From a virus: a stretch of DNA of 35,617 bases. Position 1 is the first letter of the stretch, and every line of letters begins with the position of its first letter. The stretch is taken from positions 1-35,617 of IMG/VR virus record IMGVR_UViG_3300022934_000070; one strand, given 5' to 3'. The notes beneath the pieces were generated by a model. The model was not told the DNA's origin. It did not search any database and saw only the letters and a program-made list of their open reading frames with translations. This document shows positions 1-35,617 of this stretch, piece after piece. A program made the position numbers and the translations under genes.

Positions 1-290
1 CTGGTGCAGTGGTACGCATTGCAACGGACGGCACAACATTTGCTGATGTAAACGGTAGCGGCGCACATTTAATGACTGACTCAAACAATGAAGTTGGTTC
101 AATAACACTTAGCGGAACTTTTATTTATAAGTCTACCACCGCAACAACCAAAGTGCATCTTTATGGTTACGCAAATATGGCAGGAGCAAATTATAACATG
201 AACCATGAGGTTGAAAACCTAATAAATAGTACGATTACTTTTGGTGCAACTGCCAGACCGACTTTTCTATCTATCGTGAGGATAGCTTAA
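1..290 (+). CDS. Tail fibre / receptor-binding protein, C-terminal part (5' truncated)
   Basis: An open frame enters from the left edge and ends just before the next gene, so only about the last 95 residues are seen. They are Gly-, Ser- and Thr-rich with alternating beta-strand-like stretches and end in FLSIVRIA, a typical end for beta-sandwich heads of phage fibres. The TAA stop overlaps the ATG of the next fibre gene (TAATG), suggesting translational coupling. The call rests on composition and on neighbouring fibre and fibre-chaperone genes; the actual ligand is unknown. Confidence 0.55.
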   Translation, partial: GAVVRIATDGTTFADVNGSGAHLMTDSNNEVGSITLSGTFIYKSTTATTKVHLYGYANMAGANYNMNHEVENLINSTITFGATARPTFLSIVRIA

Positions 291-838
291 TGGCACTTTC
301 AAAATTAGATGCAGACAGCATTGATTTAACAGATGACTATACGTTTACTGGCACTGTAACAGGGGCTGGTGGCGGTAAGGTGTTGCAGGTAAAGTCTTTT
401 GAATTAACCGACCAATTCAGTTTTAGTACTAATGCAACTTGGACGGATATTACTGGTTTAGATAACTGTTCTATTACCAAGTCTGATGCGGCAAATTATG
501 TCCTTATCCAGATTTCTATAGGTGCGTGGGACGCTAATACAACTAATACTAGGCGTGGCATCCGATTAAGACGTAATAGTTCTGCTTTGGCAGATGCTAC
601 TAATGTTGGCAATAGGCAAAGTGGTATCATGCTAATTATCGACCATCAGTACAATCGCCCAAAACCTGTAGCATTTAGTTACTTAGACAAAACTGGGACA
701 GACACAACTGTAACCTACGGCATCCAAGCACGGCATGAGTCAGGAACGACCTTTATCAATTCGTCGTCTACAGATGACAATATTTCAGGTTATTACCGTG
801 GGTCTAGTACGATAATTCTTACAGAAATAGAGGCATAA
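290..838 (+). CDS. Putative tail fibre / receptor-binding protein (182 aa)
   Basis: The start is preceded by GAGG eight bases upstream and overlaps the previous stop. The N-terminal residues (MALSKLDADSIDLTDDYTFT) resemble the short attachment segment of fibre-tip proteins, followed by a Gly-rich linker (GAGGGK, about 26-31) and a Ser/Thr/Asn-rich beta-strand domain to the end (ILTEIEA). It probably forms a trimeric distal knob on a fibre or spike. Its neighbour downstream is a fibre assembly chaperone, which supports the role. No enzymatic motif is seen; a minor decoration protein is possible. Confidence 0.55.
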   Translation: MALSKLDADSIDLTDDYTFTGTVTGAGGGKVLQVKSFELTDQFSFSTNATWTDITGLDNCSITKSDAANYVLIQISIGAWDANTTNTRRGIRLRRNSSALADATNVGNRQSGIMLIIDHQYNRPKPVAFSYLDKTGTDTTVTYGIQARHESGTTFINSSSTDDNISGYYRGSSTIILTEIEA

Positions 839-841
839 CCA

Positions 842-1168
842 ATGCAACACGAAGCAATTTACGCACTCTACAGCAATGTATCTTCAATCATTGGCGATGG
901 GCCTGACGCTGTTGCTAGGGATGCCGATGGCAACATTGTATCTTTGGATGCCTCTGCGGTAACAACCAAAGAAGCTGAGTTGCTGGCGGCTTATAAGCTG
1001 GACGAATTACGCACAGAGCGTAACCGTTTAATTGCAGAGACTGACTGGTGGGATATGTCTGATACGCCGACAATGACTTCGGCTCAGATTACCTACCGCC
1101 AAGCCCTTCGTGATATCACGAACACATATAGTAGCCTAGATGATGTAGTCTGGCCGGAGAAACCATAA
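842..1168 (+). CDS. Tail-fibre assembly chaperone, copy 1 (Phage_tail_APC-like)
   Basis: The C-terminal half carries the pattern ERNRLIAETDWW, then YRQALRDI, then a terminal WPEKP. This is characteristic of the small tail assembly chaperones encoded next to phage fibre genes. They help fold or trimerise the fibre and are normally absent from the virion. The N-terminal about 50 residues are a variable region that probably matches its partner. A second, shorter copy lies at 1737-1928, so each chaperone may serve the fibre gene before it. The start has GAGG eight bases upstream. Confidence 0.75.
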   Translation: MQHEAIYALYSNVSSIIGDGPDAVARDADGNIVSLDASAVTTKEAELLAAYKLDELRTERNRLIAETDWWDMSDTPTMTSAQITYRQALRDITNTYSSLDDVVWPEKP

Positions 1169-1215
1169 TGGCATACATAGGTAAATCCCCAACAGCCGTG
1201 AGGGTAGATAGATGA
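1168..1215 (+). pseudogene. 15-residue remnant of a YIGKSPT-type fibre gene
   Basis: This short frame encodes MAYIGKSPTAVRVDR. Its first nine residues match the start of the 376-residue fibre protein at 1938 (MPYIGKSPTG) and then it stops. It sits right after chaperone copy 1, as the full gene sits after chaperone copy 2. It therefore looks like the stub of a duplicated fibre gene whose body was replaced. Its GAGGG is well placed as ribosome binding site for the next gene, whose ATG overlaps its TGA (ATGA). It may survive only as a coupling leader. Confidence 0.5.
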
Positions 1216-1736
1216 GTGAAGCAAGAGAAACCGCAGATTTATATCCTAGCATTGTTGAGGGCGTAGGTAGTGGCACAGGCAATTTTTACCGCACTGGCAC
1301 TTTTGTTCCTGTTTGGTCATCTGATGATGCAACAGATGTAACAGCATCAATAACCACAGGCACATACCAAGTACAACATGGGGTTTATATAAGAATTGGT
1401 GATTTAGTGTTTTATCAAATTCATATTAAATCGCCTACTACTTGGACATATACAAACGGTGGTGCTACTGGACAGAGCGTTCGTCTAGTCGGTTTACCCT
1501 TCACTTCAGCAAGTTCTAACGGTGCTTCTGAACAGTGGTCTGGCAGTGTAAGTTTTTTTGATAATATAAGTTTTACAGCATCCTATTCCTTAAAACCCTT
1601 AGTGAGAAATAATACCGATTACATAAGGTTTTATTACAATTCTGGAAACACTTCTAGTAGGTTTCTAACCACATCAATAGACGAAGCCGATTCTGAAGTT
1701 TTTGTCACTGGAACATATAGAACAGAGGATGCGTAG
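1212..1736 (+). CDS. Putative tail fibre / receptor-binding protein (174 aa)
   Basis: The N-terminus MSEARETADLYPSIVEG resembles the opening MSRARDLADLGGSADAG of the 355-residue fibre protein at 3079, suggesting a shared attachment segment. The rest is a Thr/Ser-rich beta domain with GTFVPVW and YIRIGDLVFY, a pattern common in C-terminal fibre domains of marine phages. It precedes chaperone copy 2 and follows the remnant. GAGGG lies seven bases before the start. It is probably an alternative or additional receptor-binding tip. Confidence 0.55.
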   Translation: MSEARETADLYPSIVEGVGSGTGNFYRTGTFVPVWSSDDATDVTASITTGTYQVQHGVYIRIGDLVFYQIHIKSPTTWTYTNGGATGQSVRLVGLPFTSASSNGASEQWSGSVSFFDNISFTASYSLKPLVRNNTDYIRFYYNSGNTSSRFLTTSIDEADSEVFVTGTYRTEDA

Positions 1737-1928
1737 ATGACTGACCTAACAACAGAAAAACAAAACAGAGGTGAACGCAATCGTTTACTTCATGAAACAG
1801 ATTGGTGGGGTGCATCAGATAATACAATGACTGCGGCACAGACTGCATACCGCCAAGCGTTGCGTGACTTACCAGACCACGCTAACTGGCCTGACCTAGC
1901 GGCTAGTGATTGGCCTACTAAACCATAA
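1737..1928 (+). CDS. Tail-fibre assembly chaperone, copy 2 (short)
   Basis: At 63 residues it aligns with the C-terminal half of copy 1: RGERNRLLHETDWWG, YRQALRDL and a final DWPTKP. It lacks the N-terminal region of copy 1, so it is either a minimal chaperone or a trimmed duplicate. It starts immediately after the stop of the preceding fibre gene, consistent with a fibre-plus-chaperone cassette. The reading frame is intact, so it is likely functional. Confidence 0.7.
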   Translation: MTDLTTEKQNRGERNRLLHETDWWGASDNTMTAAQTAYRQALRDLPDHANWPDLAASDWPTKP

Positions 1929-1937
1929 GGAAAAGCT

Positions 1938-3068
1938 ATGCCATACATAGGTAAATCACCAACAGGTTCAGGCGTTAGACAACGCTATCACTTCACTGCT
2001 ACTGGCGGTGAAACATCACTGTCTGGCGCAGATGACAATAGCAAAACACTGAAGTTCACTGACGGTGAATATGTTGATGTATACCTCAACGGTATCCTGC
2101 TTGTGCAAGGCACTGACTATGGCGTAGGTACAGCCAACACAATCAGCAGCCTAGCCGCCCTGTCTAGCGGTGACATTGTAGAAGTTGTAGTGTATGACAT
2201 TTACAATGTAGCTAAGATTAACAGCGAGGCTGTTCGTGCAAGACACTATTACACAGCTACAGGTGGTGAGACATCTATTGGTACTGCACAGATAGCTGGC
2301 CTGTCCTTTGCTGCCAACGCTGAGATTGACGTAAGTCTAAACGGTATTTCACTTGTAGCTGGTACAGACTACAACACCACAACGGCAAACACTGTAGGTG
2401 GTCTGTCTGCGCTGACTGCTGGGCAGGTAGTTGAGATTGTTATATATGAGAAGTTCCAGCTTGCTGACACAGTAAGTAAGGCAAGTGGTGGTACGTTTAA
2501 TGGCGGTGTTACATTTACCAGTGCAGCTACAGCTACTGGCGGCCTAAACGTAGGCACAATCAAAGATGCTACTGGCACAACTACAGCTATGACTATTGAT
2601 AGCAACGGTCTAATCCAGCCAAAGCAAATAGCGTTTCAAGTAGCAGCGACTGATATTGACCAATCGATATCCGCTTCAACGAATACAATAATACAATTTA
2701 ATTCTACGCCTGAGTTTGATACTGGTGGGTATTGGGACGCTACAAATCATAGATATACACCACAAGTTGCTGGTTGGTACTTTTTTAGCGGTGCAATTAG
2801 ATTGGTAATGAGTACCATCAATGGTGTTCTTAGTTTGAATGTTTCTAAAAACGGTTTAACTACTGCGGATAATCTTTTAAGAATACAGCTACAGTATGAT
2901 GGTGACAGATTGTATAATGGTAATTATCCGTTGCCTAGTGGGATGCTACATTTAAATGGTTCAACTGATTACGTTGATGTATTTATCAATACAGAAGAAG
3001 CATCGACTGCAAGTGACCAAGTTAACGTTAAATCATTTTTTAGCGGCTTCTTAGTACACGCAACTTAA
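1938..3068 (+). CDS. Tail fibre protein with two repeats and a C1q-like head (376 aa)
   Basis: Three parts are visible. An attachment segment MPYIGKSPTG is followed by two tandem homologous beta repeats (about 17-89 and 103-172), each with TATGGETS, a VxLNG(I)xLVxGTDY core and an EVVVYD/EIVIYE end. After a Ser/Thr linker, residues about 230-376 form a C1q-like beta-sandwich (FDTGGYWDATNHRYTPQVAG, final FFSGFLVHAT). Such heads form trimers and bind host surface ligands. An AAGGA ribosome site lies six bases before the ATG. It is probably the main or a long fibre. Confidence 0.7.
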   Translation: MPYIGKSPTGSGVRQRYHFTATGGETSLSGADDNSKTLKFTDGEYVDVYLNGILLVQGTDYGVGTANTISSLAALSSGDIVEVVVYDIYNVAKINSEAVRARHYYTATGGETSIGTAQIAGLSFAANAEIDVSLNGISLVAGTDYNTTTANTVGGLSALTAGQVVEIVIYEKFQLADTVSKASGGTFNGGVTFTSAATATGGLNVGTIKDATGTTTAMTIDSNGLIQPKQIAFQVAATDIDQSISASTNTIIQFNSTPEFDTGGYWDATNHRYTPQVAGWYFFSGAIRLVMSTINGVLSLNVSKNGLTTADNLLRIQLQYDGDRLYNGNYPLPSGMLHLNGSTDYVDVFINTEEASTASDQVNVKSFFSGFLVHAT

Positions 3069-3078
3069 GGATAAAGAT

Positions 3079-4146
3079 ATGAGCAGAGCCAGAGACTTAG
3101 CAGATTTAGGTGGTAGCGCAGATGCGGGTGGCCTGACAGGTCGCAACCTCATTATTAATGGTGCGATGACTGTGGCACAGCGTGGCACCAGTAGCACAAC
3201 CAATGGTTATGGAAGCGTTGATAGATTTGAAAATAGTTATAGTGGTGGCACTGTAACAGGTTCACAGGAAAGTTTAACATCAAGTGATGCGCCTTATGCG
3301 TTGGGTTTTAGAAATTACTTTAGACAAACAAATACAGCTACCACATCTGGTGCCGCTGATTATCGGCAACTAATTCACAAAATTGAATCGCAAAACATTG
3401 CTAAATCTGGCTGGAATTACACAAGTACAAGCAGTTATATAACAGTTAGTTGCTGGGTTCGTTCAAGTGTTGCTGGTAAGTGTGGTTTTTATTTGCTTAC
3501 ATTTGATTCACCAAGTTATCAATTTGCTTTCACAGAAACATTAGTGGCTAATACTTGGACAAAAATAACTAAAACAATTCCCGGCAATTCTAATTTAGTG
3601 TTTAACAATGATACTGGTGCTGGTGTGGGCTTTCAACCTGTTCCGTGGTTTGGAACGGATTATACAGACAGTGGTGCAACTTTAGATAGTTGGGTTGCAC
3701 AAGACACGACAGCATATTTGCCTGATGACTTAGCAGATTGGGCCGGAACATCTAACGCAACTTTTGATGTGACAGGGATGCAAATAGAAGTTGGCTCGAC
3801 AGCCACGCCGTTTGAACATGAAGACTACGGCACTACACTTAGAAAATGTCAAAGATACTTTGAACTGTTAGGTCATGCTATGCGTGGCACTACAGACTCA
3901 TTTTCCCTAATGTCTTTACCTTTTAATGCGGCAACAGGTAATCAATGGACAGACATACCGTTTATGGTAGAAAAACGAGCCGCCCCTACATCTATAGTTG
4001 CTTTTAATGGGTATACTGTGCCAACCACCACAGGGTTAGGTTTAAGCACCAATGGCGCAACATTGTACCATACTTCTCAAATGATGTTTAAAAAAGTAGG
4101 CGGTAGTGACGGAGATGCAGTTGCTTCAGTCAGTGCGGAGATATAG
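3079..4146 (+). CDS. Tail fibre / carbohydrate-binding virion protein (355 aa)
   Basis: The N-terminal region has GRNLIINGAMTVAQRG followed by a VDRFE segment. The middle has a jelly-roll-like stretch (ETLVANTWTKITKTIPG), and residues about 235-260 read FDVTGMQIEVGSTATPFEHE, then LRKCQRYFE. This combination recurs in marine phage fibre proteins with a carbohydrate-binding-module-like domain. The C-terminus (about 265-355) is the likely variable ligand-binding tip. AAGGA precedes the ATG by seven bases. No hydrolase residues can be assigned, so it is called binding rather than degrading. Confidence 0.6.
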   Translation: MSRARDLADLGGSADAGGLTGRNLIINGAMTVAQRGTSSTTNGYGSVDRFENSYSGGTVTGSQESLTSSDAPYALGFRNYFRQTNTATTSGAADYRQLIHKIESQNIAKSGWNYTSTSSYITVSCWVRSSVAGKCGFYLLTFDSPSYQFAFTETLVANTWTKITKTIPGNSNLVFNNDTGAGVGFQPVPWFGTDYTDSGATLDSWVAQDTTAYLPDDLADWAGTSNATFDVTGMQIEVGSTATPFEHEDYGTTLRKCQRYFELLGHAMRGTTDSFSLMSLPFNAATGNQWTDIPFMVEKRAAPTSIVAFNGYTVPTTTGLGLSTNGATLYHTSQMMFKKVGGSDGDAVASVSAEI

Positions 4147-4148
4147 AA

Positions 4149-4361
4149 ATGTTTGCTAATAAGTTTAATTTTGCATCAGCACAATATATCAGCGGCACAG
4201 ATATAGACGGTAATCCATTAATAAATAATGTAGTGAAAGCTGTACATGCAGATGGCGCACAGGCACTAATTCCTGCTAAAGTAGGAAATGAAGAATATGA
4301 CCATCTTCTTGCCAGACACAATGACCCTGACGATGCCTTTACCATAGCGGATGCTGACTAA
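4149..4361 (+). CDS. Hypothetical protein (70 aa) after the fibre genes
   Basis: The product is not recognised. It is soluble and acidic at its C-terminus (DPDDAFTIADAD) and has no cysteine or membrane segment. The ATG follows the fibre stop by two bases with CGGAG eight bases upstream. Its own stop overlaps the next ATG (TAATG), so it sits in a coupled string between the fibre genes and a membrane protein. Related small proteins after fibre genes are sometimes virion accessory proteins; nothing here proves that. Confidence 0.6.
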   Translation: MFANKFNFASAQYISGTDIDGNPLINNVVKAVHADGAQALIPAKVGNEEYDHLLARHNDPDDAFTIADAD

Positions 4362-4585
4362 TGGAAATGACCAGCCTTGTAGATATACTGCTTGGCTTGC
4401 TTGCTGCAGGTGGTGCATGGTGGGCTAACAGCACCAGCCGTGAGCAAAAAAGATTAGAGATATTGTTAAACAAAACACGTGAAGAGTATGCTACCCGTGA
4501 AGACGTACGCAGTGACGTACGCCAAGTAATGGAAGCATTGCACCGTGTCGAAGATAAACTAGACAGAGTTTTACAAAGGGACTAA
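4361..4585 (+). CDS. Small membrane-anchored coiled-coil protein (74 aa)
   Basis: Residues about 5-22 (SLVDILLGLLAAGGAWW) form one hydrophobic helix. The rest is charged and heptad-like (LEILLNKTREEY, then VMEALHRVEDKLDRVL), giving a short coiled coil. This N-terminal anchor with a charged coiled coil occurs in phage holin-like and inner-membrane spanin-like proteins, so a lysis role is possible. No endolysin or outer spanin is adjacent, so this is not asserted. The start is coupled to the previous stop. Confidence 0.55.
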   Translation: MEMTSLVDILLGLLAAGGAWWANSTSREQKRLEILLNKTREEYATREDVRSDVRQVMEALHRVEDKLDRVLQRD

Positions 4586-4588
4586 TTC

Positions 4589-6559
4589 ATGGCAATGTTC
4601 AAAGCATTTAAGCCTAGTGGCATGGAAAAGATAGCACGTTCTATGGGCTATCAGGGTAATATGCAAGGGTTCCAAAACTTTCTGGCTACTAACCCTGCTA
4701 GACAACAGCAGATGGATATGTACACTAGCAAAGCTATGCAGATGGCTAAAGGTGGTGTAGTTAAGAAGTTTCAAACAGGCGGTTCCGCATCCGCAAAAAA
4801 TGATTTACCAGATAACGTAGCCACTACAGGTGTTACAGGTGCAGGCGGTACACCTATTGCCACAGTACCAGAAGGAACTGATAAAGGTCCCGGTGTAACA
4901 GACTTTAGTGTACAGCAAATGTATAGCCCCGGTGTGCCGCTTGGTGGTGAAACTATCGCTTCGGGTGTTCAGTATGATACATCACAAGACGTACAAGCAG
5001 GTACAGGAACTGTATATGGAACGGTAGCTACACCTACAGCTATAACAGGCACTGCTCAAGCAGGTATGCCTACGCCTACGGGTGCTAACCTAATGCAAGC
5101 TGACACTGTATCTGCAGATGTCGATGCTGCTATAAATGCTACAAGTGCGGCACAAGCTAATCCACAAGACCCACGTGCGCAAATAACTGCAGCGCAGCAG
5201 ACACAATCTTCTGTAGGCAATCTACAGGCAGCACAGGGCAACGCCTTTCTAATAAACAATCCCGTACAAAGACAATTACAAAATGGTGAACTAATTAGCG
5301 GCACAGGTGTTGATGCTGCTAAAGCTGCTGCACTTACTGCACAAACGCAAGCTGCTGCAGCCACAGCTAATCCATCTGCACAGACTATGGTGGCTAACCA
5401 GCTTGATGGTTTGATGCAGCAGTTTCAAGGTGCTAATCCACCAGCATGGGCTGCAGGGGCTATGAGGGCAGCTACAGCAGCTATGGCTGCTCGTGGGTTA
5501 GGTGCATCATCTCTTGCTGGTCAGGCCATTGTACAAGCTGCTATGGAGTCTGCACTGCCTATTGCACAGGCAGATGCCCAGACTATTGCTAGTTTTGAAG
5601 CACAAAATTTATCTAATAGACAACAAGCGTCAATGCTGGCTGCAGAGCAACGTGCTAAGTTTATGGGTCAAGAGTTTGACCAGACATTCCAAGCAAAGGT
5701 AATGAACGCTAGTAAGATTAGCGACATTGCCAATCAGAACTTTACAGCAGAGCAGCAAGTACAGCTAGAAAATTCACGTGCTGTTAACACGATGAACCTG
5801 CAAAACTTGTCTAATAGACAGGCTCTTGTAATGGCTGAAGCTGCTGCACTGGCACAACTTGATACAGCTAACTTAAATAATCGTCAACAAGCCGCTGTAC
5901 AGAATGCGCAGAACTTCTTGCAAGTTGATATGGCTAACCTGTCTAATCGGCAGCAAACAGATTTGTTTAAAGCACAGCAGCGTGTACAAGCATTGTTTAC
6001 AGACCAAGCTGCAGAAAATGCGGCACGTCAATTTAATGCGTCTAGTCAAAATCAAGTTGACCAGTTCTTTGCTAACTTGTCTAGCCAAGTTGGACAGTTT
6101 AATGCTACACAGCAAAATGCACAGGCGCAATTTAATGCAGGTCAAGCAAATACAATTGCACGTTTTAATGCAGAACTAAACAATCAGCGTGACCAGTTCA
6201 ACGCACAGAACCAACTTGTAATTGCACAAGCAAATGCTCAGTGGCGTAGGCAGATTGCTACGGCAGATACAGCAGCTATCAATCGTGCTAATGAACTAAA
6301 TGCTTCAGCAGTATTAGGTATTAGTAAACAAGCCTACGATAATCTGTGGGGGTATTATGCTGACACTATGGAGTGGGCATGGACATCTGCAGAAAACAAT
6401 GCAGAACGCTTGGTTCAAATGGCTATTGCAGAACTGGATGCAAAAGCACGTAAGGATTTAGGCAAGATGCAAATTGATGCAGAAGAAAGCGGTGCAATTG
6501 GTGGATTTATTATGGATATGTTTATGAGTCCATTTACTGGCGGCTTTAGCCTGTTTTAA
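4589..6559 (+). CDS. Gln/Ala-rich repeat virion protein (656 aa)
   Basis: The start MAMFKAFKPSGMEKIARSMG is a recognisable opening of a structural protein in marine phages. Residues 52-65 contain MAKGGVVKKFQTGG, a Gly-Lys motif shared with proteins at the right end of the window. Residues about 330-560 are an imperfect repeat array of NLSNRQ, NLNNRQQA, FNA and QFNAxQ units predicted to form long helices. The C-terminus is hydrophobic (GGFIMDMFMSPFTGGFSLF). It is plausibly an internal virion or ejection protein. AAGGG lies eight bases before the ATG. Confidence 0.55.
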   Translation: MAMFKAFKPSGMEKIARSMGYQGNMQGFQNFLATNPARQQQMDMYTSKAMQMAKGGVVKKFQTGGSASAKNDLPDNVATTGVTGAGGTPIATVPEGTDKGPGVTDFSVQQMYSPGVPLGGETIASGVQYDTSQDVQAGTGTVYGTVATPTAITGTAQAGMPTPTGANLMQADTVSADVDAAINATSAAQANPQDPRAQITAAQQTQSSVGNLQAAQGNAFLINNPVQRQLQNGELISGTGVDAAKAAALTAQTQAAAATANPSAQTMVANQLDGLMQQFQGANPPAWAAGAMRAATAAMAARGLGASSLAGQAIVQAAMESALPIAQADAQTIASFEAQNLSNRQQASMLAAEQRAKFMGQEFDQTFQAKVMNASKISDIANQNFTAEQQVQLENSRAVNTMNLQNLSNRQALVMAEAAALAQLDTANLNNRQQAAVQNAQNFLQVDMANLSNRQQTDLFKAQQRVQALFTDQAAENAARQFNASSQNQVDQFFANLSSQVGQFNATQQNAQAQFNAGQANTIARFNAELNNQRDQFNAQNQLVIAQANAQWRRQIATADTAAINRANELNASAVLGISKQAYDNLWGYYADTMEWAWTSAENNAERLVQMAIAELDAKARKDLGKMQIDAEESGAIGGFIMDMFMSPFTGGFSLF

Positions 6560-6571
6560 TGAGGTAATGTT

Positions 6572-6790
6572 ATGAGTTTTGAAAGACAGCCCGGTAGACT
6601 TGCTACTATAAATCTTAGAAAGCAACTTGATGTTATGATGAAAACATCTGAAGCTGCTAAACAAAAACCGACAAAGGGTCTTCTTACGCCACAAAAACCT
6701 ACGCTTGAAAAGCAAGATGAAAATGTGACAGAAACACAGCGTGTGTTAAATTACATGGAAGCTATTAGAAAGAGTATGACAACGGTATAA
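6572..6790 (+). CDS. Hypothetical protein (72 aa)
   Basis: A short, basic, Lys/Gln-rich protein (KTSEAAKQKPTKGLLTPQKP) without membrane segments or cysteines. It is not recognised. GAGG is seven bases before the ATG. It lies between two probable virion proteins and is likely co-transcribed with them, which is the only clue to its role. Confidence 0.6.
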   Translation: MSFERQPGRLATINLRKQLDVMMKTSEAAKQKPTKGLLTPQKPTLEKQDENVTETQRVLNYMEAIRKSMTTV

Positions 6791-6794
6791 CAAA

Positions 6795-7289
6795 ATGGCA
6801 TTTAGAAAAGTACAGGATTTTGATGCGCCTATTCCCGGCATGGCTATGACACATGGTCTGGGCGATAGACCTTGGCAACAACCATCTCAATACAACACAA
6901 TAGAAGAGGCAATAGAGTTTTATATTCCTCGTTTAGCAGACAACAAGTTTGCACAGCGTATGCTGGACATTATTGAGCGTGGTGTTCCGATTACTTCTCT
7001 GGCAGAAACAATGACTCTAGGTGGGGTGATGCAGGGTTTGCATACTATTGATGTAGCAATTTTGTTAAACCCAATCCTAGTAGAGTTTATGGAAGGTATG
7101 GCTAAACAAGCTGAAATTGACTATAAATTGGGCGACACAGATGACGATGAAAAAGAACCTGATGGTTTTGTTCTTCGGGAAGCTATGCAATCTTTGCAGA
7201 AAACAGATATAGAAGATATTGATGACGAAGAAGAAGAAGAGCCAGAAGAAAAACCATCTGGCGGTCTAATGTCACGTAGAGGTATATAA
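6795..7289 (+). CDS. Conserved-type virion-region protein with acidic tail (164 aa)
   Basis: Residues 1-115 look globular: IPGMAMTHGLGDRPWQQP, a helical stretch, then LGGVMQGLHTIDVAILLNPIL. From about 116 onward the chain is strongly acidic, with a run of Asp/Glu (DIDDEEEEEPEE), and ends GGLMSRRGI. The C-terminal GGLMxRRG resembles the Gly-Lys/Arg motifs of neighbouring virion proteins. There is no strong ribosome site; the start is four bases after the previous stop, so coupling is likely. Function unknown. Confidence 0.55.
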   Translation: MAFRKVQDFDAPIPGMAMTHGLGDRPWQQPSQYNTIEEAIEFYIPRLADNKFAQRMLDIIERGVPITSLAETMTLGGVMQGLHTIDVAILLNPILVEFMEGMAKQAEIDYKLGDTDDDEKEPDGFVLREAMQSLQKTDIEDIDDEEEEEPEEKPSGGLMSRRGI

Positions 7290-7290
7290 G

Positions 7291-8952
7291 ATGGGCTTAA
7301 AATCATACCTAGCTGGTGCAGCAAAGCGCGGTTCAGAAAGACTTAAAACATTAGAGGACGATGCCAAAACCCTGATAACAACAGAGGCTGGGCGTATCGC
7401 TAATGAAATTGCAGAAAAGCGCAAGCAACGCATTAAAGATAAACTTGATTACAGTAAAAAAGCTAGAGAACTAAAATCAATGTATAACTTATCTGATGGA
7501 CAAGTTGAAACTGTGTTAGCTGGTGGATTAGAAAATGCTGCTGCATTTACAAGTGCTATTAAAGCGGGTGAGGCTAGAGCATATGCCGCAGATAAAACAA
7601 AACCATTTGACGCAAATCAATACGCACAGAGTTTGTTTACAACAACACAACAAATGGAAGGACGTGGCATAGGGCAGCAAGCAGAAGCATTTGCAGCACT
7701 GTCTGGTGGTCCTATAGCAATTGACCAAACGGCTTCTACTTCTTCTATTATGGGACAGCTACGTGCTATGGGTGCTAGAGGTGGAGATGACTTTGTATCA
7801 TCATCTCTTGCTGCGCAAACACGTGCCTTGGGCGGAGAGTTGCCACAAGAGTTTACAGGTGCAGAACTTGGGACTACAGGTATGACAGTAAAAGGATTAG
7901 GTGGTATGTCTCCTGCCGACCTTATTGCTCTTGAACAGGCGCAAGCTAAAGCAGACTTGACTACTGCACAAGTTGGTACAGAAACAGAAACTGCAAAGTT
8001 ACGCAGTGCGCAAGCTAAAAACGTATTTGCAGAAACAGACCTTACTAGGGCTAAGATAGAGACAGCAAACATCACAAACAAAAACTTAGAGGAACGGCTA
8101 GACTTGGATGCGGATAAACTTCGTGAAGAAGTCCGACAAATTACTGCGAATATAGGTTTAACAGAAGCACGTACAGATACAGAAGGGCTTTCTGCTGACA
8201 AGTTAGAGAAAGAACTGTCTCTATTAGACAAGTATGGCGAACAAGAACGACAGGCTGCTCTTGATTTGCTTGAAGCGCAAATATATGAAAAGGGCAATGC
8301 TTCTGACCTTGAAGGTTATCAAGTAATGCAGTTGCGTAAACAGGATGACTTGATTGCAAAAATAAATAATCCAGAAACACCAGCTACAGAAAAAGCTGCC
8401 CTAGAACAACAGCTAAAAGACTCACAAAAACGTGTAGCAGACGCAGCAATAGCTTTGTCAGATACCACTGATTCATCGAATTACTTTAGCAAGTCTAGCG
8501 AAGACCAAATCTTTAATCGTATGATTCAACGTAATGCACAGGCTCTTGACATTGGTGGAGAGATGGGTCCATTTGGTGCAGAAATTGCCTTGTCTCTTGG
8601 CACAGGTAAAATGCCTCAATACTTTACTGCTGTTTCTAATTCTATTGATGAATTTGCTAGTAGGTTTGGTGACAGCGCACGGGGCAGAAGGGCATATACA
8701 GCTTTTGCTACATCATTTGACAAACAACTTCGCGCCTTTGCAAATAGTGAAGGTTTTGTAGACGGCGAATTTACCAATCATGGCATGAAGTCTGAAGCAG
8801 ACCTTGAGTCATTGGAACAAACTTTTGGTCAAGATGGTGGTGCTAAACCCGGAGATGTTGCTATTGCAACTATTGATGGGCGTACAACATATTTTGTAAT
8901 GACACCCGCTGGCGAATTTGTTGGGGGTATTGGGCAAGAAGAAACGCAATAA
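7291..8952 (+). CDS. Coiled-coil internal virion-type protein (553 aa)
   Basis: It begins MGLKSYLAGAAKRGSERLK and is helical over most of its length. Residues about 210-310 form a long heptad-rich coiled coil (TTAQVGTETETAKLRSAQ and following), then a second helical stretch to about 385. A globular C-terminal domain holds GQDGGAKPGDVAIATIDGRT, which resembles a short SH3-like beta segment. Gene order, next to the largest protein of the module, matches the internal core/ejection proteins of podoviruses such as T7 gp15 and gp16. No direct homology is claimed. AGAGG lies eight bases before the ATG. Confidence 0.5.
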   Translation: MGLKSYLAGAAKRGSERLKTLEDDAKTLITTEAGRIANEIAEKRKQRIKDKLDYSKKARELKSMYNLSDGQVETVLAGGLENAAAFTSAIKAGEARAYAADKTKPFDANQYAQSLFTTTQQMEGRGIGQQAEAFAALSGGPIAIDQTASTSSIMGQLRAMGARGGDDFVSSSLAAQTRALGGELPQEFTGAELGTTGMTVKGLGGMSPADLIALEQAQAKADLTTAQVGTETETAKLRSAQAKNVFAETDLTRAKIETANITNKNLEERLDLDADKLREEVRQITANIGLTEARTDTEGLSADKLEKELSLLDKYGEQERQAALDLLEAQIYEKGNASDLEGYQVMQLRKQDDLIAKINNPETPATEKAALEQQLKDSQKRVADAAIALSDTTDSSNYFSKSSEDQIFNRMIQRNAQALDIGGEMGPFGAEIALSLGTGKMPQYFTAVSNSIDEFASRFGDSARGRRAYTAFATSFDKQLRAFANSEGFVDGEFTNHGMKSEADLESLEQTFGQDGGAKPGDVAIATIDGRTTYFVMTPAGEFVGGIGQEETQ

Positions 8953-8961
8953 GGATTTGAT

Positions 8962-11900
8962 GTGGTTAAAGTATTGGGAAGGGACATTGCTCCCGAAGAA
9001 GACACTACATCAGAACCTCTTGCTGATGTGCCGCTTACTCGCAGCCTAAGAAAGAAACAAGCTGCTGCTAATCGTGTGCAGCAAACTGAAGATAGTATAA
9101 CACAGTCCTCGCCTTCTCCTCAAAACGAGCAGGAAGCGAAGGACTTTTTTATTGCCAACAATAAAGTGCCAGAGGGTTATGAGTTAGTGCCGCAAGCACC
9201 TACAGGTGAAGAGTATTCTTCTTTTCGTCTGCGTAAGATTGGCGCACCAGCCCGTACAGTAAATGACCAAACAGAAGAAGTGTTTGACTTTAATCAAACA
9301 GCAGCAGCTAAAGACTTATTGTATAACAAAGACAAAGATATTCTTGCTGACGAAGAACTTCTTGTAGAATATGTGCCTGAATGGATGCGAGACTCAGTAA
9401 GAGTAGTAGCCAAGGGTACAGATAAGTATGTTGTTAAACCTCTAGCGATAGGCGTTACTGCAGCAGGTGAAGCTACGGCAGACTTTGGTGAAGTGCTTAC
9501 TCGCGCAGTGCATGAAGGTATTACAGAAGATAGTGCAGTATATAAACTGTTAGGCGTAACAGGTAAAGAAATGTTGCCCTTTGACCCAAAGACAGCAGGA
9601 CGTAAGTTTGCTGGTGATGTTGGTATGATGGTTGAAATGGCTGAAGCCGTACCTGCAGTTGGTTCTCTTACTGGAATAGCAGGGGGTACAGCAAGACGGG
9701 CTGCAGAAAAACCATTACGAGAAGCGGCAGAGCAAGCTAGAAAAGAAATAAGAGGAAGAGAACTAATTGATAGTAAATTACCAGATGGTAAGTTTAATCT
9801 AGCTGGTGCTAAAGCTGCAGAAAAATCTGTGTCTGAAGCAAAGCGCAGAGAAGCAAGACAAGTAGCTAAAGAAAATACGCAAATATTTGAAGACTTAATT
9901 AAGAATTATGAGGAAATAAACAAGGTAGAAATATCTTCTAAAGGAAAAGATGGCAAGCTGCGTATTGATTATGAAAAGGCTAGGTCAGAAGGTAAGCGTA
10001 TCATTGATGAAACACTAATAGGTAAATCACAGTTTGATGAACTGGGTGGACCTGACGATGCCCGTTTGCTTGACATTGTTCTTGATGCAGATAAATTAGA
10101 TAGTGTAGTTGCTACCATTGCTAAAGTTAAGGAGATGAATCCTGATGCCTTTAAAGGTAGTAAAAATGTAATAGAAACTTTATTTGATGAATCTGTAAAG
10201 GGTAATTTAATTGCGTCTGATGACTTGCTTCAGATACTAGAAAAGTATGGCTTGTCAATGGACGACTACATTATGATGACCGTAGGTTCTGGCTCAAAGT
10301 ATGGTAGGGGTCTGCAGAAATTTAGACAAATGCGCGATGCAATGGGCGGCAAAGCCAGCAAAAAATCTGCTGCACAAAAAAATGATGAAGAACTTAATGA
10401 TGCAGTAGATATGTTGGGAAAAGCTAGAAAGAACATACGCCGTGGCGAAAACGTGATACGTGGTGCTATGGTCAGTGCCTTTGCAACTGCTGCACGTAAC
10501 TTTGAATCTGCCTTAATACGTTATCCAATGGAAGGGCTTACTAATTTAATGGAAACATCCATTATCCTTGCCGCACGTGGAGACTTAAAAGGAAGTATTC
10601 GTAATGTAACACCTTTTATACGTGGTAATGGATACAAAGATGCATTTCAAATGTATGCACATACGTTTGGAGATAGTGCAAAGATACGGCGTACTGGCGC
10701 AGATGGCGCAATAGCTTCTCGTGAACTCACTTCAGAGAAAGCAGAGTTTGTAGATTACATATTAGGACAGCCAGAGTATAAAGAGCAATGGACAAGGTTC
10801 TACGACCAAGTAAACGAGGTACAGAAGTATACTGGGCGTGGAGAAGGTGGACTGTCAGACGCTATATTTGAACCTATAGAGGACTTTGTTCAGTTTCTTA
10901 ACGGGCCAAACAGACTTCAAGAATTTGTCACTCGCCGTGCCTACTTCTTAACTGACTTAGATAACGCACTCAAACGTGAGTGGGGCGTTGGTCTTGAAGA
11001 ATCTATTATGAATGGTCAAATGCGAAATATGGTAAACGATGCGCCTAGTATCAAGCCAAAGGATGCTCGTAACTTCCATGAACTACTTGCAGAAGCTACA
11101 GATAAAGCCCTTGAAAAGACATACGCAGCGTCACCTTCTTTTGGCCCATTTAAAGCCGCGCTTGGTATTCTCAATAAGATTCCCGGCGGCACTATAATTA
11201 TTCCATTCCCACGCTTTATGTTTAAATCTATGGAATATGTAGGTGAAGTAACAATGGGTATGCCTATTGCCGTTACTAGAAAAATGTTTGGCGTTGGTAA
11301 TCGCGCACGTGATGCTGAAATTGCCTCACGAAACATTGCTGGTATAGCAGGTCTTGGCATGGCGTATATGGCTGTTCGTGACCCTAACTCTCCAGAAGAT
11401 TATAACAAAGTTAGAACCATAGTAAGTGATAAAGTAGTGGATGTGTCGGCACAGTATCCTCTGCCACAACTTATGTACATAGCTAAATGGGGCCACAAGA
11501 GGCTGGAAGGTGGCGAAGGAGCAGCAGCAGATTGGTTCAGGTCTAGTGGTGGTGGTAAAGAGTTTGTTAAACTGTTTACTGGAACAAACTTCAGAGACAA
11601 TCAAGGGCTTGGTAATTTGTTAGATGACCTTGCTGACTTAGCAGAAAGCGAATCAAAGATTACTACAGAGGCACAGTTTGGTAAAGCTGCTGGTAGATTG
11701 CTTGGTGATATTACTGCACGTATTCTGCAGCCATACAGCATGGTTATTGATGCTGAACGTGCGATGGGTATACGAGAAACAGAAATTAAAGACTTCTCAA
11801 CAGACCCCGATATGACATTCTCTGGTTCATTTGGTAAGGCATTTAGTCAGCCACTTAAATCTCGTGGCTACTATAATACTATTATGGACCCACTTGAAAA

Positions 11901-12468
11901 GTATGGACTTGTAGATGATGTTAAGCAGGAATCAGATGTTCCTGCACGAGAGTACGCTACAAGAGAGGGACCAAAAGAGCGACTAAATCCTGAATTAAAG
12001 TTGACTATGGGTTTAAATGTAATGGAACCCGACACAGAACAAGAAAAGTTCTTAAAGCAAATGGGTTTTAAAGAGGATGAGTTTGATAGTAAGACAGGTA
12101 TAGGCACACTAGACAGAGTTGTGGATGCCACAGTCAATGACTTCTTGCCCGGACTAACTGATGGATTTATGCGCTATGCTGAAAAACTGCGTAAGCAAGG
12201 GAAATCAGAGAACTTAATACGCAAACGTATTAGAGTTATGATGAAAGAAAAATTCAAGAAACTAAAATCCAAAATGCGTAGAGTTAATAGTATTGCCGGA
12301 GATGACCCAGCATTTATACGTGCTTTATATGCAGCACGAAACATACCTGTTGACACGCAAAAGGCAGCAATGCTTGAGTTTGAAATACTCAACGATAGAA
12401 TGCCTGATTTAAATAGTGCAGAAGACTTGAATGCTCTAGTAAAAATAGCAAAGGTATTTAAGAGATAA
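8962..12468 (+). CDS. Large internal virion / DNA-ejection protein candidate (1168 aa)
   Basis: This is the largest gene in the window and the last of the structural unit. It starts with GTG; AAGGA is seven bases upstream, and the nearby ATG at 8960 is in another frame. The chain is mixed globular and helical, with a Lys/Glu-rich helical region (about 250-350) and hydrophobic stretches such as FAGDVGMMVEMAEAVPAVG (about 215-235) and NIAGIAGLGMAYMAV (about 792-806). Size, terminal position and company of coiled-coil proteins suit a protein ejected with DNA, like T7 gp16. A lytic transglycosylase motif is not evident. Confidence 0.5.
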   Translation: MVKVLGRDIAPEEDTTSEPLADVPLTRSLRKKQAAANRVQQTEDSITQSSPSPQNEQEAKDFFIANNKVPEGYELVPQAPTGEEYSSFRLRKIGAPARTVNDQTEEVFDFNQTAAAKDLLYNKDKDILADEELLVEYVPEWMRDSVRVVAKGTDKYVVKPLAIGVTAAGEATADFGEVLTRAVHEGITEDSAVYKLLGVTGKEMLPFDPKTAGRKFAGDVGMMVEMAEAVPAVGSLTGIAGGTARRAAEKPLREAAEQARKEIRGRELIDSKLPDGKFNLAGAKAAEKSVSEAKRREARQVAKENTQIFEDLIKNYEEINKVEISSKGKDGKLRIDYEKARSEGKRIIDETLIGKSQFDELGGPDDARLLDIVLDADKLDSVVATIAKVKEMNPDAFKGSKNVIETLFDESVKGNLIASDDLLQILEKYGLSMDDYIMMTVGSGSKYGRGLQKFRQMRDAMGGKASKKSAAQKNDEELNDAVDMLGKARKNIRRGENVIRGAMVSAFATAARNFESALIRYPMEGLTNLMETSIILAARGDLKGSIRNVTPFIRGNGYKDAFQMYAHTFGDSAKIRRTGADGAIASRELTSEKAEFVDYILGQPEYKEQWTRFYDQVNEVQKYTGRGEGGLSDAIFEPIEDFVQFLNGPNRLQEFVTRRAYFLTDLDNALKREWGVGLEESIMNGQMRNMVNDAPSIKPKDARNFHELLAEATDKALEKTYAASPSFGPFKAALGILNKIPGGTIIIPFPRFMFKSMEYVGEVTMGMPIAVTRKMFGVGNRARDAEIASRNIAGIAGLGMAYMAVRDPNSPEDYNKVRTIVSDKVVDVSAQYPLPQLMYIAKWGHKRLEGGEGAAADWFRSSGGGKEFVKLFTGTNFRDNQGLGNLLDDLADLAESESKITTEAQFGKAAGRLLGDITARILQPYSMVIDAERAMGIRETEIKDFSTDPDMTFSGSFGKAFSQPLKSRGYYNTIMDPLEKYGLVDDVKQESDVPAREYATREGPKERLNPELKLTMGLNVMEPDTEQEKFLKQMGFKEDEFDSKTGIGTLDRVVDATVNDFLPGLTDGFMRYAEKLRKQGKSENLIRKRIRVMMKEKFKKLKSKMRRVNSIAGDDPAFIRALYAARNIPVDTQKAAMLEFEILNDRMPDLNSAEDLNALVKIAKVFKR

Positions 12469-12474
12469 AATAAA

Positions 12475-12492
12475 GGGGGCAGTTAAGCCCCC
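12475..12492. terminator. Bidirectional hairpin terminator between convergent units
   Basis: A perfect GGGGGC / GCCCCC stem with a six-base loop (AGTTAA) starts seven bases after the stop of the 1168-residue gene. On the + strand it is followed by TCTT; on the - strand the same stem is followed by a T-rich run (complement of AAATAAAATA). It lies exactly where rightward structural and leftward replication genes meet head-on, so it probably ends both transcripts. Confidence 0.85.
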
Positions 12493-12495
12493 TCT

Positions 12496-12594
12496 TCATA
12501 TGCAGTCACATATATCATTAGCAAACCCCATACCAAATGCATATAGCAGCCAGCCAATGATAACAGCAAACGGTGCATACCTAACGATTGTCAC
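12496..12594 (-). CDS. Possible 32-residue single-helix membrane peptide
   Basis: A GTG-started frame overlapping the end of the MazG gene encodes a peptide with one hydrophobic helix (YAPFAVIIGWLLYAFGMGFA), ending DICDCI before the terminator stem. CAGGG lies about five bases before the GTG. It is the last frame of the leftward unit. Small size and GTG start keep confidence modest; an overlapping 31-residue frame in another register is less convincing. Confidence 0.4.
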   Translation of the reverse strand: MTIVRYAPFAVIIGWLLYAFGMGFANDICDCI

Positions 12595-12919
12595 CGTCAC
12601 CCTGTAGGCGATTCCTAGCTTTCCTGTCAGCCAGTTTCTCCAAGTTGTCTTCCATGATTTTACCAAGGTTCATGTCCACTTCTTTAGCAAGCATGGCGCA
12701 ATACCACATAACATCTCCAATCTCGTGACCAATAGCATTTAGTTTCGCGTGATGCTCTTCTCTATCTGCACCGTCACGTATTAGTTTCTTTGCTTTGTTA
12801 GCAATCTCACCAGCTTCCCCGGATAGTCCCAATGATAGATATTCTAGTGCTTTATAACTTGGGAATATTGCCGTTTCTGCAGCCCTTGTTTGGTACTCCG
12901 TTGCTGTAATATCACTCAT
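12581..12919 (-). CDS. mazG: MazG-like nucleotide pyrophosphohydrolase (112 aa)
   Basis: MazG-fold enzymes hydrolyse nucleoside triphosphates to monophosphate and pyrophosphate with Mg ions bound by an ExxE...ExxD array. Here that is E35-x2-E38 in LSGEAGEIANKAKKLIRD and E66-x2-D69 in GHEIGDVMWYCA. The start MSDITATEY was preferred because GGAGAG precedes it by four bases; an in-frame ATG 15 codons upstream has no ribosome site. Phage MazG proteins are proposed to adjust host nucleotide or alarmone pools. It shares the operon with ribonucleotide reductase, supporting nucleotide metabolism. Confidence 0.85.
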   Translation of the reverse strand: MSDITATEYQTRAAETAIFPSYKALEYLSLGLSGEAGEIANKAKKLIRDGADREEHHAKLNAIGHEIGDVMWYCAMLAKEVDMNLGKIMEDNLEKLADRKARNRLQGDGDNR

Positions 12920-12941
12920 GTATCTCTCCTTCATCCATTGT

Positions 12942-13184
12942 CTAGCTTCTTCCTTTAGATTCATTCCATTGCACCTCTTCTAGCTGCTCATAGTAAGCAT
13001 CGTTCCAACCACGCTGCCACTCTCTGTACTGCATGGTGTTAGGGTCAATGTTAGGACGGTTCTCTTCAAAGAGTATTCGCTTGCCCTTCTTGACAAGCCT
13101 ACCACCACGCTTAAACGCATCGTAGCCCCACTGGTATTGAATACGCAGTGGAGCATCGTATTTACTCAGGCCATTACGCCGCAT
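12942..13184 (-). CDS. Small basic protein with Rmf/CrpP-like spacing (80 aa)
   Basis: It has the layout WGYDAFKRGGR, a basic stretch, NRPNIDPN and then EWQRGWNDAYYEQ. The GYxAxxxGG...P...W..GW..A pattern resembles ribosome modulation factor (Rmf) and the related CrpP family, although the spacer is longer. Rmf drives 70S dimerisation in stationary phase; a phage version could act on ribosomes or bind nucleic acid. This is pattern resemblance only. GGAG is seven bases before the ATG. Confidence 0.5.
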   Translation of the reverse strand: MRRNGLSKYDAPLRIQYQWGYDAFKRGGRLVKKGKRILFEENRPNIDPNTMQYREWQRGWNDAYYEQLEEVQWNESKGRS

Positions 13185-13599
13185 CTTTAGTCTCCTTAAA
13201 TGCTTTGATTACATCAGATGAGAATAGCTTCTGCAGATTCAACAGATACATACGTGCTGCATTGTTGTCTCCACCAGAAACACTACGCTTGCTATCTAGG
13301 TTATTAATGATACGCTTGAGGCTGTTCGTGTCAAAGACAATCGTAGCGAATGTCTCATCACCAATACACAGGTTGTGAAACCAGTAGTCTGATTCAGTAG
13401 CATTAATTCCGCTAGGCTTGCCATAACATTCGTATTCAATTGCAATGTTGCCTGTCTTCTGCCACACGTCACGTTCACTCTTTACCTCAATCTTCTTGTC
13501 TTGCAGCATGTCTGCAACCATTTGTTCACGTACCTTTCCATACTCTAGGTCAATGTCAAACTTCTTACGGTCTTCAGTCTTTGGCTCTAAATTTTGCAT
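13174..13599 (-). CDS. Putative PD-(D/E)XK-type nuclease-like protein (141 aa)
   Basis: The region KIEVKSERDVWQKTGNIAIE looks like the catalytic strand pair of a restriction-endonuclease fold, with E38-x-K40 and an upstream helical acid (E19 or E25). It continues YECYGKPSGINATESDYW, a pattern I associate with a phage family of unknown substrate. The second of two nearby ATGs was chosen because GGAG is seven bases before it. It overlaps the next gene by eleven bases. It may be a resolvase-like enzyme or degrade host DNA; activity is inferred. Confidence 0.5.
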   Translation of the reverse strand: MQNLEPKTEDRKKFDIDLEYGKVREQMVADMLQDKKIEVKSERDVWQKTGNIAIEYECYGKPSGINATESDYWFHNLCIGDETFATIVFDTNSLKRIINNLDSKRSVSGGDNNAARMYLLNLQKLFSSDVIKAFKETKDAA

Positions 13600-13610
13600 G
13601 TCCATTCTCC

Positions 13611-13904
13611 TTAATCCAAATAGCTTTCTTGTGGTGTTCTTGTTCTAAAAAAATTACCATGTTCAGGGTGTTCTTTCAAGAACTTTCTAGCGTAGTGAGA
13701 AATCCAACCGTCACTAATCTTAAACTCAGAATCGTCTTCCCTTATAGCTGTTTCCCATCTCATTCGATGAAATATAGCTTTAGCTGAATAGTACTCCTTT
13801 ACTGAGGCCATTTCTTTTGCAAACCTACAAAACATTTCGTAGATTTCTGGATTATCTTCGTGGTGTTTTTCAAAGTTTTCTTTAGTCCACTTTCCGTTCA
13901 GCAT
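13611..13904 (-). CDS. Hypothetical helical protein (97 aa)
   Basis: Mostly helical and charged, with AKEMASVKEYYSAKAIFHRM, FKISDGWISHYARKFLKEHP and a basic end. The aromatic-rich ISDGWISHYARKF segment recalls small conserved phage proteins of unknown function. The second ATG is used because GGAG lies seven bases upstream. It overlaps the end of the 42-residue gene before it. No domain is recognised. Confidence 0.6.
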   Translation of the reverse strand: MLNGKWTKENFEKHHEDNPEIYEMFCRFAKEMASVKEYYSAKAIFHRMRWETAIREDDSEFKISDGWISHYARKFLKEHPEHGNFFRTRTPQESYLD

Positions 13905-14010
13905 CAGCATTCTCCTTCTCTTTTTGTTTCAACCATTCTTCTCTGCAAGGGTGATGAGCAGGTGGGTTATGTTGTACCCACCCGTCACCTTTTTTCCATA
14001 CTACACTCAT
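13882..14010 (-). CDS. Small protein (42 aa) coupled to the reductase
   Basis: The frame opens with ATGA overlapping the stop of the ribonucleotide reductase and encodes MSVVWKKGDGWVQHNPPAHH, then PCREEW and a charged tail. The His/Cys cluster HNPPAHHPC could bind a metal. It overlaps the next gene by 23 bases, the style of this operon. No family is recognised; the overlap and good reading make it a likely real gene. Confidence 0.5.
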   Translation of the reverse strand: MSVVWKKGDGWVQHNPPAHHPCREEWLKQKEKENADAERKVD

Positions 14011-15935
14011 GCTGCAGCAATGTCAACTATTTCACAGACACCTGCTGTACATGCTAACTCACGCCCACCTGATGTAGTATCTTCTTTCTCAAATTCCTGA
14101 AGTAAAGACCAGTCTACATTCTTTGGCATCTTAGCTGCCCACTCTTTGTATGTGTCAGCATCAATGTCCTGATATGGTGCTTGCTGATATGTATGCTCAC
14201 TGAATGGCAGGAAGCTGATACCGGATACCTCATCAAAGTGTTCGTATACCCACGCACCCACAGCCATCCATTCATTCTCTTTAACGGAGATAGTGACTGA
14301 CGGTTTGTGTTCGCACCAGTGACGCTGGTATAGTAGCCACAGTTCAAGCTGCTCAATGGCTGTCATACCTGTGCGTGTCACTGCGTTCTTGGGTGACTTC
14401 ATAGGGAATGAGAAGACGGTAGTACTGTCGGGCTTCATTACGTCTGGCTCACTAGGTATGCCCTGTGAAATCAAGAACTGTGTCAATGGGTCTTTATTGT
14501 CCCCACGGACAGTGCGAATATAATATGGGTTGTGTCTGGCGTGGATGCCAGATGCACTATCCACAAGCTGTGATACTGTACCACTAGGCTTGACACAAGT
14601 GATAGCAGCAGACTGCTCAATGCCAAGTTCCCATGCCATAGCTTTGTTTGCATCAATAGCTGTAACACGTAGCATCTCAAGAGTGTCAGCTACCTGCTTA
14701 CCTTTGTGCAATGCAGGACAGTCCATGATGCCTGTCAATGACACACCAAGCAAGCGTTCCTGCTCTGTGTTGGCTTTCCATATATTACGCAGATACTTAA
14801 AGTTAGTCAGCGTGGCTTGGAATGTACCCAAGATAGTGGCAAGGCGTACCTTCTCTTTCAAGGATGCCAGCGTATCTGTTTCACGTGCAACAACCTCTGA
14901 TAGATTACAAAACTGGTATGGACGCAGGATAATCTCAGAGCAAGGGTTGCAGCCAAAGTCTTGGTCAGCATCACGTCTGCCATTCTTTGCTGCCTGTACC
15001 TTCGCTGACTGGCGATTAAAGATACCACGCTCACCTGACTTACTGTCGTATAGAGACAACCACTCACGCATGAATGTACCCATTTCAGGTTTATTCTTGT
15101 ACGCTACAGAGTTATTAGCCAGCGCACGTTGACCTTCATTCTCCCACCACTGACCTGACTTGGCATGTGCCATCTGGTCATCATTAAGATTAGATAATGA
15201 AATCAATGCACTACGGCGTACACCACCTACGACTACCACTTCACCAATCTTACACATGATGTCGTGACATTCGATTGGGTAAAGCCTACGACCTGCTGCA
15301 CCCTTAAACTTCTGTACAACAAACTCAAACAGTTCGACCAATGGCTGTGGACCTGATGCTCTACCGCCAAATGTCTTTAGCCTTGCACCTGCAGGGCGTA
15401 CCTCTGATACATCCCACTTAGGAATCTGCCCACTGTACAACATAGCAATCAGTTCTTTCAGTGACTTAGCCCAACCGGGGCGACTGTCACCTACCTTGAT
15501 TACTGTGTCTGTCTCGTGAAACTCTTCATTCACAATGGGTAGCTTCTCAATGCAATGACGCTCGACACTAAAGCCAACGCCTGTACCACACATAAGAATG
15601 TACATAGTCTCATCGAAGGCACGTGGGCTATCGACAGGTACATAAGAACAGTTGTACCCACCAACATGGCATCTGTCCAGTGCGGGGCCACTGGTCATCA
15701 ATGCTCTCATGCTAGGCATGATAGCCTGACTGAGTACGGCTTCTTCCAACTCTGCACGTAGTGTGTCAGGCAGAGTGTAGTTGTGCTTCTGTTTCAGATG
15801 CCCTGACATATAGTCAAAGTATCGGGTGACTGTCTCACCCCATGTCTCTCTACGTTGCTCATCTTCTTTCCATCTTGCATAGCGTGATAGTGCTATAAAG
15901 TTCTGGTAGTCTGTGGGAAGTGTATTACTAATCAT
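14007..15935 (-). CDS. nrdJ: Class II (adenosylcobalamin-dependent) ribonucleotide reductase (642 aa)
   Basis: It reduces ribonucleotides to deoxyribonucleotides using a thiyl radical generated from vitamin B12 coenzyme, without oxygen or a second subunit. The active-site loop is NPCSEIILRPYQFCNLSEV with C332, E334 and C343; C96 in GGYNCSYVP pairs with it, and ELACTAGVC holds the C-terminal reducing pair C629/C634. Length and motifs match the monomeric type of Lactobacillus rather than the longer bacterial NrdJ. The start MISNTLP was chosen because the preceding 48-residue gene ends two codons upstream and CGGAG is seven bases before it. That ribosome site lies in a short hairpin. It supplies dNTPs for the polymerase encoded upstream. 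Confidence 0.93.
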   Translation of the reverse strand: MISNTLPTDYQNFIALSRYARWKEDEQRRETWGETVTRYFDYMSGHLKQKHNYTLPDTLRAELEEAVLSQAIMPSMRALMTSGPALDRCHVGGYNCSYVPVDSPRAFDETMYILMCGTGVGFSVERHCIEKLPIVNEEFHETDTVIKVGDSRPGWAKSLKELIAMLYSGQIPKWDVSEVRPAGARLKTFGGRASGPQPLVELFEFVVQKFKGAAGRRLYPIECHDIMCKIGEVVVVGGVRRSALISLSNLNDDQMAHAKSGQWWENEGQRALANNSVAYKNKPEMGTFMREWLSLYDSKSGERGIFNRQSAKVQAAKNGRRDADQDFGCNPCSEIILRPYQFCNLSEVVARETDTLASLKEKVRLATILGTFQATLTNFKYLRNIWKANTEQERLLGVSLTGIMDCPALHKGKQVADTLEMLRVTAIDANKAMAWELGIEQSAAITCVKPSGTVSQLVDSASGIHARHNPYYIRTVRGDNKDPLTQFLISQGIPSEPDVMKPDSTTVFSFPMKSPKNAVTRTGMTAIEQLELWLLYQRHWCEHKPSVTISVKENEWMAVGAWVYEHFDEVSGISFLPFSEHTYQQAPYQDIDADTYKEWAAKMPKNVDWSLLQEFEKEDTTSGGRELACTAGVCEIVDIAAA

Positions 15936-15939
15936 CTCT

Positions 15940-15950
15940 TTACTCCGTAA
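15940..15950 (-). promoter_or_regulatory. Shine-Dalgarno hairpin of the reductase gene (weakest of six)
   Basis: On the transcript TTAC-GGA-GTAA places the ribosome-binding GGA in a three-base loop between four-base complementary arms. It belongs to the set found before five early genes, which share the ACGGAGT core and vary in the outer arms. The stem is short, so alone it would be unremarkable. Confidence 0.4.
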
Positions 15951-16086
15951 TCGTTCTAATGTTTCTAATGTCGGCACCCTCAATGTCATAAAAGTATTCC
16001 TGAATACCGTCCTCTAATTCCTCGCCCACCTGTCCATCGGCAGGCACTGGATACTCCTCTTCATCAATGTCAATGGTTATGAACAT
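15940..16086 (-). CDS. Small acidic protein (48 aa)
   Basis: It starts one base after the stop of the DUF3310 gene and ends just before the reductase start. The sequence is acidic (MFITIDIDEEEYPVPADGQ, then EELEDGIQEYFYDIEG) with a basic end, NIRTIT. No cysteines or membrane segment. Its position directly before the reductase and its stop overlapping the reductase ribosome site suggest translational coupling. Function unknown. Confidence 0.6.
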   Translation of the reverse strand: MFITIDIDEEEYPVPADGQVGEELEDGIQEYFYDIEGADIRNIRTITE

Positions 16087-16087
16087 C

Positions 16088-16396
16088 TTAACTCTCATCC
16101 GCCATAACCTCTTCTATTAATCTGTCCAAGTACCACTTGGCCTTTTGCAAATCCTCTAGCGGCTTGTCCTTGTAATCAAATCGCCAAAGGTACTTCATAA
16201 CATTACCCTGCAGGTAATACTTAAATCCTTTATCAGTAGCGGCAGAGATAGCTTGTATGCACTCAATGCCTGTCTGATTATAGTGTGGTGGACTGTTGAC
16301 CATATCAACAACATTATCACTTTGTTTATTTGCTTGTGCCATACGTAACTCCTCTTGTATCATCATTGCTTTCATATATTCTTCATGTCTACTCAT
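16088..16396 (-). CDS. DUF3310 (SaV-like) protein (102 aa)
   Basis: The core NSPPHYNQTGIECIQAIS, then GFKYYLQGNVMKYLWRF and LEDLQKAKWYLDRLIEE is the DUF3310 signature, a very common small phage protein sometimes labelled nucleotide kinase-like without firm proof. The N-terminal about 33 residues are a variable charged extension. The ATG overlaps the previous stop (ATGA). Its place among nucleotide and DNA metabolism genes is typical. Confidence 0.85.
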   Translation of the reverse strand: MSRHEEYMKAMMIQEELRMAQANKQSDNVVDMVNSPPHYNQTGIECIQAISAATDKGFKYYLQGNVMKYLWRFDYKDKPLEDLQKAKWYLDRLIEEVMADES

Positions 16397-16764
16397 GCCG
16401 AACCCTTTGTACTTGTATTAAAGTGCAAGTGTACTACGTTACCATCGTAGGTCTTTTCTACACCTGCTTCTTCCTCTAGTTCTACATCAATATCCATCTC
16501 GTTGTCAATAACTTTCGTTACGTACTCATGCACAATATTGCGTAACTCTTCCACCTCTTCCATGACAGGCACTGCAGCACACATCATCTTAGCAAAATGC
16601 ATGACCTGATAGTAGTCATCGTCATCCATAGGATTGTGTGGCATTGCCATGATTGATATATCAACCTCGCCAGACCACTTACCATCATCATCAGCGAATG
16701 GTCTGACACGTATGAGGAAATCTTCATTGTGTATTTCCTTAGATAGTTTATCCATTATGTCCAT
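16393..16764 (-). CDS. Hypothetical acidic protein (123 aa)
   Basis: Strongly acidic, with a beta-like N-terminal half (DFLIRVRPFADDDGKWSGEV, then DISIMAMP) and a helical second half (VPVMEEVEELRNIVHEYV) followed by an acidic stretch and VVHLHFNT. AAGGAG is seven bases before the ATG. No domain is recognised. It lies between endonuclease I and DUF3310 and overlaps the latter. Confidence 0.6.
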   Translation of the reverse strand: MDIMDKLSKEIHNEDFLIRVRPFADDDGKWSGEVDISIMAMPHNPMDDDDYYQVMHFAKMMCAAVPVMEEVEELRNIVHEYVTKVIDNEMDIDVELEEEAGVEKTYDGNVVHLHFNTSTKGSA

Positions 16765-16767
16765 ATT

Positions 16768-17229
16768 CTATCTCCTTTTCACCTTTGTGCCGCCAAACTT
16801 AATAAACTTTGGATGCTTGTTCTTACCCTTCTCCTTCAACCAATCTTCAGGAATAATCCTGTCATAGTATCTAAAGCCATGTTTAATACACCACTCACCA
16901 TATGTAGACTTAGCACCCTTACGAAGTTTGCGTTTACTACTTTCAAACACAAAACGAATATCCAAATTAGGATGCTGCTTTTGTATAGCCAGATGCTTGC
17001 GTCTATCTGCTGCGGTGAACTGTCCCTTTGTCTCAATGATGATGCCGTTGGACAGCACGAAATCGGGGGTGTATGTTCTGTACGCCAAGTCTTCCCACTC
17101 TATCTTGACCTGCTCGTATAGGAAATCAATCTTTAATTCCTTGAGATAGTCAGATACCTTGAGTTCCAGACCGCTACGATACCCATACTTCCGTGCTGCC
17201 CTAAATTGTTTTGCGTTAGCCAACGTCAC
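16768..17229 (-). CDS. T7 endonuclease I-like Holliday junction resolvase (153 aa)
   Basis: T7 endonuclease I (gp3) resolves branched DNA and helps break down host DNA. Its catalytic residues are E20, D55, E65 and K67; here the corresponding residues are E22 (SGLELKVSDYL), D56 (TYTPDFVL), E66 and K68 (IIIETKGQF), the same spacing. The C-terminus is very basic (KFGGTKVKRR), suited to DNA binding. Length is close to T7's 149 residues. It overlaps the neighbouring 68-residue gene by 14 bases. Confidence 0.9.
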   Translation of the reverse strand: MTLANAKQFRAARKYGYRSGLELKVSDYLKELKIDFLYEQVKIEWEDLAYRTYTPDFVLSNGIIIETKGQFTAADRRKHLAIQKQHPNLDIRFVFESSKRKLRKGAKSTYGEWCIKHGFRYYDRIIPEDWLKEKGKNKHPKFIKFGGTKVKRR

Positions 17230-17422
17230 GCCATGAGATAAACGGGTTGCGATAACCTAACGCACGTAGTTCTTCACGTAAGACTTTATCTGCTTCATTA
17301 CGTGCATCAATAGCTGCACGAAGTCCTGCGGTCTTACGTTCACGGTATTCTTTGCGAAGTTCATTAAGATGTCGCTCTGCATCTTTAATCTGTTCTGCAA
17401 GTTCATTGAGTTCATCATCCAT
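17216..17422 (-). CDS. Small coiled-coil protein (68 aa)
   Basis: Residues 1-55 form a charged heptad-like helix (LNELAEQIKDAERHLNELRK), ending in RNPFISWRDVG. AAGGAG is seven bases upstream and the start overlaps the exonuclease stop. It lies between exonuclease and endonuclease I and may be a partner of either. No family is recognised. Confidence 0.6.
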   Translation of the reverse strand: MDDELNELAEQIKDAERHLNELRKEYRERKTAGLRAAIDARNEADKVLREELRALGYRNPFISWRDVG

Positions 17423-18278
17423 TCATATACTCCTTTGCTAGTTCAACATATGCCACTGTGGGCGGGTTCTTTGCCTGTGACTTTACAGCAGGTAACTCAG
17501 TAAGACTATCCCAGCAATCAAAGCGATAGCTGCAAAATTTACATCCGTCATTAAGGACTTTATTACCTGTGGGCTTGCCACGAAAAGTCTCAGGCACTGG
17601 TTCAAAACATCTTTCAAATTTGTTCTCCTTTACTGTCTGAACCGTATCCTTTATTTGGGATACCTCTTTGTCAATGTCAAGACCTGTAGCTGGTACATAC
17701 TTGAACTGCCCATTGGCCTTGTTCACTACCCACCAGCCACCTGCTTTCTTGCCTGATGCTTTGGCGTACCCAGCTAACTGAGCCACATACCCGAAGCCAT
17801 CACCGCTGGCAAGAGTGTCATAGGATTCAAACTTGTTTCTGTATGACCAGTCTGAAGCTGATTTAATATCATCAACTGCACCATCAATGATGAGGTCATA
17901 ACTACCAGAAACGCTATCGTCACCAAGGTCAAGAGAAACTTTATCCGTGTCTTCATAACTTACTCCTGCTTCTTTGAGGATACCTTTGAAGACAGCTTCA
18001 ACGATGTCTCCAATCATCATATTCATTACGAATGTTGTCGGCAGAGGAACAGCTACCTCTGGCTTGTTCTTATCATACCAGAGTTGACAAGTCGGCCTAC
18101 CTACATTTGACATACGTAGGCTGAACTTGTCACGCTTGTTGCCCCCACCGAACTGACGTGCTGCAGCAGACATCACATCAAGGCCAATCTGTTTGATTGT
18201 CTGTTGTGACATACTTGATTTGCCTGTCACGGCGTTCTCAAGATACTGATGCAGTGCCAGTTCAGCAGGATGCTTCAT
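17415..18278 (-). CDS. PD-(D/E)XK exonuclease with Fe-S cysteines (Cas4/RecB-type, 287 aa)
   Basis: The nuclease core is visible: E94 in a helix (GDIVEAVF), D128 in SGSYDLIID, D137-x-K139 in VDDIKSAS, and a downstream helix with Q167 (YVAQLAGYA). Four cysteines, C64, C246, C249 and C255 (CKFCSYRFDC), have the spacing of the iron-sulphur cluster of AddB/Cas4 nucleases. Such phage enzymes replace T7 gp6 exonuclease in recombination and host DNA degradation. It overlaps the ssDNA-binding gene at its start and the coiled-coil gene at its end. Confidence 0.85.
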   Translation of the reverse strand: MKHPAELALHQYLENAVTGKSSMSQQTIKQIGLDVMSAAARQFGGGNKRDKFSLRMSNVGRPTCQLWYDKNKPEVAVPLPTTFVMNMMIGDIVEAVFKGILKEAGVSYEDTDKVSLDLGDDSVSGSYDLIIDGAVDDIKSASDWSYRNKFESYDTLASGDGFGYVAQLAGYAKASGKKAGGWWVVNKANGQFKYVPATGLDIDKEVSQIKDTVQTVKENKFERCFEPVPETFRGKPTGNKVLNDGCKFCSYRFDCWDSLTELPAVKSQAKNPPTVAYVELAKEYMNG

Positions 18279-19159
18279 TACGCTACCTCTTCTTCTTCAA
18301 AGTCCATATCCACAACATCGTCAATGTTCAACTCATCCAAGTCCTCATCGTGTTTTGACGAAGCCTTTTCTGCGTAGGCATTGATGATGTACTCGTTATA
18401 GTTCTGTACCCATGACATGAAGTCAGCAAACTTCTCTTGGTCATCTTGGGTGAGTTCCACAACATTGGTTACATCTAAAGACGTAATAGGTAGGTAGAAG
18501 CTATTACCGTTAGGCAGCTTACGCTCTTCTGTATTCAGCGTTACGTTATGCTGCACAGGTAGACGCTTCATCTTAGCAAGCTGGTTAAACACACCGCCTA
18601 CAGTCTTGAATGCGTCACGGTTCTCTACTTCCCAAATGAATGGGACAGTATCGACACTAGCTTCTTTGCCATCAGCATCCTTTGGATTGACCAACTCAAC
18701 CGTACCAAGCACAACACGTACTCGTTTGATAGAGCGAATCAATTCCTTCGTAGCATCCGGCAGAGACTTGAAGTCCTCAATCCAGCCTGAAGGCTTACCA
18801 CAGTTAAAGCCACCGTCATTATCTTTCAAGTCCATGTTCAGGCTATCAGCCATGACAGTCTTGACGTAACGATTAGGTGCAGTACCTGTAGCCATGACAA
18901 ACTTCTTGTACATGAAGCGTTGCATGAATGGACGCACGATAGCAGACTCTGCGTAGTACGTAGGCCCATCAGGAATCTCCAGCTTATATGTACCACCTTT
19001 AACTTTGATGGTATCTGTACCTAAGATTGGGGAATGCTGGATACGCAGACGTGCAAGGAACATACCTTGCTTCTTCTGTGATGCAGCTTCATTGGCGATA
19101 CCCATAGCCTTTGCCATCTCAGCGTAGTTATTGGTATCAATTGTTGTAATATCATTCAT
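18278..19159 (-). CDS. Putative single-stranded DNA-binding protein (293 aa)
   Basis: A beta-rich N-terminal and central region (QGMFLARLRIQHSPILGTDT, VKGGTYKLEIPDG) is followed by a highly acidic tail (HDEDLDELNIDDVVDMDFEE) ending the protein. Phage ssDNA-binding proteins such as T7 gp2.5 and T4 gp32 use such tails to contact polymerase and helicase. Its position directly after the polymerase in the operon fits. The start MNDITTID was chosen for AAGGAG nine bases upstream; an upstream in-frame ATG has none. The fold is inferred, not proven. Confidence 0.65.
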   Translation of the reverse strand: MNDITTIDTNNYAEMAKAMGIANEAASQKKQGMFLARLRIQHSPILGTDTIKVKGGTYKLEIPDGPTYYAESAIVRPFMQRFMYKKFVMATGTAPNRYVKTVMADSLNMDLKDNDGGFNCGKPSGWIEDFKSLPDATKELIRSIKRVRVVLGTVELVNPKDADGKEASVDTVPFIWEVENRDAFKTVGGVFNQLAKMKRLPVQHNVTLNTEERKLPNGNSFYLPITSLDVTNVVELTQDDQEKFADFMSWVQNYNEYIINAYAEKASSKHDEDLDELNIDDVVDMDFEEEEVA

Positions 19160-19199
19160 GTTTATTAACTCCTTTCCAGTTGTTAGACGCATAGTTATA

Positions 19200-21242
19200 T
19201 CAGGTTACGTCCTTGGTGTCAAGCCAATTCGGGCCTATTTTTGCCTCTAATAACAGAGGCACATTAAACTCAACTCCCCAGCGTTGGGTGATGAGATAAG
19301 GCAGTGCTTTATTAGTTTCGTCTATGATACTGATAACCCGTGATTCTTCATCTGGGTGTACATCAACAACAATACTGTCATGCACTGTATTCACTATACA
19401 CGATTGCATATCCTTTAGCAACATATCAATGTGCAACAATGCGATAGGCACAATGTCTGCTGTAGCAAACGACTGCACAGGATAATTCTTTATCTGTGTA
19501 AAGTGTGAGATGCGACCACTTGCTTTGCGGTACACATCAGGAAAAGCAAACTCACGACCACTTGGTGTAGTAATCTTGCGTGTGCTTATAGCTTCTTTAG
19601 CCAGTCGGGTATGCCAAGACGCGACTCCTTGGTACTTCTGGTTGAAGTGTGTGTAGTATTCTGACTCAGCGGATGTTCGTCCATAGCCTGTTGCCCCGTA
19701 TAACGGCGCGAATGTATGCGCTTTCGCATCCTGTCTACTCGTAGGCTGACCAGCATCACTAATAACTTTAGCGGTGTATGCGTGTACATCAAATCCAGTA
19801 GATACTTCTTCAATAGCAACTCCATCTTGTGATAGATAGGCAGCAGCACGAAACTCCAACTGTGCAAAGTCAGCTTCCATAATCTTGCCACCAGCAAATC
19901 GTGACACAAATACTTTCTTCACAGGAAACGTGCCGCCACGTGGCATGTTCTGCATGTTAGGGTCTGCACCACTGAACCTGCCAGTAGCTGTACGATGTTG
20001 TAGCAAACGCACATGCAGCTTACCATCCTGCTTTGTGTAGGTCTGTATGCCTTCAACAAAGGAAGATAGGTATGTATCCACGGCACTCAACCTACGTACC
20101 TTAGACAGAAAGTCAACAGCGTCAGACATGCCACGCTGCTTTGCAGCAGACTCAAGCACCTCTAGGTTTTGCTTGCTGGTTGAAAAGCCGTTGGCACTTG
20201 CCCACTTTGGTGAAGGGGGTTTGAACTTGAGGCCAGCCAGCGCACTGGTAGGTGTGAGAGTAAAACCAGCAGTATCACAATTACTGCACCGATTAGGTTT
20301 CGCAAACGGTTCGCCATTCTTCTTCACCTTTCTGATGTAGCCTGTACCACCACAGTCTTTACACTGCTCTGCCACAGTCTTGTACATCTTGTCTGTACCG
20401 CCAGCAATCAAGCTGCGGAAGTCTGCGTCATCCATGTATGGGTCAATAGCGTTGCCCCAATACATCTTGTCCTTGACCTTACGGCTGTAGATTACCCAAG
20501 ACAATTGCTCTGGGCTGTTCAGGTTGATAGGTGTGTCACCCATCAGTTTACGCACATGCTCCTGCAGGTCAGTCTCAAGCTGTTGCTTCTCCTGCTCAAA
20601 CTCTGTACGCACTTGCTCCAACACAGACAAGTCAACCTTGAACCCACGCTGATAGATACGTGCTAGGCACACAGCTACCTGATTGGTCAGGTCTACTGTA
20701 CCACGCAAGCCACTATCTGCTGGTGTATTCAAACGATACATCAGCTTGTCAGCAAGTTGCTGCGTAGCCTGAAGGTCAGCAGATAGATATTCACACAACT
20801 CATTGTATGGTATGTCACGTGTGCTGTAGCCTTGCTTGAAGTATTCCTTCAGCGTGTCCTGCTTCTTGGTGTCCAGTTCGTAACGCTCTGCACATGCCTC
20901 AAGAGACAACGGCTCTTTGATACCACGCTGCAATACATACTCAGCCAGCATCGTGTCAAACACAGGGCCATCATACTTAAAGCCTGACTCCCATAGCCAC
21001 ATCAAATCATATGCAGCATTGTGACAGATGAGTACAGTAGCTTCGTCCAGATACCACTGCACACGCTCGTAGTAATCCTGCTGATTGGGTACATCACTGT
21101 GGTCAAATGGGAAGTGCTGCTCCATACCTTGGTCAGTCAACACACCAATCATAGTCAGTGAGTTCTCTGGCTCAAAGGGGTCAAGGTGCATCTTGCCATC
21201 ACGCTTGGTGACTGTATTCTCTACATCAAGTGTTAGCTTCAT
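19200..21242 (-). CDS. polA: Family-A DNA polymerase with DnaJ-type zinc insert (680 aa)
   Basis: The N-terminal 3'-5' exonuclease has D6/E8 (LTLDVENT), HNAAYDLMWLWE (about 74-85) and Y152/D156 (EYLSADLQATQQL). Polymerase motif A is around D458 (MEADFAQLEFR), motif B is R503...K507...F511...Y515-G516 and motif C is H621-D622 (TVHDSIVVDV). Between the domains, C294KDC297GGTG and C319SNC322 form a DnaJ central-domain-like zinc site, the hallmark reported for HMO-2011-type phages. F511 corresponds to E. coli Pol I F762. It replicates the phage genome with the adjacent helicase and primase. The ATG overlaps the helicase stop. Confidence 0.95.
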   Translation of the reverse strand: MKLTLDVENTVTKRDGKMHLDPFEPENSLTMIGVLTDQGMEQHFPFDHSDVPNQQDYYERVQWYLDEATVLICHNAAYDLMWLWESGFKYDGPVFDTMLAEYVLQRGIKEPLSLEACAERYELDTKKQDTLKEYFKQGYSTRDIPYNELCEYLSADLQATQQLADKLMYRLNTPADSGLRGTVDLTNQVAVCLARIYQRGFKVDLSVLEQVRTEFEQEKQQLETDLQEHVRKLMGDTPINLNSPEQLSWVIYSRKVKDKMYWGNAIDPYMDDADFRSLIAGGTDKMYKTVAEQCKDCGGTGYIRKVKKNGEPFAKPNRCSNCDTAGFTLTPTSALAGLKFKPPSPKWASANGFSTSKQNLEVLESAAKQRGMSDAVDFLSKVRRLSAVDTYLSSFVEGIQTYTKQDGKLHVRLLQHRTATGRFSGADPNMQNMPRGGTFPVKKVFVSRFAGGKIMEADFAQLEFRAAAYLSQDGVAIEEVSTGFDVHAYTAKVISDAGQPTSRQDAKAHTFAPLYGATGYGRTSAESEYYTHFNQKYQGVASWHTRLAKEAISTRKITTPSGREFAFPDVYRKASGRISHFTQIKNYPVQSFATADIVPIALLHIDMLLKDMQSCIVNTVHDSIVVDVHPDEESRVISIIDETNKALPYLITQRWGVEFNVPLLLEAKIGPNWLDTKDVT

Positions 21243-22465
21243 CCTGTGTACCTCGCTGTTTGATAATCCAAGTCCACATTAACCATACCATGCCAGCCTG
21301 TCAACTTGTTCTTCACGACATTGACATGCCGCATTGGACTGTCCTCTTCCTCACCTTCTATCTGTGCATTGGTCTTGCCAATCAGTATCATCAGGTCAGC
21401 TTCAGCAGCCTTACCTGTACGTGAGCCTTCCATCATTGACTGATTAAGCTGTGACCTACCCTCTGCCTCTGCTGATAGCTGAGACATATAGAACACGGCA
21501 CAGTCATATGATTTGGCAATCTGCCTTGCGTAGATAGCACATGCCTTGAGTGCTTCGTCTTGCCGTGCAAAGGAACCCTGCACAGAGAACTTGTCACCCA
21601 TGTCAAGCACCAACACGTCAGGCTTGTATGACTTGCATACAGACTCAACCCATGCCATGTCACGACCACCAGCCTCTTTAATCTTGATGTTGTTCATCAC
21701 AGGTTCATAGAGTGCCTTGGCTTTGCTCATGTTGTCACGTACCTCACGTGCAGACATACCAGATGCTGCAGTCAGATAACGTGCGCCGACACGGTGAGTA
21801 GGTTCTTCGTTACATAAGATAATGCACTTGGCACCCTGATGTGCGAAACCGCCCGGCGCAGCAATCAAGCTGGCGTGGAAGGATGTCTTACCTGTGTTGG
21901 GTCTAGCACCCACTTCGATAAGCTGACCACCACTGACACCCTCTACCTTGCGTGTTAAGCTAGGCAGGTTGAATGTCCAACGTGCTTCCAACTCAGCTTT
22001 AGCCATGAGTGTTTCGATAGTGATGTCATCCCACTCAATATTGAGATTGGGAATGAAGTCATCACCATAACGCTCAAGCAGATTGCGTAGCTTCTCAAGT
22101 GTAGCGGCATCACCATTGACCATATCAAATCCGATATTCGCAACGTCTTCGCCAACAACCTGCTGGAATAGTTTGGATAGCACCTCTTGTGCTATGTCAC
22201 TGCCCATTGGTTGCTCACGCTTGATAGAAGCAAACATAGAAGCATAGCCCTGCTTCTGTGCTGTAGTCAGCGTAGGATTGTTTGACATGAACAACGCCTC
22301 AACCTCATCGGGTGTGACGGTGCGTTCATACCTATCCATAGCTGTGTCGATAGCCTCTTTGATTTTACGTGCGTCCTTGCTGAACAAACGTGGTGGGCAT
22401 TTGCTACCACGGTGGTCATCATAGAACGACTTATCCATCAGGCTTCTAATGATTGATAATTCCAT
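21239..22465 (-). CDS. DnaB/T7 gp4-type replicative helicase (408 aa)
   Basis: A RecA-fold ATPase with Walker A GARPNTGKTS (186-195) and Walker B VLVLDMGD (D288), followed by YMSQLSAEAEGR, the region of helicase motif H3. The N-terminal about 150 residues are helical, like a DnaB N-domain, and carry no primase. The primase is a separate gene just upstream, whereas T7 fuses the two. GGAG is seven bases before the ATG, which overlaps the primase gene by 20 bases. It should form a hexamer and unwind the fork ahead of the polymerase. Confidence 0.9.
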   Translation of the reverse strand: MELSIIRSLMDKSFYDDHRGSKCPPRLFSKDARKIKEAIDTAMDRYERTVTPDEVEALFMSNNPTLTTAQKQGYASMFASIKREQPMGSDIAQEVLSKLFQQVVGEDVANIGFDMVNGDAATLEKLRNLLERYGDDFIPNLNIEWDDITIETLMAKAELEARWTFNLPSLTRKVEGVSGGQLIEVGARPNTGKTSFHASLIAAPGGFAHQGAKCIILCNEEPTHRVGARYLTAASGMSAREVRDNMSKAKALYEPVMNNIKIKEAGGRDMAWVESVCKSYKPDVLVLDMGDKFSVQGSFARQDEALKACAIYARQIAKSYDCAVFYMSQLSAEAEGRSQLNQSMMEGSRTGKAAEADLMILIGKTNAQIEGEEEDSPMRHVNVVKNKLTGWHGMVNVDLDYQTARYTG

Positions 22466-23216
22466 ACAAGTTCTCCATATCTGTCGGGTTACGATATTTC
22501 AAATCATCTTTCAAACGTAGGACACGAACATCGTTTACATGCCCACGTAGTTCCTTTGCCATCTGCAAAGTCTTTGGTAATGCATCGGGGTCTAATGCTA
22601 TTACGGCTGTTGAGAACTGTGCAAGATACCCTTTATGCGACTCTTGGAGAGATGTGCCAAGTATCGCAACCCCGACAAAGGATTCGCCACCAACCACGGC
22701 TGCACTCACACAGTCCTCAACAACAACTGCGACTTTACCACAACCATGTGTGTATGGCAAGCCACTTTTTCCATATCGTTTCCATTTAGGTAGACGCTTG
22801 CCGATAGCACGGCCTGTAGCGTCCACTGTTTTGCCATCATGTACAACAGGGAACACAACCCTGTCATCCTTCACATCATACAACACACCCAACTCATCGG
22901 GGTCTAGCTTGTACCTGTAGCAGAACGCCAACACGGTACGCTTGTTTCTATGTGGTACGATGTACTGAGGCATATCAAATGTCTCATCGGCAAAGTCAGC
23001 CACGTTACCCATACTGCCACGTATGTCATCGACAGTTAGGTGTACACGGTTCCCGCCGCTTACATTGCAGGAAGCCTTGTAACAATTCCACACAAGACTA
23101 CCCAAGTTATTAGTAATAGTGAATGTCTTGTACCCACCACAGTTAGGACAGTCCATACGTTTAGTCTGTCCATTGGGTACATCTATATCACTTATAATGT
23201 TATATATATTATTCAT
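22446..23216 (-). CDS. DNA primase, zinc-finger plus TOPRIM (256 aa)
   Basis: The zinc-binding site is C23-P-N-C26 with C45 and C50 (WNCYKASC). The catalytic region includes VVFPVVHDGKTVDATGR, and the TOPRIM core VAVVVEDCVSAAVVG (about 165-180) plus VIALDPDALPK gives the Glu and DxD metal ligands. It lays RNA primers for lagging-strand synthesis. It equals the primase half of T7 gp4 without the helicase half, which is the next gene. GGAGAG lies upstream in the short gap after the integrase. Confidence 0.9.
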   Translation of the reverse strand: MNNIYNIISDIDVPNGQTKRMDCPNCGGYKTFTITNNLGSLVWNCYKASCNVSGGNRVHLTVDDIRGSMGNVADFADETFDMPQYIVPHRNKRTVLAFCYRYKLDPDELGVLYDVKDDRVVFPVVHDGKTVDATGRAIGKRLPKWKRYGKSGLPYTHGCGKVAVVVEDCVSAAVVGGESFVGVAILGTSLQESHKGYLAQFSTAVIALDPDALPKTLQMAKELRGHVNDVRVLRLKDDLKYRNPTDMENLYGIINH

Positions 23217-23241
23217 TATATATCACTCTCCTTTGCGGCAG

Positions 23242-24120
23242 TTAAGTGCTTTTACCATGTGCTTTACGTGTTGTCAATGCATTATTTGCACTGGCGTATG
23301 TATTTTTCATGTATGGTTTCACCGATTGTGGATTACTGTGTCCTGTAACCGACATGATTTGTCCCATAGGCACACCTGCCTCTACCATTTGTGTTGTACC
23401 AGTGCGGCGCAAGTCCATCAGACGTAGTTCTTCGGACAGCCCAGCTTCCCGCATGACAGCCCTTCCAGCTTTGGACAGTCTCTCCATGCTGTATGGCTGG
23501 TACTCGCCCTGCACAGGCGTTGTGCGCGGAACAACGTACTGTTGAAAGCCGAAGTCTTGCTCCTGTTGTGTCAGCATCTCAAGCAAGTCATCTTCGATTG
23601 GTAAAGTTACCTCTGCCCTACGCTTAGACTGCTCAAGATATAGCTTGCGTTCCTCTAGGTCAATATTGTCCCACGTCAGCAGACGCATATCACCTAGACG
23701 TTGGCACCATTCGTATGCCATGTGTACAATCAGGCCAATGCTACGCCATTGAAACTCACCATAGGCAGTGTCAAGGAAGTTGCGTACATCATCCTCAGTC
23801 CACACAACTTTGCGTTGTGGTGGTGTCTTGCGTCTGACGTTGGCAAAGGGATTGACTGTAGCATACTCCATGTCAATAGCGTAACGAAACAGAATAGATG
23901 ACACAGTACATACGTGGTTGGCAAGGCTAATGCCTCGCTCAACCCATGCTTCGTATGCGTGTTTGGCTTGCTTACTTGTGAGTTCACAAAAATTCACAGA
24001 GCCAAAATCATCTAACATGACACTAAGAAAGTATTGATAGTCTTTCTTAGTTCTGTCTCGTAACATCTTGAAATCATTGGAATTGTAGTACTTGTCAACT
24101 AGTTGCTGCACTGTCTTCAT
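23242..24120 (-). CDS. int: Tyrosine recombinase / phage integrase (292 aa)
   Basis: It has an N-terminal SAM-like DNA-binding domain (about 1-100) and a catalytic domain with R141 (CQRLGDMRLLTW), K166, R238 (LMDLRRTG), H261 (VTGHSN) and the nucleophile Y270 (KPYMKN). The position normally occupied by the first catalytic His is M235, a substitution tolerated in some phage integrases. It lies inside the replication operon between a nuclease-like gene, which it overlaps by 26 bases, and the primase. It has no separate promoter that I can see. No attP site was identified. Confidence 0.93.
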   Translation of the reverse strand: MKTVQQLVDKYYNSNDFKMLRDRTKKDYQYFLSVMLDDFGSVNFCELTSKQAKHAYEAWVERGISLANHVCTVSSILFRYAIDMEYATVNPFANVRRKTPPQRKVVWTEDDVRNFLDTAYGEFQWRSIGLIVHMAYEWCQRLGDMRLLTWDNIDLEERKLYLEQSKRRAEVTLPIEDDLLEMLTQQEQDFGFQQYVVPRTTPVQGEYQPYSMERLSKAGRAVMREAGLSEELRLMDLRRTGTTQMVEAGVPMGQIMSVTGHSNPQSVKPYMKNTYASANNALTTRKAHGKST

Positions 24121-24562
24121 TTTTACTCACCTTATATACGTTGTTGCGTATCACTGTTCCGGTTTCATCCACCGTGTATTCATTACGGTGTCTAACTTCA
24201 CCATCTATTCTATCACCATTGGTGTCAAAAAATAGTTTTACTTTGACACTATCTTCATACACAACACCCTTATATTGTGTTACCATTTTAACACCTAGTT
24301 TTTTCTGTTCAGCACTTAGATTACTTGTACCAACACTAATCATTGAGTTCTGCATTTCATAAACTATAGGGGTTTTTGCATCGTATAAAAATACTTCACC
24401 TGTATCTTTATCTAAGACGATAAAATCCACGGGGCCGCTACACCCCATGTTCTTGAATACCTCATACCCCATGTTTAGAAAGTGGAGACATATGTCTATC
24501 TCCGATATGTCTCCCTTCCTAGATGGTGATTTGTAATCACTGGTGTTTTCTGTGGGTGTCAT
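24095..24562 (-). CDS. Putative PD-(D/E)XK nuclease (155 aa)
   Basis: The N-terminal RKGDISEIDICLHFLNMGYE is a helix with E21, followed by GPVDFIVLD (D46) and VFLYDAKT (D61-x-K63). This E...D...(D/E)xK order and the NMGYEVFKNMGCSGP linkage match small restriction-fold or resolvase-like nucleases. The remaining 90 residues are beta-rich and charged. It overlaps DUF932 (ATGA) at its start and the integrase at its end. It could aid host DNA degradation or integration; the D-x-K variant makes activity uncertain. Confidence 0.6.
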   Translation of the reverse strand: MTPTENTSDYKSPSRKGDISEIDICLHFLNMGYEVFKNMGCSGPVDFIVLDKDTGEVFLYDAKTPIVYEMQNSMISVGTSNLSAEQKKLGVKMVTQYKGVVYEDSVKVKLFFDTNGDRIDGEVRHRNEYTVDETGTVIRNNVYKVSKNEDSAATS

Positions 24563-25407
24563 GCTGCAATCAACTCCTTGAATGGCTTACTCTCAATCCA
24601 CTGCGACACCTTGTTCTCACGTTGGAACATAGACACAGCGTTGGTATCCTTGCCAGTGTTACGCAAGGCAAAACCATTACGTTCATCGGCATACGATGCA
24701 TAGTTGGTGAATGCAGAGTATAATGCCCAGACATTCTGTCCACGCACTGATGCCTCTTGGTTGTACAAGGTAAGCATCTTGTCTGCTGTGCGGTCAGACT
24801 TTAGCAGGGACTCAAGCATAGCTTTGACATCACCAACAAACAAAGGCTTGTTAGCCCAACCCTGCAAGCGTTCTGATTGTGCATAGAATGACTGCGTAGA
24901 TTCACGCAAGTCACGGATAAACCTGTCCATGCTGAAGTTGGCAGAGTTCTTACGCCGCACCTTGTCATGCTCGCCACGAATCATACCGTTGGTGCAGAAG
25001 AAATCTATAGCACCAAAGAATGTCTGGTTGGAACAGCTACCATCAATACCATGCAAAGCAATGATACGCTGTGCAATGGTAGTGCTGTGCTTGTCTGTCT
25101 CAATACGAGCAGTCACGTTAGGCAGTGTCATGTCGAGCATAGCCCACGCATTCTGTCGAGCAATGTTCCACTTCATGTTCATGCCTTCGCACTCAGCTTC
25201 GCCAAGGTTCTCTGTGATGGTGTCATGTACACCCTCAAAGAAATCAGCGTGGCTGGCACAGTTGAACGTGTCACCTACCACACCAATGTAGTCACCTGTG
25301 TTACCGTTGATGACATACTTCTTGTCCTTCACCTTAGTAGGCTCAAACATTACGTCAAAGTTTAATTCATCCGGCATCATGTTACTCATAGGGAAATCAA
25401 ACGGCAT
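24559..25407 (-). CDS. DUF932 phage/plasmid-like protein (282 aa)
   Basis: The layout KKYVINGNTGDYIGVVGDTF near residue 30, FFCTNGMIRGEHDKVRRKNS near 145 and the TxYGLYNAxT-like NVWALYSAFTNYAS near 230 is characteristic of DUF932, a family common on phages and plasmids and of unknown biochemical role. GGAG is seven bases before the ATG. It lies upstream of the nuclease-like gene and integrase and is co-transcribed with them. Confidence 0.8.
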   Translation of the reverse strand: MPFDFPMSNMMPDELNFDVMFEPTKVKDKKYVINGNTGDYIGVVGDTFNCASHADFFEGVHDTITENLGEAECEGMNMKWNIARQNAWAMLDMTLPNVTARIETDKHSTTIAQRIIALHGIDGSCSNQTFFGAIDFFCTNGMIRGEHDKVRRKNSANFSMDRFIRDLRESTQSFYAQSERLQGWANKPLFVGDVKAMLESLLKSDRTADKMLTLYNQEASVRGQNVWALYSAFTNYASYADERNGFALRNTGKDTNAVSMFQRENKVSQWIESKPFKELIAA

Positions 25408-25409
25408 AT

Positions 25410-25691
25410 CTATTCTCCTTTCAGGTTGAATTGAAATTGTAATGTGTCATTGGCATGAGACAGTTCCTGCAGTTCATATGCAGATACAGCCGCTATGCCA
25501 CCCATGTCTGGGTATAGTGCAGTATCCAGTATATTGTCAAGCAGTTCATACACTGCTGTGACTGCCTTACGTTGCTCATCGGATAGCTTGTCTACCCTCT
25601 TGCTACGCTCTTGCTTTTCTTTCTCACGTATCTTTTCCCAATACGCCATGCGTTGCTTGGGTGTCATGTTGTGGTATTCCATTTTCGGCAT
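25410..25691 (-). CDS. Hypothetical helical protein (93 aa)
   Basis: A charged N-terminal helix (MTPKQRMAYWEKIREKEKQE) is followed by a second helical segment (RKAVTAVYELLDNILDTALY). The ATG MPKMEYHN has AAGGAG seven bases upstream; a TTG two codons earlier is less likely. It ends two bases before DUF932 and provides that gene's ribosome site. It overlaps a 53-residue frame. Function unknown. Confidence 0.6.
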   Translation of the reverse strand: MPKMEYHNMTPKQRMAYWEKIREKEKQERSKRVDKLSDEQRKAVTAVYELLDNILDTALYPDMGGIAAVSAYELQELSHANDTLQFQFNLKGE

Positions 25692-25785
25692 TTTCAATCT
25701 CCTTTTTATACTCGTTTAACATATCATCACGCAGTTTAACTAGACTATCCCAATATTCTTTGTCCAATATATCTAGCACATCCAT
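25624..25785 (-). CDS. Small overlapping protein (53 aa)
   Basis: The frame starts inside the end of the 163-residue gene (GGAG nine bases before the ATG), encodes MDVLDILDKEYWDSLVKLRD and continues helical, then runs 68 bases into the following gene in another register. The non-overlapped first half reads like a real helix; the overlapped tail is less typical. No family is recognised. Confidence 0.42.
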   Translation of the reverse strand: MDVLDILDKEYWDSLVKLRDDMLNEYKKEIENAENGIPQHDTQATHGVLGKDT

Positions 25786-26264
25786 TCTGGCATACTCCTT
25801 CCCTTGTTATATCGTGCGAAAGCACTTTTGTCTACCTTGTAGAACGCACGGTACGCCATGATAGGCCAGTCCTCGTCCGTCTTGCATTGGTCATGCCCAC
25901 TGAAACACTGTGGGTGTGGCGTAAGCTGACCGTCTGGTATCAGGTCAATGCCACCAGCTATAGCTTGGCTATGCTTACCTGCACCATGCCACTTGCCGTA
26001 TCTCTCGTGATATTCACACAGCATAGAGCAGTAGAGTTCATAGGCATACTTGAAGTTAGCCCGTGTCTTCATGGCCCACAGTGTGCAGGGGTGCTTCTGA
26101 TGCACAGGCTTGTACAAACCACGAGCCTCTGCATACTCAGGGGCATGATGCCACAGTGCAGTGCATAGCATCTGTGCTTCTTCCAGTGGCATCTTGACAA
26201 TGTGTTGGTCACATAGTGACTTAGCTATAGCATCGGGGTGATGCTCAATTAGAAATCTATTCAT
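25773..26264 (-). CDS. Conserved phage protein with CDQHIVKM motif (163 aa)
   Basis: The N-terminus MNRFLIEHHPDAIAKSLCDQ, then HIVKMPLEEAQMLCTALW, is the hallmark of a widespread phage family in which a CDxHVVKM segment follows a short strand. Further conserved-looking parts are KHPCTLWAMKTRANFKYAYE, YGKWHGAGKHS and PHPQCFSGHDQCK, rich in His and Cys. I believe it is sometimes labelled a pyrimidine-dimer glycosylase, but I see no proof here. The ATG (26264) overlaps the previous stop in ATGA. Confidence 0.6.
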   Translation of the reverse strand: MNRFLIEHHPDAIAKSLCDQHIVKMPLEEAQMLCTALWHHAPEYAEARGLYKPVHQKHPCTLWAMKTRANFKYAYELYCSMLCEYHERYGKWHGAGKHSQAIAGGIDLIPDGQLTPHPQCFSGHDQCKTDEDWPIMAYRAFYKVDKSAFARYNKGRSMPEWMC

Positions 26265-26440
26265 CTGCAATCATCCTCGTCAAATTTACAACGTACTGTG
26301 TAGTATGCCATCAGCATTGCGGCAATCTCTGGGAATGTTTCCCAATCAGGTCTGCTACAATTCCACTGATGGTCAATCTCTGCATCAAGCGCAACCAGTA
26401 TGGCGTTGACTTGTTTCTTTGGTAGGTTAAGTGTTATCAT
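26261..26440 (-). CDS. Small hypothetical protein (59 aa)
   Basis: MITLNLPKKQVNAILVALDA is followed by EIDHQWNCSRPDWETFPEIA and a cysteine-containing acidic end. The ATG has GGAG seven bases upstream; the longer upstream frame has no ribosome site and reads as low-complexity Cys/Arg. It overlaps the next gene through ATGA. It resembles small regulatory or dimerising proteins only in size; no family is assigned. Confidence 0.6.
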   Translation of the reverse strand: MITLNLPKKQVNAILVALDAEIDHQWNCSRPDWETFPEIAAMLMAYYTVRCKFDEDDCR

Positions 26441-26591
26441 TGTCAATCTCCTTTTGCATTTCCTGCACACGCTGTTGCAACACGCTGATAGCCGTGTTGA
26501 TGTGGCCTGTGTCGTGTGGTTGCAGTCGTTCCTTGAGTATCTGTATCTCATGTACAAGACATAGCAAGTGCTGTGCTTTTTTAACAATCAT
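26427..26591 (-). CDS. Small coiled-coil protein (54 aa)
   Basis: The frame opens in ATGA overlap with the previous stop and encodes MIVKKAQHLLCLVHEIQILK, then helical VLQQRVQEMQKEIDND. Heptad-like Leu/Val/Ile spacing suggests a short coiled coil. Its end overlaps the start of the 59-residue gene by 14 bases and contains that gene's GGAG. Unknown function. Confidence 0.55.
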   Translation of the reverse strand: MIVKKAQHLLCLVHEIQILKERLQPHDTGHINTAISVLQQRVQEMQKEIDNDNT

Positions 26592-26881
26592 TTGTCATTC
26601 TCCTCTGTCAGTATCCAGCTATGGCGGCAGTTAGTCTTCCAGTTGTTCTGCTTGCCATCCCAATCACATTCATAGACTGTGCAGACAAACCTGCCTGTGT
26701 CTTCATCTGCCCATGCATTAAGGTCAAACATTCTGTCACCTATCTGAACACCAAACCAGTCTTCGTCACAACATCCTGCCATAGCATCAAACACAACTGT
26801 GTCATAGTAGGCTGTCAGATAGCCACGTTCATAGTCGGATAACACAAGGCCAAAACCGCTATCGTAATTATCACTCATCAT
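26588..26881 (-). CDS. Hypothetical acidic protein (97 aa)
   Basis: Acidic and aromatic-rich: SDYERGYLTAYYDTVVFDAM, then CCDEDWFGVQIGDRMFDLNA and VCTVYECDWDGKQNNW. Four cysteines are spread through the chain. Two adjacent ATGs are possible; GGAG is four bases from the first and seven from the second, so the start may be one codon shorter. Overlaps at both ends show it is part of the coupled string. No family is recognised. Confidence 0.6.
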   Translation of the reverse strand: MMSDNYDSGFGLVLSDYERGYLTAYYDTVVFDAMAGCCDEDWFGVQIGDRMFDLNAWADEDTGRFVCTVYECDWDGKQNNWKTNCRHSWILTEENDK

Positions 26882-27084
26882 ATCACTCCTAATACCCAGT
26901 TCTCTGCACAGTTTTCGGCATACACCTCACTGTGTCCTTTGATGTTACGTTCCTCAATGATAGCACCATCCTGCATCATGTACACAGTATAGCTACCATC
27001 AGGCTCAACAAAGACAGTCGCTTTGCGGTATGCACCCATGCCACGACTACAATCTTCATCACTGTAAAACTCATGCAACAGCAT
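26878..27084 (-). CDS. Hypothetical protein (68 aa)
   Basis: MLLHEFYSDEDCSRGMGAYR is followed by KATVFVEPDGSYTVYMMQDG, a two-strand hairpin-like segment, and IIEERNIKGHSEVYAENCAE. The pattern of a beta hairpin with a helical end recalls small phage proteins of one alpha/beta domain. GAGGAG is seven bases before the chosen ATG; another ATG two codons upstream is too close to it. Unknown role. Confidence 0.6.
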   Translation of the reverse strand: MLLHEFYSDEDCSRGMGAYRKATVFVEPDGSYTVYMMQDGAIIEERNIKGHSEVYAENCAENWVLGVI

Positions 27085-27559
27085 CTTCATTCTCCTCTGC
27101 GTGTTCAGCTATATATTCACTGATACCAAACTCATCATCTAGTTCGGGGTAGTCGTTGACTACATTTTCTACATCACCAGTACACCAGTCATCACCATCT
27201 GTGTATTCACCAATAAACATCCAGCCTTCGTCAAGGTAACGAGCAGTCACCTCAAAGCCCATGTCTACCAGCTTATCAAAGACAGGGATAGGTGGCGACC
27301 ATGCGGTATAGAAGTTCAGCACAAGTGTGCTGGCATCCATTCGTGTGCAGTGTGTTTCATACACATCCCACTTAGTACCCCAGTTCTCAAGCCGCCAGTC
27401 ATACCAGCCTGATGTGGGTTCACCTTCATCATCACGAGGCTCTGGTATCAGGTAATGGCACAGTTCTGTGTTCTCTGTATTCATCACATTGTAAATGTTA
27501 TCAATCATTTGGCTGTCATCATGTGACAGGATTACTCTGTTGTCTGTATGATTAGGCAT
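27071..27559 (-). CDS. DUF1281 / YubB ferredoxin-like protein (162 aa)
   Basis: The start MPNHTDNRVILSHDD, then LCHYLIPEP and SGWYDWRLENWGTKWDVYE, is the signature of the YubB ferredoxin-like (DUF1281) family found on plasmids and phages; its function is unknown. The C-terminus is strongly acidic (NDYPELDDEFGISEYIAEHA). GGAG is seven bases before the chosen ATG. Its neighbours are a membrane peptide and other small accessory genes. Confidence 0.8.
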   Translation of the reverse strand: MPNHTDNRVILSHDDSQMIDNIYNVMNTENTELCHYLIPEPRDDEGEPTSGWYDWRLENWGTKWDVYETHCTRMDASTLVLNFYTAWSPPIPVFDKLVDMGFEVTARYLDEGWMFIGEYTDGDDWCTGDVENVVNDYPELDDEFGISEYIAEHAEENEDAVA

Positions 27560-27561
27560 TG

Positions 27562-27696
27562 TCATTCTCCATCCTTAAACAGTTTATATATTATATAACA
27601 TATTCCAACTACAGATACAACCAGATAACCGCCAACGAACACACTGTCCCACGGTATCTGATTGTATATGCATTGTAGTGTTACACACTCAGTCAT
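27562..27696 (-). CDS. Small single-pass membrane protein (44 aa)
   Basis: A 44-codon frame between the zinc-ribbon gene, whose stop it overlaps, and the DUF1281 gene. Residues about 19-41 (VFVGGYLVVSVVGICYIIYK) form one strong membrane helix, followed by LFKDGE, so the short tail is likely cytoplasmic. Its end contains the GGAG of the DUF1281 gene. Possible roles include superinfection exclusion or membrane anchoring; none is shown. Confidence 0.55.
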   Translation of the reverse strand: MTECVTLQCIYNQIPWDSVFVGGYLVVSVVGICYIIYKLFKDGE

Positions 27697-27877
27697 CTTC
27701 GTATTCCTCTATGAGTTGCACTTCTTTACCGCAATCATCACATCGACTTCGCGGATGCTCGTAGTCTGTGTATATATCATTATCATACATCAGCATCCAT
27801 GAAATGCGGTTGGCACGAACCCATGAGAGTTCCCATACATCCGTGCCGCCACACTCATAGCAAACCCACTTGCTCAT
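27689..27877 (-). CDS. Zinc-ribbon protein (62 aa)
   Basis: Two CxxC knuckles, C6YEC9 and C45DDC48, separated by an aromatic-rich segment (VRANRISWMLMYDNDIYTD), define a small zinc ribbon. The C-terminus is acidic (EYEDD). Such proteins bind nucleic acid or adapt transcription or replication factors. The ATG overlaps the previous stop in ATGA and the stop overlaps the membrane peptide gene. Confidence 0.65.
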   Translation of the reverse strand: MSKWVCYECGGTDVWELSWVRANRISWMLMYDNDIYTDYEHPRSRCDDCGKEVQLIEEYEDD

Positions 27878-28257
27878 GCAACTTTCCGTGCTTTGCCACG
27901 ACCCTGACGGGCAAGGTCACGCAGGTTGCTGACTGTCACACTGCCAATCTCAATCGACACATCACGGTCACGGTTTTTACGCTTGACAGCTTTACCCAAT
28001 TCCTTGTGGAAATGGTCAAGGAAGATACCAGCCACAGCCTCAGTCGTATACTGCAAGTACCCACCTGATTCAGCCTTGGCTTCACGAGCATACTGCAAGG
28101 CAAGGTCATAGAACTTGTAACGTCCCAGCTTCACACCGTGATACTCACGATACAATGCTTCTACCTTTGCGAGTTTACGCTCAATCTCTGGTGATGCAAG
28201 CACCTGACCTGTCTTACCTGTTGAACGCTTGTGATATGTAATTGTTTGAATAGCCAT
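27874..28257 (-). CDS. Hypothetical basic protein (127 aa)
   Basis: Basic and mostly helical: KLAKVEALYREYHGVKLGRY, FYDLALQYAREAKAESGGYL, then a Lys/Arg-rich region (GKAVKRKNRDRDVSIEIGSV) and a very basic end (RDLARQGRGKARKVA). The character suggests nucleic-acid binding. AAGGAG lies eight bases before the ATG, and the 16-bp palindrome lies 33 bases upstream of the start. No domain is recognised. Confidence 0.6.
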   Translation of the reverse strand: MAIQTITYHKRSTGKTGQVLASPEIERKLAKVEALYREYHGVKLGRYKFYDLALQYAREAKAESGGYLQYTTEAVAGIFLDHFHKELGKAVKRKNRDRDVSIEIGSVTVSNLRDLARQGRGKARKVA

Positions 28258-28280
28258 GATAAAATCTCCTTTTCGGTTGG

Positions 28281-28673
28281 TTAGTTGGTTAGTCCAACAT
28301 TGGACTTAGGGATTGCATACACTTTGGGTCTACCATTCTCAGTGTACACAGAGATAGCCTGCACCTCAGTCACTGGCTCACCAGTGTCAGCGAATACAAA
28401 CGTATCATTCACATAAGGGTTGTATGTGACTGGCCTACCTGACAAGCAGGTAGCAATGCCATCACGCAAGCCGCCAGTGCCAACGGCAAAGGCATGAACA
28501 TTCTTCTTGCCTTCACGCCGCACCTTGGCTTGTCCAGCAGGACGCACCACGAACTTTGCGTCATACATTGTGAATGCAGTGACGTGCTGTTGAACACGTC
28601 CAGTCTGGCGGTCTTGCAGTGACCACTTCTTTTTGTGTAGGTTCCAGTAAAGTCTATATTTCATGCTAAACAT
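28281..28673 (-). CDS. Hypothetical protein with a palindrome-encoded C-terminus (130 aa)
   Basis: MFSMKYRLYWNLHKKKWSLQ, VRPAGQAKVRREGKKNVHAF and GLRDGIATCLSGRPVTYNPY suggest a compact beta-rich protein of a phage family I cannot name. GGAG is seven bases before the chosen start; the longer frame has no ribosome site. Its last eight residues, KSNVGLTN, are encoded by the 16-bp palindromic repeat, so the repeat doubles as the end of the gene. Confidence 0.6.
   Translation of the reverse strand: MFSMKYRLYWNLHKKKWSLQDRQTGRVQQHVTAFTMYDAKFVVRPAGQAKVRREGKKNVHAFAVGTGGLRDGIATCLSGRPVTYNPYVNDTFVFADTGEPVTEVQAISVYTENGRPKVYAIPKSNVGLTN
28291..28306 (-). repeat. 16-bp palindrome AGTCCAATGTTGGACT, copy 1
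   Basis: Seven-base arms AGTCCAA/TTGGACT flank the central TG on the - strand. It lies inside the end of the 130-residue gene and upstream of the 127-residue gene. All six exact copies have TG, not CA, in the centre when read along leftward transcription. Confidence 0.85.
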
Positions 28674-29049
28674 TTTTGTTCTCCTGCATTGGGTGATATT
28701 CACGGATGCATCCATCTTCATCTAGTTTCTCCGCAACTCGCATTGCAGTTGCGATTTCATCTAGTTCATGTTTAAGTGTGGGTTCGGAAGACCAGTCACC
28801 GTCAAACCATTTTTTCAATTTGACAAGTTTATCATTATCGGTGCTTTCAAAGATTGCTACATAATCAGTCTCCCACGATAGTCCTTGGCCTTGAAAAACT
28901 ACGCCAAAGTATTTGGCTATAGTTTCAAGTTCCAAATGAAAAAGCCTGTGCCATTCCTCGTGTAATTCATCCGTATAAAGCCAGCCAGCACCATAGTACG
29001 TTAATTCACAAGTATACATTATTTTAGTTTTAACATCTATGTTAAGCAT
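28666..29049 (-). CDS. Hypothetical protein (127 aa)
   Basis: Aromatic-rich N-terminus (YTCELTYYGAGWLYTDELHE), a helical middle and LDEIATAMRVAEKLDEDG near the end. Acidic overall, without recognised domain. GCAGGAG precedes the ATG by seven bases, and the very similar leader of the next gene suggests related ribosome sites. It overlaps both neighbours. Confidence 0.55.
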   Translation of the reverse strand: MLNIDVKTKIMYTCELTYYGAGWLYTDELHEEWHRLFHLELETIAKYFGVVFQGQGLSWETDYVAIFESTDNDKLVKLKKWFDGDWSSEPTLKHELDEIATAMRVAEKLDEDGCIREYHPMQENKNV

Positions 29050-29194
29050 AGTTTTTCTCCTGCATAGACTGTTTCATCTTACGAGCCGCTTTGCGGTCAC
29101 GCTTCCAGTTGTCACGCTTTGGGTTGGCAGTCTTACGCACTGGCAACTTCTCAAAGAGAGATAAATCATTCCAATCGTGGTCAAATTCAGTCAT
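29042..29194 (-). CDS. Small basic protein (50 aa)
   Basis: MTEFDHDWNDLSLFEKLPVR is followed by KTANPKRDNWKRDRKAARKM and KQSMQEKNYA. The C-terminal two thirds are strongly basic and could bind nucleic acid. The ATG overlaps the end of the 46-residue gene, with the stop eight bases into it. Part of a longer open frame whose upstream extension has no ribosome site. Confidence 0.55.
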   Translation of the reverse strand: MTEFDHDWNDLSLFEKLPVRKTANPKRDNWKRDRKAARKMKQSMQEKNYA

Positions 29195-29327
29195 TAGTTT
29201 TTCGTGTTTTATTTTCACGGTCTTTATCCTTTTTACGGTTGTATTTAGTTTTGTCTGGCACAACGGTTGCCCTGCGGCGTGACTGTGCCACTGCCTTCGC
29301 CACAGGATTGATAGGTCTAATACGCAT
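29187..29327 (-). CDS. Small very basic protein (46 aa)
   Basis: Encodes MRIRPINPVAKAVAQSRRRA, then TVVPDKTKYNRKKDKDRENK and TRKTND. It is Lys/Arg-rich and lacks acidic or hydrophobic clusters, like small nucleic-acid-binding peptides. GGAG is eight bases before the ATG, and the palindrome lies about 15 bases upstream. First gene after the first composite repeat. Confidence 0.6.
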   Translation of the reverse strand: MRIRPINPVAKAVAQSRRRATVVPDKTKYNRKKDKDRENKTRKTND

Positions 29328-29342
29328 TGTAAATGCTCCGTT

Positions 29343-29358
29343 AGTCCAACATTGGACT
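29343..29358 (-). repeat. 16-bp palindrome, copy 2 (before the 46-aa gene)
   Basis: Exact AGTCCAATGTTGGACT in the leftward sense, in the gap before the 46-residue gene and followed by TAACGGAG. Together with the 26-bp inverted repeat upstream it forms one of two similar composite elements. Confidence 0.85.
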
Positions 29359-29381
29359 TATCTAGTATATCTAAGTGTAAA

Positions 29382-29407
29382 AACACTTTCACAAAGTTTC
29401 AAGTGTT
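29382..29407. repeat. 26-bp inverted-repeat element, copy 1
   Basis: Arms AACACTT and AAGTGTT flank a 12-base centre; the whole 26 bases recur exactly at 30734. A further TAAGTGT half-site lies at 29372. On the - strand a promoter-like GTGAAA-N17-TATACT spans from inside the element towards the palindrome, so it may combine promoter and operator for the genes to the left. Confidence 0.65.
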
Positions 29408-29434
29408 TTATACACAAAGATATACATAAGAGGT

Positions 29435-30121
29435 TTAGCCATTTGCCACGGCATCAGCTTTCTTCTTGCTAGTACCATGTGCCGGAAAGCCAACGATAAA
29501 GTCACGTTGTCTTTGACAAAGCTGGCAAGTGGCACAAGATACATCATCACGCACAGCCGCCGGACACACAACTACCTTGCGACCTTGTGGCGTGGTAGTG
29601 TTTTTTGTCTGGTCAATAGGCAATACTGTAGCCACAGGGCCAGCATCCAAGTCAGCAAGCTGGTCAGCATGAGCCAAGTTATTGGCAGACAGATTGACAG
29701 TGAAGCCAGAACGATTCATGTGTGTCACAATCATACGGTTACGCTTGCTGTCAAGCACAGGGTAGTGTGTATATGTGAAGCCACGCTTACCGTCATTGGC
29801 TGATGTCAATTCCATACAAGCCTTGGCATCAAGCTGGTCATTGCGTCCGGGCAAGTCACCAGCCTGATTGTGCCGCCACAATGTGTCAGCTTTCAAGTTG
29901 GCAATCTTGTCAAGAAACACAGGCCAAGTGTCACCACGAGCCTTGTCGGATACTTTCATCCAGTGCATCTTGAGAGGGCCGGATTCTGCGTAGCAACCGC
30001 CCTCGTTTGCGTTGTTGAACGGGCAAGCTGGTGGGCAAGTCTGTGCCTCTGTAGTAGACACAGGAATATCACCAGTCTTTTCATTCTTGGATTTCGGGGT
30101 CAAGTGTACTTGATAAGTCAT
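29435..30121 (-). CDS. Cysteine-rich phage protein, DUF7227-like (228 aa)
   Basis: After MTYQVHLTPKSKNEKTGDIP it has VSTTEAQTCPPACPF and GGCYAESGPLKMHW, then near the C-terminus VVCPAAVRDDVSCATCQLCQ. These paired Cys clusters recur in a phage family sometimes called DUF7227 and may bind a metal or iron-sulphur cluster. It is not a canonical radical-SAM CxxxCxxC. The start has CGGAG seven bases upstream inside a perfect hairpin; upstream residues in the longer frame have no ribosome site. Confidence 0.6.
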   Translation of the reverse strand: MTYQVHLTPKSKNEKTGDIPVSTTEAQTCPPACPFNNANEGGCYAESGPLKMHWMKVSDKARGDTWPVFLDKIANLKADTLWRHNQAGDLPGRNDQLDAKACMELTSANDGKRGFTYTHYPVLDSKRNRMIVTHMNRSGFTVNLSANNLAHADQLADLDAGPVATVLPIDQTKNTTTPQGRKVVVCPAAVRDDVSCATCQLCQRQRDFIVGFPAHGTSKKKADAVANG

Positions 30122-30123
30122 AG

Positions 30124-30138
30124 TGTTACTCCGTAACA
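30124..30138 (-). promoter_or_regulatory. Shine-Dalgarno hairpin before the Cys-rich gene
   Basis: On the transcript TGTTAC-GGA-GTAACA gives six-base perfect arms around a GGA loop five bases before the ATG. The arms are unrelated in sequence to those of the other hairpins apart from the AC/GT next to the loop, yet remain complementary. Confidence 0.7.
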
Positions 30139-30332
30139 ATGGTTGCAGTAAAGTCATCCGATAGCCAACGTATATCACCAGTCTCAAGAGACTGCAAGCG
30201 GAATGTGCCAGTAGGCCATTCAGGTATACGCTTGGGTAGGTCAAGCACCTGCCAAAACTCGCCGTGTTCATTCACACGGTTTTTGCCATGGCGTGTCTTG
30301 CCTTGTAGTTTAACAATCTTTCCGGTTTGCAT
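30126..30332 (-). CDS. Small SH3-like hypothetical protein (68 aa)
   Basis: MQTGKIVKLQGKTRHGKNRV, FWQVLDLPKRIPEWPTGTFR and LQSLETGDIRWLSDDFTATI form a run of short beta strands like a small SH3-type barrel. Basic N-terminus. GGAG is six bases before the ATG and lies in a hairpin, with the palindrome just upstream. Function unknown. Confidence 0.55.
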   Translation of the reverse strand: MQTGKIVKLQGKTRHGKNRVNEHGEFWQVLDLPKRIPEWPTGTFRLQSLETGDIRWLSDDFTATIVTE

Positions 30333-30334
30333 AT

Positions 30335-30347
30335 CAAACTCCGTTTG
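30335..30347 (-). promoter_or_regulatory. Shine-Dalgarno hairpin before the 68-aa gene
   Basis: CAAAC-GGA-GTTTG on the transcript, five-base perfect arms around the GGA that should pair with 16S rRNA. The 16-bp palindrome lies three bases upstream. Confidence 0.7.
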
Positions 30348-30350
30348 TTA

Positions 30351-30366
30351 AGTCCAACATTGGACT
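30351..30366 (-). repeat. 16-bp palindrome, copy 3
   Basis: Exact copy between the 103-residue gene (its stop overlaps the palindrome end) and the 68-residue gene, followed by TTAACAAACGGAG. Confidence 0.85.
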
Positions 30367-30676
30367 AAATGTTATCAGTCAAACTGCATCTACGCAAGTC
30401 CTCTTCCTCATCAATGTTTGGCACATCAATTTCACAGCATTGCCACGCCGCCCACACTTCGCCTGTTTCGCGGTTGATGACAGCGCAGTCACACCAATCG
30501 GAATCCCATGTGTCCACAATCGTGGCACGAGACTCCCACTTCCAGCCAACAGCATCTTCCCATGCGGCAGTAGCCTTTGGCTCAATGATGGCACGAGCAT
30601 CCTCTTGCGTCCAAGCAATTTCAGGTATGGCTTGCCAGCCACATGAAGTCCATTCAGCAATAACAATCTGTTTCAT
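30365..30676 (-). CDS. Hypothetical acidic protein (103 aa)
   Basis: MKQIVIAEWTSCGWQAIPEI is followed by Trp-rich segments (AAWEDAVGWKWESRATIVDT) and WCDCAVINRETGEVWAAWQC, ending acidic. The Trp and Cys content is unusual and suggests a compact domain. The chosen ATG has GGAG six bases upstream in a hairpin. No family is recognised. Confidence 0.55.
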   Translation of the reverse strand: MKQIVIAEWTSCGWQAIPEIAWTQEDARAIIEPKATAAWEDAVGWKWESRATIVDTWDSDWCDCAVINRETGEVWAAWQCCEIDVPNIDEEEDLRRCSLTDNI

Positions 30677-30678
30677 TT

Positions 30679-30691
30679 TCAACTCCGTTGA
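30679..30691 (-). promoter_or_regulatory. Shine-Dalgarno hairpin before the 103-aa gene
   Basis: TCAAC-GGA-GTTGA on the transcript, five-base perfect arms, with the GGA as loop and the ATG three bases after the arm. The palindrome copy lies five bases upstream. Confidence 0.7.
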
Positions 30692-30696
30692 TGTTA

Positions 30697-30712
30697 AGTC
30701 CAACATTGGACT
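30697..30712 (-). repeat. 16-bp palindrome, copy 4
   Basis: Exact copy upstream of the 103-residue gene, with the second 26-bp element 21 bases further upstream, giving the second composite element. Confidence 0.85.
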
Positions 30713-30733
30713 AGGTAAGTGTATCTAAGTAAT

Positions 30734-30759
30734 AACACTTTCACAAAGTTTCAAGTGTT
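30734..30759. repeat. 26-bp inverted-repeat element, copy 2
   Basis: Identical over 26 bases to the element at 29382, with a TAAGTGT half-site at 30716. The flanks are similar but not identical (spacing to the palindrome is two bases shorter), so this is a diverged duplication. On the - strand the promoter-like pattern is weaker than at copy 1. Confidence 0.65.
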
Positions 30760-30774
30760 ATTACGTAAGTTACA

Positions 30775-31017
30775 CTAAAGTAAACCCTTGGCAAGCATCC
30801 TAGCTTTCAAGGCCAGCAATCTTTGCTGTTTGGCCTCGCTCTCAATCTGTGCTTTATAAGCACGATTGGCGGCATCAGCTTGACCAGTCACAAAGCACCG
30901 AAACTCAGGCCGTGTCTCAGGCTCATAGCTACGGCTGAAAGCCTTGCTATCCATAGCCGCCCAGCTTGAACGCACCAGCTTGTGTTTACCCATTGGTGTG
31001 ATGAATTTACGAGCCAT
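30775..31017 (-). CDS. Hypothetical basic protein (80 aa)
   Basis: Basic, with MARKFITPMGKHKLVRSSWA, FRCFVTGQADAANRAYKAQI and a long helical Ala/Lys-rich end (ESEAKQQRLLALKARMLAKG). GAGG is seven bases before the ATG. It overlaps the end of the preceding membrane protein gene. No family is recognised. Confidence 0.6.
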   Translation of the reverse strand: MARKFITPMGKHKLVRSSWAAMDSKAFSRSYEPETRPEFRCFVTGQADAANRAYKAQIESEAKQQRLLALKARMLAKGLL

Positions 31018-31243
31018 TGTACTGCCTCAAAATGTTTTCGTGAATACGGTTTTGGCGAAGTCTCAAGTGGCTATCGTAGAAAGCCAAGCCAGCCGCCCAA
31101 GCCACAAATGCTACGCACCAGCACATTCCGCCAGTCATTGGGTCAATCAGCAAAGCTGTCACAGGACCAGCGCAGAAGAATGCGAATGCTACACACCACA
31201 TAAACAGGCAACAAAAACCATGCATAATTTCGTTGATAATCAT
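31007..31243 (-). CDS. Small membrane protein, two helices (78 aa)
   Basis: Two hydrophobic segments, CCLFMWCVAFAFFCAGPVTA and CWCVAFVAWAAGLAFY, joined by LLIDPMTGGM, then a basic tail (RLRQNRIHENILRQ). It is Cys-rich in the membrane regions. Such early membrane proteins may block superinfection or alter the host envelope; nothing specific is visible. The first ATG is used (an upstream TTG is unlikely) and its GGAG sits in a hairpin. Confidence 0.6.
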   Translation of the reverse strand: MIINEIMHGFCCLFMWCVAFAFFCAGPVTALLIDPMTGGMCWCVAFVAWAAGLAFYDSHLRLRQNRIHENILRQYNGS

Positions 31244-31246
31244 TTT

Positions 31247-31261
31247 CAATACTCCGTATTG
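31247..31261 (-). promoter_or_regulatory. Shine-Dalgarno hairpin before the two-helix membrane gene
   Basis: CAATAC-GGA-GTATTG on the transcript, six-base perfect arms around the GGA loop. Three bases upstream lies a palindrome copy. Confidence 0.75.
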
Positions 31262-31264
31262 GTT

Positions 31265-31280
31265 AGTCCAACATTGGACT
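31265..31280 (-). repeat. 16-bp palindrome, copy 5
   Basis: Exact copy in the gap between the 197-residue gene and the two-helix membrane gene, followed by AACCAATACGGAG. Confidence 0.85.
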
Positions 31281-31301
31281 TGGGGAAGGGTAGACAGTAG
31301 C

Positions 31302-31895
31302 TTACGCTACTGCCTTTTTGTTTGTGTCTTCATCCTGAAGGATGGCTTTGATTGCGGCGAATGCATCCTCAAATTCTTTGAGGCTTACACCATTTGTGTC
31401 GAGCAAGTCAAAGACTTGTTCTGCAATCGTATCGGCATCCAACTTTGTTGGCTTGTCTAGTCCAACATTGGACTTGTCGTCAGCCTTTGGCTCAATAGGT
31501 GTGTCAGCCTCTGGCTCAGTTGACTGTTCAGCTTTGCTGGCTTTTTTCATTGCAGCTTGTAAAGCTGTGAGGCTCTTGAAGCCTTTCTTTGAGGCTTTCA
31601 TAAACTCACGGCACTCAGTCTCATTCTCGACAAACCACAGAGCCTCTGCTCTGCGCCGCTTGTCAATGTTGTGAATGTTGCAATCCTTCAGCCTAGCTGA
31701 AGAAATACGACCAGCATCAGTTTCGGCTTTCAGCTTCTGCATCAGCTTTCCAAGCCGTGTGTCGAAGCCATCAGCCTTGGTAGCATTTTCAAAGTTGCCT
31801 TTGGCAATGCCACGCCAAATTGATGCAAGGGCTTTGCCCTCTGATTCCAATGTGTTGATTTCAGCCTTAACTACGTTAGCAATTTTCTTCGTCAT
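31302..31895 (-). CDS. First gene of the leftward operon, two-domain helical protein (197 aa)
   Basis: The N-terminal domain (about 1-120) is basic and helical (MTKKIANVVKAEINTLESEG, DAGRISSARLKDCNIHNIDK). A Glu/Pro linker (STEPEADTPIEPKADDK) is followed by SNVGLD, encoded by the palindrome, and then an acidic helical C-terminal domain (DADTIAEQVFDLLDTNGVSL). Being first after the intergenic region it is a candidate early regulator, but no HTH is evident. GGAG is seven bases upstream in a hairpin. Confidence 0.6.
   Translation of the reverse strand: MTKKIANVVKAEINTLESEGKALASIWRGIAKGNFENATKADGFDTRLGKLMQKLKAETDAGRISSARLKDCNIHNIDKRRRAEALWFVENETECREFMKASKKGFKSLTALQAAMKKASKAEQSTEPEADTPIEPKADDKSNVGLDKPTKLDADTIAEQVFDLLDTNGVSLKEFEDAFAAIKAILQDEDTNKKAVA
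31459..31474 (-). repeat. 16-bp palindrome, copy 6, inside a coding sequence
   Basis: Exact copy in the linker of the 197-residue protein, read in the same frame (K-SNVGL) as the copy ending the 130-residue gene. The linker looks disordered and so would tolerate an insertion. Confidence 0.85.
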
Positions 31896-31897
31896 AT

Positions 31898-31912
31898 CTA
31901 AACTCCGTTTAG
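31898..31912 (-). promoter_or_regulatory. Shine-Dalgarno hairpin before the first leftward gene
   Basis: CTAAAC-GGA-GTTTAG on the transcript, six-base perfect arms around the GGA loop, two bases before the ATG. A second small stem, GAGGC-CGTT-GCCTC, lies just upstream. Confidence 0.75.
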
Positions 31913-32097
31913 TTGGTTGGTGAGGCCGTTGCCTCGAAAGCCCTTACTTCGTAACCTGATTTTGCTGGAAATGTCAACGAAAAAACTGTGCGCGATTTCT
32001 CCTGCGCATTATGCGTGGGGAAACAGGCGTGAAGTTTTCCCTGTGTGTGTATGTGCATCATGCGTATGCGTGAGGGGGTAGGGTGTTTCGGATTGAC

Positions 32098-32117
32098 TGT
32101 ATAGCTATGGCTATACA
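32098..32117. repeat. Inverted repeat TGTATAGC / GCTATACA
   Basis: Eight-base perfect arms with a four-base loop (TATG). Both arms contain TATA-like sequence, so it may overlap a promoter or operator for the leftward unit. Confidence 0.6.
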
Positions 32118-32205
32118 AAATAGATGCATCAGCAATTCAACTTCGTTGCAATTCTGTAAAACCTGACTTCACAAGTCATCCTTTGGATGGCAACTGATAC
32201 CATAA

Positions 32206-32221
32206 CAGTTGTTTACAACTG
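32206..32221. repeat. Inverted repeat CAGTTG / CAACTG
   Basis: Six-base perfect arms with a TTTA loop. A third CAACTG lies at 32191. One of several short palindromes clustered in the intergenic region. Confidence 0.5.
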
Positions 32222-32258
32222 ACTGTTTTGGAAAACATACAGCATTTTCAATGCTTTA

Positions 32259-32274
32259 AGTCCAAGGTTGGACT
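32259..32274 (-). repeat. Variant of the 16-bp palindrome, copy 7
   Basis: AGTCCAAGGTTGGACT on the + strand keeps both seven-base arms but has GG in the centre instead of CA. It is the only copy in the main intergenic region and the only variant. Confidence 0.75.
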
Positions 32275-32333
32275 AAGTTGGCTCTTACCATACGCTATGC
32301 AGAGGCATAATGCGGCACATACAGGCATGGTAA

Positions 32334-32361
32334 GGCGGGGTAGGCGGGGGCCACCGGGGGG
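32334..32361 (+). other. G-tract cluster (possible quadruplex)
   Basis: G-runs of two to six bases (GGCGGGG, GGCGGGGG, GGGGGG) lie within 28 bases, and further G-runs occur near 32074, 32483 and 32520. This is unlike the AT-rich surroundings and all on the + strand. A quadruplex is possible; so is simple composition bias. Confidence 0.4.
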
Positions 32362-32441
32362 TAGCGTGGATATATATACAGAGAAATACACAGATTAGGA
32401 AAATTAAGTGTTAACCACAGGAACAACTGACACTACCTATA

Positions 32442-32458
32442 TGCACAAGTATTGTGCA
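32442..32458. repeat. Inverted repeat TGCACAA / TTGTGCA
   Basis: Seven-base perfect arms with a GTA loop, three bases before another stem, TGCCTA-AAAAA-TAGGCA (32461-32477). Two adjacent hairpins about 50 bases upstream of the consensus promoter. Confidence 0.55.
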
Positions 32459-32525
32459 ACTGCCTAAAAAATAGGCAACTGTAGGGGGTGTATGGACCCA
32501 TTTGAACTTTTTTGAAAGAGGGGGG

Positions 32526-32554
32526 TTGACAGCCAATAGAAAATCTGGTATAAT
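32526..32554 (+). promoter_or_regulatory. Consensus sigma70 promoter for the rightward genes
   Basis: TTGACA and TATAAT are both perfect and separated by exactly 17 bases. Transcription should start near 32561, about 195 bases before the first gene. It is preceded by a G-run and followed at once by CACTTAAAGTG, a likely operator. Strong host-type promoters of this kind drive early expression before any phage factor exists. Confidence 0.9.
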
Positions 32555-32570
32555 TATGTATAACTAAACA

Positions 32571-32581
32571 CACTTAAAGTG
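32571..32581. promoter_or_regulatory. Palindrome CACTTAAAGTG next to the promoter start site
   Basis: Five-base arms around one A, centred about 15 bases after the expected start site, with ACACTTA heptamers at 32570, 32584 and 32631. Placement suits a repressor operator. Confidence 0.5.
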
Positions 32582-32685
32582 ATACACTTAAATGTCTATA
32601 TAATAATTCTTAAAAAACTCTATAACTATAACACTTAACTGTACATAAGTTAGTCTCTACTAAATTTTCTTTGTTAATACACTCT

Positions 32686-32699
32686 AAGTGATAACACTT
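32686..32699. promoter_or_regulatory. Inverted repeat AAGTG-ATAA-CACTT in the leader
   Basis: Same half-site as the promoter-proximal palindrome and the 26-bp elements. A perfect ten-base palindrome, CTTGTACAAG, follows at 32732-32741 just before the first gene. Confidence 0.5.
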
Positions 32700-32754
32700 G
32701 TACTATACCCCACGTACCAACTAATTCGTACCTTGTACAAGAAAGTGCTTGACA

Positions 32755-32967
32755 ATGGCTAAAAAATCTGTAAAACTATACACAGACAATGTACTTGATG
32801 CATTTTACGATGCTATCCGTACTAATTCATTAGACCGACTGCACATACCGCATAGCGATGTATTCTATGTGCGTAGTGCTGTTGAAGCCCACTATGGGCG
32901 TTCATTTACTTTGAAGCATGTAGAAGATGCGATGAGAGCAGAGGGGTGGACAGAGAAAGATGAGTGA
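32755..32967 (+). CDS. First rightward gene, small hypothetical protein (70 aa)
   Basis: MAKKSVKLYTDNVLDAFYDA, then RLHIPHSDVFYVRSAVEAHY and FTLKHVEDAMRAEGWTEKDE. The end resembles a helix pair of a small winged or helix-turn-helix-like fold (LKHVEDAMRAEGW), so a DNA-binding role is possible. The ATG is used rather than a TTG two codons earlier. The ribosome site is weak (AGAAAG). It lies after a long palindrome-containing leader. Confidence 0.6.
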   Translation: MAKKSVKLYTDNVLDAFYDAIRTNSLDRLHIPHSDVFYVRSAVEAHYGRSFTLKHVEDAMRAEGWTEKDE

Positions 32968-33179
32968 TGGTTTCATTCTTCCTATACCTATCTGTGATTA
33001 TCACAGTGGATGGACAAGTTAAAACGCACACTGAAGTTGTACAGCAATGTCCTACCACAGAGCAGGTGATGCAATGGCATCAGTCTATGGTAGCGTCAGG
33101 TGAGATAGTTGACTGGAGAGCCAAGTGTACACCGCATACGTTTGACATGCCAATGCCCGAAAAAGGATTAAGCACGTAA
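32967..33179 (+). CDS. Small secreted or membrane-anchored protein (71 aa or less)
   Basis: The N-terminus MVSFFLYLSVIITVDGQVKT is a hydrophobic helix like a signal peptide, followed by a soluble domain with two cysteines (VVQQCPTTEQVMQWHQSMVA, then RAKCTPH) that could form a disulphide in the periplasm. The start overlaps the previous stop. Role unknown; envelope modification or exclusion is possible. Confidence 0.55.
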   Translation: MVSFFLYLSVIITVDGQVKTHTEVVQQCPTTEQVMQWHQSMVASGEIVDWRAKCTPHTFDMPMPEKGLST

Positions 33180-33472
33180 TGGCTATACCTGAGAGAGTCA
33201 AAAACAAAATGAAAGAGGAAGGTCTGTCTGGCGTTAACAAACCCAAACGGACACCTAACCACCCAACTAAATCACACTGCGTGATGGCATCAGAAGGTGG
33301 CAAGTATAAGTTTATACGCTTCGGTCAGCAGGGCGTAAAAGGTGCTGGCAAAAATCCTACGACAGCAAAGGATAAAGCACGTAAGAAGTCGTACTATGCA
33401 CGGCACAATGCGCAGGGTAAACCTACCACTAAGCTGTCTGCTAAATATTGGTCACATAAAGTTAAGTGGTAA
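33179..33472 (+). CDS. DUF6321-like basic protein (97 aa)
   Basis: MAIPERVKNKMKEEGLSGVN, KPKRTPNHPTKSHCVMASEG, IRFGQQGVKGAGKNPTTAKD, KARKKSYYARHNAQGKPTTK and KYWSHKVKW match a common marine phage family (DUF6321) of unknown function. It is strongly basic. In other phages it lies near structural genes. The start overlaps the previous stop (TAATG). Confidence 0.8.
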   Translation: MAIPERVKNKMKEEGLSGVNKPKRTPNHPTKSHCVMASEGGKYKFIRFGQQGVKGAGKNPTTAKDKARKKSYYARHNAQGKPTTKLSAKYWSHKVKW

Positions 33473-33484
33473 GGAGAATACACT

Positions 33485-33877
33485 ATGGCTGATAAACTAT
33501 CTGATAAAACTACAGGTCAGCTACGTGCCATGCTGGATAAAAATAGCGGTGCTACAGCTACACAAGTGCGGTCTGCACTCAATGAGTTAAAGAAGCGTGG
33601 TGAAGAAACTCCACCTGCATCACTCGTATTGGGTGGACGTAAAATGAAAAAAGGTGGTATGCTTACAAAGAAAGTTCCTGTCATTACAATTGGCGTAGGC
33701 ATGGCTGAGTTTCCTAAAGGCAAAAAGAAAACACAGATGATGCGTGGGGGTATGGCAAATGGTAAGGCACATATGTATTCTAACGGTGGTTCAGTGACAG
33801 ACAATGCTGGTCTACGTGCATTGAAAGCTAGTGGCCCAAAAGGTTTGGAAGCCTATAACAAAATTAAAAACTCGTAA
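33485..33877 (+). CDS. Basic protein with Gly-Lys motifs (130 aa)
   Basis: A helical N-terminus (TTGQLRAMLDKNSGATATQV, RSALNELKKRGEETPP) is followed by MKKGGMLTKK, MMRGGMANGK and MYSNGG. The KKGG/MRGG elements recur in the neighbours at 34394 and 35215 and in the virion protein at 4589. AAGGAG is eight bases before the ATG. Possible virion or DNA-associated protein. Confidence 0.6.
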   Translation: MADKLSDKTTGQLRAMLDKNSGATATQVRSALNELKKRGEETPPASLVLGGRKMKKGGMLTKKVPVITIGVGMAEFPKGKKKTQMMRGGMANGKAHMYSNGGSVTDNAGLRALKASGPKGLEAYNKIKNS

Positions 33878-34401
33878 TGCATCCAGTAGAAGCTGACATA
33901 CGTAAGTGGTCGCATGATTTCCTAGAAGTACCCAACAAAAAACTTAACGGCCTACCACCCTGCCCCTATGCAAAACAAGCATGGTTAGACGATAAGGTAT
34001 CCTTCAGTATTAATACTGGTATAGAAGGATTGATAGACGAAGTTAAAAAGTTTGAGCAGCACAACTATGATATAGTAGTATGGGCTAATCAATACTTACC
34101 CGACATGGAATACCTAGATGGATATTGCGATGGCATAAATGAAGCCATGTCCATAGCAGGTAAAGATATGCACCTCATGGTGTTTCATCCAGACTATGAC
34201 GCTGAAGAGGCGGGTCTGGACTTTCTCATTAACGAGGATGCAAAAGATGACGGTCTTGTGTACTGCATGGTGTTTGTACAAAGACTATCTACGCTAGACG
34301 ATGCAGCACTTAGTCTGGAGAAGTCTGGTTATTATAAACACTTTCCAGAGGAAGTGTATCAAAGCCTAGTATTAGATAGAAGGGAACTTAGAAATGGCTA
34401 A
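33877..34401 (+). CDS. Conserved-type hypothetical protein (174 aa)
   Basis: WSHDFLEVPNKKLNGLPPCP, then YAKQAWLDDKVSF, resembles the opening of DUF1415-like proteins and of cyanophage proteins of unknown role. Later parts are acidic and alpha/beta-like (DIVVWANQYLPDMEYLDGYC, DMHLMVFHPDYDAEEAGLDF). Start overlaps the previous stop; no separate ribosome site. The family assignment is tentative. Confidence 0.55.
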   Translation: MHPVEADIRKWSHDFLEVPNKKLNGLPPCPYAKQAWLDDKVSFSINTGIEGLIDEVKKFEQHNYDIVVWANQYLPDMEYLDGYCDGINEAMSIAGKDMHLMVFHPDYDAEEAGLDFLINEDAKDDGLVYCMVFVQRLSTLDDAALSLEKSGYYKHFPEEVYQSLVLDRRELRNG

Positions 34402-34714
34402 TGATAATAAAGGAATGTCTGCTGCAGAAATTAACAGACGTATGAAAGAAGAAATGAATGCTGTAAAATCTCGTCTTAAAGACCAAGGACTAGATGATAT
34501 GGAAATCAAGCAAATTATGCAGGACTACTTTGTTAAAGCTGCACCAAAGAAAAAAGCAAAGAAAATGGTTGCGGCACGTGGTGGCGTAGCTAAAAAGAAA
34601 ATGATGCGTGGTGGTGTTGCTAAGAAAACACAACCAAAGCGTATGCGTGGCGGCGGCATGGCTAAAATGGCTAAAAAGAAAATGATGCGTGGCGGAGTGG
34701 CGAAAAAGAAATAA
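34394..34714 (+). CDS. Histone-like basic repeat protein (106 aa)
   Basis: Residues 1-55 are a charged helix (MSAAEINRRMKEEMNAVKSR). The rest is a Lys/Arg/Gly array of four imperfect repeats: ARGGVAKKK, MMRGGVAKK, MRGGGMAKM and MMRGGVAKKK. This resembles H1-type tails or nucleoid-compaction peptides and suggests DNA or RNA binding, perhaps inside the virion. AGGG lies about nine bases before the ATG. Confidence 0.6.
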   Translation: MANDNKGMSAAEINRRMKEEMNAVKSRLKDQGLDDMEIKQIMQDYFVKAAPKKKAKKMVAARGGVAKKKMMRGGVAKKTQPKRMRGGGMAKMAKKKMMRGGVAKKK

Positions 34715-34833
34715 TGAAACGTCAAGCAATCAAATATCTGGGATGGGCTTTGCTTTATATGGGCAAGCCCTTTACCTGTATTGGCAACTGGTTCTGGAAG
34801 TTGCATCGTAAAGTATTGGACTGGAATAAGTAA
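34714..34833 (+). CDS. Small basic aromatic protein (39 aa)
   Basis: MKRQAIKYLGWALLYMGKPF followed by TCIGNWFWKLHRKVLDWNK. An amphipathic, Trp-rich helix with basic ends may sit at a membrane. It is coupled to both neighbours (TAATG overlaps), which supports a real gene. Unknown function. Confidence 0.55.
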   Translation: MKRQAIKYLGWALLYMGKPFTCIGNWFWKLHRKVLDWNK

Positions 34834-35201
34834 TGGTACAACCCATTTCATATGATACAGCAACAGAAAGTGTAGCTGTAACCGCTACATCAGGCGGTGC
34901 TAGTGCTAATGTTCTGTACACAGTTCCAAATCTGCACGATGCTACTGTAGAGTTTTTTCACGTAAGTAATGGTTCTTCTTCTACAGACAATATATCAGTA
35001 CAGTGGTATCACAAAGAAGACGATGCGTACTACACAATCGTAAATAACAAATCTGTTGCAGGTAATGATGTATATAATATGATTACATCTGACCGTCTTC
35101 ATCTTCACTCTGGTGACAAGATTGTTGTATTTAATGGCGGTGGCAACATGGGCGTTACTATTTCATGCAAAGAATACTATAATCCAGCACGTGGTAACTA
35201 G
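34833..35201 (+). CDS. Probable virion-type beta protein (122 aa)
   Basis: Beta-rich and Ser/Asn-rich: YTVPNLHDATVEFFHVSNGS, DNISVQWYHKEDDAYYTIVN and GDKIVVFNGGGNMGVTISCK. This is like a single beta-sandwich domain of head decoration, head-tail or tail proteins in marine phages. It suggests the rightward unit leads into structural genes. TAATG overlap with the previous gene. Confidence 0.55.
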   Translation: MVQPISYDTATESVAVTATSGGASANVLYTVPNLHDATVEFFHVSNGSSSTDNISVQWYHKEDDAYYTIVNNKSVAGNDVYNMITSDRLHLHSGDKIVVFNGGGNMGVTISCKEYYNPARGN

Positions 35202-35214
35202 GAGAACAGGAGAT

Positions 35215-35577
35215 ATGCCCCTTACAACTAAAGGTTCTAAGATTAAATCTGCTATGACTAAGAAGTATGGGGAGAAGAAGGGTGAACAAATCTTCTATGC
35301 ATCAGCTAACAAAGGAACAATTAGTGGCGTGGAGAAAAAGCAAGAACTCAAGAAAGGTGGGGCAGTTAGAAAAACTCGCAAATCGAAGGTCACTAAAACG
35401 AAGAGCAAAAGTAGAGTTAATGAAGCTGGCAACTACACTAAGCCAGCACTGAGAAAAAGATTATTTGAAAAGATTAAAGCTGGCTCACGCGGCGGTAAGC
35501 CCGGTCAGTGGTCAGCACGTAAAGCGCAGTTACTAGCCCTTGAGTACAAAAAAGCTGGTGGTGGATATAAAAACTAG
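35215..35577 (+). CDS. DUF5872-like basic protein (120 aa)
   Basis: MPLTTKGSKIKSAMTKKYGE, then GEQIFYASANKGTISGVEKK is a common phage opening. The middle is a Lys/Arg-rich linker with KKGGAVRKTRK. The end, GNYTKPALRKRLFEKIKAGS followed by GGKPGQWSARKAQLLALEYK, matches DUF5872. GGAG precedes the ATG closely. Probably nucleic-acid-associated; biochemical role unknown. Confidence 0.75.
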   Translation: MPLTTKGSKIKSAMTKKYGEKKGEQIFYASANKGTISGVEKKQELKKGGAVRKTRKSKVTKTKSKSRVNEAGNYTKPALRKRLFEKIKAGSRGGKPGQWSARKAQLLALEYKKAGGGYKN

Positions 35578-35584
35578 TATAGTA

Positions 35585-35617
35585 ATGTTCTGCGTCATAT
35601 CTGCTAATGCAGTAGAA
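35585..35617 (+). CDS. Start of a further gene (truncated by the window edge)
   Basis: An ATG seven bases after the previous stop opens MFCVISANAVE and runs off the window. The hydrophobic beginning could be a signal peptide. Too short to identify, and no clear ribosome site is visible. Confidence 0.3.
   Translation, partial: MFCVISANAVE

Follow-up and report, generated by a model that had tools for sequence, protein, structure and literature searches.

GGA-loop hairpins at the ribosome sites of immediate-early genes in HMO-2011-type marine phages, a likely translational operator

The early gene cluster of the phage genome described here carries short hairpins (HP2) in which the GGA of the Shine-Dalgarno sequence (SD) forms the loop. 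The window, i.e. the whole analysed stretch of 35,617 nucleotides, comes from an HMO-2011-type marine phage, and the most likely role of HP2 is that of an SD switch, or poised translational operator, on immediate-early genes. This assignment draws on conserved C-GGA-G hairpins with covarying arms, their tie to start codons, their bimodal occurrence and their presence in diverse relatives. HMO-2011-type phages are described as a dominant group with a wide oceanic distribution (PMC9038755), and the words "promoter", "hairpin" and "ribosome" do not occur in the main text of that paper. Hairpins formed around the SD GGA point to an undescribed control of translation early in infection and, if HP2 is a switch, would offer a testable handle on early-gene timing in these phages, together with a short tag by which co-regulated genes could be picked out of metagenomes. 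The isolates HMO-2011 and CRP-1 carry HP2, and CRP-345 carries a 4-bp form, so HP2 can be tested experimentally.

Hairpins in the early gene cluster

Five of the six sites reported in the initial annotation lie in the early cluster (30124-31912), all on the minus strand; at each, the SD folds into a C-GGA-G hairpin with a stem of 5-6 bp. CTAAAC-GGA-GTTTAG (31898..31912, 6 bp, RNA fold -3.1 kcal/mol) serves as SD to the first early gene (31302-31895, 197 aa), and CAATAC-GGA-GTATTG (31247..31261, 6 bp, -3.7 kcal/mol) does so for gene 31007-31243. TCAAC-GGA-GTTGA (30679..30691, 5 bp, -2.5 kcal/mol) and CAAAC-GGA-GTTTG (30335..30347, 5 bp, -1.8 kcal/mol) precede genes 30365-30676 and 30126-30332, respectively, each as its SD. 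TGTTAC-GGA-GTAACA (30124..30138, 6 bp, -3.5 kcal/mol) serves the DUF7227 gene (29435-30121) as SD and overlaps with the end of the gene before it. Together with the sixth site, all the strings are present where they had been reported, with the start codon 7-9 nt after GGA. Measured from GGA outward, the stems have 6, 6, 5, 5, 6 and 4 bp, and the reported total of 20 further pairs beyond AC/GT is therefore right. No such hairpin precedes the genes at 29327 and 31017, again in agreement with the initial annotation. No match at gathering score was found in the window with 4227 Rfam models.

The motif ACGGAGT occurs seven times in the window, a number reached by 2 of 100 shuffles, compared with 2.17 copies expected. 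The seventh copy (12895) lies within a mazG-like ORF and shows no pairing beyond the core. The proposal that ACGGAGT is an invariant core does not extend to relatives, which hold only CGGAG, the next pair being A-U, U-A or rarely C-G.

The sixth site, a weak 4-bp TTAC-GGA-GTAA (15940..15950, minus strand) before the ribonucleotide reductase (RNR) gene (14007-15935), is judged not to belong to HP2, contrary to its earlier inclusion among the hairpin-bearing genes. It overlaps the preceding stop codon, at the end of the upstream reading frame in the window, and as RNA it is predicted to stay unpaired (best fold 0 kcal/mol). Among 58 distinct RNR leaders, 25 have CGGAG, of which 9 form exactly 4 bp and 16 fewer than 4 bp. 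Ribosome sites kept without pairing, which had been named as evidence against the structure, thus occur in these 16 of 25 RNR leaders and also in 4 of the 11 DUF7227 leaders with CGGAG; the other seven DUF7227 leaders keep at least 4 bp.

Covariation, position and distribution

The pairing of HP2 looks selected and tied to translation. Alignment A1 comprises 71 leaders picked irrespective of pairing, after removal of 3 of 74 rows (L033, L242 and L243) that probably matched by chance; CGGAG is present in 71/71 rows, the rows having been chosen by it. Paired cells make up 78.6% of A1 compared with 59.8% after shuffling, and arm covariation is 0.421 compared with 0.140, a value reached by 0/500 shuffles, which bears out the compensatory variation first seen in the window. 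The 74-row version is paired at positions 2-4 in 64, 64 and 63 of 74 rows. Of 234 pairs counted at positions 2-4, 230 are A-U. Pairs of the G-U type are rare (5/426 cells), which is unusual for RNA stems, yet G and C are scarce overall in HP2 stems.

Slid registers of A1 give a covariation of only 0.05-0.14. This bears on the resemblance to CsrA/RsmA/RsmE targets raised in the initial annotation, with which HP2 shares a GGA in a hairpin loop over the SD and possible translational repression. The CsrA consensus is an ANGGAN hexaloop on a stem, with A two bases before GGA. In HP2, instead, a C-G pair closes a symmetric triloop of GGA, and T stands two bases before GGA in 13/71 rows. Sliding by -1, so that the arms pair around ACGGAG, leaves 36.9% of cells paired with a covariation of 0.139, compared with 78.6% and 0.421 for the triloop; the slid-register counts rule out the hexaloop register, the nearest to CsrA sites. 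A CsrA homologue was found in none of 19 related phage records (a set that excludes the window) and not in one MAG, and HP2 is accordingly not assigned to the CsrA/Rsm targets. CsrA is present in 56/289 genomes of that MAG's bacterial class, which may not be the host class of the phage, so a host CsrA remains conceivable.

Searches of leaders against shuffled controls, as the initial annotation had advised, show an excess of hairpins over chance. The 70 CGGAG leaders of 16 phage records include 31 with stems of 4 bp or more, where 3.6 would be expected, and 24 with 5 bp or more, where 1.6 would be. When leaders were selected solely by an upstream dyad and CGGAG (n=76), 66 form at least 4 bp and 46 at least 5 bp, compared with a mean of 11.8 with the right arms re-dealt. 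In a set of 333 leaders, stem lengths are bimodal, a stem being either missing or mostly of 4-6 bp; 107 leaders reach 4 bp or more, compared with 18 expected. All of these counts correct only in part for the relatedness of the phages. The stems are nearly all A-U and mostly end 1-4 nt before AUG.

The hairpins are tied to start codons and to one loop. In the 16 records, stems of at least 5 bp are found in 32/129 CGGAG sites with ATG 5-11 nt downstream (shuffles 1.8) compared with 3/213 sites lacking such an ATG (shuffles 1.1), confirming the SD position and recurrence in related phages; all 32 lie within 2 kb of a copy of a second palindrome, HP1, and so near the early cluster. Other C-NNN-G loops before ATG have such a stem in 85/9362 cases, and among GGA leaders enrichment is confined to C-GGA-G (A-GGA-T, 2/96 with 2.8 expected). 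C-GGA-G makes up 70 of about 840 GGA leaders counted, and most leaders in HMO-2011-type phages use another SD.

A scan of viral sequences with one arm version returned at least 120 stretches for the paired form compared with 19 for a pairing-broken control. In the whole genomes of CRP-2, CRP-207 and CRP-13, none of six CGGAG leaders forms 4 bp or more; CRP-603 was covered over its first 16 kb and CRP-345 over 50,000 of 54,718 bases. As a check for host use of the hairpin, the pattern TAAACGGAGTTTAN{1,4}ATG (one arm version) was found in 1/289 genomes of one bacterial class, as was the reversed control (1/289). A literature search, in which few subscription journals were covered, returned no description of HP2 or of an SD-in-loop phage hairpin of its kind.

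A poised ribosome site and alternative explanations

HP2 is probably a selected mRNA hairpin at immediate-early gene starts, whose poised SD may be read by a candidate trans-acting factor. When the SD folds, GGA becomes the three-base loop and the constant C pairs with the fourth G of GGAG. The weak A-U stem, 4-6 bp in all, would hold the ribosome site poised and openable by the 30S subunit, and a repressor protein or RegB-like nuclease that recognizes the closed C-GGA-G form could turn the early genes down together. The translational operator of the initial annotation is thus the best remaining reading with respect to the conserved SD structure of the gene set, while co-switching of the reductase falls away and the factor is a candidate only. 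More tentatively, HP2 could represent a novel class of translational switch in phages, in which a C-GGA-G triloop made from the SD itself recurs on one to five early genes per genome throughout an abundant group of marine phages. Immediate-early translation would then be shut off by a putative RNA-binding protein or nuclease, of phage or host origin and so far undescribed, that reads this triloop.

The hairpin might also act with no partner, a weak SD structure setting low or temperature-dependent early translation in cold seawater. We regard this as unlikely, though the stems, almost wholly A-U and seldom longer than 6 bp (4/107 in the 333-leader set), are marginal at 37 °C and stable at 10-20 °C, the median stability being -0.7 kcal/mol at 37 °C and -2.7 at 20 °C in a set biased to the scanned arm. 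Such tuning leaves unexplained the need for exactly GGA closed by C-G, since neither other loops nor A-GGA-T show comparable enrichment.

The trans-acting factor could, as a special case, be a phage nuclease like T4 RegB, which cuts GG*AG in the SDs of early mRNAs and shuts them off. RegB in the absence of S1 is favoured by an unpaired GGA with the fourth G partly constrained (PMC3014915), and the geometry of HP2 and its distribution on early genes match that description. The identification is nevertheless improbable. The RegB consensus, GGAGRAYARAA, is A-rich on the 3′ side, whereas U follows GGAG in 55/71 HP2 rows, and structure is said to protect most T4 sites from RegB (PMC3014915). The RegB family PF10715 was detected in 0/20 records, the window included, at E<=10, in a search where 6/14 control genomes, with no T4 phage among them, gave hits, none over the cut-off. 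Other T4 operators provide multi-gene (RegA) or hairpin-based (gp43) translational control of phage genes, but RegA sites are unstructured and the gp43 hairpin, with a UAAC loop, forms ~40 bases ahead of the start codon (PMC3014915).

It is less probable still that HP2 is a DNA hairpin, read on single-stranded or supercoiled DNA like the early promoters of the phage N4 virion RNA polymerase. These have the core -9C -10G -11G -12A and a stem free to vary if paired (PMC4496689), so a C-GGA-G triloop with a variable paired stem is common to both; single-strand DNA folds of HP2 are similarly stable, and the scarcity of G-U pairs also fits. The GGA strand, however, is the template in N4 and the coding strand in all five window sites, and N4-type transcription would therefore lead away from the genes. 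The placement of the hairpins before start codons and seldom elsewhere likewise argues against a promoter, and no RNA polymerase family match was found among the proteins scanned. The 1168-, 656- and 553-aa rightward proteins have no Pfam match at E<=0.01, the 1168-aa protein has no PDB match, and PF00940 gave 0/16 records in a search in which no control gave a hit. For the 1246-aa CRP-345 protein, none of the best 60 of 84 PDB matches is named RNA polymerase, and most are to linker-like stretches.

Template switching at short inverted repeats, which could perfect palindromes with no selection on RNA and would suit the usually perfect arms with few single-sided changes (5/426 cells), is very hard to credit, as it explains neither why CGGAG is affected before start codons and not elsewhere nor the avoidance of G-C pairs.

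The HP1 palindrome and candidate partner genes

HP1 is a separate repeated palindrome, GTCCAANNTTGGAC, found upstream of three HP2 hairpins, where its dyad lies at 31266..31279 (GTCCAATGTTGGAC), 30698..30711 and 30352..30365. Further copies, like these on the minus strand, lie before gene 29187-29327 (29344..29357) and at the end of an L5-gp82-like gene (28292..28305), and a variant, GTCCAACCTTGGAC, lies upstream of the first early gene (32260..32273). Where the linker after HP1 is short, CGGAG is unpaired, as at 29327 in the window. Unpaired CGGAG after such linkers and in 4 of the 11 DUF7227 leaders speaks against the operator reading of HP2.

Three genes co-occur with HP2, in a comparison in which only three genomes lack the hairpin. 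The 197-aa gene is present in 16/16 HP2 records (three with the 4-bp form only) and 0/3 others, and the DUF932 gene and the 80-aa gene (12942-13184) are each present in 15/16 and 0/3. For the 80-aa protein, a likeness to ribosome modulation factor was suspected and support was not found. The 197-aa gene is ruled out as the HP2 partner by mismatched records: G004 has this gene and HP1 with no HP2 detected, and G006 and the 16.6-kb fragment G308 have HP2 with the gene absent. The 197-aa gene therefore tracks HP1 and not HP2. Fold comparison of its protein with the PDB gave nothing at E<=0.001, the best match having 0.53, and a sequence search gave nothing below E 0.3. The structural model (mean pLDDT 74.7) consists of helices and a linker predicted to be disordered, in which SNVG is encoded by a further HP1 dyad within the coding sequence (31460..31473, minus strand).

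C-GGA-G hairpins at the ribosome-binding sites of early genes

On sequence grounds the window, a virus record of 35,617 bases, is assigned to an HMO-2011-type phage, because its reductase is 82.5% identical to the Puniceispirillum phage HMO-2011 counterpart and its gene order is similar; leftward early genes start at ~31.9 kb. The six hairpins reported in the initial annotation are all present, five in the early cluster (30124-31912, minus strand) and one in the reductase (RNR) leader (15940-15950, minus strand). In this element (HP2), GGA of the Shine-Dalgarno (SD) site forms a three-base loop closed by C-G. Counted outward, the six stems measure 6, 6, 5, 5, 6 and 4 bp; the start codons follow GGA at 7-9 nt. 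The minimum free energy of the isolated RNA lies between -1.8 and -3.7 kcal/mol for the five early-cluster hairpins and is 0 kcal/mol for the RNR site. Rfam gave no match to HP2 in the window, and no description of it was met in the literature searched. A perfect rightward sigma-70 consensus promoter (TTGACA-17-TATAAT with TG; 32526-32554, plus strand) lies between the early genes and those read rightward.

The initial annotation made its reading depend on whether relatives that keep the ribosome site also keep the pairing, and the outcome differs by gene. CGGAG occurs in 11 of 69 distinct leaders of the DUF7227 gene (29435-30121, minus strand); pairing over 4 bp or more is retained in seven of those, with differing arms, and is shorter in four related loci (L021, L022, L073, L075). 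RNR leaders with CGGAG pair over exactly 4 bp in 9/25 cases and over fewer in 16/25, and the bases of the window site are accounted for by the overlapping stop codon of the preceding frame. The reductase therefore falls outside the HP2 set.

Excess pairing, covariation and the link to translation

In the window and an initial set of relatives, no other of the 64 triloops is as frequent at leader positions as GGA; stems of at least 5 bp enclose GGA loops in 34/4591 cases, vs 418/265,100 for all loops together. Across 16 phage records the enrichment is confined to C-GGA-G leaders (at least 4 bp in 31/70, 3.6 expected; A-GGA-T leaders 2/96, 2.8 expected). Selection blind to pairing, by scanning viral contigs for the upstream dyad (HP1) and then CGGAG, gave 83 stretches. 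Of 76 distinct modules, 66 pair over at least 4 bp and 46 over at least 5 bp. When right arms were dealt anew in 1000 rounds, the latter count averaged 11.8 and never exceeded 20. Stem length is bimodal among 333 distinct CGGAG leaders: 159, 58, 9, 29, 34, 40 and 4 leaders have stems of 1 to 7 bp, vs 214, 79, 22, 12, 4, 1.6 and 0.4 with arms dealt anew.

The compensatory variation noticed at the outset stands. In an alignment of 71 rows (four from the window; 3/74 dropped as likely chance matches), 78.6% of cells are paired vs 59.8% after shuffling, and both sides change in 79 cells vs 33. The covariation score is 0.421 vs 0.140, reached by 0/500 shuffles, which leave relatedness uncorrected; registers slid by 1-3 columns, which correct for it in part, score 0.05-0.14. 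Measures counting pairs or pair types show no excess in these rows (reached by 489/500 and 342/500 shuffles). Positions 2-4 hold A-U and U-A pairs and a single C-G; next to the loop the C-G pair is invariant, but the rows were selected by CGGAG.

G-C pairs are avoided in the stems. In a set biased toward the scanned arm TTAATCGGAGATTAA, hairpin leaders have a G+C content of 0.07 at positions 2-6, vs 0.33 for unpaired CGGAG leaders, and the median stem energy falls from -0.7 kcal/mol at 37 C to -2.7 at 20 C and -4.0 at 10 C. Prior to that scan, 230/234 pairs at positions 2-4 of stems of at least 5 bp were A-U or U-A.

In the 16 records, long stems concentrate at CGGAG before ATG, which argues for a role in mRNA and against a plain DNA site: where ATG follows GGA at 5-11 nt, stems reach at least 5 bp in 32/129 cases (left-arm shuffles, 1.8), vs 3/213 elsewhere (shuffles, 1.1). 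Other C-NNN-G loops before ATG do so in 85/9362; among the commoner of these the highest rate belongs to TCC, the complement of GGA (4/45).

HP2 is a discrete, conserved, weak hairpin at early start codons; its loop is GGA, and the fourth SD base takes part in the closing C-G pair. Such an mRNA hairpin would hold the SD poised, and the exactness of loop and closing pair suggests a putative specific factor reading it. The closest parallel in geometry is the T4 RegB sites, as presented in PMC3014915; N4 early promoters (PMC4496689) come nearest in core sequence, though on the opposite strand. CsrA targets are similar in outline but differ in register, and the CsrA label is unsupported.

The companion dyad HP1 and the 197-aa gene

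The 14-bp palindrome HP1 (GTCCAANNTTGGAC) recurs through the early region, with seven copies in the window (28292-32273; none expected), three of them directly upstream of HP2 hairpins. Related records carry 4-7 copies in 15/16 cases and two in the remaining one; the sequence differs between phages (GTCCGATGTCGGAC, GTCCAACGTTGGAC or GTCCGACAGCGGAC in relatives) and orientation is variable. The repeats are possibly an operator or centromere-like site.

The first early gene (31302-31895, minus strand) encodes a 197-aa protein that has no family match above cut-off; its predicted structure is helical and includes a disordered linker. GTCC-N6-GGAC lies within the coding sequence in 67/75 distinct homologues (HMO-2011 is among the eight without), a share inflated by the many loci fetched through HP1. 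These in-gene copies encode SNVG or SDVG in the variable, predicted disordered linker, which suggests a nucleic-acid site. The 197-aa protein, whose gene occurs in 16/16 HP2-bearing records examined, is a candidate HP1 partner, and HP1 perhaps its DNA operator. The gene's own leader carries HP2 in 9/75 homologues.

Each of the 32 ATG-linked stems of 5 bp or more has an HP1 copy within 2 kb. The two elements are separable: in one related record (G004) HP1 and the 197-aa gene are present with HP2 not detected, and two others (G006, G308) have HP2 and lack both. In L055, an HP1-less relative, a different inverted repeat (like TAGTAGAGTATCTTACGATACTA) recurs between early genes and precedes the HP2 leaders (about 3250-3285, 3525-3560, 4170-4195 and 5840-5870).

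Distribution among phages and hosts

HP2 of at least 5 bp occurs one to five times per record in 13/16 records, and the other three have the 4-bp form only. Among named isolates it is present in HMO-2011 and CRP-1, and in its 4-bp form in CRP-345; none was seen in CRP-2, CRP-13, CRP-207 or the first 16 kb of CRP-603. At least 120 viral stretches have the paired version TTAATCGGAGATTAA before ATG, vs 19 for a control of equal composition with the pairing broken. Leaders with other arms are likewise enriched in 130 of the scanned loci, controls among them (at least 4 bp in 48/111, ~9 expected), and an HP1-like dyad accompanies 12/111 new paired-version loci. The terminase of L395, the one locus tested, shares 73-76% identity with the HMO-2011, CRP-1 and CRP-345 terminases across 87% of its length. 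Two paired-version loci, on contigs 191 and 206 kb long, may represent other phages or chance. On the host side, one arm version was searched for across 289 genomes from a single bacterial class, with one hit each for the arm version and its control.

An 80-aa protein (12942-13184, minus strand) has a conserved NTMQxREWxRGWNxAY-like motif and no match in Pfam or PHROG searches; its gene is present in 15/16 HP2-bearing records and 0/3 others. Same-named contigs with an HMO-2011-like DNA polymerase (63% identity; L277-L280) occur in the bins of two unrelated marine MAGs, one from Flavobacteriales and one from Neomarinimicrobiota, which suggests binning contamination.
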